From NCBI GenBank assembly GCA_017643395.1, contig JAEPNP010000001.1, positions 1,989,806 through 2,053,805 of the forward strand: DNA of 64,000 nt. The letters are read 5' to 3'. This document shows, one piece after another, positions 1 through 64,000 of this stretch (position 1 is its first letter; each line of letters opens with the position of its first letter). Under the pieces are notes generated by a model. It did not search any database, was not told where the DNA came from, and was given only the letters and a program-made list of their open reading frames with translations. Made by a program: the position numbers and the translations under genes. The stretch is from Rhodothermales bacterium. Lineage in GTDB: Bacteria > Bacteroidota > Rhodothermia > Rhodothermales > UBA10348.

Positions 1-744
1 GGGCTGGGCAGATTCCGCGTGCTTTCGCTCGAGGGAGATCCAGTGACCACCTCGCGCCCGGCCTTCCATCACGAGACCCTGAGCGGATATCATGGGGCGA
101 AACTGCGCCGGTACCAGGACTTCCTGGACTACATGTTATTCGACCGAAGGGCAGGGCTGCCCGAGCCGAACGCTCTGGCCATCACCAATACCCGCTACGT
201 GGTAGCAGGCGGCACGCTGCCCGGTATGCAGCCGGTCTTCTCCGAGCAGGGGTACACGGTATTTCAGGTGCCCAATGCGCTACCGCGGGCCTGGTTTGTG
301 GACAGCGTGGCGGTGGTCCAGGATGCGCAGGCCCTGTGGCAGGCGTTCCCGACCATCGATCCTGAGCATACCGCGCTGATGACGGAGGACCCGAGCCTGG
401 CACCCGCTCCTGATTCTGCCGCCTCATCGGTACAGCTCATGCGCTACGGGCCCGAGGAGATTGTCTGGAGCGTGACGACGGCCGTTCCTCGACTGTTCGT
501 GGCATCGGAGGTCTACTACCCGGCCGGCTGGAGCGCCACCCTGAACGGCGACCCTGTGCCGATTCTGCCAGCCAATCACCTGCTGCGATCAGTCGTCGTG
601 CCGGCGGGATCGCATGAGTTGCGCATGACCTTCCAGCCGGCAGGCCGGAGAGCAGGCCTGGCCGTTTCCTGGGCAAGCAGCGGCCTGGTCTATGGCATTC
701 TGCTCCTGTTGCTGGTGGGCCAGTGGCGCCGCCGGTCCGCGTGA
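1..744 (+). CDS. C-terminal part of a YfhO-like membrane protein (5' truncated)
   Basis: The reading frame is open to the left edge, so the N-terminus lies outside the window; the GTG at 19 is internal, not a start. The visible part has the pattern of the YfhO family tail: a stretch around GYHGAKLRRYQDF, then a periplasmic beta domain with VASEVYYPAGWSATLNGDPVPI and a LLRSVVVPAGSHELRMTF motif, and a final hydrophobic helix ending in WRRRSA. YfhO-type proteins are large multi-spanning membrane proteins linked to glycosylation of surface polymers. Its stop overlaps the GTG of the next glycosyltransferase, which supports a glycan role. Family assignment is by motif memory; the substrate is unknown. 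Confidence 0.7.
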   Translation, partial: GLGRFRVLSLEGDPVTTSRPAFHHETLSGYHGAKLRRYQDFLDYMLFDRRAGLPEPNALAITNTRYVVAGGTLPGMQPVFSEQGYTVFQVPNALPRAWFVDSVAVVQDAQALWQAFPTIDPEHTALMTEDPSLAPAPDSAASSVQLMRYGPEEIVWSVTTAVPRLFVASEVYYPAGWSATLNGDPVPILPANHLLRSVVVPAGSHELRMTFQPAGRRAGLAVSWASSGLVYGILLLLLVGQWRRRSA

Positions 745-2027
745 AGCGGGTCCTCTACATTGCCTACTACTTCCCGCCTTCCGGCGGCCCCGGCGTTCAG
801 CGATCACTGAAGTTCGTACGCTATCTGCCGGACCACGGCTGGTTGCCGACGGTGGTTACGGTGGATCCCCGACATGCAGCCTGGCCGGCCGTGGACCCAA
901 CCATGCTGGCGGAAGTCCCGGAACAGGTACTGGTGCGACGGACGGGGTCATGGGACCCGTACGCCGCATATGCGCGGCTGAAGGGCAAGACAAAGGCAGA
1001 CTCGGTTGGGGTGGGATTTGCCGCCGGTGAAAAGCCCGGTCCCTTTGAGTGGCTCGCCCGCTTTGTGCGAGCCAATGTGTTCCTGCCGGACGCCAGGATA
1101 GGGTGGGTCCAAAGTGCACGGAAGGCGGTCGAAAGCCTCGCAGAAGCGCATCGGTACGATGCTGTCGTCACCAGCGGGCCCCCACACAGCAGCCATCTCG
1201 TTGGCTTCCATGCCCGCAGAAAGCTGCGGCTACCCTGGTTGGCCGACTTCCGGGACCCGTGGAGCGATCTTTCTTACTACGACCAACTTCCGTTCCTCCC
1301 CTGGTCCAGGGCCGCTGATCGGCGATTGGAAGCCAAAGTGCTCACGGCGGCCGACCGCGTGGTGACCGTGTCCGATGCGGTGGCAGCGCTGCTCCGCAAG
1401 CGCGGCGGATCGGATGTGACCGTCATTCCGAACGGCTTTGACGCGGCTGACTTTGAGGGTGTCGAACCCCGCCGGGGGGACGGATTTCGACTTGTTTACG
1501 TGGGCACCATGACGGAGGCCCAAAACCCGGAAGCGGTATGGCGCGCTGTGGCTGCCCGACGGGCGGCTGGGCAGGACATCCGGGTCGAGCTTGTCGGCGC
1601 CCAGGACGCGAGCGTGACCGCATCGCTCGAAAAATGCGGACTCACGGACTCCGTGACGCGAAGGGCTTATGTGCCACACCGTGAGGCAGTGGCCTGGATG
1701 AAAGGCGCCGACCTGTTATTGCTCAGTGTTCCTCGGACCGCCGAAGCGGGTGGCATCCTGACCGGCAAGGTGTTCGAATACCTGGCGGCCGGACCGCCCA
1801 TTCTGGCCGTCGGACCCAGGGAATCGGACCTCGGCCAGTTGCTGGCGCGATCGGGTGCAGGCAGCCTGGTTTGCCATGGAGACGCCGAGGGCGCGGGTGC
1901 ATTGATTGACCGCCACTACGCACAACCGGCCTCGGGTGACCCCAGAGACGCCGACTATCTTGCCCGGTACAGTCGACCGGTTCTGGCCGGACGCCTTGCC
2001 GAAGAACTAAACCTGATTTCTGGATGA
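741..2027 (+). CDS. Glycosyltransferase, GT4-like (GT-B fold)
   Basis: About 428 residues. The N-terminus KRVLYIAYYFPPSGGPGVQRSLKFVRYLPDHGW is the typical opening of WcaI-like GT4 enzymes, and DFRDPWSDLSYY follows near residue 170. The C-terminal Rossmann half carries VVTVSDAVA, VIPNGFD and an E-x7-E-like nucleotide-sugar site around TAEAGGILTGKVFEYLAAGPPILAV. I chose the GTG at 741, which overlaps the previous stop as GTGA; a GTG at 723 would only add six residues. It overlaps wecB downstream by ATGA. It probably adds a sugar to a lipid-linked glycan on the cytoplasmic side; donor and acceptor are unknown. Confidence 0.85.
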   Translation: MKRVLYIAYYFPPSGGPGVQRSLKFVRYLPDHGWLPTVVTVDPRHAAWPAVDPTMLAEVPEQVLVRRTGSWDPYAAYARLKGKTKADSVGVGFAAGEKPGPFEWLARFVRANVFLPDARIGWVQSARKAVESLAEAHRYDAVVTSGPPHSSHLVGFHARRKLRLPWLADFRDPWSDLSYYDQLPFLPWSRAADRRLEAKVLTAADRVVTVSDAVAALLRKRGGSDVTVIPNGFDAADFEGVEPRRGDGFRLVYVGTMTEAQNPEAVWRAVAARRAAGQDIRVELVGAQDASVTASLEKCGLTDSVTRRAYVPHREAVAWMKGADLLLLSVPRTAEAGGILTGKVFEYLAAGPPILAVGPRESDLGQLLARSGAGSLVCHGDAEGAGALIDRHYAQPASGDPRDADYLARYSRPVLAGRLAEELNLISG

Positions 2028-3073
2028 CCGTGCTCTCGGTCGTGGGCGCCCGCCCACAGTTTGTGAAAGCGGCCGTTGTGAGCCGGGCCATTCGCGACGC
2101 GGGGATCCGCGAGGTGCTTGTCCATACCGGTCAACACTACGACGAGCGCATGTCGCGCGTGTTCTTCGATGAGCTGGGCATCCCGCGGCCGGATGTAAAC
2201 CTGGCCGTCGGCTCAGGCAGCCATGCGGCGCAAACGGGTGGCATGATGACCGCCCTTGAGGGCCTGTTGCAGGCGGGCGAGAAGCCGGACTGGGTATTGG
2301 TCTACGGCGATACCAATTCCACGATCGCGGCCGCATTGGTGGCGGCGAAGCTGCATGTCCCCCTGGCCCACGTCGAAGCCGGACTGCGCTCGTTCAACCG
2401 GCGCATGCCGGAGGAGATCAACCGTGTAGTTACCGACCGACTGTCGACCCTGCTGTACTGCCCCACCCGGACGGCCGTCGATCACCTGGCCGCTGAAGGG
2501 ATTCGCGATGGTGTGCTGCTTTCCGGAGACGTGATGCTGGACGCTACCCGACACTTTTCTGCCCTGGCAGAGGAGCGCGTAAACCTCGCGACACTGACCG
2601 ACCACGCGCCCGGCGCCTACCATGTGGCCACCGTGCATCGGGCCGAAAACACCGATGACCCAGCGCGTCTGGCTGCGATTCTCGACGGGCTCGGCCGACT
2701 GAAGAAGCCGGTATTGTTGCCCGCCCACCCACGGGTCCGAGCGCTGCTGTCGAGCGTGCCTAAGAATGTTTTGGTGCGCGAGCCGGCCACTTACCTCGAA
2801 CTGCTCACCCTGGTGCGGAACGCCGATCGGGTCTACACCGATTCCGGCGGCCTGCAGAAGGAAGCGGTGTGGCTGGGCCGGCCATGCGTCACCCTGCGCG
2901 ACGAAACCGAGTGGGTGGAGACCTGTGAGGGCGGCTGGAATCGGGTGGTCGGCGCGAATGCAGACGCGATGGAAGCAGCCGAGACCCGGGACCCGGACGG
3001 AGATCCGCCGCGGTTTGGACTGCCCGAGGAGGGTGAATCCGGCAGCGAGTTCATCGCCCGTACCCTCGCCTGA
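2024..3073 (+). CDS. wecB: UDP-N-acetylglucosamine 2-epimerase (non-hydrolysing), copy 1
   Basis: 349 residues, slightly shorter than the usual 360-380. It interconverts UDP-GlcNAc and UDP-ManNAc for surface glycan synthesis in the cytosol. Visible motifs: VVGARPQFVKAA at 6-17, HTGQHYDERM at 34-43, GDTNST with Asp96, HVEAGLRS with Glu118, MPEEINR with Glu130/131, TVHRAEN, and TDSGGLQKEA in the UDP-binding half. These match the catalytic Asp and Glu positions known from E. coli WecB. It starts on an ATGA overlap with the upstream glycosyltransferase and ends on a TGATG overlap with the next one. A diverged paralogue lies at 4686-5780 on the other strand. Confidence 0.93.
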   Translation: MTVLSVVGARPQFVKAAVVSRAIRDAGIREVLVHTGQHYDERMSRVFFDELGIPRPDVNLAVGSGSHAAQTGGMMTALEGLLQAGEKPDWVLVYGDTNSTIAAALVAAKLHVPLAHVEAGLRSFNRRMPEEINRVVTDRLSTLLYCPTRTAVDHLAAEGIRDGVLLSGDVMLDATRHFSALAEERVNLATLTDHAPGAYHVATVHRAENTDDPARLAAILDGLGRLKKPVLLPAHPRVRALLSSVPKNVLVREPATYLELLTLVRNADRVYTDSGGLQKEAVWLGRPCVTLRDETEWVETCEGGWNRVVGANADAMEAAETRDPDGDPPRFGLPEEGESGSEFIARTLA

Positions 3074-4275
3074 TGCCCTTTCGCGTTCTCATGGTGCTGG
3101 ACCATGCCTACCCGCCCGACATTCGGGTGGAGAATGAGGCGCGCAGTCTGGTGGAGGCGGGCATCGAGGTCGGCCTGCTGGCCCTCGCGCCCGACAGGCG
3201 GCCGCCCGAGGATCTGGTCGATGGCGTCCGTGTGTTCCGTCGCCGTGTGCCGGGCAGGCTGCGAAACTGGCTCCGCGGGCTATCAGGCACGCTTTCTGTG
3301 CCGGGCAAGCTGCTGGCGCGCGAAATCCGCTCGCTTCACCAGCGGTGGCCCTTCGACGCCCTGCACCTTCATGACCTGTACCTGTTCGGTGGTGGCCTGG
3401 AAGCGGGTCGGGCGCTGGGCGTGCCTGTCATCGGGGACCTGCATGAGAACTGGGTGGAGGCACTTCAACACTACGCCTGGAGCACGTCCTTCCCGGGCAA
3501 CCTCGCGGTGTCGATCCCCAAGTGGGAGCGACTGGAGCAGGAATGGGTGACCGCGGTCGATCACCTTGTGGTGGTGGTGGAGGAGGCTGCCGAGCGCAAT
3601 CGTGAATTGGGTGTGCCGGCAGACCGCTTGGTGGTGGTTCCGAATACGGTGCAGCGCGCCAGCTTCGACGCGTTCAGCATCGACGCGGAGCTGGTCAACA
3701 GGGTGCGCCGCGGGGCTGGTTTCACCGTCGTCTACACAGGCGGCATGGATATTCACCGCGGCCTGGACAACGCCATCCGTGCCATGGCGCAGGTGGCAGA
3801 AACGCGTCCGGATGCGCAACTCGTGCTGGTGGGGGATGGACGGGTTCGCCCGGACCTGGAGTCGCTCGCAGCCAAACTGAGAGCACCCGTGCAGTTTGAA
3901 GGGTGGCAGCCCCAGGAGTCGATCCGGTCCTATATCGAGGCTGCGGATGTCTGCCTCGTTCCGCATCGGCGCACCCCTCACACGGATGCGACGCTACCGC
4001 ACAAGCTGTTCCACTACATGTATGCCGCGCGGCCGGTCGTGGTGACCGATTGTCGGCCCCTGGACCGTATCGTCACCGCCGAGGCATGCGGCCTGGTGAC
4101 TCCGGACGGTGACACGCGAGCCCTGGCAGATGCCATATTGGCGATGGGCTCCGATGCCTCGGTTGCCGCCGCGATGGGTGCGCGCGGGCGGCGGGCCGTG
4201 GAGGAGCGCTGGAACTGGGAGGCCGGCGTGCAGGGCCTCCTGGCGCTGTATCAGCGGCTGGCAGCGACTCGGTAG
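3073..4275 (+). CDS. Glycosyltransferase family 4
   Basis: 400 residues, GT-B architecture. The N-terminal half has MVLDHAYPPDIRVENEARSLVEAG and LHLHDLYLFGGGLEAG; the C-terminal half has VVPNTV, VVYTGGMDIHRGLDNAI, LVLVGDG and the donor-binding region LPHKLFHYMYAARPVVVTDC. The ATG overlaps the wecB stop by one base. Together with the two upstream genes it forms a coupled glycan-assembly operon. No terminator hairpin with a T-tract is seen after it; the downstream region is repeat-rich. The sugar transferred cannot be inferred, though a ManNAc-derived donor fits the adjacent epimerase. Confidence 0.88.
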   Translation: MPFRVLMVLDHAYPPDIRVENEARSLVEAGIEVGLLALAPDRRPPEDLVDGVRVFRRRVPGRLRNWLRGLSGTLSVPGKLLAREIRSLHQRWPFDALHLHDLYLFGGGLEAGRALGVPVIGDLHENWVEALQHYAWSTSFPGNLAVSIPKWERLEQEWVTAVDHLVVVVEEAAERNRELGVPADRLVVVPNTVQRASFDAFSIDAELVNRVRRGAGFTVVYTGGMDIHRGLDNAIRAMAQVAETRPDAQLVLVGDGRVRPDLESLAAKLRAPVQFEGWQPQESIRSYIEAADVCLVPHRRTPHTDATLPHKLFHYMYAARPVVVTDCRPLDRIVTAEACGLVTPDGDTRALADAILAMGSDASVAAAMGARGRRAVEERWNWEAGVQGLLALYQRLAATR

Positions 4276-4279
4276 GCGG

Positions 4280-4405
4280 AGGCCGCTGAGGCGGCAGTGT
4301 TGGGCATTGGCCCGCAGGCCCGGTCCGCTGAGGCGGCGGTGTCGGGTTTTGGGCCGGAGGCCTGGTGCGCTGAGGCGGCGGTGTTGGGTTTTGGGCCGCC
4401 GCACG
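4280..4405 (+). repeat. Three tandem 42-bp degenerate repeats after the glycosyltransferase
   Basis: Units at 4280-4321, 4322-4363 and 4364-4405 share GCTGAGGCGGCGGTGT and GGGTTTTGGGCC blocks at an exact 42-bp period. The array begins five bases after the GT4 stop codon. The period is 14 codons, so every frame repeats cleanly, but no start or ribosome site suggests translation. This is the left part of a roughly 410-bp convergent intergenic region that contains no gene. Confidence 0.8.
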
Positions 4406-4415
4406 GACGTGTCAA

Positions 4416-4552
4416 CGTGGATTACGGGGCCTGAATTCCACTCGCGCCGGGACCGCCGATGACTCGCAAATGGAATACGCCCCCGAATTCCACTCAGGCT
4501 CTCCGAAAACGGCTTCTGGGGTGTAATCGTGGCCCCTTTTTCCACTCCGGGC
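4416..4552 (+). repeat. Three diverged 52-bp-spaced elements with inverted repeats
   Basis: The core TTCCACTC recurs at 4436, 4488 and 4540, exactly 52 bp apart; the first two copies extend to GAATTCCACTC. Each of the first two cores is preceded by its partial reverse complement (GTGGATT or TGGAAT) across a GC-rich loop, so each element could fold into a short hairpin. The sequence between cores is largely diverged. The layout resembles the units of the 51-bp array at 22784-23039. Confidence 0.6.
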
Positions 4553-4570
4553 GGCGGCGGGGAGCGAGGG

Positions 4571-4685
4571 GCGCCACGCCGCGCCACGCCGGGCCGCCGC
4601 GCCAAGCCGGGCCGCCACGCCACGCTGGGCCGCAACGCCGGGCCGCCAAGCCGGGCCGCCAAGCCACGCCAGCCCGGGCCGCCGC
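4571..4685 (+). repeat. GC-rich 13/18-bp degenerate repeat tract
   Basis: Iterations of GCCGCCAAGCCGG-like units of about 13 bp, some lengthened to 18 bp by an inserted CCACG, run up to the stop codon of the minus-strand wecB paralogue. Composition is almost pure G+C. No gene is supported here. The tract could be a slippage-prone linker or part of a bidirectional transcription stop between the convergent genes. Confidence 0.6.
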
Positions 4686-5780
4686 CTACCCGAGCGTCTC
4701 CGCCAGGTGCGCCGCAATGCGCTCCGCCGCCTTTCCGTCCCAGCCCTCAGGGATGCGCCCTGCCTTCCAGCGCCCCGAGAGAACGGCCCGCGCCTTCTCG
4801 GTCAGACCGGTCGACCCCAGCGGAAACAGCTCGTTCGTGCCCTCAGTCACGGTCACCGGCCGCTCGGTGCTCGGCCGCATCGTAAGACAGGGGATGCCGA
4901 GGAACGTCGTTTCCTCCTGAATCCCGCCGCTGTCGGTGAACACGAGGGCTGCGTCCAGCATCAGGCTCATAAACTCCAGGTACCCCATAGGCGATGCCAC
5001 CAGAATCCCGGAAATAGCCTGCAGCCGCTCCAGCAAGCCATGCGACTCCAGGCAGCCGCGTGTGCGCGGGTGCATCGGCATCACTATCGGCAGCGAAGCG
5101 GCCAGCTCCTCCAGGTAATCGACGGCCCGCGCAAGCGTGTCCGCCTGATCCACCGTCGCGGGACGGTGCAACGTGACCAGCGCGAACGGCCCGGAGAGCC
5201 CCATGGCCTTTGCCTGGCCCACCACCCGCGCCTGCTCACGGATGGCGACCAGCGAATCGATCATCACGTTACCGGCAAACACGATTCGGGACTCCGGCAC
5301 ACCCTCCGCCCTCAGATGCGCCATGCCAGAAGGCTCCGATACATAACACAGGTCCGAAATTGCGTCCGTCGCCAGCCGGTTGATCTCCTCCGGCATGCCG
5401 CGGTCCCCGCTTCGCAGGCCGGCCTCCACGTGTGCCACGGGAATGTGCAGCTTCACGGCCGTCAGCGCTGCGGCCAGAGTGGAGTTGACGTCGCCCACCA
5501 CTACCACCGCGTCGGGTCGATCCTCCATGAGCACGGGCTCGAGCGCCTCCATCACGGCCGCGGTCTGCCGCGCATGGCTGCCCGATCCCACACCAAGATG
5601 GAGGTCGGGCTCCGGAAGACCCAGTTGCTCAAAAAAGAGGTCGCTCATGCGCCGGTCATAATGCTGACCGGTATGCACGATGCGGCTTTCAAGCCCCGGA
5701 TGCGCGGAAAACGCCCGATGCAACGGGGCGATCTTGACGAAATTGGGGCGCGCCCCGGCTATGCACAGAAGTCGGATCAT
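4686..5780 (-). CDS. wecB: UDP-N-acetylglucosamine 2-epimerase (non-hydrolysing), copy 2
   Basis: 364 residues from the ATG at 5780 (MIRLLCIAGARPNFVKIAPL); an ATG at 5798 would add six residues. Motifs match the first copy: GARPNFVKIAP, HTGQHYDRRMSDLFFEQLGLPEPD, GDVNSTLAA, HVEAGLRSGDRGMPEEINR, TLHRPATVD, TDSGGIQEETTFLGIPCLTMRP and a C-terminal TEGTNELF motif that copy 1 lacks. The two copies are clearly diverged and lie convergently, so this is not a recent duplication. It may serve a different glycan. It is transcribed divergently from the flippase gene at 5846 across a 65-bp gap. Confidence 0.93.
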   Translation of the reverse strand: MIRLLCIAGARPNFVKIAPLHRAFSAHPGLESRIVHTGQHYDRRMSDLFFEQLGLPEPDLHLGVGSGSHARQTAAVMEALEPVLMEDRPDAVVVVGDVNSTLAAALTAVKLHIPVAHVEAGLRSGDRGMPEEINRLATDAISDLCYVSEPSGMAHLRAEGVPESRIVFAGNVMIDSLVAIREQARVVGQAKAMGLSGPFALVTLHRPATVDQADTLARAVDYLEELAASLPIVMPMHPRTRGCLESHGLLERLQAISGILVASPMGYLEFMSLMLDAALVFTDSGGIQEETTFLGIPCLTMRPSTERPVTVTEGTNELFPLGSTGLTEKARAVLSGRWKAGRIPEGWDGKAAERIAAHLAETLG

Positions 5781-5845
5781 GGCTCGGTGTACCTTCACGC
5801 CGAAGCTACACAGGGGGCCTTATCGCGAACGGGGAGAATACCGGA

Positions 5846-7354
5846 ATGTTGGAGCGGCTGGTGCGCCAGGGCGGGGCGTACGCGCTCGCCGGCGCGCTGC
5901 TCAAAGGAGCCGGCCTGCTGCTGGCGCCCTTGCTGCTCAACGCCACCTACCTGTCGGTCCCCGACTACGGCAGCTACGCGCTGCTCATGATCACGGCACA
6001 GTTGGTGATCTACGTCGCAGGCCTGGGCCTGGCCACGGCGCTCATCCGCTTCATGACCGGGGACGCGCGCGGCACGGACCGGGATCGGCTCCCCGTCACC
6101 GCACTCATACTGGCGATGGGCTCCGCAGTCGTCGCGGCCGCCCTGCTGGTCCTGGCGGCCAGGCCGCTGGCCGTGGCCCTCACGGACTCTCCGGAGGGTG
6201 CCGCACTGATGATACCGCTCGCCGCCTACGTGGCCGCAAAATGCGCATCGTCCATCCCGCTGGCGGTGCTGCGGGTGCGCGAACGTGCCGGACTATACAC
6301 GTTGGCCGTTGTCGTGGAAATGGTGGCTCTGGTCGGGTTGGCCTGGTGGCAACTGGCCGGGCTTCAGTCAGGCCTGCCGGGGTTGCTCTTGGCCTACGCG
6401 ATCTCCGCTGCGGTCGGCCTGGTGGTGATGCTGCTCCTGACCGCACCAGGCACGAATTGGCGGGTATCGACCGCTGCGATGCGGCCTCTGCTGGCATTCG
6501 GCACTCCCCTGATTCTGGCGTCACTTTCGATCTGGTTTCTGAACGCGGGCGATCGCTACCTGCTCAAGTGGCTGGCGGATCGAGAGGCGGTGGCCGCCTA
6601 TGAATGGTCCGCGCGGCTCGCCGGCTTGATCAACATGCTGCTGGTGCAGTCCTTCCAGCTGGCCTTCACGGTGCTTGGGCTGAAGGCGCTGCAGGCCGGT
6701 GCGGAGGCGTTTTATCGACGCACCATGCGGCACTTCTCGATCTGGACCGGGGCGGCGGTGCTCATGCTGGTGGTCTGGACCCCGGACGGCATGCGTGTAC
6801 TACAGGCGCTGTTTTCCGTGGACGACACGTACCTGCAGGCGTCCGTTCTGGTCTTCCCGCTGGCCCTCGGTTTCGCGGCGTATGGGGTGTACGTGATCGT
6901 GAACAACACGCTGCTGGCGGCCGGAAGGACCGGGGTCATCGGGGCCAACGTGCTGATCGCCGCACTGGTCAATATTGCCTTGAACGTGGCCCTGATTCCG
7001 CAATTCGGCGCGATGGGCGCCGCGGTGGCAACCACGTTCTCCTACGCGCTGCTGGCGGCGCTCGCCGCATTTGCCGCGCGCCGCGACCTCAAGGTCCGAT
7101 ACCCCTGGCGAATTCCGGCCGTTGTGGTGACGCTTCTTGTCGTGCTCGGTGCGGCCAGCCTGGCCATGGACGGAATCCAGCCGGCGCTGCGCATCCCCGG
7201 CCGCATGCTCCTGATCGGCGCCTATGTGGCGGCCGTTCCCGCCCTGGGCCTCTACACGCCACACGACCTCGCGGCAGGTTGGGCGAAAATCCGCGCGATC
7301 ACCGGACAACCCCCGGGTCATTCGGAGAAACAGGGCTCCGACCCCGCGCATTAA
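5846..7354 (+). CDS. Polysaccharide flippase, Wzx/MATE-like membrane protein
   Basis: 502 residues with about 12-14 hydrophobic segments spread over the whole length. The start MLERLVRQGGAYALAGALLKGAGLLLAPLLLNATYLSVPDYGSYALLM matches the N-terminus of polysaccharide biosynthesis/MVF-superfamily flippases, with the typical first-helix G(x)3G pattern and a short loop containing a Y-G motif. Such proteins move lipid-linked oligosaccharide units across the inner membrane. Position beside glycosyltransferases and epimerases supports this. The final 20 residues are polar and cytoplasmic. No Wzy-like polymerase is seen in the window. Confidence 0.85.
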   Translation: MLERLVRQGGAYALAGALLKGAGLLLAPLLLNATYLSVPDYGSYALLMITAQLVIYVAGLGLATALIRFMTGDARGTDRDRLPVTALILAMGSAVVAAALLVLAARPLAVALTDSPEGAALMIPLAAYVAAKCASSIPLAVLRVRERAGLYTLAVVVEMVALVGLAWWQLAGLQSGLPGLLLAYAISAAVGLVVMLLLTAPGTNWRVSTAAMRPLLAFGTPLILASLSIWFLNAGDRYLLKWLADREAVAAYEWSARLAGLINMLLVQSFQLAFTVLGLKALQAGAEAFYRRTMRHFSIWTGAAVLMLVVWTPDGMRVLQALFSVDDTYLQASVLVFPLALGFAAYGVYVIVNNTLLAAGRTGVIGANVLIAALVNIALNVALIPQFGAMGAAVATTFSYALLAALAAFAARRDLKVRYPWRIPAVVVTLLVVLGAASLAMDGIQPALRIPGRMLLIGAYVAAVPALGLYTPHDLAAGWAKIRAITGQPPGHSEKQGSDPAH

Positions 7355-7392
7355 TGACTGGCTGAACCCACCCACGCACTCCCAACGCCCCC

Positions 7393-8217
7393 ATGAGCTC
7401 CATCGACTGGCAGGTAGCCGGATCCTACGAGGACATCTTCTACCACAAAGCCGAGGGCATCGCCAAAATCACGATCAACCGCCCTCAGGTGCGCAACGCG
7501 TTTCGACCGAAGACGGTCACCGAAATGCGCCACGCGCTCCAGGAAGCACGCGACGACCATGAGATCGGCGTCATCATCCTGACCGGCGAAGGCCCGGACG
7601 CTTTCTGCTCCGGCGGTGACCAGAGTATCCGTGGCGATGCGGGCTACAAGGAGCAGGGCTCGGGCGTGATGCGCCTCAACGTGCTGGACTTTCAGCGCGA
7701 AATCCGCTCCTGCCCCAAGCCCGTCATCGCGATGGTGGCCGGCTGGGCCGTGGGCGGCGGGCACGTATTGCACGTGGTCTGTGACCTTACGATCGCCGCC
7801 GACAATGCCCGGTTCATGCAGACCGGCCCAAAAGTCGGTTCATTTGACGGCGGCTACGGCTCGTCCTATCTGGCGCGCATCGTGGGCCAGAAGAAGGCGC
7901 GCGAAATCTGGTACCTCTGCCGGCCGTACAACGCCCAGCAGGCGCTGGATATGGGACTGGTCAACACCGTGGTTCCGCTGGGCCAGCTTGAGGCAGAGAC
8001 AGTGCAGTGGTGTCGCGAGATCCTCCAGAAATCGCCCCTGGCCATCCGTTGCCTGAAGGCCGCAATGAATGCGGACTGCGACGGCCAGGCCGGTCTGCAG
8101 GAACTGGCAGGGAACGCCACGTTGCTGTTCTATATGAGCGAAGAAGGGCAGGAGGGGCGCAACGCGTTCAATGAGCGGCGTCCGCCGGACTTCGGCCAGT
8201 TCCCCAAACGTCCGTGA
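7393..8217 (+). CDS. menB: 1,4-dihydroxy-2-naphthoyl-CoA synthase
   Basis: 274 residues. A crotonase-fold enzyme that closes the second ring of menaquinone from o-succinylbenzoyl-CoA. Visible: [18 protein letters not shown], the oxyanion-hole segments [16 protein letters not shown] and [46 protein letters not shown], and the family-specific tail [15 protein letters not shown]. The [14 protein letters not shown] stretch is characteristic of MenB rather than other crotonases. It opens a four-gene men cluster; its stop overlaps the menA GTG as GTGA. No Shine-Dalgarno sequence is visible before the ATG. Confidence 0.97.
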
Positions 8218-9125
8218 CCACAACGGCCTGGTTGCCGCCAGCCGGGGTCTTATTGAAGGCTACCCGGCCGAAGACGCTGTGGGCCGCCGCGTCCCCGGTG
8301 CTCATTGGGTGGGCGCTGGCAGCCGGCTACGGGGTGTTTCACCCGCCCGCGGCCCTGCTGGCGATGGTAGGTGCGCTGCTGATTCAGGTAGCGACCAACT
8401 ACCACAACGACTACGCGGACTTTCTGAAGGGTACCGACAAACCGGACCGGGCCGGCCCCAAGCGGGTCACGGCGGCCGGCCTCGCCACGCCGGAGCAGAT
8501 GCGCCGCGCGACGGTGCTTGCGTTCAGTCTGGCCGTGCTCTCCGGCGTGTACCTCATGGTCCGGGGAGGCCTGCCGATCGTTGCCATCGGCGTGCTTTCG
8601 ATCCTGTTCGGAGTGATGTACACCGCCGGTTCGAAGTCACTGGCGTACCTGGGCATCGCCGATTTCTTTGTGCTGGTCTTCTTCGGGCCGGTTGCGGTAG
8701 GCGGCACCTACTGGGTCCAGGCCCTTCAGATTCACCCCGAGGTGCTCTGGGCCGGGCTGGCACCGGGTCTACTGTCAATGGCCATTCTGCTGGTCAACAA
8801 CATCCGGGACGTCGATGAGGACCGTGCCGCCGGCAAGCGCACGCTGGTTGTGCGTGCCGGACGGTCCTTCGGGGTAACGCTCTGGGCGGTGTGCGTGGTG
8901 GGCGCGGCATTCACACCCATCGCCATGTGGCTTCTCGGCGTTGGCTCGGGGCTGAGTTTGCTGGCCCCACTCATCCTCATGCCTGCCCTCCCGCTGTACC
9001 TGAGGCTGCGCCAGCCGGGTCCGCCCGCGTCCCTGAACCCGGTTCTGGCAGGAACGGCACGATTGCTGCTTTTCTACGCCGTGTTATTCTCCGTCGGGTG
9101 GTTGATTCCACTCATCATCGCATGA
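8214..9125 (+). CDS. menA: 1,4-dihydroxy-2-naphthoate polyprenyltransferase
   Basis: 303 residues, UbiA superfamily, about eight or nine membrane helices. It prenylates dihydroxynaphthoate and yields demethylmenaquinone. The first prenyl-diphosphate/Mg site is [20 protein letters not shown] at residues 65-84; the second is [43 protein letters not shown] at the N-terminus is typical of MenA. It starts with GTG overlapping the menB stop and ends in an ATGA overlap with menC. Confidence 0.96.
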
Positions 9126-10132
9126 TTCATGCCGACGTCATCCCGTATGCGTTGCCGTTCGTCCGGCCGATTCGGTTGGGCGATGTGCTCTTGCGCGCTC
9201 GCACGGGTTGGCTGCTGAGAATCAGCGATAACAAGGGAAATGTGGGCTGGGGTGAGGCCTCGCCGCTGCCAGGATTCTCCCGCGAGACTGCCGAACAGGC
9301 GGAGCGGGACCTCATGCGAGTCCCCCCGCGCATCGCGCGCGGCGACTTCCATCCGGGTCTCATGGATTGCAGTTCGGTGCGATTTGCGCTGGAGCTGGCC
9401 ACGGCAGATCTGGCGGCTCACAGGAAAGGTCTGACGCTGGCGAAGGCCTTTCATCCGTTCGCGCGCGAGAAGCAGAGCCTCAATGCGGTCCTGCTCGCGG
9501 ACGAACCGGTGGATGAGGCGCATTCGGCAGTGCGTGCCGGGTATCGTGCGCTGAAAATGAAGGTGGGTCATCGGTCTGTGGTTGAGGATTCCAACCGTGT
9601 GCGTTCGGTCATCGAGGCGGTGGGAGACCGCGCGTCCGTGCGCCTCGACGCCAACAGGGCGTGGTCCGACGGCGATGCCGAGCGTTTCTGGGAGATGGTG
9701 CATGACCTGCCCATCGAGTACGTGGAAGAGCCGCTGAGCAATCCTGCCGGGCTTCGGAGACTCGCCATTCAGGGCATGCCGGTTGCCATCGACGAGTCCG
9801 TGGTCGGACTGGACCCCAACGAGCTCCGGCGCATGAACTGGCTCAAGGCGGCCGTGCTCAAACCGACGATTATCGGTGGCATCCGCAAGGCGAAGGTGTA
9901 CGCCGACCGCGCTCTGAAGGCAGGCATCAAACCCGTGATCAGTTCCAGTATGGAAACGGGGATCGGACTGCGTGCCCTGGCGGCGCTGGCCGCTTCCATC
10001 GGCAACGAGGACGTGCCGGCCGGGCTGGACACCGGACGTCTGATGATGCAGGACACTACGGATCCCCGCTTCAGCGGGGCACCCTCGCTGCGCACGGATC
10101 AACTGAACGGATACGCCGTCATCAATGGGTGA
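9122..10132 (+). CDS. menC: o-succinylbenzoate synthase
   Basis: 336 residues from the ATG at 9122 that overlaps the menA stop; the open frame extends further upstream inside menA, but that part is not coding. Enolase-superfamily enzyme making o-succinylbenzoate from SHCHC. Catalytic pattern visible: KMK with Lys145/147, RLDANRAW with Asp176, VEEPL with Glu202/203, AIDESVVGL with Asp224 and LKPTIIGG with Lys247. Genome context (men cluster) separates it from dipeptide epimerases that share the same residues. Its last bases form the GTG start of menE. Confidence 0.94.
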   Translation: MIHADVIPYALPFVRPIRLGDVLLRARTGWLLRISDNKGNVGWGEASPLPGFSRETAEQAERDLMRVPPRIARGDFHPGLMDCSSVRFALELATADLAAHRKGLTLAKAFHPFAREKQSLNAVLLADEPVDEAHSAVRAGYRALKMKVGHRSVVEDSNRVRSVIEAVGDRASVRLDANRAWSDGDAERFWEMVHDLPIEYVEEPLSNPAGLRRLAIQGMPVAIDESVVGLDPNELRRMNWLKAAVLKPTIIGGIRKAKVYADRALKAGIKPVISSSMETGIGLRALAALAASIGNEDVPAGLDTGRLMMQDTTDPRFSGAPSLRTDQLNGYAVING

Positions 10133-11394
10133 CCTACCCCTCCCGGCGCTTGAATCCGGTCCTGAATCTTCTGAATGACGCCGCTTCCCGGTTTGGGACG
10201 GCACCGCTGTTGAAAGACGGCCCGAGTTTCGCGCAGGCAGCTGAGGCCGTACGCGACGGGCCGGATTCCGTGGAAGCAGGACACCGTGTCGGCCTGCTCG
10301 CCCCGGAGGATGCCGCCGGCATCCTCCGCATGCTCACACTCCTCCGGGACGGCTGCACCGTGGTGCTGCTCGGGCGCCGCGAGCCGCCGGGGCGGCTCGC
10401 GGCACTCGAGCAGCGCTGGGGGCTTGGCACGCGCCGGAGCACAGGACCACGGATCGTGGTCCTGACCTCCGGCACCACCGGCGAGCCGAAAGGCGTGGTG
10501 CACACGCTGGGTTCGCTTATGGCCAGCGCCAGGGGTGCGGCAGGCTTCCTGGAGTTCGGTCCAGGCAGCCACTGGCCCGTCACGCTGCCGACGCACCACG
10601 TTGGAGGCCTTGCCGTGCTCTTCCGCTGCCTCGCGGCGGGGGGCTCGATGTCGTTTCCGGCCGATCCGCGAGCCCTGGAGCCCATCGCCCGGGAAGCCAC
10701 GCATGTATCCCTGGTCAGCACGCAGCTGCGCAGGCTGCTGGACGGGTGGGTTGGTCCACCACCTCCCGCGCTCAAACGGATACTTCTCGGGGGAAGCGCC
10801 ATCCCTCGAGATCTGTGCCGTCGCGCTTCCCAGGCCGGGTGGTCGATAGTGCTCAGCTACGGGATGAGTGAGATGGGCAGTCTGGTTACTGCGGGAGAGG
10901 TCGGGGCATGTCTGGGGTCCGGCCGCGTACTGCCGGGACGCCGGCTACGGCTGGATGGCACCGGCGAAATCCATGTGGGTGGAGACGCCCTGTTTGAAGG
11001 CTATCTCGACGGCGCGCCGGCAGGGGAGTGGCACCCCACAGGAGACCTGGGCGTGTTGGAGAACGGCGCTCTCCTCGTCACAGGGCGCCGCGACAACATG
11101 TTCATTTCAGGCGGCGAAAACATCCAGCCTGAGCGCATCGAAGCCGTGTTGCTGCAGGCAGACGGTGTGCGAAACGCCATCGTCGTTCCGGTCGAAAGCC
11201 GCGAATTCGGCTTTCGCCCCGTGGCATTCGTCGAGGGCGAGACGGCGGGGATCGAAGCGGCATTCGCCGCATCGCTCCCCCGGTTCATGCACCCCGTCGC
11301 CGTGCTGCAATGGCCCCTCGAGGACGAGGGCATGAAGCCCTCCAGGGTGCGACTGGCGACAACGGCGCAGGAGCGGCTGGGCACGCTCGCTTAA
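10129..11394 (+). CDS. menE: o-succinylbenzoate-CoA ligase
   Basis: 421 residues, somewhat shorter than usual MenE (450-490); the N-terminal lobe appears compact. ANL-family adenylating enzyme. Visible: P-loop VLTSGTTGEPKG at 111-122, PTHHVGGLAVLFRCLAAGG (typical MenE A4-like motif), LSYGMSEMGS, GEIHVGGDALFEGYL, TGDLG and GRRDNMFISGGENIQPERIE, and the C-terminal Lys in GMKPSRV. The GTG start overlaps menC by four bases. menD, menF and a clear menH are not beside it, so the rest of the pathway must lie elsewhere. Confidence 0.92.
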   Translation: MTYPSRRLNPVLNLLNDAASRFGTAPLLKDGPSFAQAAEAVRDGPDSVEAGHRVGLLAPEDAAGILRMLTLLRDGCTVVLLGRREPPGRLAALEQRWGLGTRRSTGPRIVVLTSGTTGEPKGVVHTLGSLMASARGAAGFLEFGPGSHWPVTLPTHHVGGLAVLFRCLAAGGSMSFPADPRALEPIAREATHVSLVSTQLRRLLDGWVGPPPPALKRILLGGSAIPRDLCRRASQAGWSIVLSYGMSEMGSLVTAGEVGACLGSGRVLPGRRLRLDGTGEIHVGGDALFEGYLDGAPAGEWHPTGDLGVLENGALLVTGRRDNMFISGGENIQPERIEAVLLQADGVRNAIVVPVESREFGFRPVAFVEGETAGIEAAFAASLPRFMHPVAVLQWPLEDEGMKPSRVRLATTAQERLGTLA

Positions 11395-11486
11395 TTCGTG
11401 GGTCTCCTGAGCCGATAACGCTCCCAGACACCCTTCACAAAGCGCGTCGCTCGGCCCCCGACCCGTGCCGAACCGCGACCTGCGAC

Positions 11487-12104
11487 ATGAGCCCTCCCCA
11501 GGAACAAGGTCTGGCCGGTCCACGCCTTCGCTTCGATCGCCTACGCCTGGAGAATATCTACACGCACTTCAAGTGGAATAACGATCCGGAACTGAACCGG
11601 CTCGATTCCGAGGTGCCGTTTGTGGAAGAGTCCTTCGGGGCCTTCAAAAAGCGCTTCGAGCGCATGATCAGCAGACCGAATCCTGCCTGCCGGGATTTCG
11701 AGATCCACGATGAGGACGGCACCTGCATCGGTGTGGCGTTTCTGAACGGGATCAGCGGACATCATCTGCATTGCTCGATCGGCGTGACCATCGGAGAGCG
11801 CGACTACTGGCACAAGGGGTATGGTCGCGAGGCCATGACGATTCTTCTGCGCTACTGCTTCGAGTCACTCGGCATGCACCGCGTGACGGCCGACGTCTTC
11901 GAATACAACCAGGCGTGGAAGCGCCTTGTGGAAGGCATGGGTTTCGTGGCCGAGGGCACCGACCGGGAGTATCTCTTCTGGGACGGCAAGTTCTACGATC
12001 GCATTCGCTACGGAATGCTGGCTGCCGAGTATCAGAGCAAGGGGCGGCCAGGACGCCAGCGGCAAGGCGGCTCCGTGCGACCGGCTACCGGCGAGGCAGC
12101 CTGA
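11487..12104 (+). CDS. GNAT-family N-acetyltransferase (RimJ/RimL-like)
   Basis: 205 residues from ATG 11487; the upstream open frame lacks coding character. The fold motifs are visible in order: LRFDRLRLENIYTHFKWNNDPELNRL, then CIGVAFLNGISGHHLHCSIGVTIGERDYWHKGYGREAMTILLRYCFESLGMHRVTADVFEYNQAWKRLVEGMGFVAEGTDRE. The GYGREA acetyl-CoA loop and N-x-x-W/A-x-x-L-x-x-GF pattern are standard for the RimJ/RimL/SpeG branch. The C-terminal 25 residues are low-complexity and basic. The substrate (protein N-terminus, polyamine or small molecule) cannot be told. Confidence 0.85.
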   Translation: MSPPQEQGLAGPRLRFDRLRLENIYTHFKWNNDPELNRLDSEVPFVEESFGAFKKRFERMISRPNPACRDFEIHDEDGTCIGVAFLNGISGHHLHCSIGVTIGERDYWHKGYGREAMTILLRYCFESLGMHRVTADVFEYNQAWKRLVEGMGFVAEGTDREYLFWDGKFYDRIRYGMLAAEYQSKGRPGRQRQGGSVRPATGEAA

Positions 12105-12267
12105 GGGCAGCTCGGGCGCCGGGCACCAATGGCTGAGGGCATCCCGCACGCCGCGCCCCCCGTGCTCGCGGGCCGATCCCGTGCCGGCGCAGACCGACAA
12201 AATTGTGGAGTCGCTGTAACTCCGATTGGCGCGGGTCCGTAGGGAGAACGGTAATTAAGCACTCCCC

Positions 12268-12537
12268 ATGCGCGATTTCTCCCGTCCCGCTCTGCTTGTA
12301 GCTCTGGTAGCACTGTTCCTGGTGCTAACGTCCACCGGCCCCGGATTCTTCTTTGGCATCTCCTTCTCCAGCACCCTGCGCTGGGTGCTCTTCGGATTGC
12401 TGATCTGGTTCCTGTGCAGCTCGTGCGGCGGCAGCGGATGTTGCGGCAGGCGTCGTCGTGGTTGTGGCTGCTGGGGAGGCTGTATGTGCGACTGCTGCGA
12501 CCCCGACGAAGACGAGGGCGAGGACGGGCAGGCCTGA
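12268..12537 (+). CDS. Small membrane protein with Cys-rich tail, unknown function
   Basis: 89 residues. Residues 7-22 and about 36-49 are hydrophobic, giving two probable membrane helices. Residues 50-77 hold ten cysteines (50, 53, 58, 59, 66, 68, 72, 74, 76, 77) around an RRRR patch; the last twelve residues are mostly acidic. I do not recognise the family. The pattern suggests a membrane-anchored metal or thiol site, but that is inference. Its stop directly abuts the stop of the convergent desaturase. No strong Shine-Dalgarno sequence precedes the ATG. Real-gene support is the clean hydrophobic/Cys/acidic segmentation. Confidence 0.65.
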   Translation: MRDFSRPALLVALVALFLVLTSTGPGFFFGISFSSTLRWVLFGLLIWFLCSSCGGSGCCGRRRRGCGCWGGCMCDCCDPDEDEGEDGQA

Positions 12538-13650
12538 TCAGGCCGTCACCAGCACCTCTCTGCCACCAGCCTCCGGACCCAGCTTCTTGAGCATCCTGTA
12601 GTGGGATGCGATGGCCCGCGACAGCGTCTCATTGTAATGGTACGGGACGCCATGCTCCGCGGCTGCTGCCTGCACAATCGGCGCGATGGCCGGGTAGTGC
12701 ACACTGCAGGTCTGCGGGAATAGGTGGTGCTCAATCTGGTAGTTGAGTCCACCGATATACCAGGACAGCAGCTTGTTGCGACCGGCGAAGTTCGCCGTGG
12801 TCCGCATCTCGTGCACCAGCCAGGCATACTCCATGTTGCCGCCGTCGTCGGGCAGCGGGAATTCCGGACCTTCGACCACGTGCGCGAGCTGGAAAATCAC
12901 GCCCAGGATGATGCCCGCCGTCATGTGGGCGGTCAGGAACCCGATCAGGAACTGCCACCAGGTGATATCGAGCACCAGCAGTGGAATGACGATCATCCAG
13001 GCAATCGTCGCGGCCTTCATGAGCACAAGAATGGCGATCTCCCGCACGGGATGCTTCTTGTCCACATACGGCCCGATGTCCGACTTCATGAACTGCTGGA
13101 AATCCTTCGCAAACAGCCAATTGACTGTAGCAAGGCCGTATGCCAGGAATCCGTACAGGTGCTGGTATCGATGGAACCAGTAGTGCCGCGCATCCGGTGA
13201 CAGCCGGATGAGCGGGGAGACTGTCAGGTCCTCGTCCACGTCATGGATGTTCGTGTACGTGTGGTGGATCACGTTGTGCGTGATTTTCCACATGTACCCG
13301 TTGGCCCCCATCATGTCGAAGGAGAAGCCGAGCATCGCGTTGACCCAGTTCTTGCTCGAGTACGCGCCGTGCAGCGCATCGTGGGCAACGGAAAACCCGA
13401 TGCCGGCCATGCCCATGCCGAGCACGAAGGTCATCACCCACATCTGGCCCAGCGTTAACCATCCGCTCAGAATCAGCGCGTAGGAGCCGGCGGTACCGCC
13501 AAGAATGACGAAGGTCTTCAGCACCATGCGCCAGTCCGCCTTGCGCGACCGCCCGGTTTCCTTGAAATACGCAGCCACGCGGCCGCGCACGTCCGATACG
13601 AATGCTCTCGCATCCTTGTTGGAAAATCGGATCTTTATGGTCTGGGCCAC
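12538..13650 (-). CDS. Membrane fatty acid desaturase, front-end type
   Basis: 370 residues with three histidine boxes: HDALH at 90-94, HNVIHH at 125-130 and QIEHH at 305-309. The Gln in the third box is the mark of front-end (delta-5/delta-6-like or linoleoyl-CoA) desaturases. Two pairs of membrane helices flank the boxes (around 45-88 and 205-255). No cytochrome b5 domain is fused, so an external electron donor is required. It introduces a double bond into membrane-lipid acyl chains; regiospecificity cannot be read. Divergent from mscL across a 117-bp gap; both relate to membrane physical state. Confidence 0.9.
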   Translation of the reverse strand: MAQTIKIRFSNKDARAFVSDVRGRVAAYFKETGRSRKADWRMVLKTFVILGGTAGSYALILSGWLTLGQMWVMTFVLGMGMAGIGFSVAHDALHGAYSSKNWVNAMLGFSFDMMGANGYMWKITHNVIHHTYTNIHDVDEDLTVSPLIRLSPDARHYWFHRYQHLYGFLAYGLATVNWLFAKDFQQFMKSDIGPYVDKKHPVREIAILVLMKAATIAWMIVIPLLVLDITWWQFLIGFLTAHMTAGIILGVIFQLAHVVEGPEFPLPDDGGNMEYAWLVHEMRTTANFAGRNKLLSWYIGGLNYQIEHHLFPQTCSVHYPAIAPIVQAAAAEHGVPYHYNETLSRAIASHYRMLKKLGPEAGGREVLVTA

Positions 13651-13767
13651 GATGTCGGCAGTCTAGACCCGGCAAGGTACTGCAAATTGCCCCCGCTATC
13701 CCCGACATTCCCAGATTCCTCGCCGCTTCGGCTGAGGGATGTATCCCCTAAACATCCTGTCTCCGAC

Positions 13768-14220
13768 ATGCTCAACGAGTTCAAGAAATTTGCCGTCAAA
13801 GGCAACATGGTCGACATGGCCGTCGGCATCATCATCGGGGCTGCCTTCGGCACCGTGGTGAAGTCGGTCGTCGACGACATCCTCATGCCGCTGGTGTCCA
13901 TGATCACCGGCGCCCCTGACTTCTCCAACCTGTTTGTGGTGCTCAGGGCGCCCGCCGAAGCCGCGGCCGTCAACATGGAGTCCATTGAAGCGGTGCGCGA
14001 GGCCGGAGGTGTCGCGCTCGGCTATGGCCTGTTCATCAACGCGGCCATTGCCTTCCTGATCGTCGCGCTGGTGCTGTTCTTCATCGTCAAAGGCATCAAC
14101 GAATTGAAGGAAAAGGAGGAAGAGGCCCCCGCGGCACCTCCGGCTCCCCCGGAACCGACGGCAGAAGAGAAACTGCTTGGCGAAATCAGGGATCTCCTTC
14201 GCGCACAGGCCGCATCCTGA
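13768..14220 (+). CDS. mscL: Large-conductance mechanosensitive channel
   Basis: 150 residues from ATG 13768; upstream in-frame codons lack family similarity. The first helix MLNEFKKFAVKGNMVDMAVGIIIGAAFGTVVKSVVDDILMPLV is diagnostic of MscL: amphipathic N-helix, then the pore-lining TM1 with G-x-x-x-G-A packing. The periplasmic loop and second helix YGLFINAAIAFLIVALVLFFIVKGIN follow, and the C-terminal bundle is EEKLLGEIRDLL after an Ala/Pro-rich linker. A homopentamer in the inner membrane that releases solutes on hypo-osmotic shock. A strong terminator follows at 14260. Confidence 0.97.
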   Translation: MLNEFKKFAVKGNMVDMAVGIIIGAAFGTVVKSVVDDILMPLVSMITGAPDFSNLFVVLRAPAEAAAVNMESIEAVREAGGVALGYGLFINAAIAFLIVALVLFFIVKGINELKEKEEEAPAAPPAPPEPTAEEKLLGEIRDLLRAQAAS

Positions 14221-14259
14221 CGACTGGCTCTACGGCCGAGGGTGCCAAGCCCAGGCCAC

Positions 14260-14292
14260 GGGCGGCGCGGGAAACCGTGCCGCCCTTTTTTT
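14260..14292 (+). terminator. Rho-independent terminator after mscL
   Basis: Stem GGGCGGCGCGG pairs with CCGTGCCGCCC around a GAAA tetraloop (11 pairs, one G-T), followed directly by seven T residues. It ends the mscL transcript 40 bases after its stop. Confidence 0.92.
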
Positions 14293-14321
14293 GTCTGTCG
14301 GCAACACTCTGTCCCACTCTC

Positions 14322-15086
14322 ATGCAGCTTCACCTTCGCGAATACGGCTCAGGGCCTCCGATGACCATCCTACATGGATTTTTGGGAGCAGGGGGCAACT
14401 GGCACACCCTGTCCCGTTCGGTGTTTGGCGAGCACTTCCGGGTGCTCGTGCCCGATTTGCGCAATCATGGCCAGAGTCCGCACGACTCCCGCATGGACTA
14501 CGAGGCCATGGCCGAGGACATTCTGGCGATGTGGGATGAGCATGGCGTGGAGCAGGGCCTGCTCATGGGGCACTCGATGGGCGGAAAACTGGCCATGCAG
14601 GTCGCACTGACGGCGCCGGAACGCGTATCGAAGCTCGTCGTGGTGGACATTGCGCCGAGGACATATCCGCCTGGACATCTCGTCATTCTGGAGGCCCTGC
14701 GCAGGGCCGATCCGGCGAGCAGGGGCGGCCGGGACGAAGTGGACGCCGTACTTGCCGAGACCATACCCGACCTGGGCGTTCGTCAGTTCCTGCTGAAGAA
14801 CCTGCGGCGAACGGAGGCAGGGTTTGACTGGCTGCCAAATCTCGACGTGCTCGAATCTTCGTACGACCAACTGATCGGTGGCCTGCATGTATTCGCCACC
14901 TACGAAGGGCCGACGCTTGTAGTCCGGGGTGAGAGGTCCGACTACGTGCAGGACGACGACATGGACGTACTCCGCGCGTACTGCCCCCAGGCGGAGCTGG
15001 TAACCATCGCCGATGCGGGGCACTGGGTGCACGCGGAGCAGCCCGAGGCGTTTTCGGATGCCGTGATGGGGTTCGTGCTGGAGTAG
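14322..15086 (+). CDS. Alpha/beta-hydrolase, YbfF-like esterase
   Basis: 254 residues from ATG 14322 (MQLHLREYGSG); an in-frame ATG at 14277 lies within the terminator region and is less likely. Motifs: oxyanion HGFLGAGGNWHTL, VPDLRNHGQSPH, nucleophile elbow GHSMGGK, acid near VRGERSDYV and catalytic His in DAGHWVHAEQPEAF. The DLRNHGxSPH signature is typical of the YbfF/ABHD11 acyl-ester hydrolases. MenH is a relative, and menB-A-C-E lies upstream without menH, but the motif favours YbfF. Substrate not determined. Confidence 0.85.
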   Translation: MQLHLREYGSGPPMTILHGFLGAGGNWHTLSRSVFGEHFRVLVPDLRNHGQSPHDSRMDYEAMAEDILAMWDEHGVEQGLLMGHSMGGKLAMQVALTAPERVSKLVVVDIAPRTYPPGHLVILEALRRADPASRGGRDEVDAVLAETIPDLGVRQFLLKNLRRTEAGFDWLPNLDVLESSYDQLIGGLHVFATYEGPTLVVRGERSDYVQDDDMDVLRAYCPQAELVTIADAGHWVHAEQPEAFSDAVMGFVLE

Positions 15087-15284
15087 GGCCGCGGGCCCGG
15101 GCGTGCCGGAGCGGCTCCGGCGTGCCGCGGAGGCCCCAGGGTGCCGACCGCACTGCCGCGGCCCTGTCGCACCGATGCGCTTCCGACGCCGAGTCCACCG
15201 CAGCCCCCATCGTCCATTTCCGGAAGCGAACCCGCACCGCAATTCCTCGTTGCACCGAGTTCTGTTCACGAACCCCACCCTCGT

Positions 15285-18200
15285 GTGCTGAACAAGCAGC
15301 TCGAAGCCGCCCTCAAACGCCGCATCCTGGTCATGGATGGCGCGATGGGCACGATGATCCAGCGGTACTCCCTGTCGGAAGAGGACTTCCGCGGAACGCT
15401 CCTGGCGGACCACCACAAGCCGCTGAAGGGCAACAACGACCTCCTGGCACTTACACGGCCGGACGTGCTGCGCGAGATCCATGACGCCTATCTGGAGGCC
15501 GGCGCGGACATCATCGAAACCAACACCTTCAGTGGTACCACGATCGCGCAGGCGGACTACGCGTGTGAGCCCCACGTGCGTGCGATAAACGTCGAGTCGG
15601 CGCGCATCGCCTGCGAGGCCGCGGCTGCGTTCAGCACGCCTGAAAAGCCACGCTTTGTGGCCGGTGCGCTAGGGCCGACCAACGTCAGCCTGAGCCTGTC
15701 GCCGGATGTCAACGATCCCGGCTATCGTGCAGCGACCTTCTCCCGGATTGCGCAGGCGTACGCGGAGCAGGTGGAAGGCCTGCTGGAAGGCGGCGTGCAC
15801 ATCCTGCTGGTCGAGACCATCTTCGACACGCTGAACGCCAAGGCGGCAATCTTCGCCATCTCCGAAGTGTTTGAACGCACCGGCAGGCGGGTGCCCGTGA
15901 TGATTTCCGGCACCATCGTGGACCAGAGCGGCCGCACGCTCTCCGGGCAATCCACCGAGGCCTTCTGGCACTCCATCAAGCACTGCCCGGAGCTGATGTC
16001 CGTGGGCCTGAACTGTGCCCTCGGCGCGGCCCAGATGCGTCCGTTCATCGAGGCCCTCAGCAGTGTGGCCACCGTGCCCACCAGCCTGTATCCGAATGCC
16101 GGACTGCCCAACGAAATGGGTGGCTACGACGAAACGCCGGAGCAGATGGCGGCGCTCGTGCACGAGTACGCAGACGCGGGCTTCCTGAACATCGTCGGCG
16201 GGTGCTGTGGCACCACGCCGGACCATACCCGTGCCTTCCTGGCTGCTGCCGAACAGCACGAACCGCGTACGCCCAGGAAATCAGATGGGCTGCTGCATCT
16301 CTCCGGCCTGGAGCCGCTGACCTTCCGCAGCGACCTCAACTTCGTCAACATCGGCGAGCGCACGAATGTCACGGGCTCCCGTCGTTTTGCACGGTTGATC
16401 AAGGAGGAGGCCTACGAGGAGGCCCTGTCCGTAGCCCGCCAACAGGTCGAGAACGGCGCCCAGCTCATCGACGTGAACATGGACGAGGGCATGCTCGACT
16501 CGGAGTCGGCCATGGTCACGTTTCTGAACCTCATTGCGGCTGAGCCCGACATCGCCCGTGTGCCGGTGGTCGTTGACTCCTCGAAGTGGAGCGTCATCGA
16601 AGCCGGCCTGCAGTGTCTGCAGGGCAAGAGCGTCGTGAATTCCATCAGTCTCAAGGAGGGGGAGGAGCCCTTTCTGGAGCAGGCGAGGCTGGCCCAGCGG
16701 TACGGGGCCGCCGTGATCGTCATGGCTTTCGACGAGAAGGGGCAGGCCGAATCATTCGATCGCCGCGTCGAGATCTGTACGAGGGCGTTCCGCATCCTGA
16801 CAGAAGAGGTCGGCATCCCGGCCGAAGACATCATCTTCGACCCCAACATTTTTGCGGTCGCCACCGGGATCGAAGAGCACAACCGGTACGCGATCGACTT
16901 CATCGAGGCGACGCGCTGGATCAAGCGCAACCTGCCCGGGGCGCATGTCTCGGGTGGGGTGTCCAACATTTCCTTCTCGTTCCGCGGCAACAACGTCGTG
17001 CGCGAGGCCATGCACACCGCGTTTCTGTACCACGCAATCGCCGCGGGTATGGACATGGGCATCGTGAATGCGGGCCAGATCGAGGTCTACGACGAGATCG
17101 ATCCTGACCTGTTGACCTGCATCGAGGACGTGCTGTTTGACCGTCGGCCGGATGCCACGGAACGCCTGGTGGATATCGCGGGCCGATTTGCCGGCTCGGC
17201 CGCGGTCAAGGAGCAGAAGACCGCTGAATGGCGCTCTGCGCCTGTACACGAGCGGCTGAAGCATGCACTCGTGAAGGGCATCCTGGACCACATCGAAGAG
17301 GACACCGAAGAGGCCCGGCAGCAGAGTTCGCGCGCCCTGGACGTCATCGAAGGCCCGCTCATGGACGGGATGAACGTGGTGGGGGACCTCTTCGGAGCCG
17401 GAAAGATGTTTCTGCCCCAGGTCGTCAAGAGCGCCCGGGTGATGAAAAAGTCCGTTGCCTACCTGATTCCCTTCATCGAGGAGGAAAAGGCCGACAGCGG
17501 AGACACGGACGATCGCGCCACCGTGCTGCTCGCCACGGTCAAGGGAGACGTGCACGACATCGGCAAGAACATTGTCGGCGTCGTGCTGGGCTGCAACAAC
17601 TATCGCATCATCGACCTTGGTGTCATGGTGCCTGCAGATCGCATTCTGGACGAGGCGGAGAAGCAGGGTGCCGACATTGTCGGGTTGTCGGGCCTGATCA
17701 CCCCAAGCCTGGACGAGATGGTGCACGTGGCGGCCGAAATGGAACGCCGCGGCATGAAGAAGCCGCTGCTGATCGGCGGCGCCACCACAAGTCGCGTGCA
17801 CACGGCAGTCAAGGTTGACCCCCAGTACCGCAATCCGGTGGTGCACGTGCTGGACGCGTCCCGGAGCGTCGGTGTGGTCAACTACCTGATGGGTGGAGAC
17901 CAGGCGTATCTGGAAGACCTAAAGAGGGAGTACGATGGGGTCCGAGCCTCCTACGAGGCCCGCAGTCGCAAGCTCGAACTGCTCGGCTTCGACGATGCCC
18001 GCGCCAACCGCCAGGAGCCCGCTGCCTACACCCCCGTGGCTCCGTCACGCCCCGGGGTGCACACCGTGCCCGTGACGGTGACCGAATTGCGCCCCTACAT
18101 CGACTGGACACCGTTCTTCCAGGCCTGGGAGATGCGGGGCAAGTACCCGGCCATCCTGCAGGACGAGAAAAAGGGCGCTGAGGCCCAGGCGCTGTTTGCG

Positions 18201-18947
18201 GACGCGCTGGCCATGCTGGACCGCATCGAACAGGAAAACCGCCTCGCACCGCGGGCCGTATTCGGCATCTGGCCGGCGCGGCGGGACGGGGACGACATTG
18301 TGCTCCAGTCCGGGGATGCCGAGTTGGCCAGACTACACACGCTGCGCCAGCAGACCAGAAAGACGCCTGGCAAGCCCAACCGGGCGCTGGCGGACCTGGT
18401 TAATGATTCGGGCGATTGGATGGGCGCGTTTGCGGTAACCGCCGGGCACGGCCTGGAAACGCTGGTACGTGAGTTCGAATCGGCTCACGATGACTATCAG
18501 AGCATCATGGCGAAGGCTATCGCCGACCGGTTGGCGGAGGCCTGCGCGGAATGGCTGCACGAACGCGTGCGCAAGGACTTCTGGGGGTACGCCACCGGAG
18601 AGGAGCTCTCCAACGAGGACCTGATCGCCGAGCGTTTCCAGGGCATCCGGCCGGCGCCGGGCTACCCCGCTCAGCCGGATCACACCGAGAAACGCACGTT
18701 GTGGACGCTGCTTGATGCCGAGAGGCACACCGGCATCACGCTTACGGAGTCGCTGGCCATGGCGCCGGCGGCGTCCGTTTGTGGACTGTACTTCGCCCAT
18801 CCGGACGCGGCGTATTTCAACCTTGGGCCGCTGGGGCGTGACCAGGTGGAGGACTACGCGCGCCGCAAGGATGTCCCGGTCGAGGAGATGGAGCGATGGC
18901 TGAGTCCGTCGCTGGCGTACGAGCCGGAGGCGCGGGTCACGGCCTGA
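15285..18947 (+). CDS. metH: Cobalamin-dependent methionine synthase
   Basis: 1220 residues from the GTG at 15285, close to the E. coli enzyme (1227). An ATG at 15141 would add 48 Pro/Ser-rich residues and is unlikely. All four modules are present: homocysteine domain with [11 protein letters not shown] and the zinc ligands in GLNCALG and [10 protein letters not shown]; pterin domain with [17 protein letters not shown]; cobalamin domain with [19 protein letters not shown], whose His is the lower axial Co ligand; and an AdoMet reactivation domain with [15 protein letters not shown]. Transfers methyl from 5-methyl-THF to homocysteine. No convincing cobalamin or SAM riboswitch is seen in the 200 bases upstream. 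Confidence 0.97.
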
Positions 18948-19101
18948 CCTGTCGTGCCGAAGGCACTCGCTGGGCGCGATTCTACAGCGCGCCGTTCTCG
19001 TCCGCCTCGGCCCGCATCGCCCGTGATGTGAAGCCGTCGTGGTCGCGCCCGGTCTGAAGCGGCATTATCTTGCGGGATCCCTGAACAACTCCCTCCGATT
19101 C

Positions 19102-19674
19102 GTGAACGGTCTCACTTCCTCCCGCACCGCTGCTGTTGACGTGCTCCGCGCCGACGACACGGCCACGCTGGTTCAGTTTCTGAGCATTGTCGGGTTTGCC
19201 GTGCTGACGGCGCTCGGCGCGCAGGTCCGCATATACATCTGGGAAGTGCCCTTCACGCTGCAGACCCTCGGCGTCTACGGTTCGGGGCTCTACCTCGGCT
19301 GGCGCAACGGCATGCTTGCGCAGGGGCTGTACCTGATACTTGGATTGTTTCTCCCGGTCTACGCGGGCGACGGCTTTGGCCCGGCCTACCTGTTCGGGGC
19401 CGTCTCGGCGGGCTACCTGCTTGGGTATCCGCTGGCAGCGTTTGCCATTGGTGCACTGTCCCGTCGCTGGAATTCGCTGACCGGAAGTGCGCTTTCGATG
19501 ATTGGCGGCTCGCTGGTACTCTTTACGCTGGGCGTCACCTGGTTGCACTTCGCGGCCGGACACGCTACCTGGCTGGAGTCCATCGACAAGGGTTGGCTGC
19601 GATTCGTGCCCGTGGATCTGGCCAAGATCCTGCTGATCTCGGTCATCTACACCGGCACCCGGCGTCTGAAGTAG
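19102..19674 (+). CDS. bioY: Biotin transporter substrate-binding component
   Basis: About 190 residues from the GTG at 19102; GTG at 19039 or 19141 are alternatives. The conserved BioY core is clear: VGFAVLTALGAQVRIYIWEVPFTLQTLGVYGSGLYLGWRNGMLAQGLYLILGLFLPVYAGDGFGPAYLFGAVSAGYLLGYPLAAFAIG, with six predicted helices. BioY is the S-component of the energy-coupling-factor biotin importer; no ATPase or EcfT gene is beside it. The last base of its stop codon begins a perfect 20-bp palindrome. Confidence 0.92.
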   Translation: MNGLTSSRTAAVDVLRADDTATLVQFLSIVGFAVLTALGAQVRIYIWEVPFTLQTLGVYGSGLYLGWRNGMLAQGLYLILGLFLPVYAGDGFGPAYLFGAVSAGYLLGYPLAAFAIGALSRRWNSLTGSALSMIGGSLVLFTLGVTWLHFAAGHATWLESIDKGWLRFVPVDLAKILLISVIYTGTRRLK

Positions 19675-19693
19675 TGTAGTCTCGAGACTACAC
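19674..19693. promoter_or_regulatory. Perfect 20-bp palindrome between bioY and the TPR gene
   Basis: GTGTAGTCTCGAGACTACAC is its own reverse complement over all 20 bases with no spacer. It starts on the last base of the bioY stop and lies about 45 bases before the TPR start. No T-tract follows, so an operator or cruciform fits better than an intrinsic terminator. Confidence 0.6.
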
Positions 19694-19738
19694 GCGATTC
19701 GCCAAAAACAGCCTCTGGAAGCCGGAAACGCACGCGGC

Positions 19739-20920
19739 ATGGGATTCGTACGCCCGATGGGCATGCGATATCTGTCTCTCATTCTGCTTCTTCTTGCCGG
19801 CTCGGCCACGGCCCAGTCCTGGAACGGTCCGTATGGTTCGATTCTGGACGATCCCGATACGTTCGCGCAGGGCGGCCGGGCACTGCAGCACCTGTATGAC
19901 ATGAACCCCGCGGCCGCGAGGGCGACGATCGATTCGCTCAAGGCCGCGCACCCAAGGCACCCGATCGGGCCTTACCTGGAGGGTCTCACGGTCTGGTGGG
20001 AGATCCTGCCGGTGCTTTCGGTTGAGGACCACTCACGCGACGACGAGTTCTTCGATGCCATGAACCGCACGGTGCGTGCTGCAGAGCGGCTGCCCAGGCA
20101 TCTGGAGATGGACAAGGTCTTCTTCAAGGCGGCTGCGCTCGGATTCAGGGGTCGGCATCTGTCCAACCGCTATGAATGGCTGCGAGCGGCCCGTGACGGC
20201 AAGGAGGCGCTCGACCTGGTCTTCGACGTGTCGGACCGCGATCCCGCCAATCCGGATTTCCAGTTCGGTATGGGTGTCTATTGGTACTTCGCGGAGGCCA
20301 TTCCCGAGGAGTACCCGGTGGTCAAGCCAGTCATGTATTTCTTCCCGGACGGGGATCGGGAGAAGGGACTGGCCGAACTGCACCGCGTGGCGCAAACGGC
20401 CACGTTCGTCGGTACCGAAGCGGCGTACTTCCTCCTGCAGATCTACATGCAGTATGAGCCCGACTTTGAGCGATCCCGGGACATGGTCGGCTTGTTGCGC
20501 CAGAGACACCCGGCAAACGCCTTTTTCCACACGCTTGAAGGGCGAGTATTGACTCGCTTCGGACGGCACCACAGTGCCTCCGAGATCTATCAGGAGTTTC
20601 TGGATCTGCACGCCGAGGGTGTGCACGGCTACACGGACGGCCTGGCCCACAGCGTGCTCTATTACCTGGGCCGCAGCCATATGTCCGCCGGGGATCTGCC
20701 CGCTGCCGTGGCCACCTTCGACGACCTGGAGACTCTGGCGGCCGGCAACGAGCACTCGGTCTACCGGGCCATGGGCCGCCTGAGGGCCGGCATGGCGCTC
20801 GACAGGCTTGGCCGCCGGCAGCCCGCGCTGGCCGCCTACCGCACCGTGCTGTCGCTCCCGGAAGTCGGGGACTCGCACGATCAGGCCAAGCGCTACCTTA
20901 AGAAGCCATTCGGATCCTGA
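19739..20920 (+). CDS. Exported TPR-like protein
   Basis: 393 residues. ATGs at 19739, 19757 and 19763 all precede the same signal peptide (MRYLSLILLLLAGSATAQS), so the exact start is uncertain. The mature part is helical with TPR-like repeats: DPDTFAQGGRALQHLYDMNPAAARATIDSLKAAHPRHPIGPYLEGL near the start, and later GTEAAYFLLQIYMQYEPDFERSRDMVGLLRQRHPANAFFHTLEGRVLTRFGRHHSASEIYQEFL and SHMSAGDLPAAVATFDDLETLAAG. Probably periplasmic or outer-membrane associated. I cannot assign a precise role. It is followed after four bases by a VWA-domain gene and then rsmA. Confidence 0.8.
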   Translation: MGFVRPMGMRYLSLILLLLAGSATAQSWNGPYGSILDDPDTFAQGGRALQHLYDMNPAAARATIDSLKAAHPRHPIGPYLEGLTVWWEILPVLSVEDHSRDDEFFDAMNRTVRAAERLPRHLEMDKVFFKAAALGFRGRHLSNRYEWLRAARDGKEALDLVFDVSDRDPANPDFQFGMGVYWYFAEAIPEEYPVVKPVMYFFPDGDREKGLAELHRVAQTATFVGTEAAYFLLQIYMQYEPDFERSRDMVGLLRQRHPANAFFHTLEGRVLTRFGRHHSASEIYQEFLDLHAEGVHGYTDGLAHSVLYYLGRSHMSAGDLPAAVATFDDLETLAAGNEHSVYRAMGRLRAGMALDRLGRRQPALAAYRTVLSLPEVGDSHDQAKRYLKKPFGS

Positions 20921-20923
20921 CCT

Positions 20924-22027
20924 GTGCCCTTTCCCTACCGCTTTACCAACTTCGACCCCGCCCGGCACGGAGAGGAGAAGAACTCCTTCGAACAACTGCT
21001 CGACCTCTTCGAGCAGCTGCTTCAGTACACGGCGGGCGATGCGGCCGAGGCACTCCAGTGGCTCACCGAGCTCGACAACCGGTACAACCTGACGGATGGA
21101 GAGACCGGCATCGGGGACTTCATCGAGGAGCTCAAAAAGCGCGGATTCCTGCAGGAGGATGAACTCGGCGAAGTGCGCATCACCGCCCGGACCGAACGTT
21201 CTCTACGCCGCAGGTCGATGGAGGAGGTGTTCAACCAGCTCCGCAAGGCGCGCGATGGTCAGCACAAAACCCCATTCGCCGGGAAGGGTGGCGAGCGGCT
21301 GCCGGAGTCCAGGGGATGGCGCTTTGGAGATGACCTGCGCCACATCGACGTTACCAGTTCGTTTTCGAACGCCTACCGCCGGGGCGGCATCGATGAGTTT
21401 TCGCTGCGCGAGGACGACCTGGAGGTCTACGAGACGGACCATCTGACCAGCGTGGCGACGGTCCTGATGATCGACCTGTCGCACTCCATGGTGCTTTACG
21501 GGGAGGACCGCATCACTCCGGCCCGCAAGACGGCCCTGGCGCTGTCCGAGCTGATCATGACCAGGTATCCCAAGGACACCCTGGACATCGTCGCGTTCGG
21601 CAATGATGCTTGGGAGGTCTCCATCAAGGAGCTGCCCTACCTGAATGTTGGACCGTTCTATACCAACACCAGGGCCGGCCTGCAGCGGGCAAGAGACATC
21701 CTGCGTCGCCGCAAGAATCGCAACAAGCAGATCCTGATGATCACGGACGGCAAGCCGTCCTGCCACATCGAATACGGGCGCATGTACCGCAACGCATTCG
21801 GCCTGGACCGCAAGATCGTGAACAAGGTGCTGGATGAGGCCGTGATGTGCCGCCGCGAAGGCGTCACGATCACCACGTTCATGATTGCCCAGGACCCGTA
21901 TTTGCAGCGTTTCGTGCGCGCCCTGACCGAGTCCAACAAGGGACGTGCATACTTCGCCAGCCCGGATGACCTCGGTGGCTATCTGTTCGAGGACTACGTG
22001 CGCCACCGTACCAAACGCGTGCGCTGA
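20924..22027 (+). CDS. VWA-domain protein (MIDAS-containing), cytoplasmic
   Basis: 367 residues, GTG start. Residues 1-170 are a helical/charged region with no recognised domain. From about 176 a von Willebrand A fold appears: VATVLMIDLSHSMVLYGEDRITPARKTALALSEL with the MIDAS Asp184-x-Ser186-x-Ser188, then TNTRAGLQRARDILRRRKNRNKQILMITDGKPSCH, giving the Thr and Asp of the metal site. There is no signal peptide or membrane segment. Such proteins often pair with a MoxR-type AAA ATPase, but none is adjacent. It overlaps rsmA by one base (TGATG), so the two are probably co-translated. Confidence 0.85.
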   Translation: MPFPYRFTNFDPARHGEEKNSFEQLLDLFEQLLQYTAGDAAEALQWLTELDNRYNLTDGETGIGDFIEELKKRGFLQEDELGEVRITARTERSLRRRSMEEVFNQLRKARDGQHKTPFAGKGGERLPESRGWRFGDDLRHIDVTSSFSNAYRRGGIDEFSLREDDLEVYETDHLTSVATVLMIDLSHSMVLYGEDRITPARKTALALSELIMTRYPKDTLDIVAFGNDAWEVSIKELPYLNVGPFYTNTRAGLQRARDILRRRKNRNKQILMITDGKPSCHIEYGRMYRNAFGLDRKIVNKVLDEAVMCRREGVTITTFMIAQDPYLQRFVRALTESNKGRAYFASPDDLGGYLFEDYVRHRTKRVR

Positions 22028-22776
22028 TGCTGCGTCCGGTCAAGCGGCTCGGGCAGAACTTCCTGCGGGATCCCAATACCTGTCGACGCATCGTGGCCGC
22101 TCTTCCGGGCGATGGGCCCATCGTCGAAATCGGGCCGGGTACGGGGGCTCTGACCGGGATGCTGATGGGGACGGATCCGTGCATGACGGCCATCGAAGTG
22201 GACGAACGTGCGGTGAGCCTGCTGCGGCAGGAGCTGCCCGGGTTGCACGTGCGCCACGAGGACGTGCTCAAGACGGACTGGGCTGCGCTGGCCTCGGAGC
22301 GGGGCGCGCCCCTGCATGTCATTGGCAACCTGCCCTACTACATCACGACGCCGATCCTTTTTTCGCTGCTTGACGCCCCGCGCGGCTCCGTGCGATGGGC
22401 GGTAGTGATGATGCAGAAGGAGGTGGCCCGGCGCATCGTGGCTGAGGCGGGCAACAAGGTGTACGGCATCCTGAGTGTGATTCTGCAGAAGCTGACCCGG
22501 CCGGAGCTGCTGTTCGATGTGTCGCGCAACGTTTTCCATCCGAAGCCGGATGTCACCAGTTCGGTGGTGCGCTTTTCGTTCGATGTGCCCGAGCTGGAGG
22601 TGGATCCTTCCTTCTTCCGCACCGTCGTGCGCACCGCGTTCAACCAGCGCAGGAAAACGCTGAGGAACAGCCTGTCGGGACTCTCCCGGGTCGTGCCTGA
22701 GGAGTTCGCCGGCCTGCGCGCAGAGGCCCTGTCGCCGGACGATTTCGTGACTCTGACCCGCTATCTGGCCGGTTGA
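22027..22776 (+). CDS. rsmA: 16S rRNA dimethyladenosine transferase
   Basis: 249 residues, a little shorter than the usual 260-270. It dimethylates two adenosines in the 3'-end loop of 16S rRNA. Motifs: KRLGQNFLRDP at 6-15, SAM motif VEIGPGTGALT at 33-43, AIEVDERAV, and the catalytic NLPYYITTPI at 101-110; MMQKEVARRI, and FNQRRKTLRNSL in the C-terminal helical domain. It ends SPDDFVTLTRYLAG. The stop codon sits exactly at the edge of a 51-bp repeat array, and a second version of the last 11 codons lies beyond that array. Confidence 0.96.
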   Translation: MLRPVKRLGQNFLRDPNTCRRIVAALPGDGPIVEIGPGTGALTGMLMGTDPCMTAIEVDERAVSLLRQELPGLHVRHEDVLKTDWAALASERGAPLHVIGNLPYYITTPILFSLLDAPRGSVRWAVVMMQKEVARRIVAEAGNKVYGILSVILQKLTRPELLFDVSRNVFHPKPDVTSSVVRFSFDVPELEVDPSFFRTVVRTAFNQRRKTLRNSLSGLSRVVPEEFAGLRAEALSPDDFVTLTRYLAG

Positions 22777-22783
22777 ATCCGGC

Positions 22784-23039
22784 CCCGTATTGAACCTTTG
22801 CAGCGCGTTTGCGGCCCAAGAGGTTCTATAAGCCCCCGTATTGAACTTTTGCAGCGCGTGTGCGGCCCATTAGGTTCCATCCGGCCGCGTTTGTGAACCT
22901 TTGCAGCGCGTTTGCGGCCCGAGAGATTCCATCCGGCCCCGTATGGAACCTTTGCAGCGAGTTTGCGGCCCAAGAGGTTCTATCCGGCCCCGTATTGAAC
23001 CTTTGCAGCGACTTGGCGGCCGAGGAGGTTCTATCCGCC
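22784..23039 (+). repeat. Five tandem 51-bp repeats downstream of rsmA
   Basis: Units start at 22784, 22835, 22886 (52 bp), 22938 and 22989, each opening CCCGTATTGAACCTTTGCAG-like, continuing with GCG(T/A)GTTTGCGGCCC and closing with AGGTTCTATCCGGC. Across each junction AGGTTCTAT pairs imperfectly with ATTGAACCT (8 of 9) around a GC-rich loop, so every unit boundary can form a hairpin. 51 bp is 17 codons, giving 17-residue periodicity in open frames on both strands, but no start or ribosome site supports translation. A half unit (TTGAATCCGGC) overlaps the rsmA stop. No spacers, so not CRISPR. Confidence 0.88.
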
Positions 23040-23089
23040 TCCAAGCCCGGATTGCGGGCACTGCATTTCGGGACCTGCAGCGCCTTCGT

Positions 23090-23122
23090 CCCGACGACTT
23101 TGTGAGCCTGACCCGCTATCTT
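23090..23122 (+). pseudogene. Second copy of the rsmA C-terminal coding segment (remnant)
   Basis: These 33 bases read PDDFVSLTRYL and match the rsmA tail at 22735-22767 (PDDFVTLTRYL). 27 of 33 bases agree; all differences are silent except ACT to AGC (Thr to Ser). No complete gene surrounds it. It lies in a different frame from rsmA, 355 bases away, with the repeat array in between. The rest of the gap up to mgtE at 23173 shows nothing else. Confidence 0.65.
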
Positions 23123-23172
23123 CGGCCACGGCCCCATAGCGGGCCTCAGGCGGCAACACTTCTCATCGGGCC

Positions 23173-24615
23173 ATGGAACCCAGCGACTCCACAGCACAGG
23201 ATCCCGTACGTCCGGCCGCCACGGTCGAACCGGAAAGCGTGCGTGCTACGGCCACGGTGGAGCTGGATCCCGAACTGCTGGATGATCTCGAGGCATTGAT
23301 CGAGGCCGGGTCCCGGCCGATGCTGATGAACATCCTGGCGGACATGCATCCGGCGGACATCGGCGGCCTGCTGGAGCACCTGTCCCGCCCGGATGCCCGC
23401 ACTGTGCTGGGATGGCTGCCAACCGAGTTGGCCGGTGATGCCATCGTCGAACTGGATGACGACTACCGCGCGGACCTGCTCGAAGACGTCTCTCCCAGCC
23501 GCCTCACGGCGGTGCTGGATGAGATGGACACGGACGACGCGGCCGACGTGCTGTCCGACCTTCCCGAGGAGATCGCCGAGGTCGTGCTTCCTCGCCTGGA
23601 AGACTCCGAGGACATCGGCGCCCTCATGGGCTACGACGAGGAGACCGCCGGTGGTCTTATGGCCACCGAGTTCGTGGCCGTGCCTACGACCTGGACCGTT
23701 GCCGAAGCCACGGAGGAAGTGCGCCGCAACGCCGAGGAGGTTGAGCAGGTCTACGGCGTCTGGGCGGTCGATCCTGACGGCAAGCTTCAAGGGTTTGTAA
23801 GCATGAAGCGCATGCTGCTCTCACCCTCCGAGGCCCGCATCGAGAAGGTCATGAACCCGGACCCCGTGTCCGTGGAGACCGACATGGACCAGGAGGAGGT
23901 GGCGCGTCTCATGGAGCGCTATGACCTCGTCACCCTCCCGGTGATTGACGGCAACGGCTGCCTGGTTGGACGCATCACGATTGACGACATCGTGGACGTT
24001 ATCCGTGAGGAGGCCGAGGAAGATATCCAGCGCATGTCCGGTGTGGCCGGCGGTGAGGAGGCCACGGACTCCGTGATGCGGGTGGTGCGGGGGCGCCTGC
24101 CGTGGCTGCTGGCCGGCATGCTGGGCGCCGGACTGGCGGCCGCCGTGATTCTGCAATTCGAAGACGCTCTGGCGGCGTCTGCGATTCTGGCCGGATTCAT
24201 TCCCATCGTCATGGCGACCGCCGGCAACGCGGGCATTCAGAGTTCGGCGATCGCCGTGCAGGCACTCGCCGCAGGGGACATCTGGGCGGCCGACCTCATG
24301 CCGCGAATCGGAAAGGAGATCACCGTATCGCTGCTGAACGGCGTTGCCTCAGCCGTTGTCCTGGGTTTGGTCATCATGGGTGTCGCTGCGTCCGGAGTGA
24401 TGGACATAGAGGACCCCATGCAACTGGCCATGACGGCAGCCGTCGCCCTGGTGATCGTGATTGTGATGGCCACCACCATCGGCGCGACCATTCCGCTCTT
24501 CCTGAACCGCGCCGGCATCGACCCCGCCCTGGCCACGGGGCCCTTCATCACCACCAGCAACGATATCCTCGGCATTCTGGTGTTTTTCCTCCTGGCCGAG
24601 GCACTCTATCTATGA
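23173..24615 (+). CDS. mgtE: Magnesium transporter MgtE
   Basis: 480 residues. Order of parts: an N-terminal helical domain (LEHLSRPDARTVLGWLPTELAGDAIVELDDDYRADLLEDV and the D-P-E-E repeats), two CBS domains (from about 170, e.g. KVMNPDPVSVETDMDQEEVARLMERYDLVTLPVIDGNGCLVGRITIDDIVDVI), a plug helix, then five membrane helices with PIVMATAGNAGIQSSAIAVQALAAGDI and ATTIGATIPLFLNRAGIDPALATGPFITTSNDILGI, whose Asp is the conserved pore residue. A homodimeric Mg channel gated by Mg in the cytosolic domain. Its stop overlaps the next gene as ATGA. Confidence 0.96.
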   Translation: MEPSDSTAQDPVRPAATVEPESVRATATVELDPELLDDLEALIEAGSRPMLMNILADMHPADIGGLLEHLSRPDARTVLGWLPTELAGDAIVELDDDYRADLLEDVSPSRLTAVLDEMDTDDAADVLSDLPEEIAEVVLPRLEDSEDIGALMGYDEETAGGLMATEFVAVPTTWTVAEATEEVRRNAEEVEQVYGVWAVDPDGKLQGFVSMKRMLLSPSEARIEKVMNPDPVSVETDMDQEEVARLMERYDLVTLPVIDGNGCLVGRITIDDIVDVIREEAEEDIQRMSGVAGGEEATDSVMRVVRGRLPWLLAGMLGAGLAAAVILQFEDALAASAILAGFIPIVMATAGNAGIQSSAIAVQALAAGDIWAADLMPRIGKEITVSLLNGVASAVVLGLVIMGVAASGVMDIEDPMQLAMTAAVALVIVIVMATTIGATIPLFLNRAGIDPALATGPFITTSNDILGILVFFLLAEALYL

Positions 24616-25190
24616 CGCGACTGGCCGTTGCGGTACTGCTGCCCCTTGCCGTGCTTCAGGCCTGCGACGGAGCGGGTGCGTCCGTCGAAGTGTGTGCCCC
24701 ACTCGAAACCGACCTGCACGTGCCCATGGCGGTCGGGGATGTCTGGCAGTTCGAAGTCGAGTCCTCCTTAGGAGGCGAGGGAGGAAGTTCCTACACGCGC
24801 GGCAGTGGTTCCTGGGAGGTTCAGTCTCTGGAGTGCCGCGAAGACAAGTACACAGCGGTAGTCTGGCAGGAGGAATCGGGGTTCGAGTTCGGGTCGAACA
24901 TCCAGGACTCCCTGCGATACAGCCGTTCCACTGCAGTCAATATCACCGTCCAGCGCGAGGAGTTGGGCCTGACCTTCCAGGTCGCGCTTGACGGGGTGCG
25001 TATGGAGAGCGGCCTGGTGCCTCACGAGCGGTCCCGGACCGAGGTAGTCACCGGCAGGCGCGGGTGCTCGATCTACGAATACTCCTTTGACCGCGGCTCC
25101 GGGTTGACGGAGGGTCGGATCACAGTCGTGCCTTTCCTGCACGGATGCGGCCGGGGAGAGAAGGTCTACCGACGCATCACCGAGTCTTGA
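24612..25190 (+). CDS. Hypothetical lipoprotein
   Basis: 192 residues. The N-terminus MTRLAVAVLLPLAVLQACDG has a lipobox-like LQAC, so it is probably lipidated. The mature part is beta-rich: VPMAVGDVWQFEVESSLGGEGGSSYTRGSGSWEVQSLECREDKYTAVVWQEESG, a pattern seen in many lipoproteins of unknown function, and it contains several more cysteines. No catalytic motif is recognised. It overlaps mgtE by four bases and is likely co-translated, but a functional link is not evident. The gene converges on ccmE with three bases between stops. Confidence 0.75.
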   Translation: MTRLAVAVLLPLAVLQACDGAGASVEVCAPLETDLHVPMAVGDVWQFEVESSLGGEGGSSYTRGSGSWEVQSLECREDKYTAVVWQEESGFEFGSNIQDSLRYSRSTAVNITVQREELGLTFQVALDGVRMESGLVPHERSRTEVVTGRRGCSIYEYSFDRGSGLTEGRITVVPFLHGCGRGEKVYRRITES

Positions 25191-25193
25191 AGC

Positions 25194-25604
25194 CTAGCTG
25201 GTCGGAACGCCATCAGGATGCGTCATACCCGCCTCCTGCGCCGCATTGTACTTGCTCGGGCACTTGACCAGAATATTCTCGGCGATGAACTCGTCGCCGT
25301 CCGGATAGCCTTCGATTACCACTTTCTCGGCGTCCTCGAAGTTGGCCGGCTTGGGATTCTGGTAGTGCACACGGCGCACATTCCCTTTCTCGTCCGCCAT
25401 GGTGAACGAGAAGACGTTGGTGGAGGGGTTGTACGTAAACGGCTCACCGTCGTCCACCCACATGCCCACCACATGGGCCTTTGCACCTTCTGCTTCCGCC
25501 TGTTCAAAATCCATGTAGCCGCCTACCTGCTCGCCGAAACTGGAAAGCAGCAGGCCGGTGAAGCCCACCAGGAATACGATGCCGAAGATGGTCTTGGTCT
25601 TCAT
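25194..25604 (-). CDS. ccmE: Cytochrome c maturation heme chaperone CcmE, CxxxY variant
   Basis: 136 residues: one N-terminal membrane anchor (IFGIVFLVGFTGLLLSSF) then an OB-fold domain (HVVGMWVDDGEPFTYNPSTNVFSFTMADEKGNVRRVHYQNPKPANFEDAEKVVIEGYPDGDEFIAENILVKCPSKY). In classical CcmE the heme is bound covalently by the His of HxxxY; here the site reads Cys115-Pro-Ser-Lys-Tyr119. A Cys variant of CcmE is known in some bacteria and archaea, so this is probably functional, not a mutation. The last gene of the minus-strand ccm cluster; 3 bases separate it from the ccmD-like gene. Confidence 0.9.
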   Translation of the reverse strand: MKTKTIFGIVFLVGFTGLLLSSFGEQVGGYMDFEQAEAEGAKAHVVGMWVDDGEPFTYNPSTNVFSFTMADEKGNVRRVHYQNPKPANFEDAEKVVIEGYPDGDEFIAENILVKCPSKYNAAQEAGMTHPDGVPTS

Positions 25605-25607
25605 GGG

Positions 25608-25880
25608 TCAGAGGGTGTCTTCGTCGGTAATGCGGTCTTCGACCATGCGTTCCAGACGGTCGATGCGCTTGTCGGTTCTGAGCAGCAGCACGCTGATCCC
25701 GATCCAGATGATCAGCACAACTGCCAGGACTACATAGAGTTTATCGTTCGAAAGCATGATCGCCTCAAGCCCGGTTGCCGTCTGAACCGGAACTTCGCTT
25801 CCTGCCCAGATGGAATCATAGGCGGTTTCCTGTCCGCCGGCCCGCAGGCTGTCTACGGCCTGCTGCAGAGTTTCGGTCAT
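25608..25880 (-). CDS. CcmD-like small membrane protein
   Basis: 90 residues from the ATG at 25880 (an ATG at 25895 would overlap ccmC by 14 bases). The C-terminal half is the CcmD pattern: NDKLYVVLAVVLIIWIGISVLLLRTDKRIDRLERMVEDR, a single helix then a charged amphipathic segment with LE-R. The N-terminal 45 residues are an extension not usual for CcmD and are of unknown role. CcmD releases holo-CcmE from the CcmABC complex. Position between ccmC and ccmE supports the call. Confidence 0.75.
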   Translation of the reverse strand: MTETLQQAVDSLRAGGQETAYDSIWAGSEVPVQTATGLEAIMLSNDKLYVVLAVVLIIWIGISVLLLRTDKRIDRLERMVEDRITDEDTL

Positions 25881-25881
25881 G

Positions 25882-26583
25882 TCAGTCCTCCCCATCGCCA
25901 GTCAATTTCAGTTTGACGGCTGCCAGGCGCACGCGCTGCGTATACAGCACCCAGAACAGGCCGATGAAGCCGATCACAGCCGGATAGAACACCATGCGCA
26001 TGACGGGCGCGGTGATGTCGCTGAACGCCGGGTTGCCGTCCGCGCCCGGGTGCAGGCTGGTCAGCTGCCGCGGGATGACATACAGCATGAACGGCGTGAG
26101 CAGCGCTGCGAAGATGTTGTAGGCCCCTGCGATGCGCGCGCGACGTTCTGGATCGTCAAACGCCGATCGCAGCACGAAATAGGCGCCGTAGATCACCAGC
26201 TGCAGCGCGGCCAGGGTCTGGCGGGGGTCAAAATTCCACCAGATGTCGGTCCCGACATACCAGGTGTAGCGGGCCCAGGCGATGCCGGTGACGAGTCCGA
26301 GCAGCCCGAAAATGAACCCGATCCGGGCCGATTGAAGGGCGCGTATGTCACGAACTGCATCGCCCGACCGCAGAAACCCGACCGAGTGGTACGCCGAAAC
26401 GAGCACGGCGGCCATCATCGTGAACCACATCGAAACGTGGAAATAGAGATTCCGCGCCGTGTGCTCCAGGATGTTGATGCGGGGGATGTCCACCAGGAAT
26501 CCGGCGAACAGTACCACCGTGAGCCACGCAAGCACCACGTTGCGAATCAGGCGGTAGCGGGAAACGTTGATAGGGCTGGACAT
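25882..26583 (-). CDS. ccmC: Heme export/transfer protein CcmC
   Basis: 233 residues from ATG 26583; an ATG at 26649 would overlap ccmB. Six hydrophobic segments. The heme-handling tryptophan-rich region is WARYTWYVGTDIWWNFDPRQTLAALQLVIYGAYF, equivalent to the WWD domain, flanked by conserved histidines in NLYFHVSMWFTMM and in the later periplasmic loop (QLTSLHPG). CcmC delivers heme to CcmE at the outer face of the inner membrane. The gene follows ccmB after about 43 bases. Confidence 0.92.
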   Translation of the reverse strand: MSSPINVSRYRLIRNVVLAWLTVVLFAGFLVDIPRINILEHTARNLYFHVSMWFTMMAAVLVSAYHSVGFLRSGDAVRDIRALQSARIGFIFGLLGLVTGIAWARYTWYVGTDIWWNFDPRQTLAALQLVIYGAYFVLRSAFDDPERRARIAGAYNIFAALLTPFMLYVIPRQLTSLHPGADGNPAFSDITAPVMRMVFYPAVIGFIGLFWVLYTQRVRLAAVKLKLTGDGED

Positions 26584-26626
26584 ACCGAGGGGGTTGGCCG
26601 CCTGAACCGGCACCGGGTCGTCAGGT

Positions 26627-27301
26627 TCAGTCCTCCCAGATGTATTCAAATAGCAGCACGGCGCCGGTGATCACGACGCCGGAGAAGGCGACGATGATGC
26701 GCAGGCCGCCCGCGGCGCCGCTCCAGCCGCCCCCACCCTCCAGCGCGGCGGCAGACGCGCTTACCACAGTGAGCAGGAGCGGAAACAGCAGCGGAAACAG
26801 CAGAACGGGCAGGAGAGGGCCCCGGTTGGCTGCCCGCGCAATGATGGCCGACAGGAGGGTGGTAGCGCCGGCGAGCCCGAGGGAGCCGAGCGAGAGCACC
26901 GTGCCCAGCAGCACACCCTGGGCGACGTCCATGTTCAGCAGAATGACGAATCCGAACGTGGCGACCAGGTCCACCGCGAGCAGGAGCAGATAGGTAAACA
27001 GCAGTTTTCCGGCGTAGACCGCGGAGCCGGGCACATGCATGCGCAGGACCAGTGTGGTGCCTCCGTCCTCTTCAGCCACAAATCCACGTCCGAGCCCGAC
27101 GGCTGCGGAGAAAAACACCACGATCCAGAGCAGCCCGGACTGCATCTCAGGGCGCAACGTGCCGCGACCGACGGCGAGTGCCACTACAAGCAGGGAAGCG
27201 GCCACAAACACCAGGAGCATGTTGACCGCGTATCGTGTGCGGAATTCCAGCTCGATGTCTTTGCGGAGAACAGCCCAGGTGCCGGTTAGCCAGGAGCGCA
27301 T
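26627..27301 (-). CDS. ccmB: Heme exporter membrane subunit CcmB
   Basis: 224 residues from ATG 27301 (MRSWLTGTWAVLRKDIELEFRTRYAVNMLLVF); upstream in-frame codons belong to the intergenic region and murB. Six membrane segments. RKDIELEFRTR at the N-terminus, FVAEEDGGTTLVLRMHVPGSAVYAGKLLF and GLAGATTLLSAIIARAANRGPLLPVLLFPLLFPLLL are CcmB hallmarks. It forms an ABC transporter with the ATPase CcmA, but the gene just upstream is murB, so ccmA is not in this cluster. Confidence 0.93.
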   Translation of the reverse strand: MRSWLTGTWAVLRKDIELEFRTRYAVNMLLVFVAASLLVVALAVGRGTLRPEMQSGLLWIVVFFSAAVGLGRGFVAEEDGGTTLVLRMHVPGSAVYAGKLLFTYLLLLAVDLVATFGFVILLNMDVAQGVLLGTVLSLGSLGLAGATTLLSAIIARAANRGPLLPVLLFPLLFPLLLTVVSASAAALEGGGGWSGAAGGLRIIVAFSGVVITGAVLLFEYIWED

Positions 27302-27314
27302 GACCGGAAGATCG

Positions 27315-28253
27315 TCAGAACTCTCCGATGAAGGAAATCTCGGGTTCCAGCGCGTAGCCGGTTTCGCGCTCCACGGTTTCCTGGATCTGCGCAATCAGAC
27401 TGCGCACGTCCGAGGCAGTGGCCCCACCCCGGTTAATGAGGATGTTGGCATGTCGATGGGTAATCTCCGCGCCCCCGATCCGCGTGCCCTTCATGCCGCA
27501 GCCGTCGATCAGCCGGCCGGCGCCCACGCCCTCGATCTTTTTGAAGATGCTGCCGGCACTGGGCTCCGCATCGAGGGGCGGGTGCCGGGCGGCGCGCCAT
27601 TCCAGGTTCTCACGCATGATGCGTCGCATCCGGGCGACGTCGCCGGGCTCGAGTCGGAACGTGGCCTGCAGGACCACATCGTCCCGATAGTGCAGGATGG
27701 AGGTGTCATAGCCAAACTCGAAGTAGTCCACCCCCACCGTGCGGCGCGTGTTTTCCTCGGTCAGGATCTCGGCGTTCAGCACCACCTCCTCGATAAACAT
27801 GGTTCGCTCGCGGGCCGGGGCCGGTGCGAGGAAGTGCAGGTTCTGCCACAATGCACCACCAACCGTTGACGGGATGCCCACGTAGTGCTCCAGCCCGCTC
27901 AGGCCGGCGGCAACGGCCTGTTCGATGAGGTCCGGGTACATGACGCATCCGCTTTCGGCAGTGACGAACCCGTGCAACTTGTCGATCGCGTACCCGGTCG
28001 CAGCATTTCGGATTACGAGGCCCCGGAAGCCCCCGTCGCCGACGAGAATGTTCGCACCAAGGCCCAGCAGGAAATAGTCGATACCGGCCTCGCGTGCCGC
28101 GAGCAGCGCGCTCGCGAGCTCGTCCGCAGTGCGCGCCTCGTAATAGAGGTCGGCCGGGCCTCCGATCTTGAAGGTCGTGAAGGGGGCCAGCGTTACGTTC
28201 CGCTGCACGCGGTCCGGGCCAAGCGCGGCTATCAGGTCGGGATAAGAGTCCAT
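27315..28253 (-). CDS. murB: UDP-N-acetylenolpyruvoylglucosamine reductase
   Basis: 312 residues from ATG 28253 (MDSYPDLIAALGPDRVQRNVTLAPFTTFKIGGPADLYYE); an ATG 18 codons upstream is less likely. FAD-binding fold: TTFKIGGPA, FLLGLGANILVGDGGFRGLVI and YVGIPSTVGGALWQNLHF. The catalytic Ser lies in DAEPSAGSIFKK and the Glu in EPEISFIGEF at the end. It reduces enolpyruvyl-UDP-GlcNAc to UDP-MurNAc with NADPH. The long form with YVGIPSTVGG and an extra loop is type I-like. It precedes ccmB with 13 bases between, so the genes may share a transcript despite unrelated roles. Confidence 0.95.
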   Translation of the reverse strand: MDSYPDLIAALGPDRVQRNVTLAPFTTFKIGGPADLYYEARTADELASALLAAREAGIDYFLLGLGANILVGDGGFRGLVIRNAATGYAIDKLHGFVTAESGCVMYPDLIEQAVAAGLSGLEHYVGIPSTVGGALWQNLHFLAPAPARERTMFIEEVVLNAEILTEENTRRTVGVDYFEFGYDTSILHYRDDVVLQATFRLEPGDVARMRRIMRENLEWRAARHPPLDAEPSAGSIFKKIEGVGAGRLIDGCGMKGTRIGGAEITHRHANILINRGGATASDVRSLIAQIQETVERETGYALEPEISFIGEF

Positions 28254-28403
28254 CGCCCGCAAAACGCACCCTTGCGTGACGCGATCCCGCTCGTCGCGCG
28301 CCTTCACCGCTTGTCCGCACGGGTGGTGAAGCCTTCATGCGGTCCGCAACCCGGTCGATCGGCGGGCGGTACACGGGCATTGAACCAACAAGACCTCCCT
28401 GAA

Positions 28404-29240
28404 ATGGCCCAGAACCCCTATCCCAACCTGCAGCGCGCCATTGCCCGTATGGCGGGCTTTGGTGCCCTCTTTGTCATCGTTGCCGGGCTCGCCGGGGGCT
28501 GTATGACAACCAGCATCCGGTCCGGTGAGGGCGCCGTCAAGTACAGTGTCTTTGGCGGTACCGACCTGGAGAAACAGTATGGCGAAGGACTCCAGATCCA
28601 CGCACCCTGGGTGACCCTCTATCGCTACGATGCACGTGTGCAGGAGCAGCTGGAAGACATCACTGCGTTGTCGTCCAATGGTCTCGAGATCGGCATGGAT
28701 GCGTCCATTCGCTGGCGTCCGCTCGTAAACGATCTGCCGCAGCTGCACACTACGTACGGTGTGGACTACTATCGCAAGCTCGTGCAGCCGGAGCTGCGTA
28801 GCGCGGTGCGCGAGATCGTGGGCCAATACACGCCTGAGGAACTGTACTCCTCGCGTCGCACGGAGCTTCAGCAGCAGATTTTCCAGCGCGTAGCCGCTGC
28901 CGTCGAACCGCAGTTTGTGCAGGTGGACGCGGTCCTGATCCGCGACATTTCGTTGCCGGACCAGATCCGCATGGCCATCGAGAACAAGCTCAAGGAAGAG
29001 CAGGAAGCAGAGCGCTACCAGTTCACCATTGAGAAAGAGCGGCTGGAAGCGGAGCGCAAGGCCATCGAGGCGCAGGGTCAGGCCGAATACCAGCGCATCA
29101 TCACCGCCAGTTTGTCCAACCAGTTTCTGCGGTTCAAGGGGATCGAAGCCACCCAGCAGCTGGCCAATTCCGAGAACTCCAAGACGGTGATTGTCGGCGG
29201 CGGGGGCGATGGACTCCCGGTGATTCTGGGCAATCAATAG
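28404..29240 (+). CDS. SPFH/prohibitin-family membrane protein
   Basis: 278 residues from ATG 28404. One N-terminal hydrophobic helix (GFGALFVIVAGLAGGC) then an SPFH domain: VKYSVFGGTDLEKQYGEGLQIHAPWVTLYRYDARVQEQLEDITALSSNGLEIGMDASIRWRP and YRKLVQPELRSAVREIVGQYTPEELYSSRRTELQQQIFQ. A charged coiled coil spans about 195-230 (EEQEAERYQFTIEKERLEAERKAIEAQGQAEYQRI). The helix ends in GLAGGC, which resembles a lipobox, so lipidation is possible. Prohibitins assemble into membrane rings that act as scaffolds; the partner here is unknown. It is divergent from murB. Confidence 0.88.
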   Translation: MAQNPYPNLQRAIARMAGFGALFVIVAGLAGGCMTTSIRSGEGAVKYSVFGGTDLEKQYGEGLQIHAPWVTLYRYDARVQEQLEDITALSSNGLEIGMDASIRWRPLVNDLPQLHTTYGVDYYRKLVQPELRSAVREIVGQYTPEELYSSRRTELQQQIFQRVAAAVEPQFVQVDAVLIRDISLPDQIRMAIENKLKEEQEAERYQFTIEKERLEAERKAIEAQGQAEYQRIITASLSNQFLRFKGIEATQQLANSENSKTVIVGGGGDGLPVILGNQ

Positions 29241-29335
29241 CCTGATCGGCCCCTGGGGAGATTCCGGGAAATCCACCCGGATGCTTCGGGGCAGTTTTCC
29301 GTACCCAACCGCCGTCCTCTGCCGGTATCGGCACA

Positions 29336-29405
29336 ACCGTCGGGTAGACCGACGGTACCGTTCAGCCCGCGAATCGTCCCTGAGACGGTTCGCGGGCTCG
29401 TTTTT
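29336..29405 (+). terminator. Hairpin plus rho-independent terminator after the SPFH gene
   Basis: First hairpin: ACCGTCGG/CCGACGGT with a 5-base loop at 29336-29356. Second: AGCCCGCGAA at 29364-29373 pairs with TTCGCGGGCT at 29389-29398, followed by CG and five T residues. The second is the likely terminator. The stretch from 29241 to 29335 and from 29406 to 29487 shows no gene. Confidence 0.85.
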
Positions 29406-29487
29406 GCACCATCACCAAAATGTGCACGCCCGGAGGAGCGTAACGCCGCAACCACCTGGTTTAGTGTGTGGGGGTACTCTGGAAAAT

Positions 29488-29528
29488 TGTTTCACTTGTT
29501 GAAACAGATTTTGCCGAAACGCTATATT
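29488..29528 (+). promoter_or_regulatory. Sigma70-like promoter with overlapping dyad, upstream of susC
   Basis: A -35 TTGAAA (29499-29504), 18-bp spacer and -10 TATATT (29523-29528) lie about 160 bases before the susC start. A dyad TGTTTCA-N5-TGAAACA (29488-29506) covers the -35 element, as a repressor or activator site would. The 5' untranslated region includes a GCGC-TTCG-GCGC hairpin near 29571. Confidence 0.7.
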
Positions 29529-29689
29529 CCTGTGATTCGGTATCGAGTGTCCCCATAACCCACCCCCGGAGGCGCTTCGGCGCATCCACCTCCAGGACCA
29601 CACTTGGTATCCACTGGGCCTCCCCCGCAACTGGTTCGCCGGTAGCTCCCGCCCAGAAAGACGCAAACATCCACTCATCGGAAAACGCC

Positions 29690-32600
29690 ATGCTAAGAAA
29701 GCTACTGGCGGCGGCCTTCGTCGTCGTGCTGGCTCCATCTATCGCATTCGGTCAGGCCGTTATTACAGGAACGGTCACCGACGGTGACGGCGAGCCGCTT
29801 ATCGGCGCGAACGTTGTCATTGACGAGCTGGTCATCGGCTCGGCAACCGACCTTGACGGACGGTACACGTTCGAAGTACCTGCGGCGCAGGCACGCGGCC
29901 AAAATGTCGCGCTCCGCGCCAAGTTCGTCGGTTTCTCCCCGCAGACGCGGGTCATCACCCTCAACTCCGGCACCCAGACGCAGGATTTCGTCCTGACGTT
30001 CGACCGTCTTCGTCTCGACGAGGTCGTGGTGACCGGTGTGTCCTCCGCTACCCCGGCCAAGAAGCTGGCGTTCACGGTGGACAAACTCGACGCCTCCAAG
30101 GTTGAGCTCGCACCGGCCGCAAACGCCGTGCAGTCCATCCAGGGCAAAATCGCCGGCGCACAGATCACCCAGGCCTCCGGCCAGCCCGGTGACGGTGTGG
30201 CGGTTCGCCTGCGTGGCACGACTTCCCTGACAGGTTCTTCCGCTCCGATGTATATCGTGGACGGTGTGATCCTGACGGGCGGCCTTGCCGACATCGACGC
30301 ACTGGATATCGAGTCCATCGAAGTTGTGAAAGGAGCTGCTGCTTCTTCCCTCTACGGTGCTCGTGCCCAGAACGGTGTAATCCAGATCACCACCAAGCGT
30401 GGCGGAAACATCGCGTTCAACCAGACGCGCGTGACGGTTCGCAACGAGTTCGGCTCCAACAACCTGCAGTTCAGCGACTTCAAAGCCAACGAGGCCCACG
30501 ATCTTCTGATCGATGCCAATGGCAACTTCCTGAACCAGGATGGCGTCAAGAACACCTGCGACACGTGTCTCGCCAGCGGCTACGGCCCGGGCGTTGAGAT
30601 CGATCGTCTGTCGGGTACCGACACCCCGGTGTCGTTCTACGACAATCCGTACTCCGCCTCCGGCGCGCTGACGAACAACTTCGACGAGTTCTTCACGCCT
30701 GGCGACACGTACACGAACTACATCTCGGTCAGCCAGAACAGCGCGAAGACCAACTTCCACGCATCGTTCACCAACTTCCAGGAAGGCGGAATTCTTCCCG
30801 GAATGGACGGATACAACCGGAAGAGCTTCCGCGTCAACCTGGACCACCGCATCAGCGACGACGTGCAGCTGTCAACGTCGACCTACTATGCGGGTGCCAC
30901 CCGTGACGTGCCCCGGTCCTCGGGCTTCAATCCGTTCTTCGGACTGATGTTTACCAACCCGCTGACTAGCCTCTCCCGTCGTGACGACAACGGCAACCTG
31001 CTGGTACAGGCAGACCCGCTGTCCGTCGAGGAGAACCCGCTCTACGTCATCGAGAACGTGGACACCGAAGATCGCGATTCGCGCATCCTTGGTAACGCCC
31101 GTCTGCGCTACGAGCCCACCGACTGGCTCAACCTGGAAGGCAACGTGAGCTACGACCGCCGCGATTCGGACTTCCTCCGCTTCGCAGACCGCGGCACCGA
31201 GTCCATCGACCCGTCCAACTTCAACGACGGTCAAATCCTGCGCTCCAACACCATCAGCGAGGCGCTCAATGCCGACCTGACCGTGTCGCTGCAGCAGACC
31301 TTTGACCAGTTGACGGCTCGCGGCCAATTCAAGTACCAGGCCGAGTCCACCGACTTCATCACGCAGTCGATCACGGGTAACACCCTGACGTCCGAAGGCA
31401 TCGCCGACTTCTCGAACGTGAACGGCGACAAGATCGTCTCCTCGAACGAGCGTACGATTCGCCTCGACGGCCTGTATGCCACCGGTGGCATCGACTTCGC
31501 CGACAAGTACATCGCAGACGTGCTGATTCGCCGCGACGGTTCCAGCCTGTTCGGTGCCGAAGAGCGCTGGCAGACCTACTACCGCGTGTCCGGTGCATGG
31601 CGCGTGAGCGAAGAGTCGTTCTACCCGTTCGGCGACTGGATGGAAGAGTTCAAGCTGCGCTTCTCGCAGGGTACGGCCGGCGGCCGTCCTGGCTTCGAAG
31701 CCCAGTACGAGACCTTCACGCTGTCCAGCGGGCAGCTGTCGAAAGGCACCCTGGGTAACGCCTTCCTGAAGCCTGAGCTGCAGACCGAGCAGGAGTTCGG
31801 TGTGGAGATGGGCATCATGAATCGCATCAGCGCGAGCCTTGTGTACGCCAACGCGAAAGTGGAAGACCAGCTGCTGGTCGTGCCGCTTCCGGGCTACTTC
31901 GGCTTCGGTTCGCAGTGGCAGAACGCCGGTACGATCGAGTCCAACACGATCGAGGCCTCCCTGGACTTCAATGTCTTCAGCGACCGCAACAAGTCGCTCG
32001 ACATCGGCATCGTGTATGACCGCACGAACCAGGAGATCACCGAGTTCAACACGAACCCGTACAAGACGGGCCCGAGCTCCGCGTTCTACTACCGCAACGG
32101 CGAGACCATCGGCGCCATGTACGGCATCCACTTCCTGACGGACGTCAGCGAGCTGGCCGAGCAGACGCTGCAGGATGGCTCCGCCGCCACGACAGGTCGC
32201 GGTGTGCCGACTGGCTTCCAGGCCAGCGCCTTCCAGACCAACGACGACGGCCTGCTCGTGCCGGTAGGCATCGGCAACAGCTACACCGACGGCTTCGCCA
32301 AGGGCCTCTGGGGCAACCGGGTTGATGTCGACGGCGACGGCGACGGCGACATGCTGTTCGGCATGCCGATCAAAGAGGTCAACGACGAAGGTCAGAACTT
32401 CCAGCAGATCGGAGACGTGCTGCCGGACTTCAACCTCGGCTTCTCGACCAACTTCTCCTTCAAGGGCTTCTCGGCGTACATGCTGTGGAACGCTCAGGTT
32501 GGAGGCGACATCTACAACTTCACCAAGCAGTGGGCCTATCGTGACGGACGTCACCAGGACCAGGATCAGCTTGGCAAGGCTGACGGCGACAAGAAGCCGG

Positions 32601-32911
32601 CTCAGTACTACGAAGCACTCTACGATGCTACCGCAGTCAACGACTGGTACATCGAAGACGGCACGTACCTGAAGCTGCGCGAGCTCTCCGTGGGCTACCG
32701 CGTGCCGCGTCAGCGTCTGCAGAGCTGGTTTGGCAACTCGATCGCCGGCCTCTCGGTCAACCTGATCGGGCGCAACTTGCTGACGTTCACCGACTACTCC
32801 GGATTTGATCCGGACGTCGGCGAAGGCAGCGATGCCACCCTGTTCCGCTTCGACGGCTTCGAGTATCCGAAGTACCGGACCTTCACGGGTCGCGTCGAAA
32901 TCCAGTTCTAG
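29690..32911 (+). CDS. SusC/RagA-family TonB-linked outer-membrane transporter
   Basis: 1073 residues from ATG 29690; the open frame continues upstream through promoter and leader and is not coding there. Signal peptide MLRKLLAAAFVVVLAPSIAFGQ, then a carboxypeptidase-regulatory-like domain (ITGTVTDGDGEPLIGANVVIDELVIGSATDLDGRYTFEVP, about 25-110), a plug domain (QSIQGKIAGAQITQASGQPGDGVAVRLRGTTSLTGSSAPMYIVDGVILTG and SIEVVKGAAASSLYGARAQNGVIQITTKRG, about 130-245), and a long beta-barrel ending EYPKYRTFTGRVEIQF with terminal Phe. It imports a ligand captured by its SusD partner downstream; the substrate is not evident. A TonB box is not obvious near DEVVVTG. Confidence 0.95.
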   Translation: MLRKLLAAAFVVVLAPSIAFGQAVITGTVTDGDGEPLIGANVVIDELVIGSATDLDGRYTFEVPAAQARGQNVALRAKFVGFSPQTRVITLNSGTQTQDFVLTFDRLRLDEVVVTGVSSATPAKKLAFTVDKLDASKVELAPAANAVQSIQGKIAGAQITQASGQPGDGVAVRLRGTTSLTGSSAPMYIVDGVILTGGLADIDALDIESIEVVKGAAASSLYGARAQNGVIQITTKRGGNIAFNQTRVTVRNEFGSNNLQFSDFKANEAHDLLIDANGNFLNQDGVKNTCDTCLASGYGPGVEIDRLSGTDTPVSFYDNPYSASGALTNNFDEFFTPGDTYTNYISVSQNSAKTNFHASFTNFQEGGILPGMDGYNRKSFRVNLDHRISDDVQLSTSTYYAGATRDVPRSSGFNPFFGLMFTNPLTSLSRRDDNGNLLVQADPLSVEENPLYVIENVDTEDRDSRILGNARLRYEPTDWLNLEGNVSYDRRDSDFLRFADRGTESIDPSNFNDGQILRSNTISEALNADLTVSLQQTFDQLTARGQFKYQAESTDFITQSITGNTLTSEGIADFSNVNGDKIVSSNERTIRLDGLYATGGIDFADKYIADVLIRRDGSSLFGAEERWQTYYRVSGAWRVSEESFYPFGDWMEEFKLRFSQGTAGGRPGFEAQYETFTLSSGQLSKGTLGNAFLKPELQTEQEFGVEMGIMNRISASLVYANAKVEDQLLVVPLPGYFGFGSQWQNAGTIESNTIEASLDFNVFSDRNKSLDIGIVYDRTNQEITEFNTNPYKTGPSSAFYYRNGETIGAMYGIHFLTDVSELAEQTLQDGSAATTGRGVPTGFQASAFQTNDDGLLVPVGIGNSYTDGFAKGLWGNRVDVDGDGDGDMLFGMPIKEVNDEGQNFQQIGDVLPDFNLGFSTNFSFKGFSAYMLWNAQVGGDIYNFTKQWAYRDGRHQDQDQLGKADGDKKPAQYYEALYDATAVNDWYIEDGTYLKLRELSVGYRVPRQRLQSWFGNSIAGLSVNLIGRNLLTFTDYSGFDPDVGEGSDATLFRFDGFEYPKYRTFTGRVEIQF

Positions 32912-32920
32912 TTGCCCTGG

Positions 32921-32946
32921 AGCCGGGCCGCTGCGGCGGCCCGGCT
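32921..32946 (+). promoter_or_regulatory. Intercistronic hairpin between susC and susD
   Basis: AGCCGGGCCG pairs perfectly with CGGCCCGGCT around a six-base loop. No T-tract follows, so it is more likely an mRNA-stabilising or partial-termination element that sets the susC to susD ratio than a full terminator. Confidence 0.6.
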
Positions 32947-32998
32947 ACCCGGTCACTCTTGACCAAGGCAACCAAGCAAACTGCTTAAGAGGAAACAC

Positions 32999-34630
32999 AT
33001 GAAGTTCCGTTTCACTATTGGCCTGGCCGTCGTGCTCATGTTTGGGCTCACGGCCTGCCAGGATCTCTCTGTAGAGAATCCGAACAACCCGGACCGGACC
33101 AAGGCTCTGGCGTCCCCGCAGGACGTTGAGAAGCTGGCGTCCGATACGTTTACTGACTACTGGGCCTCCATGCAGTGGTCTTCCCGGTCCATGCCGTGGT
33201 CGACCATTGCTGACGAGATCTCCAGCTCCTGGGCCAACTGGGGCATGCGCGACATGTCCTCCGAGCCGCGCATCGCGTGGAACAACGACCCGGCCTACAA
33301 CCGTGAGGAAATGACCGAATCCCCGTGGTTCGGCTCCTACGGCTGTATCTCCAATGCGGCTGACGCCCTGATTGCCGTCGAAGGCAACGAGGCGCTGTAC
33401 GAGTCGCAGGGCATCGACACGAACCGCATCAAGGCGTTCGCCAAGATGAACCTGGGCCTGTGCCTGGGCAACCTGGCAACCCGCTTTGACCGCGCGTTCA
33501 TCGTTGATGAGACCACCGACCTGGAGGCAGTTGCTCTCGGTCAGGTCGAGCTGGAGCTCGCTCCGTACACGGAAGTCCGTGACGCAGCGATCGCCAAGAT
33601 CGACGAGGCCATTGCCATTGCTTCTTCCAACGCGTTCACCATCACGGACGCCGAGGACTGGGTATTCGGTCTGACGGTTGACAACAACGACCTCGTTCGT
33701 ATCTCGAACTCGTTCGTGGCACGCATCATGGCCTCGAATGCTCGCACCACGGAAGAGCGCGCCGCAGTGGACTGGGGTGAAGTCATTCGACGTGTGGATG
33801 CCGGCATCACCGAGGACTTTGCTCCGATCGGTGACGACAACGGCGACATTCGCGAGTGGGACGCCATGAAGTTCTACGGCCAGGAGCATCGCACCTGGGC
33901 GCGCGCTGACTACCGCTCGATCGGTCCCGCCGACGAGTCCGGTGGATACGCGACCTGGCTTGCCACGCCGACTTCGTCCCGGAACGTGTACTCCGGTCTG
34001 ACCACGCAGGACCGTCGCATCATGGGTGCCGGCGGCCCCGAAGAAAGCGGCAGCTACTTCCGCTATGTGGGCGTTCCTGGTCCGTTCCCGTCCTCGCGCG
34101 GTACGTACCACTACAGCTCGCACACGCACAACCGCTTCAAGCCGTACCAGGAAAACAACGCCAACGGTGTCATGACGCACATGACCAAGGCCGAGATGGA
34201 CCTGTACAAGGCTGAGGGTCTGCTTCGCACCGGCGGTTCCGCCGCTACGGTTGCACAGCTGATCAACAACACGCGTGTTGCCAACGGCGAACTGCCGCCG
34301 GCAACGGCATCGACTCCCGCCGGCTCGCCGGGTGACGGATCATGGAGAAACACCGAGATCCACATCAACGGCACGCTCTGGGGATACCTGATGCACGAGT
34401 TCCGCATGGAGACCTTCGCAACCGCAGGTGCGCTGGCATACGCCAACGACCGCGGCTGGGGAGACCTCGTGCAGGGAACGCCGCTGCACTACCCCGTACC
34501 GGGCGCCGAGCTTGAGACGCTTGGTCTCGACAACTACACCTTTGGCGGTGTAGGCGGCCCGAGCGCTGCGCCTAAGAACAAGGCGGATCGCTACCTGGCC
34601 ATCGAGGAGCGCAACGTACGCGTCAAGTAA
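32999..34630 (+). CDS. SusD/RagB-family surface lipoprotein
   Basis: 543 residues, a lipoprotein with lipobox LTAC after MKFRFTIGLAVVLMFG; the mature part starts CQDLSVENPNNPDRTKAL, typical for SusD. A purine-rich AGAGGAAACAC gives a fair ribosome site. Helical TPR-type scaffold with YRSIG, LTTQDRRIM and the C-terminal RMTKAEMDLYKAEGLLRTG-like segment (here MTKAEMDLYKAEGLLRTGGSAATVAQLINNTRVANGELPP). SusD lids capture the ligand over the SusC barrel. It lies 87 bases after susC, with a hairpin in the gap. The order susC-susD is standard. Confidence 0.93.
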   Translation: MKFRFTIGLAVVLMFGLTACQDLSVENPNNPDRTKALASPQDVEKLASDTFTDYWASMQWSSRSMPWSTIADEISSSWANWGMRDMSSEPRIAWNNDPAYNREEMTESPWFGSYGCISNAADALIAVEGNEALYESQGIDTNRIKAFAKMNLGLCLGNLATRFDRAFIVDETTDLEAVALGQVELELAPYTEVRDAAIAKIDEAIAIASSNAFTITDAEDWVFGLTVDNNDLVRISNSFVARIMASNARTTEERAAVDWGEVIRRVDAGITEDFAPIGDDNGDIREWDAMKFYGQEHRTWARADYRSIGPADESGGYATWLATPTSSRNVYSGLTTQDRRIMGAGGPEESGSYFRYVGVPGPFPSSRGTYHYSSHTHNRFKPYQENNANGVMTHMTKAEMDLYKAEGLLRTGGSAATVAQLINNTRVANGELPPATASTPAGSPGDGSWRNTEIHINGTLWGYLMHEFRMETFATAGALAYANDRGWGDLVQGTPLHYPVPGAELETLGLDNYTFGGVGGPSAAPKNKADRYLAIEERNVRVK

Positions 34631-34656
34631 CCCCGGTTACTTGCTGATTTCTCTGG

Positions 34657-34698
34657 AGAGGGCCGGGCGGCTTGGTCGTCCCGGCCCTCTTCCGTTTT
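34657..34698 (+). terminator. Terminator after susD
   Basis: AGAGGGCCGGG (34657-34667) pairs with CCCGGCCCTCT (34680-34690), then TCCGTTTT. A strong 11-bp stem with a short T-tract. The gene after it begins at 34718, so some read-through into the lipoprotein genes is plausible. Confidence 0.75.
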
Positions 34699-34717
34699 CC
34701 CCCAAACCCGGAGAACC

Positions 34718-35209
34718 ATGAGACCCCGTTTTTTTCTTCTGATTGCACTGATGGCGTTTCCGGTAGTGCTTGCCGGCTGCGCGAGTTCCGGAAACACCGG
34801 CGCTCGGCAGAGCCAGGTCAGGGCCAATCTGGGCACGGCCGCGCGATCGACGCTGGTCAACGAGACCGTGCAGATCCTGACGTCCCGGTACGGCTACAAC
34901 ATGCTCCGCACGGTGATGGACACCGAGGACATGCGATTCGAAACCGACTGGAAGCAGGAGTCGGCGCTCGCCGATGAGAAGGATCAGGGCTACACGCACG
35001 CCCGAACCAAGATTACGGTCACGGCCCGGCCGCGTAATCGCTCCACGTCGGGCTCGCAGAACCTGGCCGTGAACTTTGTGGCCGAAACCCAGGTCTTGCC
35101 GTTCGGCAATGAGGTCTGGATTTCCATCGAGCCGACCGACGAACGAAAGGACGCGCTCCGCCAGATTTCCACGTACCTTCGCCGCACGTACCAGACTGCG
35201 ATGCGATGA
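34718..35209 (+). CDS. Small hypothetical lipoprotein
   Basis: 163 residues. Signal MRPRFFLLIALMAFPVVLAGCASSG with a perfect lipobox LAGC. The mature domain holds RSTLVNETVQILTSRYGYNMLRTVMDTEDMRFETDWKQES, then beta strands (ARTKITVTARPRNRSTSGSQNLAVNFVAETQV, NEVWISIEPTDERKDALRQISTYLRRTYQTAM). No family recognised. GGAGA precedes the ATG. It overlaps the carboxypeptidase gene by ATGA, so the two are co-translated and probably sit together on the outer membrane. Confidence 0.82.
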   Translation: MRPRFFLLIALMAFPVVLAGCASSGNTGARQSQVRANLGTAARSTLVNETVQILTSRYGYNMLRTVMDTEDMRFETDWKQESALADEKDQGYTHARTKITVTARPRNRSTSGSQNLAVNFVAETQVLPFGNEVWISIEPTDERKDALRQISTYLRRTYQTAMR

Positions 35210-36438
35210 GCAGAAATGCCCTGCTGATTTTCATGACGGCCGCAGTCCTCACGGGCTGCGGCCGTCGTGGTGCTGTGCCGTTGTCGTACGATCCCCCGGG
35301 GTCGACGATCACCGTTTCCAAGCCGATAACGACCCCGGACCGGCGCACGTGGAATGTGGGCGCCATCGGTGTCACAAATGACTATGTAGGGGCACGCCTG
35401 AACGAGTTGACCCAGGTCAACGATACCCTGCTGCTCGGAACGATTCGGCCTGAGAACGCCCCGATCAACAACAGCGCCTGGTTTGGCTTCAAGATCTGGT
35501 CCGAAACCGACCGGGATGTGTGGGTGAGGCTGGAGTACGAAGACGGGGATCACCGGTACATTCCCAAAGTGAGCAGCGATGGCTCGGCCTGGCGTGCTAT
35601 CGATAACTCGGCTTTTCGGGTCGATACGACCGGAGAGCGCCGTGCCGGCCTTATGAAACTGCGTGTATCTCCGGACACACTCTGGGTGTCCGGCCAGGAA
35701 CGGCTTGTCAGCACGTTCTACGACGACTGGACGGCTCTCATTGCCGGGCACCCCGACGCAACGCTGCGAAGGGTCGCCGAGTCTACGTATGGATCGCCGA
35801 TTCGTCTGCTGGACATGGGACCCGACGACTCCGATGAGTTCGTCCTGCTCATTTCGCGCCAACATCCGCCTGAAGTCACCGGTGCCCTCGCCGTGCTGAC
35901 CTTCATTGAGCGCATCATGCAGGAAGACGATCTGGCGCGCGCTTTTCGGGCGAGGTACCGCATCCTGGCCGTGCCGCTCATGAATCCGGACGGCGTGGAC
36001 GATGGGCACTGGCGCCATAACGCCGGCGGGGTCGACCTCAACCGGGACTGGATCGCCTTCAATCAGCCGGAAACCCGGGCTGTGGCCCAATACTTCGTGG
36101 ACACAGTGGGCGACGGCACCGTGCGCTTCGCCGCGGATTTCCACTCCACTCAGGTTGACGTGTTCTACACCACGCTGCGCCACCTGGTATCAAACACGCC
36201 GGGATTGGTAGACCTCTGGCTGGCCGATATTGCGGAGGCACTGCCTGACTACCACGTGAACGACGCGCCGCGCGATGTCGAATCGCCAACTTCCAAGAGC
36301 TGGTTTTATCTCCAGTTCAACGCCACGGCGATGACCTACGAGGTGGGTGACGAGACCGACCGGGATACGATCCGGGCCGTCGCAACGGCAGGAGCAGAGT
36401 CCATGATGCGGCGTTTGCTGGACGTTCCTGCAAACTGA
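35206..36438 (+). CDS. M14-family zinc carboxypeptidase-like lipoprotein
   Basis: 410 residues; lipobox LTGC at 15-18. Residues about 30-165 form a beta-rich N-terminal domain (VWVRLEYEDGDHRYIPKVSSDGSAWR), as in the subgroup of M14 peptidases with a jelly-roll front. The catalytic domain has His220 and Glu223 (RQHPPEVTG), NPDGVDDGHWRHNAGGVDLNRDW, the third zinc ligand His313 (DFHST) and catalytic Glu379 (TYEVGDETD). All zinc and catalytic positions are intact. Probably removes C-terminal residues or cleaves amide-linked side groups at the cell surface. It lies between the SusCD pair and the CRTAC lipoproteins, suggesting peptide-containing ligands. Confidence 0.88.
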   Translation: MSRNALLIFMTAAVLTGCGRRGAVPLSYDPPGSTITVSKPITTPDRRTWNVGAIGVTNDYVGARLNELTQVNDTLLLGTIRPENAPINNSAWFGFKIWSETDRDVWVRLEYEDGDHRYIPKVSSDGSAWRAIDNSAFRVDTTGERRAGLMKLRVSPDTLWVSGQERLVSTFYDDWTALIAGHPDATLRRVAESTYGSPIRLLDMGPDDSDEFVLLISRQHPPEVTGALAVLTFIERIMQEDDLARAFRARYRILAVPLMNPDGVDDGHWRHNAGGVDLNRDWIAFNQPETRAVAQYFVDTVGDGTVRFAADFHSTQVDVFYTTLRHLVSNTPGLVDLWLADIAEALPDYHVNDAPRDVESPTSKSWFYLQFNATAMTYEVGDETDRDTIRAVATAGAESMMRRLLDVPAN

Positions 36439-36451
36439 ACCCGCCTGCCTG

Positions 36452-39400
36452 GTGCGACTCCTTTGTATCGGCCTCGCGGTCCTGACGGCCGCCGGCTGCG
36501 CCGAACCTCCGCCGCCCGCAGAGTGGGTCGAGGCCGCCGATCACAGGTGGATCGAGCTCCGGCCTGAGGGACGAGGGGCGGGCTTCTCTCCCGTGTCTGG
36601 AACCGGGATAGACTTCACTGGCACACTGTCCGACTCTGCGTTCCTGGGCAACCGGCATCTCGTCAACGGGGCCGGTGTCGCCATCGGGGACGTGGATGGA
36701 GACGGCCTGCCGGATGTGTTCCTTGCAGGCCTCGAAGCGTCGTCCCGGCTTTACCGCAATCGGGGCAACATGCAGTTCGAGGACGCGACCGAAGCGGCAG
36801 GGCTGGCCCTTGAGGCGTGGCAAAACACCGGGGCCGCTTTCCTCGACACCGACGGCGACGCCGACCTGGATCTTGTGGTCACCGTGCTGGACGGTCCAAG
36901 CATGCTGCTGCTCAACGACGGCACCGGGAGATTCCAGGAGGACGGATCCTGGCCCGGCAAGCTGGCCGGGCCTCGCGGGGGTACCACCCTTGCGGCTGCC
37001 GACATCGACGGCGACACGGACCTGGACGTCTATGTCACGAACTACCGACGGCACACCGTAAAAGACCTCTACCACCCGGACGAGATTACCTTTGAGGAGA
37101 CCGTAGTCCGGGAAGGCGATGCGTTCCGCATGCTGCCGCCCTTCGACGAGTACTACCGCATCGAAGTCCAGAAGCGTAGGGTCATGCGCTACCAGTACGG
37201 CGAGCCGGACATGCTACTGGTCAACGAGGGAGGCAGCTTCCGGGACGCAACCACGACAGCCTTTCCAACCGGCACTGACCTGCCCGAGGATTGGGGCCTG
37301 GCGGCGCAGTTCCGGGATCTGGACCTGGACGGCGATCCCGACCTCTACGTGTGCAACGATTTCGAGGGCCCCGACCACATCTGGATCAACCGCGGAGACG
37401 GCACATTCCGGGCACTGCCGCAGCTGTCTTTGAGGCACACACCGCAGTCATCTATGGCGATAGACGGCGCGGACGTGGACCGGGACGGTGACATAGACCT
37501 CTTCGTCACAGAGATGCTCAGCCGCACACACGAGCGGAGGTTGCGGCAGGTGCCCGGTCCCCCGCCCATCATTCCCGAGCCGGGCGAGATCCAGGTCCGC
37601 CCCCAGGTAATGCACAACTCCCTGTTCCTGGCGCAGCCGGCCGTGCGCGCGGGACAGCCGCAAATCGGCGTGCAGGACTATGTCGATGCCGCCTGGGCGT
37701 TTGACGTTGCTGCGTCAGAATGGTCATGGGCCGCCATCTTCCTGGATGTGGATCTGGACGGCTGGGAGGACCTGCTCATTTCGACTGGCCATCGCTACGA
37801 CGCGATGGACCTGGATACCCAGACCAGCATGGCCGGCCGCAGGTCGGGAGACGACTGGACGGCGGAGCTTCTCGAATTCCCTCGCCTGGACCTCAACAAC
37901 GTCGCGTTCCGCAATGAGGGTGGCACCCACTTTACGGAAGTGGCGGAAGGGTGGGGCTTCGGTCTCGAGCCTGACGTGACGCACGGCGTGGCGTTCGGTG
38001 ACCTTGACGGCGACGGAGATCTGGACCTGGTCGGCAACCGCCTGCAGAACACCGCCGTGGTCTGGCGCAATGAGGCGGACGCGCCGCGCATCGCCGTGCG
38101 ACTGCGAGGTCGGGGAGGGAATCGGTTCGGGATAGGGGCCCGGGTCACGCTGGAAGGCGGGGGCATGATGCAGCAGAAGGAAATTCTCGCCGGGGGCCAG
38201 TATCTGTCCGGCAGCGAGCCCATCGCCACTTTCGCCGCGCTCTCGGGCACGATGGTGCTGACCGTGCACTGGCCGTCCGGAGCCCGTACCACGTTGCCGG
38301 TGCAGCCAAACCGCCTCTACGAGGTGGACGAGCCGTCGGGCAGCAGTGAGCCCGCGCCCCCGCCCGGCCCGGCTGCCCTTTTCAGCGCCGAGCAACTCGC
38401 CGACCACCAGGACGCACACTTTGAGGATCGAGCCCGCCAGGCCCTGTTGACGCGTCGCCTCAGCAACGACGGCCCCTATGCAGCGAGCGGAGACCTTGAT
38501 GGTGACGGCCGTGCCGAGGTCGTCATCGGCACCGGAGGGGGCGGCCGACCGGTCGTGTACCTGAATCGCGCGGACGGGCTCGTTCCCGCCGACGTGTCGG
38601 TGGTCAGGCCCGCGGCGGGAGACTGGGCAGGACTCGCCGTATCCACCGGACGACTGATCGCAGCAGTGAGCGGATACGAGACCGACCTTCCGTCACGCCT
38701 GGACCAGTATTCCCTGAACGGCGAGCGCCTGGTGGACCGGGGAAGCATCAATTTGGGTGGCGGCTCACCGGGGCCGCTTGCAGTGGCCGATGTGGACGGT
38801 GACGGCGACGACGACCTGTTTGTCGGCATGCGTTTCCTGCCGAATCGCTACCCGTCGTCGGTACCCAGCCGTTTCTACATGCGGGAGGGCGATGCACTTA
38901 TGCCGGGCCCTGAGCTGCCCGCCGGCCTGGTGACCGGAGCCGCGTTCGCCGATGCGGATGGGGATGGCGATCAGGACCTCGCCATCTCCACGGAGTGGGG
39001 TCCGGTGCTGCTTTATCTGAACGACGGCAACGGCGGATTCTCAGACGCCACGGATTCGTGGGGCCTGGGCGATCACACGGGCCTGTGGCGCAGCGCGACG
39101 TGGCTGGACGCGGACGGCGATGCACTTCCGGACCTGCTGACCACAAATTGGGGCTGGAATTCCACCTACGGTCGCATCGGTGCCCCGGACTATGAGGGTC
39201 GAGGCCGTCGCCTGTACTTCGGTGACTTCGACCGCAACGGCTCTGTGGACCCGGTGGAAACGGAGTACGTGGAATCCCTTGATGCCTGGGCCCCCATCCA
39301 TCGCCTGATGGACCTCGTCCGGGGTCTGCGGTACGTCACGCGTCGCATGGAGACTGCCTCGGAATATGCCAACGCATCTATTTCCGATGTGCTCGGGCCC

Positions 39401-39802
39401 GCCGCCGGAGACGCCCCTTTTGCATCCATAAACCAGCTGGGCCATGTCCTGTGGCTCAACCGGGGGGACCGGTTCGAGCCCATCCTGCTGCCCGAAGCGG
39501 CCCAGCGCGCCCCGGCGTCCGATGCGGCGGTGCTCGATGTAAACGGTGACGCGCACCCGGACGTGGTGCTCTCCCAGAACTTTTTCCCGCTGCTCCCTGA
39601 AGACGGCCTGCGCCAGGATGGCGGCAACGGCCTAGTGCTCATAGGGGACGGTGCGGGCAATCTTCAGGCAACGGGCGATGCCTTGGGACTTTTCGGCGAC
39701 GGCCGCGCGATACTGGCCGTGGACCTCGAGGCGGACGGCATCTCCGAGCTCGTCGCCACGCAGAACTCCGCGCCGGCCTATCTCTTCCGGCTGAACAGGT
39801 GA
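36452..39802 (+). CDS. CRTAC-type lipoprotein: VCBS/FG-GAP propellers with ASPIC/UnbV domain (1)
   Basis: 1116 residues, GTG start, lipobox AAGC. The first half carries many FG-GAP/VCBS calcium motifs (GDVDGDGLPDVFLAGLEASSRLYRNRG, FLDTDGDADLDLVVTVLDGPSMLLLNDGTGRF, DIDGDTDLDVYVTNYRR). Around 545-625 lies an ASPIC/UnbV domain (GNRFGIGARVTLEGGGMMQQKEILAGGQYLSGSEPIATF...VHWPSGARTTLPVQPNRLYEV). A second propeller half follows (GDLDGDGRAEVVIGTGGGGRPVVYLNR, VADVDGDGDDDLFVGMRFLPNRYP). It overlaps the next paralogue by GTGA. Function of this family near SusCD is not established; surface binding is likely. Confidence 0.88.
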   Translation: MRLLCIGLAVLTAAGCAEPPPPAEWVEAADHRWIELRPEGRGAGFSPVSGTGIDFTGTLSDSAFLGNRHLVNGAGVAIGDVDGDGLPDVFLAGLEASSRLYRNRGNMQFEDATEAAGLALEAWQNTGAAFLDTDGDADLDLVVTVLDGPSMLLLNDGTGRFQEDGSWPGKLAGPRGGTTLAAADIDGDTDLDVYVTNYRRHTVKDLYHPDEITFEETVVREGDAFRMLPPFDEYYRIEVQKRRVMRYQYGEPDMLLVNEGGSFRDATTTAFPTGTDLPEDWGLAAQFRDLDLDGDPDLYVCNDFEGPDHIWINRGDGTFRALPQLSLRHTPQSSMAIDGADVDRDGDIDLFVTEMLSRTHERRLRQVPGPPPIIPEPGEIQVRPQVMHNSLFLAQPAVRAGQPQIGVQDYVDAAWAFDVAASEWSWAAIFLDVDLDGWEDLLISTGHRYDAMDLDTQTSMAGRRSGDDWTAELLEFPRLDLNNVAFRNEGGTHFTEVAEGWGFGLEPDVTHGVAFGDLDGDGDLDLVGNRLQNTAVVWRNEADAPRIAVRLRGRGGNRFGIGARVTLEGGGMMQQKEILAGGQYLSGSEPIATFAALSGTMVLTVHWPSGARTTLPVQPNRLYEVDEPSGSSEPAPPPGPAALFSAEQLADHQDAHFEDRARQALLTRRLSNDGPYAASGDLDGDGRAEVVIGTGGGGRPVVYLNRADGLVPADVSVVRPAAGDWAGLAVSTGRLIAAVSGYETDLPSRLDQYSLNGERLVDRGSINLGGGSPGPLAVADVDGDGDDDLFVGMRFLPNRYPSSVPSRFYMREGDALMPGPELPAGLVTGAAFADADGDGDQDLAISTEWGPVLLYLNDGNGGFSDATDSWGLGDHTGLWRSATWLDADGDALPDLLTTNWGWNSTYGRIGAPDYEGRGRRLYFGDFDRNGSVDPVETEYVESLDAWAPIHRLMDLVRGLRYVTRRMETASEYANASISDVLGPAAGDAPFASINQLGHVLWLNRGDRFEPILLPEAAQRAPASDAAVLDVNGDAHPDVVLSQNFFPLLPEDGLRQDGGNGLVLIGDGAGNLQATGDALGLFGDGRAILAVDLEADGISELVATQNSAPAYLFRLNR

Positions 39803-42800
39803 GGGTACTGCTCCTGGCGTTGCTGGTGGCGGGCTGCACGGGCACGCCTCAACAGCCCACCGAGTGGGTGCAGGAAGACGGCTATCGCTGGCGGCAGCTG
39901 GCCGTGAAGGGCAAGGGCGCCGGTTTCACGGAGGTGGGAGGCGTCGACTTCATGAACGTGCTCTCCGACGCGGCCATCGTGCAGAACCGGAATCGCATGA
40001 ACGGCTCCGGCGTGACGATCGGAGACGTGGACGGTGATGATCGCGCGGACATTTTCTTCGCGGCCATGGAGTCGAAGCCCAGGCTATACAGAAATCTGGG
40101 CGATTGGACCTTCGAGGACGTGACCGAACAGGCCGGCCTTGCGGCTGCGCCGCACTGGTCTACGGGCGCCGTGTTCGTGGACGTGGACGCCGATCGGGAC
40201 CTGGATCTGTTTCTGACGGTGCTGACCGGCCCGAACGTGCTCTACCTCAATGACGGATCGGGCCGATTTGAGGCCACGCCCGCCGGTGTCGAGTCTGGAC
40301 GGGGCAGCATGGGTGCCGCGTTCGGGGATCTGACGGGCGATGGGGTTCTGGATCTGTACGTGGCGAACTACAAGCGCATCGCGGCGCGGGATACGTTTCC
40401 TCCGGATCGGCTGCTGTTTCAGAATCTGGTGGGGCCCGACGGCTCCGTGGTCCCGGAGATGGCCGACCACTTTCGCATCGACGAGGTGGACGGACAGCCT
40501 TTGAGGTTGGAGTTGGGGGAGGAGGATCAGTTCTACCGGGGGAACGGAGACGGCACGTTTACGGAGGTCGATCCGCCGGTCGAAGTGGATCGGGACTGGG
40601 GGCTGACGGTCCGTATCCAGGACTTCAGTGGTGACGGGGAGCCGGATCTGTACGTGGCCAACGATTTCGAAAGCCCCGACTACGTGTCGGCATCACAAGC
40701 CGGGGAACTGACGCTTGGGCATACCCCGAATTCCAGCATGGCGGTGACCGCGGCCGACATCAACCGGGACGGCATCCCGGATGTATTTGTGCCCGACATG
40801 CTGAGCCCGGACCCGAAGGCGCGTCGCTTTCAGGCCGGTACGGCAGCTCCGGTGCGCATCCCGCCGGGCGACCACCATTCCGTGCCTCAGTACATGCAGA
40901 ATGCCCTGTTCGTCTCGTCAGGAAATCAGCACATGGCGGAGGTGGCGCAGGCCTATGGGGTCGAGGCGACCGAGTGGACCTGGGGCGCCGAGTTCCTGGA
41001 TGTGGATCTCGACGGGCATGAGGATCTGCTGATGACCACAGGCCACTCCTTCGACGTGCAGGATGTGGACGCCCAGATGCGCGAGCGGGAGGCCATCCGG
41101 CGCGTGCGATCCGTGGAGCAGTTCCGCAGCCTCATCCTCGACTACCCGCGACTGGAACTGCCCAACATGTCTTTGCGCAACATCGATGGCGAGCGCTTCG
41201 AGCCCATCGACTGGGGATTCACGGACGAGCCGGACATCTCCCACGGCATGGCGCTTGGTGACCTGGACGGGGACGGTGATCTGGATGTCGTGGTGAACCG
41301 CCTGAACAAACCGGCAGGGGTGTTTCGCAACGATGCATCGGCGCCGCGAATCGCGGTCAGATTCAGGCTGGAAGGTGACAACCCGTTCGGTATTGGCTAC
41401 TTCGCCGGCGGCAAGGAGATCATTGCCGGTGGAGGCTACCTGTCCGGACATGAAGCCCTGATTTCTCTGCCTGCAGACAGCTCGCTCAGGCTGGCGCACG
41501 GGGCCGGCCGGCAGAGCTTGCGGGTTCAGCCGAATCGCCTCTACGAAATCCAGGAGTACGAGTCGGGAATCCGGCGCGAAGGCCGGCCGCCGCCGCCCTT
41601 CACCGACACCCTCGCCACCCACACCGACCTCCCTTTCGACGACCGCACGCTTCAACCGCTTCTGCCGCACACGCTGGCCTCCAACGGCCCGTTCCTCATC
41701 AAGGGAGATCTCGACAACGACGGACAGGAGGAACTGCTGATCACCCCCGGTCGACGCGGGCGCCCACAACTGCTGATGGCCGATGGCACCCGCATCGAGG
41801 GCCCGGAAGCCGACGGCGACTGGACCGGCGCCGCGATCCAGGACGGACAGATAATCGCGGCCGTATCGGGCTACGAGACCGGCACCACCGGCTCGCTGAT
41901 CCGCCTTGATCTGGAGGACGGCCGTCTTCTCGAAACGACACGTCAACCGCTGGATTTCGTGCTAACCGGCCCGGTGGTCACGACCGACAACATCGTCTTC
42001 GTAGGTGCCCGGGCCGAGGCCGGCCGCTACCCCATCGCCCAGCCGAGCCTGCTCATTCCCGGCGGCGAACTGGAAGCGGGCATGGTCACGGGGGCCGACT
42101 TCGGCGATTTTGACGGCGACGGTGACGCCGATCTGGCGGTGAGCAACGATTGGGGGCGGATCCGCATCTTCGAGAACCGCGATGGCACCTTCGCTGAGAT
42201 CGACGGCCCGGAGGAAACCGGCCCGTGGCGAACCGTGACATGGACCGACCACAACGGCGACGGGCGCCTGGACCTCTTCGCCGGAAATCTGGGCTGGAAT
42301 TCGCGTCTGGGCGCGCCGGACCGGGACGGCAAAACGGTTCGCCTGTACCACGGCGACTTCGATGGCAACGGCACCTACGATGTGCTGGAGGCCGAATACC
42401 GGAACGATATCCGCGATTGGAGCCCGATCCTGGACTTCAATACGCTGCGCAACGCCCTCCCCGGTATCGCGCGCCGGGTGAGTTCGTGGCATGCCTATGC
42501 CGGCTCCAGCGTGGAGGACCTGTTCGGGGAGGATCTCCAGTACCTCGAAGCCAATACGCTCGCGAGTACCGTCTTCATCCAGACGGACCGCGGGTTTGAG
42601 GCCCAGAGCCTGCCCTTTGAGGTTCAGTGGGCGCCTGCCAACGCATTCGGCGTGCAGGGAGACTCGCTGTACATCGCCCAGAATTTCTTCCCGGTGTTTC
42701 CGGAAAGCAGAACCCGGCATGATGCGGGACGTGGATTGCGGCTCACGCCTGGAAGCCTGAAGCATCTCGGCGTCTTCGGGGATCAGCGGGGCATCGCGCG

Positions 42801-42861
42801 CTGGCGGGAGGGCGTGGTGATCGGCCTGAATGCCGGCCCGGTAGTGTGGATCCAGTGGTGA
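39799..42861 (+). CDS. CRTAC-type lipoprotein: VCBS/FG-GAP propellers with ASPIC/UnbV domain (2)
   Basis: 1020 residues, GTG start inside the previous stop, lipobox VAGC. Same architecture as the preceding gene: TIGDVDGDDRADIFFAAMESKPRLYRNLGDWTFEDVTEQAG, FVDVDADRDLDLFLTVLTGPNVLYLNDGSGRF, then a shortened ASPIC/UnbV segment (about 520-585, NPFGIGYFAGGKEIIAGGGYLSGHEALISL), then a second propeller half (IKGDLDNDGQEELLITPGRRGRPQLLMADG). Both share the closing block AQNFFP(L/V)(L/F)PE, so they arose by an old tandem duplication. The compact ASPIC segment is the main difference. Confidence 0.88.
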   Translation: MRVLLLALLVAGCTGTPQQPTEWVQEDGYRWRQLAVKGKGAGFTEVGGVDFMNVLSDAAIVQNRNRMNGSGVTIGDVDGDDRADIFFAAMESKPRLYRNLGDWTFEDVTEQAGLAAAPHWSTGAVFVDVDADRDLDLFLTVLTGPNVLYLNDGSGRFEATPAGVESGRGSMGAAFGDLTGDGVLDLYVANYKRIAARDTFPPDRLLFQNLVGPDGSVVPEMADHFRIDEVDGQPLRLELGEEDQFYRGNGDGTFTEVDPPVEVDRDWGLTVRIQDFSGDGEPDLYVANDFESPDYVSASQAGELTLGHTPNSSMAVTAADINRDGIPDVFVPDMLSPDPKARRFQAGTAAPVRIPPGDHHSVPQYMQNALFVSSGNQHMAEVAQAYGVEATEWTWGAEFLDVDLDGHEDLLMTTGHSFDVQDVDAQMREREAIRRVRSVEQFRSLILDYPRLELPNMSLRNIDGERFEPIDWGFTDEPDISHGMALGDLDGDGDLDVVVNRLNKPAGVFRNDASAPRIAVRFRLEGDNPFGIGYFAGGKEIIAGGGYLSGHEALISLPADSSLRLAHGAGRQSLRVQPNRLYEIQEYESGIRREGRPPPPFTDTLATHTDLPFDDRTLQPLLPHTLASNGPFLIKGDLDNDGQEELLITPGRRGRPQLLMADGTRIEGPEADGDWTGAAIQDGQIIAAVSGYETGTTGSLIRLDLEDGRLLETTRQPLDFVLTGPVVTTDNIVFVGARAEAGRYPIAQPSLLIPGGELEAGMVTGADFGDFDGDGDADLAVSNDWGRIRIFENRDGTFAEIDGPEETGPWRTVTWTDHNGDGRLDLFAGNLGWNSRLGAPDRDGKTVRLYHGDFDGNGTYDVLEAEYRNDIRDWSPILDFNTLRNALPGIARRVSSWHAYAGSSVEDLFGEDLQYLEANTLASTVFIQTDRGFEAQSLPFEVQWAPANAFGVQGDSLYIAQNFFPVFPESRTRHDAGRGLRLTPGSLKHLGVFGDQRGIARWREGVVIGLNAGPVVWIQW

Positions 42862-44996
42862 GGTGGCTTCCGGTGATAGCGCTCCTGGCGGCCTGCGGCG
42901 CCCCGCCCCAGCCGACCGACATGGACGGCACCGCCGCCATGGCCGCGCGCCTGGCCGCACTCGCCGATTCCACCGAGGCCAATCCCATCATCAACGCGCA
43001 CGCCAACAGTGCGCGCGTGGCACGCCTGATCGAAAACGGCCCGCCGCCATCGCCTGAGCAACGGCTCTTCTGGGAGATCAACCTGGCCCAGGAGCGACTG
43101 CGCGCGGGAGACAACGAAGGGGCCATCGCCGGTTTCGAGGCCGCCCTGGAGCAGTCGGAGCGGTTTCCCCCTGCGCAGAAACTGGCCCTGCTGGATCTGC
43201 TCGCGATCTCCTACATGCGCCTTGGCGAGCAGGAAAACTGTATCGACGATCCAAGCGCCGATCGATGCATCTGGCCGATCGTGGAGAATGGCGTGCACCG
43301 CTATCCGCGCGGCTCGCAGAACGCGATTGAGCGCTATGAGGAGATCCTCGCGCAGGATCCCGATGACCTGAACAGTCGCTGGCTGCTCAACGTCGCGTAC
43401 ATGACGCTGGGAGCATGGCCGGACGGCGTGCCGCCTGCACAGAGGCTGCCGACACCCGCATCCGAAGCCTCGATGCCGCGCTTCCTGGACCGCGCAGGCC
43501 CCACAGGCACGGACGTGGAAGGCCTTTCGGGCGGCGTGGTCATGGAGGACTTCGATGAGGACGGCCTGCTGGACATTATGGCGTCGAGCTGGGGACTTCG
43601 CGACCCGCTACGGCTCTTTCTGAACGATGGGCAGGGTGGTTTCCAGGAGGCAGACACCGGCCTGGACGGCATCACCGGCGGCCTCAATCTGGTGCATGCC
43701 GACTACGACAACGACGGCGACGCGGACGTGCTGGTCCTGCGTGGAGCCTGGCTCTACCACGGGTGGCCGAACTCCCTGCTGCGAAACGAAGGGAATGGCC
43801 GGTTTGTGGATGTCACCCTGGCAGCCGGACTGGGCGGTGAGTTTCCCAGCCACTCTGCCGCCTGGTCCGACTACGACAACGACGGCTGGCTGGATGTCTT
43901 CGTCGGGCATGAAACCAACCCCGAGGCAGGGTTCATTCCAAGCCAGCTGTTCCGCAACCGTGGCGACGGCACGTTTGAGGACGTCAGCGAATCCACTGGC
44001 CTGCGAGCCATCGGGTACGTCAAGGGCGCGGTGTGGGGAGACGTGGACAATGACGGGCGTCCGGACCTGTACGTCTCCAACCTGTACGGAGCCAACCAGC
44101 TCTGGATGAATCGGCCGGAGGGGTTCGTGGAGTCCGCCCGAGAGGCAGGCGTCACAGAGCCCGAGGATTCCTTCCCGACTTGGTTCTGGGACGAGAACAA
44201 TGACGGCCACCTGGACCTTTTCGTCTCCGGCTGGCGCGCCATGGCGGGCGATGTGGCCGCAGAATACCTGGACCTGCCGCACCGGGCTGAGCCGCCGCGG
44301 CTGTTCCGTAATCGGGGAGACGGCACCTTCGAGGACGTGACAGCGGAGCGGCGTCTGGATCGCGTGCTGTACACTATGGGTGCCAACTTCGGCGACCTGA
44401 ATGGCGACGGCTGGCTGGATCTCTACCTGGGCACCGGGGATCCAGACTTTCGCGCGTTGATGCCGAACCGCATGTTCATCGGAGGCCCGGACGGCTTCCG
44501 GGAGGTGACCGAAGCCGGCGGTTTCGGCCATCTGCAGAAGGGGCATGGCGTGGCGTTCGGGGACCTGGACCACGACGGCGATCAGGACGTCTATGCCGTA
44601 ATGGGAGGCGCATTCGAAGGGGACGTCTTCCGGAACGTGCTGTTTGAAAACCCGCTGGACGTGCAGTCGTGGGCGACGCTGCGTCTGGAGGGCACGACCA
44701 GCAATCGGTCTGCCGTGGGAGCACGCGTGCGCGCAGTGGCCGGAGGCCGAAGCCTCCACCGGCTGGTCGGGTCGGGTGGCAGCTTTGGCGCCCAGTCGTT
44801 TCGCGTCTACCTCGGGCTGAACGGGGCTACGCGCATCGATACCCTGGAGGTCACCTGGCCGTCTGGCCGAACGGACGTGTTCACGGATCTGCCGGTACGC
44901 GCCCACTATGCCCTGTCGGAGGGCGCCGAGGCACCGACACCCCTCAACCTGCCCGGATTCCGGCTGTCGGATCAGCCCCCCGATCATGCGCATTGA
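42858..44996 (+). CDS. TPR plus VCBS plus ASPIC/UnbV lipoprotein (3)
   Basis: 712 residues from the GTG at 42858 in a GTGA overlap (a GTG at 42846 adds four residues). Lipobox LAAC. Residues about 25-200 are helical TPR-like (FWEINLAQERLRAGDNEGAIAGFEAALEQSERFPPAQKLALLDLLAISYMRLGEQENC, NAIERYEEILAQDPDDLNSRWLLNVAYMTLG). A VCBS propeller follows (VVMEDFDEDGLLDIMASSWG, HADYDNDGDADVLVLRG, GDLNGDGWLDLYLGTGD), then a full ASPIC/UnbV domain near 595-680 (SAVGARVRAVAGGRSLHRLVGSGGSFGAQSFRVYLGLNGATRIDTLEVTWPSGRTDVF). Completes a translationally coupled trio of propeller lipoproteins. Confidence 0.88.
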   Translation: MRWLPVIALLAACGAPPQPTDMDGTAAMAARLAALADSTEANPIINAHANSARVARLIENGPPPSPEQRLFWEINLAQERLRAGDNEGAIAGFEAALEQSERFPPAQKLALLDLLAISYMRLGEQENCIDDPSADRCIWPIVENGVHRYPRGSQNAIERYEEILAQDPDDLNSRWLLNVAYMTLGAWPDGVPPAQRLPTPASEASMPRFLDRAGPTGTDVEGLSGGVVMEDFDEDGLLDIMASSWGLRDPLRLFLNDGQGGFQEADTGLDGITGGLNLVHADYDNDGDADVLVLRGAWLYHGWPNSLLRNEGNGRFVDVTLAAGLGGEFPSHSAAWSDYDNDGWLDVFVGHETNPEAGFIPSQLFRNRGDGTFEDVSESTGLRAIGYVKGAVWGDVDNDGRPDLYVSNLYGANQLWMNRPEGFVESAREAGVTEPEDSFPTWFWDENNDGHLDLFVSGWRAMAGDVAAEYLDLPHRAEPPRLFRNRGDGTFEDVTAERRLDRVLYTMGANFGDLNGDGWLDLYLGTGDPDFRALMPNRMFIGGPDGFREVTEAGGFGHLQKGHGVAFGDLDHDGDQDVYAVMGGAFEGDVFRNVLFENPLDVQSWATLRLEGTTSNRSAVGARVRAVAGGRSLHRLVGSGGSFGAQSFRVYLGLNGATRIDTLEVTWPSGRTDVFTDLPVRAHYALSEGAEAPTPLNLPGFRLSDQPPDHAH

Positions 44997-45061
44997 GGCG
45001 CGGTTTGCAGCAGTCCGCGGTACCCGCCGGAACCCTGCGCGGCGCTTGAAATAGGCAGTAC

Positions 45062-47191
45062 ATGCCTCGATTGCTTCGATTCGCGGTCCTCGCAGCCGTT
45101 TCCCTGTTCTGTGCGCTGCCCCTGCACGCGCAGGCTGAGCGCGACTATTTCAACGCGGGTATGCGGGCGTTCGAGGCGGGGGACTTCGGCGCCGCGGCCG
45201 CCCAGTTTGATTCCCTGGTGGCACGGTCGGCGGCCTGGTCGGACCTCGAGTATGGTGCTGCGGCTTATTGGCTTGGGGCGGCTCTGCGGGAGACCGGACA
45301 GGACAGCGCAGGCGTAGCTGCATGGAGAGCGGGGGTCATGGCGATGCTCGAACAGGGCTCCTTCGATGTCCGCCTGGCTGATTCCTATCTGGATCATCTC
45401 ATGGCGGCACCCGGGCGCCTGGACGAGGCTCTTCCGACGGCCGTGGATCTTTACGTCAACCTGCTCTACAACGTCGATGCGCTGCTGGACGAGGAAGAAT
45501 CTGCACGGTTGCGCAGACATGTCGCGCAACTGGCCCTGGTTGCTCCCGCGGGAGTCATGCAGGACGCAGGGCGCGGGGACGCTCTGGGCGCAGGGGCGAC
45601 CTGGAGTGCTCGATCCGGTGCGGGACCGCTCCTGGTTACCTGGTGGCGCAGCCAGGATCCGGTGCCGGCCACAAGGAGCAACGAGCGGTTGGAAGAGCAT
45701 TTACGCCGCGTTGCCCACGTCCAGCGCGAATTCTCCGATGTGGATCGGCCCGCTGGTGTGGACGACCGTGGGGAGATCTACCTGCGCTACGGCCCGCCGG
45801 AGGAAGAAATCAAAGTCCGCTTCGATGACCCGGTGCTCACCGACATCGTATATCGACCCGGTGTGGCGGTGAGTCTCTCGGATTTCCCGGACAACGAGTT
45901 CTGGGTGTTCGGCCATATCGACCGCTCGGCGTGGTTCCTGTTCGTCGAGGACAAGGGATCCTATCGCATCGCGGAGACGGAGGATCTGGTACCCAACCAA
46001 TTGCGCACCGGATTCGGCCCCAGCCAGCGCGGCCGCATCAAGGCGGGCATGACCATCGCTGTGCTGCAGAACATCTTCCGGCAACTGGCGCCCCTGCATC
46101 CGGACTTCGCCATCCGGTATGCGGAGGTGGATAACTACGCCATGCGCATGCCGGAATTCCAGCCTGGGCGCCTGGCCAATCGTACCTCCGGCAGTCTGGC
46201 TGCGATTCCCGGTGGCGTCACGGGGGAGACCCAGGCAGAGCAGCCGACGGCATTTATCCAGACCATGATGGTCAAGTCGCGGACCGAGGATGATGAGTCG
46301 ATCTCCCGCAGGGAAGAGTACGCGCCCAGGGTCTACACAGAGGCGCTCTCCGATGCCGGCGAACTGCGGATGGGTTATCGCACAGTGCGCTACCTGGAAC
46401 CCGACGGTTCCACGCGCACGGTCATTCACTGGAGCCCTGAGCCCGGCGAACTGAGACCTGGCCGGGGCGAGCGCCGCATCCTGGATGAGATGGCCTACGA
46501 AGACAGCGGGCGCTATCTCCTGACGTTGACGGCCGTTCAGAAGACGGCGGAATACCTGGACCGCGTCGTGCACACAGACCGTTTCCTGGTCGATGACCTC
46601 CCGAACCAGGACGAGGCCATTCCGGTGCAGCAGACGACGCTGCTCGGCGACACGACGCTCTTCAACGTCGCCATGCAGTGGGACCAGTATGCCATGGGTG
46701 CCTCGCGCACCAGGAAGGGCCCCCGCATTCGAGTGGCCACCGCGCAGCTGGACAGTCTGCCGCCGCTCAACGCTGATCCGGGTGTGCTGGAGATGAGTGA
46801 TCTCCTGCCGATGACGGCGCTGTTGGCGTCCAGCCCGGCTGACTTCGTTCCCACGCCGTACCCGTTCGGCACCCTGACGCGCGAACTGCAGCTGGCACTC
46901 TCGTTTGAGGTCTATCACCTGGCCTTCGGTGCGGATGACCAGACGCGATACACGGTGTCGTTCGACGTCGCTCGCAACGACAGCCGCGGCGGATTCCTGT
47001 CGCTGCGAGGGCGCGATCAGGGCACCAGTTCCAGCTTCCAGAGCACCGGCACCTCCCGCAAGGCCAACGAAATGATCCTGATCGATCTGCAATCCTGGGA
47101 GGGAAGTGGCGAACTCGACATCACGGTAACCGTCACGGATGATGTGAGCGGCCAGGCCATCACCCGTGACATCACGTTTGAGTTGCGGTGA
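45062..47191 (+). CDS. Exported GWxTD-like domain protein with N-terminal TPR
   Basis: 709 residues with a signal peptide MPRLLRFAVLAAVSLFCALPLHAQA and no lipobox Cys. TPR-like helices span about 28-130. The central part matches the GWxTD domain outline: WWRSQDPVPATRSNERLEEHLRRVAHVQREFSD...RGEIYLRYGPPEEEIKVRF, but the signature GWxTDRG reads GVDDRG, so Trp and Thr are lost. The C-terminal half is beta-rich and ends SGELDITVTVTDDVSGQAITRDITFELR. GWxTD proteins are exported and poorly understood; they often sit near ASPIC/UnbV genes, as here. Its stop overlaps the next gene as GTGA. Confidence 0.8.
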   Translation: MPRLLRFAVLAAVSLFCALPLHAQAERDYFNAGMRAFEAGDFGAAAAQFDSLVARSAAWSDLEYGAAAYWLGAALRETGQDSAGVAAWRAGVMAMLEQGSFDVRLADSYLDHLMAAPGRLDEALPTAVDLYVNLLYNVDALLDEEESARLRRHVAQLALVAPAGVMQDAGRGDALGAGATWSARSGAGPLLVTWWRSQDPVPATRSNERLEEHLRRVAHVQREFSDVDRPAGVDDRGEIYLRYGPPEEEIKVRFDDPVLTDIVYRPGVAVSLSDFPDNEFWVFGHIDRSAWFLFVEDKGSYRIAETEDLVPNQLRTGFGPSQRGRIKAGMTIAVLQNIFRQLAPLHPDFAIRYAEVDNYAMRMPEFQPGRLANRTSGSLAAIPGGVTGETQAEQPTAFIQTMMVKSRTEDDESISRREEYAPRVYTEALSDAGELRMGYRTVRYLEPDGSTRTVIHWSPEPGELRPGRGERRILDEMAYEDSGRYLLTLTAVQKTAEYLDRVVHTDRFLVDDLPNQDEAIPVQQTTLLGDTTLFNVAMQWDQYAMGASRTRKGPRIRVATAQLDSLPPLNADPGVLEMSDLLPMTALLASSPADFVPTPYPFGTLTRELQLALSFEVYHLAFGADDQTRYTVSFDVARNDSRGGFLSLRGRDQGTSSSFQSTGTSRKANEMILIDLQSWEGSGELDITVTVTDDVSGQAITRDITFELR

Positions 47192-47517
47192 GCACGAACC
47201 CGGACTTCTTTGACCGGGTCTACCAGGTAGTGGAGGCCATCCCACACGGCCGCGTTACCACCTATGGTCACATCGCCCGTCATCTCGGCCTTGCGTCGAG
47301 TGCGCGCACGGTGGGATGGGCGCTGGGCAGTGCGGGGGCCTCGCACCTTCCGTGTCACCGGGTGGTGAATCGATTCGGGGCGCTCACCGGCCGCATGAAG
47401 TTCAGAACGCCCTTCGCCATGGAGGAGTCCCTGCGCAGTGAGGGAGTGACGTTTCTGGATGACGGGACGGTGGACCTGTCATTGCACCTGTGGGATCCGG
47501 GCGAGCCCGACGGGTAG
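47188..47517 (+). CDS. MGMT-family DNA repair protein (single-domain)
   Basis: 109 residues, GTG start overlapping the previous stop. It is just the methyltransferase DNA-binding domain: FFDRVYQVVEAIPHGRVTTYGHIARHLGLASSARTVGWALGSAG with the helix-turn-helix, then LPCHRVVNRFGALTGRMKF. The reactive Cys56 in PCHRV is present, while alkyltransferase-like proteins of this size usually have Trp there. It may repair O6-alkylguanine itself or flag it. The N-terminal domain of full-length Ogt/Ada is absent, which is normal for this branch. The link to the upstream envelope genes is positional only. Confidence 0.88.
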   Translation: MSTNPDFFDRVYQVVEAIPHGRVTTYGHIARHLGLASSARTVGWALGSAGASHLPCHRVVNRFGALTGRMKFRTPFAMEESLRSEGVTFLDDGTVDLSLHLWDPGEPDG

Positions 47518-47528
47518 TCACGGTCAGG

Positions 47529-48824
47529 TCAGTTCCAGACGATCTCGTCGAGCGCATCCCAGAAGTGAGGGAACGACACTGCGGCCGCCTGAGCACCATG
47601 CACGGTCGTTTGGCCCTCCGCCACGAGGCCGGCCACCGCCATGGCCATCGCGATTCGGTGATCGTGGAACGCCTGCACCTCGGCGCCCCGGAGTCGACAC
47701 GGTCCGTGGATGGTCAGGCCGTCCTCGTGCTCGTCCACGTTCGCACCCAGCGCGCGGAGATTGTCCACCATCGCGCGAATCCGGTCCGTTTCCTTGACGC
47801 GCAGTTCGCCCGCCTCGCGGATTGAGGTAGGCCCATCGGCGGCGCACGCGGCCACAGCAAGAATGGGGATCTCGTCGATGAGGTTGGCAATGATGCCTCT
47901 GCCGATGCTGACCCCCGACAGCGCCGCCGTGCGCACCTCCAGGTCTGCGAGGGGCTCGCCACCGTGCACCCGCTCTCCGGTCACCCGGATGTCGGCCCCC
48001 ATCGCTGTCAGCACATCCAGCAGGCCGGTGCGTGAGCGGTTCATGCCCACGCCGTGCAGCTTGACCAGCGCGTTGGGCACAATGGACCCCGCCACCAGAA
48101 AGAAGGCAGCCGCCGAGAAGTCACCCGGCACCGCGTACGTCGCCGGCTGGATCACAACCTCCCGCGAGGTCGTGATGTGCCGTTCACCGCCCAGTTCCAG
48201 AACCGGCAGGCCGAGCATGCGCTCGGTATGGTCGCGTGACGGCTCGGTCTCGATGACGGTCGTCTCACCGTGCGCAAACAGACCAGCCAGCAGGACAGCC
48301 GACTTCACCTGTGCCGACGCCACAGGCAGCCGGTAGGTCACACCTGTCAGGCTCGACCCCCGGATGGTCATGGGCGCGGTTCCTTCCGTCAATTCGATGC
48401 GGGCTCCCATCAAGCCCAGTGGGTCTGCGATGCGCCCCATGGGTCGACTCTGCAGGGACGCATCACCCACCAGCGTCGTGTCGAAGGACCGCCCGGCCAG
48501 CAGCCCTGCTATCAGTCGCATCGTGGTGCCCGAGTTGCCACAGTCGAGGGCCTCGGCCGGCTGCTTCCAACCGTCACGGCCGCGACCGTCTACAAGCACG
48601 ATGCCGTGCTCATCGGACACGATCTCTACGCCCAGCGCCCTCAGGCAGGACAGGGTGGACTGCGGATCTGCGGCAGAGGGGAAATCCACGATGCGACTGG
48701 TGCCGTCCCCCAGCGCCGCGAACAGCGCGGATCGATGGGCGACGCTCTTGTCGCCGGGCAGGCGTACGCGGCCCGACAGGCCGTGCGCCGTTCGCACCGT
48801 TTGTATGTCGGGGTTTTTTCCCAT
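47529..48824 (-). CDS. aroA: 3-phosphoshikimate 1-carboxyvinyltransferase (EPSP synthase)
   Basis: 431 residues from ATG 48824, which overlaps the add stop (TGATG). Motifs: LPGDKSVAHRSALFAALGDGTSRI, DCGNSGTTMRLIAGLLAGRSFDTTLVGDASLQSRPMGRI, RLPVASAQVKSAVLLAGLFAHGETTVIE, EIPILAVAACAADGPTSIREAGELRVKETDRI and DHRIAMAMAVAG. Both halves of the inside-out fold are complete. It makes EPSP from shikimate-3-phosphate and PEP in the chorismate pathway, which also feeds menaquinone synthesis. It converges on the MGMT-family gene with 11 bases between stops. Confidence 0.96.
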   Translation of the reverse strand: MGKNPDIQTVRTAHGLSGRVRLPGDKSVAHRSALFAALGDGTSRIVDFPSAADPQSTLSCLRALGVEIVSDEHGIVLVDGRGRDGWKQPAEALDCGNSGTTMRLIAGLLAGRSFDTTLVGDASLQSRPMGRIADPLGLMGARIELTEGTAPMTIRGSSLTGVTYRLPVASAQVKSAVLLAGLFAHGETTVIETEPSRDHTERMLGLPVLELGGERHITTSREVVIQPATYAVPGDFSAAAFFLVAGSIVPNALVKLHGVGMNRSRTGLLDVLTAMGADIRVTGERVHGGEPLADLEVRTAALSGVSIGRGIIANLIDEIPILAVAACAADGPTSIREAGELRVKETDRIRAMVDNLRALGANVDEHEDGLTIHGPCRLRGAEVQAFHDHRIAMAMAVAGLVAEGQTTVHGAQAAAVSFPHFWDALDEIVWN

Positions 48825-49858
48825 CAGGCGGAGAAGGCCTTCTCGAGTTGGTCCAGGTAGGTATGCTTCTTCGAGGCGGGAAGGAACGCGGACCGGAAAC
48901 CGTTGCGCACGCATTCCCGGACCTGGGCGGCGGTCAGGCCGCACCGCGCGTGTGCCCGATACAGTTCCTCGCTGAGCGTATCGGTCGAGAACAGTCGGCT
49001 GTCAGTGTTGACGCTGACTTGCGCCCCGGCCTCCACGAGCTGCTTGAGGGGATGCCGCGCAAAGTCGGGTGCTACCTGGGTTTGCACGTTGGAGGTGGGA
49101 CATACCTCAAGTGGAATCTGATGCAGGACGAGATAGTCCAGCAACTCGGGATCCTGCACCGCCGCGATACCGTGACCGATGCGGTGGGCACCGCAGTAGA
49201 ACAACGCCTGCCGAATGCTGCTGGGCCCCCAGGACTCCCCGGCGTGGATGGTTAGCGCCATCAGGTTGTTGCGGGCGTGGTAGAAGCTCTCCAGGTGCGC
49301 GCGTGCAGGGTGGCCCGCCTCCGGGCCGGCCAGGTCGAATGCCACCACGCCGCGGTGATGATGCGCCACCGCCAACTGGGCCATTTGCAGAGATTCGTCC
49401 GCGTGCTTGCCACGCAGGGCGCAGATGATCAGGCCGAACTCGACACCACACCGCCCACCTGCTTCGGTGAGCCCCTCCAGAACCGCATCGACCACATGTT
49501 CATAGGTCATGCCCTCTGCCGTGTGCAGCAGCGGGGAGAACCGGACCTCCACATAGCGCACGTTTTCGCGGGCCACGTCCTCGATGAATTCCGAAGCCAC
49601 GCGTTTCAGCGCGTCAGGCGTCTGCATGAGGACCAGCGTCAGGTCGAAGAACGCGAGGTAGCCCTCCAGGCTACCGGCGTCATCGATGGCACGCACTGCC
49701 GTTCGCAGACCCGCCGCGTCGCGAGCAGGCAGACGGTCCAGCTTCCCCTGCCTGGCGGCAAGATCGACCATGGTGGCCGGCCTGAGCGATCCGTCCAGAT
49801 GGACGTGCAATTCGGCTTTCGGCCAGGCCGCGATCTGGTCCGGGGTGAGTTCAGGCAT
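48824..49858 (-). CDS. add: Adenosine deaminase family enzyme
   Basis: 344 residues from ATG 49858. Metal and catalytic residues: His18 and His20 in ELHVHLDGSLRP, His205 and Glu208 in TIHAGESWG, His229 in RIGHG and Asp286 in SVNTDSRLF. In animal and E. coli enzymes that last motif is NTDDP; here the second Asp is Ser, close to the NTDNR form found in other bacterial adenosine deaminases. Likely deaminates adenosine/deoxyadenosine; a related purine substrate cannot be excluded. Coupled to aroA by a one-base overlap; divergent from tatA. Confidence 0.9.
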   Translation of the reverse strand: MPELTPDQIAAWPKAELHVHLDGSLRPATMVDLAARQGKLDRLPARDAAGLRTAVRAIDDAGSLEGYLAFFDLTLVLMQTPDALKRVASEFIEDVARENVRYVEVRFSPLLHTAEGMTYEHVVDAVLEGLTEAGGRCGVEFGLIICALRGKHADESLQMAQLAVAHHHRGVVAFDLAGPEAGHPARAHLESFYHARNNLMALTIHAGESWGPSSIRQALFYCGAHRIGHGIAAVQDPELLDYLVLHQIPLEVCPTSNVQTQVAPDFARHPLKQLVEAGAQVSVNTDSRLFSTDTLSEELYRAHARCGLTAAQVRECVRNGFRSAFLPASKKHTYLDQLEKAFSA

Positions 49859-49967
49859 GGGGAACCGGTTCGATCCGGCTGGTTCAAGGGCCTGTAAAGG
49901 TCCGGGAAAAACGACAAAGAAGCGGCTGTTCCCCGCCTTCTGTTCGTAGTTTTCCGGGCCAATTCCT

Positions 49968-49984
49968 GGAGCCTTTGAGGCTCC
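49968..49984. promoter_or_regulatory. 7-bp perfect hairpin before tatA
   Basis: GGAGCCT-TTG-AGGCTCC sits 22 bases upstream of the tatA start in the 148-bp divergent gap with add. It may be a 5'-leader hairpin or a binding site. No convincing promoter hexamers are seen in the gap. Confidence 0.4.
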
Positions 49985-50006
49985 GCCCACACACCGGTAA
50001 CCATAC

Positions 50007-50267
50007 ATGGGAAGCCTAGGCCCCTTCGAGATCGCACTCATCTTTCTGGTGATCCTGCTGGTGTTCGGCGCCAAGCGCATTCCGGAGATTGCCCGCGGAC
50101 TGGGCAAGGGGATCCGTGAGTTCAAAACGGCCACCCGGGAGATCTCCAACGAGTTCAACACCGAGGCCCCGCCAAATCGCATTCAGCCGCCCGCTCCACC
50201 AGCGCAGGCGCCTGCGCCGCGCACCCCGGAGCACACGCAGCAGACGGGTAATACCGAGGCCGGGTGA
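50007..50267 (+). CDS. tatA: Twin-arginine translocase subunit TatA/TatE type
   Basis: 86 residues. GPFEIALIFLVILLVFGAKRIPEIARGLGKGIREFKTATREI is the classic TatA pattern: short N-terminal membrane helix, FG hinge and amphipathic helix. The C-terminus is a disordered Pro/Ala/Gln tail (PPAPPAQAPAPRTPEHTQQTG). TatA multimers form the pore for folded proteins. The FGAKRIPEIARGLGKGIREF motif favours TatA/E over TatB. No tatC is adjacent. It overlaps gatA by GTGA. Confidence 0.93.
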   Translation: MGSLGPFEIALIFLVILLVFGAKRIPEIARGLGKGIREFKTATREISNEFNTEAPPNRIQPPAPPAQAPAPRTPEHTQQTGNTEAG

Positions 50268-51700
50268 TCGATCCGTTCCTGGATTCCCGCCGCTCCATCC
50301 TGGCGGGAGAAAACACGTGCGAGGCGCTGGCGGAGTCCTACCTCGCCCGGATAGAAAGGCAGAACCCGTCTCTGAACGCGTTCGTGCACGTGGACCCCGC
50401 TTTCACACTGGCGGCTGCGCGAGACGTGGACAGGCGCATTGCGGAGGGGGAAGCCCCCGGACTTGCCGGACTGATGCTCGGCGTCAAGGACGTCATCTGT
50501 CAGAAAGGCCAGCCCGTGCAGTGTGCCTCCCGCATGCTCGAGGGCTTTGAGTCACTGATCGACTCGACGGCGCTGGCCCGGCTCGTGGACGCCGGAGCCG
50601 TGGTGCTCGGCCGCACCAATTGTGATGAGTTTGCGATGGGCTCATCGACCGAAAACTCGGTCTTCGGTCCCGCGCGCAATCCGCATGATCGAACCCGGGT
50701 CACGGGCGGGTCCTCGGGTGGATCGGCCGCTGCCGTTGCCGCCGACCTGTGTCAGGTAGCTCTCGGCTCAGATACAGGAGGCTCGATTCGCCAGCCGGCG
50801 TCGTTCTGCGGGGTGGCGGGCCTCAAGCCCACCTACGGTCGAGTGAGTCGATTCGGACTCGTGGCCTACGCCTCGTCCTTCGACTCCATCGGGCCTTTTG
50901 CCCGAGGCCTGGGGGACCTGGCGGCGGTGTTCAGTCATCTGGCCGGCCATGACCCGAAGGACAACACGTCCGCCGATGAACCGGTAGCCGACTATTCAGC
51001 GGCGGGCGGTCGACTTGAAGGGGTGCGCATCGGTTTGCCGTCGGAGTATTTCGATCCGGGTCTGGACGGCGAGACGGCCAGGCTCGTGCACGAGTCCATC
51101 GCCCGTATGAAACGTGCCGGCGCCTCGACGCATGAAATCAGCCTGCCGCATACCGACTACGGAATCGCTGCCTACTATGTGTTGACCACCGCCGAGGCAT
51201 CCAGCAACCTGTCACGCTATGACGGGGTGCGGTACGGCCATCGAGCTCAGGGCGCCACCGATCTGCAGGAGCTCTATGTGCGGAGCCGGTCCGAAGGTTT
51301 CGGCCCGGAGGTCAAGCGTCGCATCATGCTCGGGACGTACGCTTTGTCATCCGGCTACTACGACGCGTACTACGGCAAGGCGCAGCGCGTGCGTACGCTG
51401 ATTCGACAGGATTTCGACAAGGCCTTCGATGAGGTCGATATCATTGCCACGCCTGCCGCGCCGGGGCCTGCGTTCCCGCTCGGCAGTCGTATGGAAGATC
51501 CGTTGTCGATGTATCTGTCGGACGTATATACAGTTACAGCGAATCTGGCCGGCATCCCGGGACTGGTGGTCCCGGCCGGCAGCAGTCAGGAGGGCCTTCC
51601 CATCGGCATCCAACTGCTGGGTCCCGCATTCTCTGAAGCCGAACTGATCCGGGCAGGACGCGTTGCCTGGACACCCTCTCTCTCTGTCATACCATCATGA
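50264..51700 (+). CDS. gatA: Asp-tRNA(Asn)/Glu-tRNA(Gln) amidotransferase subunit A
   Basis: 478 residues, normal size, GTG start. The amidase-signature catalytic triad is Lys75 (GVKDVI), Ser150 ([14 protein letters not shown]) and Ser174 ([12 protein letters not shown]), aligning with the known GatA residues at a constant offset. [35 protein letters not shown] and [21 protein letters not shown] are GatA-specific. It releases ammonia from Gln for transamidation of misacylated tRNA; gatB and gatC lie elsewhere. The unusual upstream partner is tatA, and it is coupled to sucD by ATGA. Confidence 0.96.
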
Positions 51701-52575
51701 GCATTCTCGTCGACCGCAACACCCGTCTGATTGTCCAGGGCTTCACTGGAAAGGAGGGCACGTTTCACTCCGAGCAGATGCTGGAGTACGGCACCCCGCT
51801 GGTCGGTGGTGTCACGCCGGGCAAGGGCGGTCAGTCGCATTTGGGCAAACCGGTGTTCAACACGGTTGCCGAGGCGGTGGAGCAGGAGGGCGCCAACACG
51901 TCTGTGATTTTCGTGCCGCCGCCGTTCGCGGCAGACGCCATCCTGGAGTCGGCGATGGCGGGGATCGAAGTCGTGATCTGCATCACCGAAGGCATTCCGG
52001 CCCGCGACATGGTGCCGGTCTACCATTACATCCGGCAGCAGGGCGTCAAACTCGTCGGTCCGAACTGTCCGGGCGTGATCACGCCGGGGCAGGCCAAGGT
52101 GGGCATCATGCCTGCGATGATTTTTTCAGAGGGTAACGTGGGCGTTGTCTCTCGTTCTGGCACCCTCACGTACGAGGCGGTCGACCAGCTGACCCGCGAA
52201 GGCTATGGGCAGTCCACGGCCGTCGGCATCGGCGGTGACCCGATCATCGGATCCCGGTTTGTCGACATTCTCGAACTGTTCCAGGCGGATGACGATACCG
52301 AGGCGGTCGTCATGATCGGGGAGATCGGCGGAACGGCGGAGGAAGAGGCCGCGGCCTACATCAAGGACCACATGACCAAGCCGGTCGTCGGGTTCATTGC
52401 GGGCGCAACGGCGCCTCCCGGACGTCGCATGGGGCACGCCGGTGCCATCATCTCTGGGGGGAAGGGAACGGCAGAGGACAAGTTCGCCGCCCTTGAGGAC
52501 GCCGGAGCTACCGTGGTCAAGAACCCGGCTGCCATCGGTGCAGCGGTGAAGCAGCTGCTTTCGCCGGTGGGTTAA
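51697..52575 (+). CDS. sucD: Succinyl-CoA ligase, alpha subunit
   Basis: 292 residues. TCA-cycle enzyme making nucleotide triphosphate from succinyl-CoA. CoA-binding Rossmann start [35 protein letters not shown]; the ligase domain has [32 protein letters not shown] and the phosphorylated His247 in [21 protein letters not shown]. The beta subunit gene (sucC) is not in the window, so the subunits are unlinked here. ATGA overlap with gatA. Confidence 0.97.
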
Positions 52576-52585
52576 GCCGGCCGGC

Positions 52586-53173
52586 GTGAAGGTTACCAGC
52601 GCAAAATTTGATCTGGCGGCTCCCGGACTGCGCACGCTTCCGGCTCCCGGCAGGCCGGAGATCGCGCTTATCGGGCGATCCAACGTCGGCAAGAGTTCGC
52701 TCCTGAATCGGCTGGTGAACCGCAAGTCGCTGGCAAGAACCAGTGGTCAGCCCGGCAAGACCCGGGAGTTCAACTTCTACCTCATCAACGAGGCGTTCTA
52801 CCTGGTGGACCTGCCGGGCTTTGGGTACGCGCGCGTCAGCAAGAAGGACCGGCAGCGCTGGCAGAAAGCCATCGGCGGCTACATGACCACGCGGGAATCG
52901 CTGCGGCTGGTATTGCACCTTGTGGACGGCCGACACGAGCCGACCAAGCTGGACCTGGAAGTCATGTCCATTCTGCGTGAGTCCCACGCGGCGTATGCGA
53001 TCGTAATGACCAAGGGAGACAAGCTGTCCGGCAACGAGCGGGGCCGGAACCGGAAGCGGGTGCAGGATGCCGCCCTGGAGATGGGTCTCGAGATCCCTGT
53101 CATCCTCACCTCGGCCAAGGACGGACGCGGCAAGGACGAAGTGATGAAACTCATCGGTCTTCACCTCAGGTAA
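52586..53173 (+). CDS. engB: Ribosome biogenesis GTPase EngB/YsxC
   Basis: 195 residues, GTG start ten bases after sucD. G-motifs in order: G1 GRSNVGKSSLLNRL at about 30-43, G2 region with the Thr of SLARTSGQPGKTREFNFY, G3 DLPGFGYA and G4 TKGDK, G5 SAKDG. The short size and RxxxQPGKT sequence are typical of EngB, which acts in 50S subunit assembly. A hairpin CCGCTTCC/GGAAGCGG with a long loop follows at 53189-53228, ahead of CCCCTTCT, possibly a weak terminator. Confidence 0.95.
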   Translation: MKVTSAKFDLAAPGLRTLPAPGRPEIALIGRSNVGKSSLLNRLVNRKSLARTSGQPGKTREFNFYLINEAFYLVDLPGFGYARVSKKDRQRWQKAIGGYMTTRESLRLVLHLVDGRHEPTKLDLEVMSILRESHAAYAIVMTKGDKLSGNERGRNRKRVQDAALEMGLEIPVILTSAKDGRGKDEVMKLIGLHLR

Positions 53174-53286
53174 ACCCTCCGGTCAGAACCGCTTCCATTC
53201 AAGGAAATTCAACCCCTTCAGGAAGCGGCCCCTTCTAGCTTCCTGCCTGCCATCCGCGGCCCCCAGGATTCCAGCCGATCGCCCTC

Positions 53287-54873
53287 ATGTCTTCCGTCCT
53301 GATTACCGACTCCGTTCACGCCGTCTGCGCCGATATGCTGCAGGAGGCTGGTATCGAACCCCGTGTTGAGTTGGGCAAGAGCCCCGAGGAGTTGGCTGGG
53401 CTGGCCGTGGATGTGGACGGCTGGATCATTCGCAGCGGCACGCGCATCACGGCTCCCATGATTCAGGCTGCCGAGAAGCTGCGGGTCATCGGTCGTGCCG
53501 GTGTCGGCGTGGACAACGTGGACCTGACGGCGGCCACCCATCGCGGTGTGCTGGTGATCAACGCACCCGCGGGCAATACCATCTCGACGGCCGAGCACAC
53601 AGTCGCCATGCTGATGTCGCTCGCGCGGCAGATTCCCGCAGCAAACGCGTCATTGCGTTCCGGGGCCTGGGAGCGGAAGAAGTTCTCCGGGTCCGAGGTC
53701 TTCGAGAAGACGCTCGGCGTCATCGGCGTCGGCAAGATCGGCCAGGCCGTGGCCGAGCGCATGCAGTCCTTCGGGATGCGCATTGTAGGATTTGACCCGG
53801 TGCTCTCTCCGGAGGTGGCCGAGCGCCTTGGCATCGAGCTCGTGGATCTCGAGGAGATGTACCGCCGCGCGGACTACATCACCGTGCATACTCCGCTGAA
53901 CGACGCCACACGCGGATTGCTCAACGCGGACACTCTCTCGCGGTGCAAGCCGGGCGTGGGCCTGGTCAACTGTGCACGGGGTGGCATCATCGATGAGGCC
54001 GATCTGCTGGAAGCGCTCGAGTCGGGGCAGGTGGGCGGCGCGGCCCTGGACGTGTTTTCCAAAGAGCCCCCGCCGGAGCACCTGCGCGCGTTGATTGAAC
54101 ATCCGCGGGTGGTGGCTACTCCGCACATCGCCGCCTCCACCGGAGAAGCCCAGGAAAAGGTGGCCCGCCAGGTGACCGAACAGGTCATCCACGCCCTGCG
54201 CGACGAGCCGGTGCTCACGGCCGTCAACGCCATGGCCATCCGCATGGCCGCGCAGCCGGAGGTACAGCCGTACCTGGAGCTTGCGGAACAGCTGGGCCGC
54301 ATCGCCAACCAACTGTCCGATGGTGCCGCACGCGGACTGATCGTGCGTTGTCACGGTGAGGTCGCGCGTCACTACAAGGACGTGCTGCTGGTCGCCGCCC
54401 TGAAGGGCATCATGCGTGATACGGTGACCGAGCAGGTAAACCTCGTCAATGCCCCCGTCCTGTCAGAGGAGGCCGGTCTCAAGGCGGACGTGCAGACTTT
54501 CCACGCGGACGGCAGCTATACCAATCTTGTGGAAGTCGTGCTCACTACTACGACGTCAGAGCAGCGGGTGACGGGCACGGTGTTCGGGCGAGACGATGTG
54601 CGCATCGTTCGCGTGGACGACTCCTGGATCGAGGTGAAGCCCGAGGGAGCGCTCCTGTTCTACCGCAATGTCGACCGGCCGGGCATGTTGGCCCATGTCG
54701 GAGGCATCCTGGCGGACCGCGGCATCAACATCGGCGCGCTTGCGCTGGGCCGCAGCGCTCCCGGTGCCATAGCCCTGACCGCGATCAGCGTGGACGAACC
54801 GGTTGAGGACGATGCGCTCTCCGCCATCCGGGACCTGGACGGCGTGACGGCCGTGCGCCATATCCAGCTCTAG
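53287..54873 (+). CDS. serA: D-3-phosphoglycerate dehydrogenase (long form)
   Basis: 528 residues: substrate and NAD domains plus an intervening domain and a C-terminal ACT domain. Motifs: IGRAGVGVDNVDLTAATHRGVLVINAPAGNTISTAEHTVAMLMSLARQIPAANASLRSGAWERKKFSGSEVFEKTLGVIGVGKIGQAVAERM, NCARGGIIDEADLLEALESGQVGGAALDVF, TPHIAASTGEAQEKVA with the catalytic His, and ACT motif RNVDRPGMLAHVGGILADRGINIGALALGR. First step of serine synthesis; the ACT domain allows serine feedback. It starts 113 bases after engB. Nothing recognisable occurs between its stop and the promoter at 55076. Confidence 0.96.
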   Translation: MSSVLITDSVHAVCADMLQEAGIEPRVELGKSPEELAGLAVDVDGWIIRSGTRITAPMIQAAEKLRVIGRAGVGVDNVDLTAATHRGVLVINAPAGNTISTAEHTVAMLMSLARQIPAANASLRSGAWERKKFSGSEVFEKTLGVIGVGKIGQAVAERMQSFGMRIVGFDPVLSPEVAERLGIELVDLEEMYRRADYITVHTPLNDATRGLLNADTLSRCKPGVGLVNCARGGIIDEADLLEALESGQVGGAALDVFSKEPPPEHLRALIEHPRVVATPHIAASTGEAQEKVARQVTEQVIHALRDEPVLTAVNAMAIRMAAQPEVQPYLELAEQLGRIANQLSDGAARGLIVRCHGEVARHYKDVLLVAALKGIMRDTVTEQVNLVNAPVLSEEAGLKADVQTFHADGSYTNLVEVVLTTTTSEQRVTGTVFGRDDVRIVRVDDSWIEVKPEGALLFYRNVDRPGMLAHVGGILADRGINIGALALGRSAPGAIALTAISVDEPVEDDALSAIRDLDGVTAVRHIQL

Positions 54874-55075
54874 CTCCGGCTTGCGCGGCGGACTGGGCGG
54901 CACGGATTCGAGCGGCTCGCAGCGCCTCGTCGCATGGCGTGTGCAAGCTTGGTGAAGAACGTGCGTCCGGCGGTCGCCGTTATGCCCCGAATCGGTCTGT
55001 GGGCCCCTTAAACAGAGGGTAATTCTGCGTGACTGCAAAAGGCACAGCCCTGCGGTTTCAGGCCTTCACAATGCC

Positions 55076-55104
55076 TTGACTACGCTGAAACACCCCTCTA
55101 TATT
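55076..55104 (+). promoter_or_regulatory. Sigma70-like promoter for the TonB receptor/T9SS/PorV module
   Basis: TTGACT (55076-55081), a 17-bp spacer and TATATT (55099-55104). The -10 hexamer is identical to that of the susC promoter. GTTTCAG and CTGAAAC flank and overlap the -35/spacer region, and GAAAC-N4-GTTTC follows near 55120. The region 54874-55075 shows no gene or strong element. Confidence 0.72.
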
Positions 55105-55109
55105 GACTC

Positions 55110-55600
55110 ACTGAACGCGAAACTCACGTTTCACAAACGCGCAAAGAGCATCGATCTTACGCTACGGCATTTCGATTCCTGACCCCTCACCCCCAAGCCA
55201 GCTGCGGCCGGCGCACGCTCCCACCCAAGCTCCCTCCAGATCGGGGGATCGGTGTGCGCATTCGGTCGCGAGTAGTCAGGCGTCGGTAGATCCGCGCTTT
55301 GAGCGCACCCCAGAACTACGGGGAACGGCATTCCATGTTACATGGCCGCAGTTCTCCATCTGAGTGTGATCAGATACCGATCCAACTTGGTCGCTAAACC
55401 GATGAGTCCGGCAGGTCCGGGTTCGATGGCGAGACGCTCTCGCCGCACGGTTCTCCTAGGAGTTCTCCCTGGAGGAGCTGTATCCCGCTGCCGTGTATGG
55501 AACGGTCTTCCCACACAGAAAATTGTGCGGGCCACCAACTCTGGTGTTGTCCCGCACATCCCTCTAGCCACACATCTCATATCACAGGAGGAGGTAGCAT
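55110..55600 (+). promoter_or_regulatory. Long 5' leader (about 490 nt) with a hairpin before the TonB receptor
   Basis: No convincing gene is seen between the promoter and ATG 55601. Near its end, 55524-55531 (TGTGCGGG) pairs with 55551-55558 (CCCGCACA), and an inner CACCA/TGGTG stem closes an ACTC loop, giving a stable hairpin about 30 bases before a strong Shine-Dalgarno AGGAGGAGGT (55586-55595). CTCC-rich stretches near 55453-55470 could pair with that site. Small open frames at 55342 and 55497 lack coding character. Matches to TPP or cobalamin riboswitch cores were not found. Confidence 0.5.
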
Positions 55601-58600
55601 ATGTTGCGTAAATGGGGCGTGTTCGTACTCGCGCTGCTCGCAACGCCTGCACTGGTCCTTGCCCAAAACACGGGTAAGGTCTCAGGTGTTGTGACGGACG
55701 CCGATACCGGCGAACCCTTGCCAGGTGCAAGTGTCGTCGTTGTCGGTACGCAGCTCGGTACGATCAGCGACGTCGATGGGAATTATTTCATCATCGGCGT
55801 CCCCGTGGGCAGCTACGACATCCAGGCTTCGTTCGTCGGTTTTCAGACGAGCACGGTCGCGGGTGTCGAAGTCAGCTCCGGATACACCCAGGAAGTCAAT
55901 TTCGTGCTTTCGGCCGGTGTTGAACTCGACGAGATCGTCGTCGAGTACGAGCGGCCGCTCATTCAGAAGGACGCCATTGGTGTCCCGAAGATTGTAGACG
56001 CGGAAGAGATTGTTAACCTGCCCGTTCGAGGCGCCGCTGAGGTTGCCAAGATTCAGGCCGGTGTGGTCAGCCAGGAAGGCTCGGGCACGCTTAACATCCG
56101 AGGTGGTCGTGGCTCTGAAGTCACGTACTACATCGACGGTGTCAAGATTGTCGGTTCCACCTCGCTGCCGCAGGCGGCCATCCAGGAGCAGGAGATGATC
56201 ATCGGTAACATCTCGGCCCGCTACGGCGACGCGATGTCCGGTGTCATCAACATCACCACCAAGTCGGGCTCGACTCGCTTCTTCGGTTCTCTCGAAGGCG
56301 TGACGTCGGAATCCCTCGATGAGTTCGGTTACAACCTGGCGTCCGTCGCTCTCGGCGGCCCGGTCGGAGGGGAGAACATCAACTTCTTCCTCGCCGCCGA
56401 ATTCGTTGACGAAGCCGACACGAACCCCCGCTGGATCGGTGAGCTGACCATGACGGACGATGCGCTTGCACAGCTGCAGGCCTTCCCGAACGTCATGCTC
56501 GCGCTCGACGGTGACGGCAACCGCGTCATCATCGACGTGCCGAATACCATTGTCACGGGCGACAAGCTGCCTGTTGACGATGACGGCAACGTCCTGGTGT
56601 CCAACGGCACGATCACCACCGCCAATGGCGTTGTGATCTCCGTTCCGGAAGGCGTCGAGGCCTCGTCCATCGACCCGGAACTGCGCGAGTCTGCTGCCTA
56701 CCTGCAGACCGGTGCGGATGGCGAGTCTCTCGTCGACCGCAATGGCAACACGGTGGCCGAACTGGACCGCTTCAAGAAGGAGCGCGCCTTCTCCAACTTC
56801 GCTCTGAACGGTAACCTGCAGTTCACGCTGCTGGACGATGTGCGTCTGCGCGTCGGCGGCCGTTACGTGACGCGCGGTGGAGACACCGGCATCTCGACCC
56901 GCGACATGGTGTTCTCGCCGAACACGGCGGACGAGTGGCTCTACAAGGATGCCCAGTTCTTCGCGACGTGGACGCACTACCTGTCCAACTCGACGTTCTA
57001 CCAGCTGCAGGTTGACTACACCAACCGCACTGGAGACATCTGGGACCCGGCTTTCTCGAAGTCGCTGGATGACGTGCTCTCCTACGGAGACATCGACCAC
57101 CCGGCGAACGCAATGCTCAAGTGGCCCATGAACCTGGGCTTCACGAGCGAGACCCGCATCGACGACCACGGCACGCCGGACGATCCGTCTGACGACACCG
57201 AGTTCACCGTTCAGGTCCCGACCTACACCCAGCGCTGGGAAGATGGTCGTGGTGCCAACACGGAGACGGTTGCCAACCTCGTCACGCCGGTTGCCGGTCG
57301 CTACCACAGCTCCCGCTCCTTCTTCGATACAAACCAGATCCGCTTCCAGGCCACGGCCACGACGCAGATCGGTCTGCATCAGCTGGAGTTCGGCGGTGAG
57401 TTCGAGCAGCAGACCAACCGTTCCTATGCAACAGGCTCGGCCTCTCTGGCCCGCTGGGTTGACGACGCCGACGGCGCCGAAAACCTCGCGACCGGCGAGC
57501 AGGGCGTGACGCAGTGGACGGACCTGACGTTCGAGCAGATGTCGGCCGGCTACTACGGCTACAACTTCTACGGAACGCGGACCACCGACCGTGACGGTCA
57601 GGCAGGTTCTACCGACGCGATCGCAGACCGCGCCAACGACTGTGGCGCAGCGGTCTCTTCGGCAGCTCCGGAGGAGTGCTACGACATCGCGCCCTGGAAG
57701 CCGCTCTACTACGGCGGTTACATCCAGGACAAGATCGAATTCCGGGACATCGTGCTGAACCTCGGCCTGCGCGTCGACGTGTTTGACAACAACACCCGGG
57801 TTCTGGCCGACCGCTACTCGCGTCTGCCGCTGGTCCGCGTCGCCGACGTCGGTGGTGCTCCGGCCAACGTGCCGTCCAACGCCGCGCCGTACTACAACGG
57901 CAACGACGTGATCGGCTACCGCGACACCGACGGTCTCTTCTACGATGCCAACGGTCAGGAAGTACCGGGCGGTGACATCCTGCTGACGGGCGCCAAGCCC
58001 CGCACGACGTCCAACGTGCCGACTTCGGAAGGCTACGAGGACTACGAGCCGCAGGTCACGCTGATGCCCCGTATCGGTGTGTCCTTCCCGGTCACGAACG
58101 AGGCCCTGTTCTTCGCCCGCTACGGCGTGGTGTCGCAGCGTCCGTCCTCGAACAACTTCTCGACGATCGCCTCCTTCGCCCGTGCGACCGGAACGATCAA
58201 CAACACGGCCCTCGAGCCCGAGTCCATCACGGAATACGAACTCGGATTCCGCCAGCGCCTGAGCCTTCGCTCGGCCCTGACGATCTCCGGTTTCTTCCGC
58301 CAGATCGAGAACCTCATTCAGCGTGACGACCTCCGCGAGGCCTTCCCGCAGGGGTACCTGACCTGGGGTAACAAGGACTTCGGTACGGTGAAAGGTGTCG
58401 AGGTTGACTTCGACCTGCGTCGCACCGGCGGCGTCGCCCTGAATGCCAACTACACGCTGGCCTTCGCACAGGGCACGGGTTCGAATTCGAACACGACCAG
58501 CATCATCACCTGGATCGACGAGACCCCGCCGAACTTCATTTCCCCGCTGGACTTTGACCAGCGCCACAAGGTGAACCTGTCTCTGGACTACCGCCTTGGC

Positions 58601-59062
58601 GCAGGAGAAGGTCCGACGGTGTTCGGCGCCAAGCTCTTCGAGAACATGGGCTTCAACATCCTCGGCACGGCTGGCTCCGGCTTCCCGTATACGCCGCAGG
58701 TTGAGCCCTTCTCGATCATCGATTCGAAGGCTCCGGTCCCGTCCGGCGGTATCAACTCCGACCGCATGCCGTGGACCAGTCGTGTCGACCTTCGCATTGA
58801 CCGCAAGTTCGCCGCGGGTCAGCGCTCGACGGTTTCTGCATTCCTGTGGGTACAGAACGTGCTCGATCAGGAGAACGTCCAGAACGTGTGGCGCGCCACC
58901 GGTCTCCCGGGCGATGACGGCTTCCTCTCCACGAGTGGCGGTCAGCAGTTCCTGAGCGGCCAGGTACCGGCAGCCGAGGCGCTCTACCGGCACCGCACCC
59001 GCGGTACCGGCGCCTGGGGTCTCCCGCGCATGACGCGCATCGGTGTGCGTGTCGACTTCTAG
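55601..59062 (+). CDS. TonB-dependent outer-membrane receptor with carboxypeptidase-regulatory-like domain
   Basis: 1153 residues. Signal peptide MLRKWGVFVLALLATPALVLAQ; regulatory-like domain GKVSGVVTDADTGEPLPGASVVVVGTQLGTISDVDGNYFIIGVPVGSYDIQASFVGFQTSTVAGVEV (about 24-100); plug domain with VNLPVRGAAEVAKIQAGVVSQEGSGTLNIRGGRGSEVTYYIDGVKIVG and ARYGDAMSGVINITTKSG; then a large barrel ending PRMTRIGVRVDF. It lacks the SusC signature and a SusD partner, so it is a distinct class. The strong AGGAGGAGGT site predicts high translation. The barrel follows the same codon style as its two downstream partners. Substrate unknown. Confidence 0.93.
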   Translation: MLRKWGVFVLALLATPALVLAQNTGKVSGVVTDADTGEPLPGASVVVVGTQLGTISDVDGNYFIIGVPVGSYDIQASFVGFQTSTVAGVEVSSGYTQEVNFVLSAGVELDEIVVEYERPLIQKDAIGVPKIVDAEEIVNLPVRGAAEVAKIQAGVVSQEGSGTLNIRGGRGSEVTYYIDGVKIVGSTSLPQAAIQEQEMIIGNISARYGDAMSGVINITTKSGSTRFFGSLEGVTSESLDEFGYNLASVALGGPVGGENINFFLAAEFVDEADTNPRWIGELTMTDDALAQLQAFPNVMLALDGDGNRVIIDVPNTIVTGDKLPVDDDGNVLVSNGTITTANGVVISVPEGVEASSIDPELRESAAYLQTGADGESLVDRNGNTVAELDRFKKERAFSNFALNGNLQFTLLDDVRLRVGGRYVTRGGDTGISTRDMVFSPNTADEWLYKDAQFFATWTHYLSNSTFYQLQVDYTNRTGDIWDPAFSKSLDDVLSYGDIDHPANAMLKWPMNLGFTSETRIDDHGTPDDPSDDTEFTVQVPTYTQRWEDGRGANTETVANLVTPVAGRYHSSRSFFDTNQIRFQATATTQIGLHQLEFGGEFEQQTNRSYATGSASLARWVDDADGAENLATGEQGVTQWTDLTFEQMSAGYYGYNFYGTRTTDRDGQAGSTDAIADRANDCGAAVSSAAPEECYDIAPWKPLYYGGYIQDKIEFRDIVLNLGLRVDVFDNNTRVLADRYSRLPLVRVADVGGAPANVPSNAAPYYNGNDVIGYRDTDGLFYDANGQEVPGGDILLTGAKPRTTSNVPTSEGYEDYEPQVTLMPRIGVSFPVTNEALFFARYGVVSQRPSSNNFSTIASFARATGTINNTALEPESITEYELGFRQRLSLRSALTISGFFRQIENLIQRDDLREAFPQGYLTWGNKDFGTVKGVEVDFDLRRTGGVALNANYTLAFAQGTGSNSNTTSIITWIDETPPNFISPLDFDQRHKVNLSLDYRLGAGEGPTVFGAKLFENMGFNILGTAGSGFPYTPQVEPFSIIDSKAPVPSGGINSDRMPWTSRVDLRIDRKFAAGQRSTVSAFLWVQNVLDQENVQNVWRATGLPGDDGFLSTSGGQQFLSGQVPAAEALYRHRTRGTGAWGLPRMTRIGVRVDF

Positions 59063-59072
59063 AGATTCTCGG

Positions 59073-59098
59073 ATCCGGGGTCCTCAGGGACCCCGGAT
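59073..59098 (+). promoter_or_regulatory. Intercistronic hairpin after the TonB receptor
   Basis: ATCCGGGGTCC pairs perfectly with GGACCCCGGAT around a TCAG loop (11 bp). No T-tract follows. It resembles the hairpins at 32921 and 62564. Confidence 0.65.
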
Positions 59099-59144
59099 AC
59101 CGGACTCATCACGAAATCGACGCGTAGTCTAAACACGGACAGAC

Positions 59145-62100
59145 ATGCACTACAGAAAACTTTCTCTCTTCGTTCTTGCCGTTGTGCTCGGCCTGATCGC
59201 GGTTCCCGCGCAGGCTCAGAGCACCGGTACGTGCGAGGCGGCGATTGGCGAGGCCTTCCTCGACATCAACAACGTCCGCGCGCGTATTCTGAACAACGGT
59301 AACCTGTTCTGGCGTGGTTCGCCCCACGTCTACAACGTTCCGAAGGGCGGTCCTTCCAACGCGATCTTTGCATCGGGTATCTGGATGGGCGGCCTCGTTA
59401 ATGGTCAGCTCCGCCTCGCAGGCTCCACCTACGGGCCGTACGAGTTCTGGGCAGGCCCCCTCAATGACGACGGCACTCCGCCGGCCTCCTGTGATCCGTA
59501 CGATCGCGTCTGGAAGGTCTCCAAGGAAGACGTGGTCAACTACGACGGTACCGGCGTCGCCACCCCTGACCTTCAGGACTGGCCCACCGGTCTCGGCGCT
59601 CCGACGCTTGACGCCAACGGCGATCTGATCGACCTCGTCGACCAGCCCCTGGCCTCCCGCGTGGATCGCAAGGTCAACCTCGGCGCCGGCGAGCGCCCGG
59701 CCATTCTTGGCGACCAGATGCTCTGGTGGATCATGAATGACCGCGGCAACGTGCACACGCGTACCGATACGCCCCCGATGGGCGTTGAGGCACATGTGTC
59801 AGCGTTTGCCTTCAACACGGCTGGTGCCATTGGCAACACCACCTTCTACAAGTACCGCATCTTCTACAAGGGCTCGGTGCCGCTGGAGCAGACCTACATG
59901 GGCATCTTCTCCGACCCGGACCTTGGTAACTTCGACGACGACTACGTCGGTTGTGACACGACGCTCGGTATGGGCTTCGTCTACAACGCAGACAACGACG
60001 ACGAAGGCGGTGAAGGCTACGGTGACGCGCCTCCGGCTGCCGGCTACGACTTCTTCCAGGGCCCGCTCGTAACCGATGACGGCATCGACAACGACGAGGA
60101 CGGCGAAGTTGACGAGGAAGGCGAACGTCTGAAAATGACGGCCTTTGGCTTCTACAACAACGGCGGTGGTGTGATCGGTGACCCGGGTAACGGCGCCGAC
60201 ATGTATAACTACATGCGCGGTCGTTGGAAAGATGGTCAGCGCTTCACCTTTGGTGGCAACGGTCGCGACTTCTCGAACATCCCGACCTCCTTCCAATTCC
60301 CGGGCAACCCGCCCGAGTTCTGGAGCGAGTTCAACTCGGATGGCCAGGGAACCGCTATCGCCCCGGCCGACCGTCGTTTCATCATGGCGACCGGTCCGTT
60401 CACCATCCGTCCGAATGACGAGCAGGAGATCGTATTCGGTATCGTTACCTCCTTCGGTGACGACAACATCGATTCGGTCGACAAGATGAAGGCAGACGAC
60501 CTGCTCGCGCAGGCCGTGTTCGACATCAACTTCGAACTGCCCTCACCTCCGGCCGCACCGCGCGTGACGACCACGGCCAAGGATGGCTCCATCCTGATTG
60601 AGTGGGGCTACCGCCCGACCGACAACAACTACCTCGACGCGTACAACGTGATCGACCCGCTCCTCTCCGAGGACGTGACCGACAACGACTACAACTTCGA
60701 GGGTTACAATGTCTACCAGTACGCCTCGCGTGCTGACCAGACGGGCAAGCTGCTCGCCACCTATGACAAGGTGAACGGCATCAAGCGTGTGATCGAGGGT
60801 AACGAGATCACGTTCGTCACAGCTGAAGGCAACGACACCGGCGTGTTGCACTACCACGAGGTGGGCGGTCTGACCAACTACCAGACCTACTACTTCGGCG
60901 TGCAGGCCTACGCCTACAATGCGACCTCCGGTCAGAAGGTGTACGCCGGCCCGATCAACCGTTTCTCGGTTGTGCCGAGCCGCTCGGACATCGTGACCAC
61001 CAGTGAGGCGGAAGCCTTCGCTGCGGTCGCGGCTGCCAACATTGCCGCCGGTACCGCTTCCATCGAGGGCGCTGTAGCCGAGGGAAATATTGGTAACGGC
61101 GGTGCTGGACTGAACGTTATCAACCCCGCTATGGTGACGGGTCTCGACTACTCGGTCGAGTTCTTCGCCGTCGAGGTCGAGGACGACGGTCACAAGGCCG
61201 GCAAGCGTGACGACGACGAGACCGCACAGTTCGTGCGCGACTCGGCTCAGAAGTCCGCAGCCAAGATGGTCACCACCTATGACGTCAACCGCTCGGACGG
61301 CACGAAAGTGTTTGACGGTGCGCTGGCCGTTGCCCAGACGGGCAAAGGTGCTCCGGAAGGCATCGACGTGGTTCAGTTCGACGGTCTCTCGCTCAACATC
61401 GCGGGCGCCCCGAACGGCTTCCTGGACTTCCTGATCGTGGCCAATGCCAACGGTCCGCTTGCTACGCCTCAGGGCGCCGCAGCTGACTGGGAAGGCTTCC
61501 CGATCCCGAGCCGCCCGGATGGCGACTCCCAGGCTACCACTGACGGCCAGTGGATGATTGCTACCGGCATGTCCGGCGGCTGTCTTGGTGGCGACTGTGG
61601 TCCCCTCGCATCGTTCATCGACCGTTCGGTGACGCAGCGTGGCGGCTGGGACGTGATCGTGCCTTACGACTGGGAGATCCGCTTCACTTACGAAGCTGAC
61701 AACTATGCCTGGTCACCCTGGTCCACTGGCGGCCCGTTCGTGAACGTGCCTTACGAACTGTGGCGCACTGGCATTGCCACTCCGGATGATCCGAGTGACG
61801 ACCTTCGCTTCACGTCGTTCTTCTTCGACCTGGAAGACAACGCACGGTTTACGCTGTTTGACGACGACCACGCTACGTCGGGTGCGCTCAACGACCCGTA
61901 CACGGACTGGATCTACTGGTACGCTCCGAATGACGAGACGCCCGGTGAGGGTGGCTACCAGGCCTGGGTGGCTTCTGCATTGGCAGGTGGCGATCCTGGT
62001 GACGTAGGCACGCACACGTTCGGCCGCATGGTCTTCATGGACTGGAACGGTGGCACCACCGCCTATGTGGATGGCGGCGGCTCTACGCCGTTCCCGGGTG

Positions 62101-62549
62101 TGGATGCACTGCCTGAGGCAGGCTCGGTGTTCCGGATCAATACCACCAAGCCGAACCAGCCGGGCGACACGTTTGCGTTGTCGACTGCCGGACTCGGCGC
62201 TCGCGCCCAGACCACGGATGAAGCGATTGCAGGTCTCGAAGAGATCGGCATCACGCCGAACCCGTACAAAGGTGCTTCCGCGTACGAAGTGAGCCAGCTG
62301 GTTGACCAGGTCCGCTTCACCAACATGCCCCCGCAGGCTACCATTCGGGTGTTCAGCCTGAACGGTACCCTCATCACCACCCTCGAGAAGAACAGCTCCG
62401 ACAAGTTTTTCCCCTGGGATCTGACGACTGAAGAAGGTCTGCCCATCGCCTCGGGCATGTACATCATTCACATTGATGTACCCAACCTTGGCGAGAAGGT
62501 GATCAAATTCGGTGTCGTCAAGAAGCGTGTGCAGCTCAACGCTTTCTAA
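59145..62549 (+). CDS. Large T9SS cargo protein with type A C-terminal sorting domain
   Basis: 1134 residues. Signal peptide MHYRKLSLFVLAVVLGLIAVPAQAQ. The N-terminal region (NNVRARILNNGNLFWRGSPHVYNVPKGGPSNAIFASGIWMGGLVNGQLRLAGSTYGPYEFWAGPL) and Asp-rich loops (DDGIDNDEDGEVDEEGERL) are of unknown function; a fibronectin III-like unit sits near 465-605 (PPAAPRVTTTAKDGSILIEWGYRPTDNN...YYFGVQAYAYNATSG). The last 90 residues (IGITPNPYKGASAYEVSQLVDQVRFTNMPPQATIRVFSLNGTLITTLEKN...GLPIASGMYIIHIDVPNLGEKVIKFGVVKK) are a type A sorting domain, so it is exported through T9SS to the surface. No catalytic motif seen. Start codon lacks a clear ribosome site. Confidence 0.88.
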   Translation: MHYRKLSLFVLAVVLGLIAVPAQAQSTGTCEAAIGEAFLDINNVRARILNNGNLFWRGSPHVYNVPKGGPSNAIFASGIWMGGLVNGQLRLAGSTYGPYEFWAGPLNDDGTPPASCDPYDRVWKVSKEDVVNYDGTGVATPDLQDWPTGLGAPTLDANGDLIDLVDQPLASRVDRKVNLGAGERPAILGDQMLWWIMNDRGNVHTRTDTPPMGVEAHVSAFAFNTAGAIGNTTFYKYRIFYKGSVPLEQTYMGIFSDPDLGNFDDDYVGCDTTLGMGFVYNADNDDEGGEGYGDAPPAAGYDFFQGPLVTDDGIDNDEDGEVDEEGERLKMTAFGFYNNGGGVIGDPGNGADMYNYMRGRWKDGQRFTFGGNGRDFSNIPTSFQFPGNPPEFWSEFNSDGQGTAIAPADRRFIMATGPFTIRPNDEQEIVFGIVTSFGDDNIDSVDKMKADDLLAQAVFDINFELPSPPAAPRVTTTAKDGSILIEWGYRPTDNNYLDAYNVIDPLLSEDVTDNDYNFEGYNVYQYASRADQTGKLLATYDKVNGIKRVIEGNEITFVTAEGNDTGVLHYHEVGGLTNYQTYYFGVQAYAYNATSGQKVYAGPINRFSVVPSRSDIVTTSEAEAFAAVAAANIAAGTASIEGAVAEGNIGNGGAGLNVINPAMVTGLDYSVEFFAVEVEDDGHKAGKRDDDETAQFVRDSAQKSAAKMVTTYDVNRSDGTKVFDGALAVAQTGKGAPEGIDVVQFDGLSLNIAGAPNGFLDFLIVANANGPLATPQGAAADWEGFPIPSRPDGDSQATTDGQWMIATGMSGGCLGGDCGPLASFIDRSVTQRGGWDVIVPYDWEIRFTYEADNYAWSPWSTGGPFVNVPYELWRTGIATPDDPSDDLRFTSFFFDLEDNARFTLFDDDHATSGALNDPYTDWIYWYAPNDETPGEGGYQAWVASALAGGDPGDVGTHTFGRMVFMDWNGGTTAYVDGGGSTPFPGVDALPEAGSVFRINTTKPNQPGDTFALSTAGLGARAQTTDEAIAGLEEIGITPNPYKGASAYEVSQLVDQVRFTNMPPQATIRVFSLNGTLITTLEKNSSDKFFPWDLTTEEGLPIASGMYIIHIDVPNLGEKVIKFGVVKKRVQLNAF

Positions 62550-62563
62550 AGCGAAACGGAACG

Positions 62564-62585
62564 GGCCCCGGGTCTCCGGGGCCCC
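62564..62585 (+). promoter_or_regulatory. Intercistronic hairpin before the PorV gene
   Basis: GGGCCCCGG pairs with CCGGGGCCC around GTCT (9 bp) with no T-tract, 15 bases after the cargo stop and 52 before the next start. Confidence 0.6.
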
Positions 62586-62637
62586 GACCGGACTGCACAC
62601 CGACACCCACGGAAAAGACTAACGGAGGAATTCCGAT

Positions 62638-63672
62638 ATGAAACGCAACATTCTGCTTGGGCTCGTGATCGTGTCCATGCTGGGGCTTTCCGCGATGGAT
62701 GCGTACGCCGGCGACAAAAAGCGCCGCGGTACCGCCGGAGCGTCGCAGCTGCTGATCCCAGTGACTGCGCGCAACGCCTCGCTGGGGTCGTCGGCCACGA
62801 GCGGTCTCAATGACCTGATGGGTCTGGAGGCTATTTATTCCAACCCCGCCGGCCTGGTTAACACCCAGGGCACGGGCGCCATCTTCAGCCGGATGGAGTA
62901 CGTCGCCGACATCGGCGTCAACTACTTCGGCGTGGCGCAGAACTTCGGTCAGAGCTCTCTGGCCTTCACCGTGACCTCCTGGGACTTCGGAGCCATTCCG
63001 AAGCAGACCGAAACGTCGCCTGAAGTCTCTTCAGTGACCTACGACGCTTCGTTCGTGACGGCTGGTCTCACCTACGCCCGCCAGTTCACCGACCGTATTG
63101 CGGCCGGTGCTACACTGAAGGTCGTCACCGAGTCCATCGACGATGTCTCCGGCTCTGCCGTAGCCGTTGATGCCGGTATGACCTACGTGGTTGGCGAGTC
63201 TGGCCTGCGCCTCGGCGTGAGCCTGAAGAACATCGGCACCGAGCTGTCCTACAGCGGTGTTGGTCTGACCCGTCAGACCCGCATCCCGGGACAGGCTCCG
63301 GACGCTACCAACAACGCGCTCGTGATCGAGAGCGAAGGCGTGGAGCTTCCGTCGCTGCTGAACTTCGGTGTGGCCTACACACGGGAGATGGGCGCTGGCG
63401 CGCTCGTAACCGTGCTGGGCAACTTCCGCTCGAACTCGTTCGACCAGGACCAGTACTCGGGTGGCATCGAAGTCAATCTCTTCGAGATGCTCGACCTGCG
63501 TGGCGGCTTCGAGGTGATTCCGGATCAGGATCTGTCCATGTTCACCGGCGCCAACTTCGGTGCCGGTCTGAACGTGGAGTTCGGTGGAACCATGCTCCAC
63601 CTGGACTACGCCTACCGGGCCACGGACTTCTTTGACAACGTCCAGATGTTCACGCTCGGAGTCGACCTGTAG
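62638..63672 (+). CDS. PorV/PorQ-family outer-membrane protein
   Basis: 344 residues; signal peptide MKRNILLGLVIVSMLGLSAMDAYAG and a good ribosome site (ACGGAGGAATTCCG). FadL-like barrel: the signature ASQLLIPVTARNASLGSSATSGLNDLMGLEAIYSNPAGLVNTQGTGAIFSRMEYVADIGVNYFGVAQNFGQSSLAF is typical of PorV/PorQ proteins. The chain ends DFFDNVQMFTLGVDL. PorV shuttles T9SS cargo from the translocon to the surface attachment complex. It follows a cargo gene, so it may be dedicated to that protein; the main PorV gene may lie elsewhere. Confidence 0.92.
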   Translation: MKRNILLGLVIVSMLGLSAMDAYAGDKKRRGTAGASQLLIPVTARNASLGSSATSGLNDLMGLEAIYSNPAGLVNTQGTGAIFSRMEYVADIGVNYFGVAQNFGQSSLAFTVTSWDFGAIPKQTETSPEVSSVTYDASFVTAGLTYARQFTDRIAAGATLKVVTESIDDVSGSAVAVDAGMTYVVGESGLRLGVSLKNIGTELSYSGVGLTRQTRIPGQAPDATNNALVIESEGVELPSLLNFGVAYTREMGAGALVTVLGNFRSNSFDQDQYSGGIEVNLFEMLDLRGGFEVIPDQDLSMFTGANFGAGLNVEFGGTMLHLDYAYRATDFFDNVQMFTLGVDL

Positions 63673-63707
63673 ACCCCTTGTGTAGACTCTGAATGTGAGT
63701 CCTTTTG

Positions 63708-63742
63708 AAAGGGCCGGCCCCGACGGGGTCGGCCCTTTCTCA
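63708..63742 (+). terminator. Terminator-like hairpin after the PorV gene
   Basis: AAAGGGCCGGCCCC (63708-63721) pairs with GGGGTCGGCCCTTT (63725-63738), 14 pairs including one G-T, around a GAC loop. The T side is TTTCTC rather than a clean run. It closes the three-gene module. Confidence 0.8.
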
Positions 63743-63799
63743 TGGGGGCAATTTCCGCGGCCGATTGCACCTTTCGCTGTAATCGGCGTTACTGACGTG

Positions 63800-64000
63800 A
63801 TGCGCCTCATTGCGCTCATAGCCCTTCTGGTGGCCTCTCCTGCGACACTGCATGGGCAGGCGCTGGCACTGCGCGTCGCGACGGAGACGCAGCAGCTACA
63901 GACAAGCTCTCACGGCATCGGGGTGTCGGCGTTCGACATCGATCGTGACGGCCTGCCAGACATTACCATCGCCGCCTGGGAAGGGGCGTCGCGTGTGTTT
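63800..64000 (+). CDS. FG-GAP/VCBS-repeat exported protein (3' truncated by window)
   Basis: 67 codons are visible and the frame is open to the right edge. MRLIALIALLVASPATLHGQA is a signal peptide without a lipobox Cys. The mature start LRVATETQQLQTSSHGIGVSAFDIDRDGLPDITIAAWEGASRVF contains a first FG-GAP calcium motif (DIDRDGLPD), as in the lipoproteins at 36452-44996. Whether it carries an ASPIC/UnbV domain cannot be seen. It starts after the PorV terminator, so it may have its own promoter. Confidence 0.75.
   Translation, partial: MRLIALIALLVASPATLHGQALALRVATETQQLQTSSHGIGVSAFDIDRDGLPDITIAAWEGASRVF

Follow-up and report, generated by a model that had tools for sequence, protein, structure and literature searches.

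SusCD loci are usually read through the enzymes that they encode. How, then, should a locus be read whose core carries no recognised enzyme? The question is raised by a Rhodothermales gene cluster in the window, which is the whole 64,000-nucleotide stretch of DNA that was analysed. Eight collinear genes occupy about 29.7–47.2 kb of the + strand, and a peptide or amide substrate had been proposed for them from the presence of a carboxypeptidase gene. The reading that we favour, with slightly better than even confidence, is a TonB-dependent SusCD importer in which double-propeller lipoproteins would serve as capture subunits, in a utilisome-like or BtuG-like manner.

Gene content and organisation of the locus

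The order SusC, SusD, small lipoprotein (smLP), M14 carboxypeptidase, three propeller-type lipoproteins and GWxTD protein, all on the + strand, was confirmed as given in the initial annotation. The 4-base overlaps said to occur at most junctions after susD were found at two of the six; the spacings from susD onward to the GWxTD gene are +87, −4, +13, −4, −16 and +65, and a further 4-base overlap joins the GWxTD gene to MGMT, which follows it. Lipobox-like signals were identified in SusD, smLP, M14, CRTAC-A, CRTAC-B and TPR/CRTAC.

SusC (29690..32911, +) is a SusC/RagA-family TonB-dependent transporter, scoring 560.7 bits against TIGR04056 (cut-off 368.25) and carrying the CarbopepD_reg_2 and Plug domains (PF13715 and PF07715). 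Its start, previously called at 29468/29488, is most likely the ATG at 29690, after which the signal peptide is located. A weak sigma-70-like promoter match lies upstream (29499..29528, +), two such matches being found against a mean of 2.8 in shuffled sequence. A terminator-like hairpin of 15 pairs followed by a T run was located in the SPFH–SusC gap by a simple consensus scan (29364..29398, +); neither this hairpin nor the one between susD and smLP had been noticed before.

SusD (32999..34630, +) is a divergent lipoprotein with its lipid cysteine at Cys20 and has no match of its own in Pfam or NCBIfam. The proposed SusC–SusD pair therefore stands on a curated cut-off for SusC and on profile comparison for SusD. 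The window protein aligned with a Rhodothermus-type SusD set at 98.2% in hhalign (E 3.7e-14; control 0.2%), and one member of that set, L250, gave NCBIfam SusD-family NanU/SusD matches below the cut-off (E 8.8e-18). Against the PDB, the close SusD profile (A2) reached only E 0.0041, while profile A5, whose alignment takes in one such divergent member, gave stronger matches (3fdh, E 1.2e-13). Thus the window contains a SusC barrel with plug and CarboxypepD_reg domains and, directly downstream, a SusD-type lipoprotein, as expected of a SusCD importer.

The gap between susD and smLP holds a strong hairpin (34628..34717, +), which has a folding energy of −42.3 kcal/mol (z −3.75) and may act as an attenuator or as a stabiliser of the 3' end. 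Of 17 related genomes, 13 have a strong hairpin after susD whose stem exceeds those of all 40 mononucleotide shuffles, a control that preserves base content only. Its position 3' of susD would probably allow susCD to accumulate above the accessory genes, so that the two parts of the locus are probably expressed differentially. This hairpin and the linkage of smLP to SusC/SusD described below are new.

Recurrence of the gene set

The genes were located by six-frame profile search in 114 genomes of the order Rhodothermales. The set SusC-SusD-smLP-CRTAC-CRTAC-TPR/CRTAC-GWxTD was complete on one contig in nine of them, window included (G000, G040, G050, G060, G061, G063, G064, G068 and G071). In two further genomes (G065, G066) it is split, with SusC-SusD-smLP-CRTAC at one place and CRTAC-TPR/CRTAC-GWxTD at another. 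Outside the phylum, one KSB1 contig (L082) carries SusC-SusD-smLP-smLP-CRTAC-CRTAC-TPR/CRTAC-GWxTD in a single occurrence, with identities to the window of 42% for SusC, 40% for SusD, 33 and 27% for the two smLPs, 41 and 40% for the CRTACs, 50% for TPR/CRTAC and 21% for GWxTD. Within the order, the gene order is kept although between-family identities to the window fall to 33–34% for smLP, 39–46% for CRTAC and 49–60% for SusD. The ordered set predicted to recur thus does so in conserved order in nine genomes and in KSB1, but M14 is not part of it. A SusCD and propeller system is therefore supported by the sequence comparisons.

The home site of the cluster lies between SPFH and MGMT/aroA and is empty in 26 of the 31 stretches that have both flanks; a partial state, with SusC-SusD alone at the site, was seen in G033 and G032. 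Window-type SusD was found at 24 places (at least 820 bits) in 22 genomes of the order. The CRTAC-A gene adjoins one window-type SusD in 22/22 genomes, counting five where it is cut by a contig end (G047, G062, G070, G072, G113) and one where a contig break is crossed (G002); in four f14 genomes it lies on the strand opposite to SusD.

The GWxTD-domain protein (45062..47191, +) is exported and, as first annotated, belongs to its family (TIGR04514, 40.7 bits; cut-off 28). Its predicted model was too poor for use (mean pLDDT 43.8) and the PDB sequence search was uninformative. The membership of GWxTD and TPR/CRTAC holds in part: both recur in the ordered set, but both were also found away from SusCD. 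In Rhodothermus-like genomes the site is in a further partial state, SusC-SusD-GWxTD, with CRTAC missing. The MGMT-like gene (47188..47517, +) is a resident of the site and was rejected as a member, being present there with the cluster absent; a 106-aa ORF considered as MGMT in the KSB1 cluster gave no match.

The carboxypeptidase and the substrate

The M14 zinc carboxypeptidase lipoprotein (35206..36438, +) matches PF00246 at 54.7 bits (cut-off 21.6). Its active site is intact, as had been noted: H220xxE223, N279-R280, H313 and E379, which we take to be the zinc and catalytic positions of the M14 family, are invariant in six aligned homologues. The M14 profile matched the bacterial, cytosolic-carboxypeptidase-like M14 enzymes 3l2n, 4b6z, 3k2k and 4a37 (E 4.6e-22 to 6.7e-19); the window M14 differs from these in its lipid anchor and in being encoded within an outer-membrane cluster.

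At a search cut-off of 1e-20, M14 was present in 7 of the 114 genomes and adjoined the cluster in one genus only; it was found neither in the other genera carrying the cluster nor in the KSB1 cluster. In G005 and G010, of the window's own family, M14 is the sole occupant of the SPFH–MGMT interval, without SusCD; G032 and G054 carry it elsewhere. The initial annotation had named such separate placement in close relatives as a refutation, and for M14 it was observed. A GDSL hydrolase occupies the same slot, between smLP and CRTAC-A, in G047. The slot enzymes are therefore lineage-dependent and optional, M14 here and GDSL there, and M14 was rejected both as a core component and as a clue to the substrate. 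Because M14 is not core, the peptide or amide inference drawn from it lacks support. This illustrates how a single neighbouring gene can mislead substrate assignment.

The small lipoprotein

smLP (34718..35209, +) had no sequence match in Pfam, NCBIfam or the PDB. It adjoins SusC/SusD in 32 of 32 testable places. The 22 places within the order, one assigned by position (G090) and one a decayed copy (G059), are all adjacent to SusC or SusD; in the latter genome an apparent smLP-CRTAC fusion was dismissed, as the ORF merely reads through the decayed smLP. The ten testable places outside the order all have a SusC over the cut-off on the same strand, with a SusD-sized gap of 1.69–2.17 kb. In G320 that gap contains a window-type SusD; no CRTAC lies within 1.5 kb downstream of smLP there, which counts against the reading that we favour. 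Across the phylum, 394 genomes were sampled and smLP was seen in 18; beyond it, smLP was seen on the one KSB1 contig.

The predicted smLP model aligned best with the BamC N-terminal domain (Z 8.2, rmsd 4.6, 103 aligned), at a Z score near 8 that is common for unrelated folds. Five further BAM-complex/BamC rows followed the top BamC row in the structure search, and the Foldseek E was 0.009. Under the acidic-residue export rule, which was established in other Bacteroidota, 18 of 20 SusD rows passed, against none of 17 smLP rows and none of four M14 rows, the window M14 likewise lacking the signal after its lipid cysteine. A few genes were read twice in this set (L164/L224, L162/L222) and a few signals were misread, the window being unaffected. 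For most accessory lipoproteins the rule does not predict surface exposure, which counts against the importer reading.

The propeller lipoproteins and their relatives

Three FG-GAP lipoproteins are present as first annotated, but a UnbV_ASPIC domain was detectable in only two of them. CRTAC-A (36452..39802, +; 1116 aa) and TPR/CRTAC (42846..44996, +; 716 aa, with TPR, FG-GAP and UnbV) score over the Pfam cut-offs for both FG-GAP and UnbV_ASPIC; CRTAC-B (39799..42861, +; 1020 aa), a paralogue of CRTAC-A, passes for FG-GAP and gave no detectable UnbV_ASPIC match in Pfam. The long CRTAC lipoproteins are probably double-propeller proteins.

Relatives of the long CRTACs are common without SusCD: SusC was found at 8 of 79 named loci, many of them on short contigs, and none of the eight is labelled Verrucomicrobia or Akkermansia. 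The long CRTACs are therefore not dedicated to SusCD. There is also a second, divergent long-CRTAC clade. Among 33 of its loci, picked from the better non-window rows, with related genomes and some contig ends included and G028, G030 and others left out, SusC was present in the stretch at 22, the nearest SusC being on the same strand in 22/22, and was absent from the stretch at 11. These SusC-SusD-CRTAC loci sit at sites other than the home site of the cluster. The density of SusC genes could not be gauged cleanly against the aroA-anchored stretches, since SusCD is frequently present at that very site (11 of 42 stretches).

Interpretation of the locus

In the importer reading, SusC would form the barrel and the divergent SusD its lid, with smLP as a conserved small partner lipoprotein. 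The two long CRTACs and the TPR-propeller lipoprotein would most likely be placed at or close to SusC and capture ligand, like the additional lipoproteins of the utilisomes or BtuG, and the exported GWxTD protein may be an associated factor. No recognised hydrolase is encoded in the core. We infer complex formation, and the binding role of the propellers, by analogy with these systems. Counting against this reading are the partial states at the site, the split set in G065 and G066, the occurrence of TPR/CRTAC and GWxTD away from SusCD, and the loci of long CRTAC relatives and of the second clade that have no SusC.

The original proposal, in which M14 trims peptides outside the cell and SusCD imports them in the manner of RagAB, draws on an intact M14 lipoprotein whose gene overlaps smLP by four bases, and on RagAB itself, which is of SusCD type and has been linked to the uptake of proteins or peptides (PMC11817032). 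We consider it improbable, given that M14 was not found, at a cut-off of 1e-20, in the other cluster-bearing genera, its absence from the KSB1 cluster, its solitary retention at the site in two genomes, the GDSL hydrolase in its slot and its missing export signal. A biogenesis role, with smLP, GWxTD and the TPR protein assembling SusCD or delivering it to the surface instead of binding ligand, would fit the BamC-like smLP model, the failure of smLP under the export rule and the company that GWxTD keeps with SusCD where CRTAC is absent. The Z score and Foldseek E discussed above weaken the BamC resemblance, and three propeller lipoproteins would be left unaccounted for, so that we regard this role as unlikely.

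Only slightly less plausible is that the cluster reflects hitch-hiking at a stable chromosomal site, with CRTAC, TPR/CRTAC and GWxTD unrelated to SusCD and acting, for example, in calcium-dependent surface adhesion. The set does occupy one site between SPFH and MGMT/aroA, it is split in two genomes, long CRTAC genes occur widely where SusCD is absent, and FG-GAP repeats in marine flavobacteria are read as calcium-binding adhesion repeats in PMC2668756. Chance co-residence sits poorly, however, with an order kept at low between-family identity, with the KSB1 copy, with the second SusC-SusD-CRTAC clade at other sites and with SusC-SusD-smLP-CRTAC remaining together even where the set is split.

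A more specific form of the importer reading, which we put forward tentatively and hold to be possible but doubtful, is a distinct SusCD class with an enzyme-free core, a divergent SusD lid and an obligate smLP of BamC-like fold, to which paired double-propeller CRTACs would be added in Rhodothermales and KSB1 as calcium-binding capture arms. If so, some members of the CRTAC/UnbV family, which is large in bacteria, would gain a defined role as capture subunits of TonB-dependent transporters. The locus links bacterial CRTAC/UnbV proteins and a Pfam-less small lipoprotein to TonB-dependent uptake, and it offers concrete gene sets for testing, probably one of them in cultured Rhodothermus.

Comparison with known systems

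No description of this gene set was found in a literature search that covered mainly open-access papers. The locus shares with SusCD/RagAB importers and with Bacteroidota PULs a SusC, a SusD-type lipoprotein directly after it and further lipoproteins in the same direction. In contrast to PULs, the window SusD is too divergent for Pfam, and smLP and three FG-GAP proteins replace the SGBP and CAZymes; Pfam and NCBIfam searches of the eight genes turned up no CAZyme, whether glycoside hydrolase or lyase, and neither a sulfatase nor a sensor-regulator. The CRTAC-A profile matches CRTAC1 (9etn, E 9.4e-31), but the long CRTACs of the window are about twice its length, lipid-anchored, bacterial and encoded beside SusCD, and CRTAC-B has no detectable UnbV.

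In the levan and dextran utilisomes of Bacteroides thetaiotaomicron, SusCD and additional lipoproteins form one complex on a SusC platform, the additional components described being a glycoside hydrolase and an SGBP (PMC7618045). Extra lipoproteins are likewise encoded alongside SusCD here and may form a comparable complex; they comprise smLP, the long CRTACs of propeller type and a TPR-propeller protein. BtuG is described as a single seven-bladed propeller lipoprotein that itself forms the capture lid on BtuB, the TonB-dependent transporter of the vitamin B12 importer (PMC10404256). A propeller-type lipoprotein gene thus lies beside a TonB-dependent transporter gene in both systems, the likeness here coming from gene context and FG-GAP repeats only; the window, however, already has a SusD lid, and its propeller proteins are long and of the FG-GAP/UnbV type.

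Gene layout in the window

In the window (G000:C1:1989806-2053805), eight + strand genes were called from SusC through GWxTD, which bears out the eight collinear genes claimed in the initial annotation. They encode SusC (29690-32911), SusD (32999-34630), a small lipoprotein of 163 aa without a Pfam match (smLP; 34718-35209), a zinc carboxypeptidase lipoprotein (M14; 35206-36438), the long FG-GAP lipoproteins CRTAC-A (36452-39802) and CRTAC-B (39799-42861), a TPR, FG-GAP and UnbV lipoprotein (TPR/CRTAC; 42846-44996) and GWxTD (45062-47191). An SPFH/Band_7 gene lies upstream of SusC; GWxTD is followed by an MGMT-like gene, with a 4-base overlap, and then by aroA (EPSP synthase) and an adenosine deaminase gene on the other strand. 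Further along, a trio of TonB-receptor-like, 1134-aa and DUF5723-like genes occupies 55601-63672, and its relatives were found elsewhere, some adjoining CRTAC or TPR/CRTAC genes (L063, L166, L233, L258, L259).

Domain-model searches returned no database match for the window SusD protein itself. Profile-profile comparison linked it with SusDs from Gemmatimonadota (100%, 3e-91) and with a Rhodothermus-type SusD set (98.2%, 3.7e-14), against 0.2% for an unrelated control.

A terminator-like hairpin of 15 pairs lies 5' of SusC (29364-29398, + strand), and another hairpin was located at the susD-smLP junction (34628-34717; -42.3 kcal/mol, z -3.75). The stem between susD and the next gene beat all 40 mononucleotide shuffles in 13 of 17 genomes, the misses being G040, G062, G065 and G072, with some gaps shortened by the choice of start. 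Stem sequences vary between groups, and within the window's genus the stems seem, by eye, to retain pairing through base changes. We infer that susCD is probably expressed at a higher level than the accessory genes.

Recurrence of the ordered set

The close profile of the window SusD (A2) matched 36 of the 114 genomes of the order, and window-type SusD (at least 820 bits) was found at 24 places across 22 genomes. Six-frame profile annotation identified the whole order SusC-SusD-smLP-CRTAC-CRTAC-TPR/CRTAC-GWxTD on a single contig in nine genomes (G000, the window's own, G040, G050, G060, G061, G063, G064, G068 and G071). The proposed recurrence of an ordered set thus held for these seven genes, while M14 fell outside the core. 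An insertion separates the two CRTAC genes of G040, and one additional TonB-receptor-like gene (883/886 aa) precedes GWxTD in G068 and G071.

Elsewhere the set was interrupted or divided. A contig break interrupts CRTAC-B in G001, the set of G002 is scattered across short contigs, contig ends truncate the cluster in G047 (which has an extra GWxTD 5' of SusC), G062, G070 and G072, and the stretch read in G059 ends after the first CRTAC. G065 and G066 carry SusC-SusD-smLP-CRTAC at one place and CRTAC-TPR/CRTAC-GWxTD-MGMT at the aroA site. In the four f14-family genomes, SusC-SusD adjoins a CRTAC gene on the opposite strand, and smLP was not found by six-frame annotation. Second window-type SusC-SusD copies occur in G063 (L171) and G064 (L169); the contig continues 3' of them for 0.8 kb and 2.8 kb, respectively, and neither smLP nor CRTAC lies there. 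In three genomes (L192, L193, L194), away from the window's site, a reversed GWxTD gene is flanked on one side by SusC plus a SusD-sized follower and on the other by a long CRTAC gene.

Outside the phylum, a KSB1 contig (L082) presented the order SusC-SusD-smLP-smLP-CRTAC-[thioredoxin-like]-CRTAC-TPR/CRTAC-GWxTD, from which M14 is absent, and a Gemmatimonadota contig (L099) presented SusC-SusD-CRTAC-TPR/CRTAC. The KSB1 gene between the CRTAC genes is thioredoxin/AhpC-like (9122-9583 of L082), and that cluster is followed by the gene of a TPR protein (18280-21270), part of which is multihaem-cytochrome-like.

The chromosomal site

The aroA gene, found in 106 of 114 genomes, served as anchor, and the adjoining stretch was read and annotated at 60 further places. 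Among the 31 stretches read that contained both SPFH and aroA, the cluster was wholly missing in 26 (25 with MGMT, one without), with an SPFH-aroA spacing of 312-616 bases; M14 stood alone in two (G005, G010), SusC-SusD alone in two (G032, G033), and the entire set was present in one, the window. The Rhodothermus-like G076, G028 and G042 have SusC-SusD-GWxTD-MGMT adjoining aroA, the latter two with smLP 5' of SusC. These states show that the site is old and occurs full, partial or empty.

Conserved and accessory partners

The smLP is the tightest partner of SusC/SusD. Its profile (A9) detected it in 22 of the order's 114 genomes. In a sample of 394 genomes from across the phylum it turned up in 18, ten of them inside the order. 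All 22 places in the order adjoin SusC or SusD, counting a decayed copy in G059 and an assignment by position in G090, where smLP is 5' of SusC. A blind test covered 11 places in eight genomes outside the order, with SusC sought by TIGR04056. An above-cut-off SusC lay on the same strand, 1.69-2.17 kb 5' of smLP, a SusD-sized gap, in 10 of 10 testable places, the eleventh (G128:C6) being left out as it sits at a contig start. In G320 a window-type SusD (402.9 bits) fills this gap, and CRTAC was not found within 1.5 kb 3' of smLP there, the one place outside the order where this DNA was read. The smLP model (mean pLDDT 75.1, built from 3 sequences) aligned best with the N-terminal domain of BamC (Z 8.2), with weak Foldseek support (E 0.009), a likeness that is suggestive only.

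M14 is an accessory. At E 1e-20 or better, its profile matched seven of the 114 genomes: it lies within the cluster in three genomes of the window's genus, at the site without SusCD in G005 and G010, which belong to the window's family, and elsewhere in G032 and G054, where a further M14 peptidase gene and one for a malectin/PKD protein adjoin it. In G047, a GDSL hydrolase (L073:15579-17375) fills the slot between smLP and CRTAC-A held by M14 in the window. The peptide substrate that had been proposed for the locus is therefore without comparative support.

The evidence counts against a strict dependence of CRTAC genes on SusC. Of 79 named loci among the best 80 CRTAC-A profile matches, many of them on short contigs, eight have SusC (L080, L082, L083, L093, L099, L104, L108, L114), and Verrucomicrobiota records commonly show CRTAC genes in tandem where SusC is missing. 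Long CRTAC genes of a second, divergent clade make up SusC-SusD-CRTAC(-CRTAC) loci away from the window's site. Among 33 such CRTAC loci, 22 had SusC (at least 230 bits) in the stretch, the closest copy sharing the strand every time, and 11 had none there. TPR/CRTAC homologues (47-57%) were found in eight further genomes, seven of which were examined for neighbours: those of G032 and G042 adjoin a TonB-receptor/DUF5723-like trio, that of G056 adjoins SusC and CRTAC-CRTAC, that of G031 adjoins shorter TPR/CRTAC-like genes, and the short contigs that carry those of G027, G030 and G041 lack SusC. Several Verrucomicrobiota contigs (L088, L098, L101 and others) carry two or three consecutive long CRTAC genes without SusCD.

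Proposed mechanism and known systems

Literature searches, with most subscription papers outside their scope, found no published account of this gene set. By the acidic export-signal rule for surface lipoproteins, SusD passes in 18 of 20 rows, smLP in 0 of 17 and M14 in 0 of 4. On lipoprotein location this result is a caution rather than a refutation, because the rule was derived in other Bacteroidota. Judged from the Pfam and NCBIfam matches of its eight genes, the locus is no PUL by the enzyme criterion. It most likely encodes a SusCD importer with the propeller-type lipoproteins as its capture subunits. BtuG is described as a seven-bladed propeller lipoprotein that caps a TonB transporter and binds the ligand of that transporter (PMC10404256), and in utilisomes additional lipoproteins are described as docking on SusC (PMC7618045).
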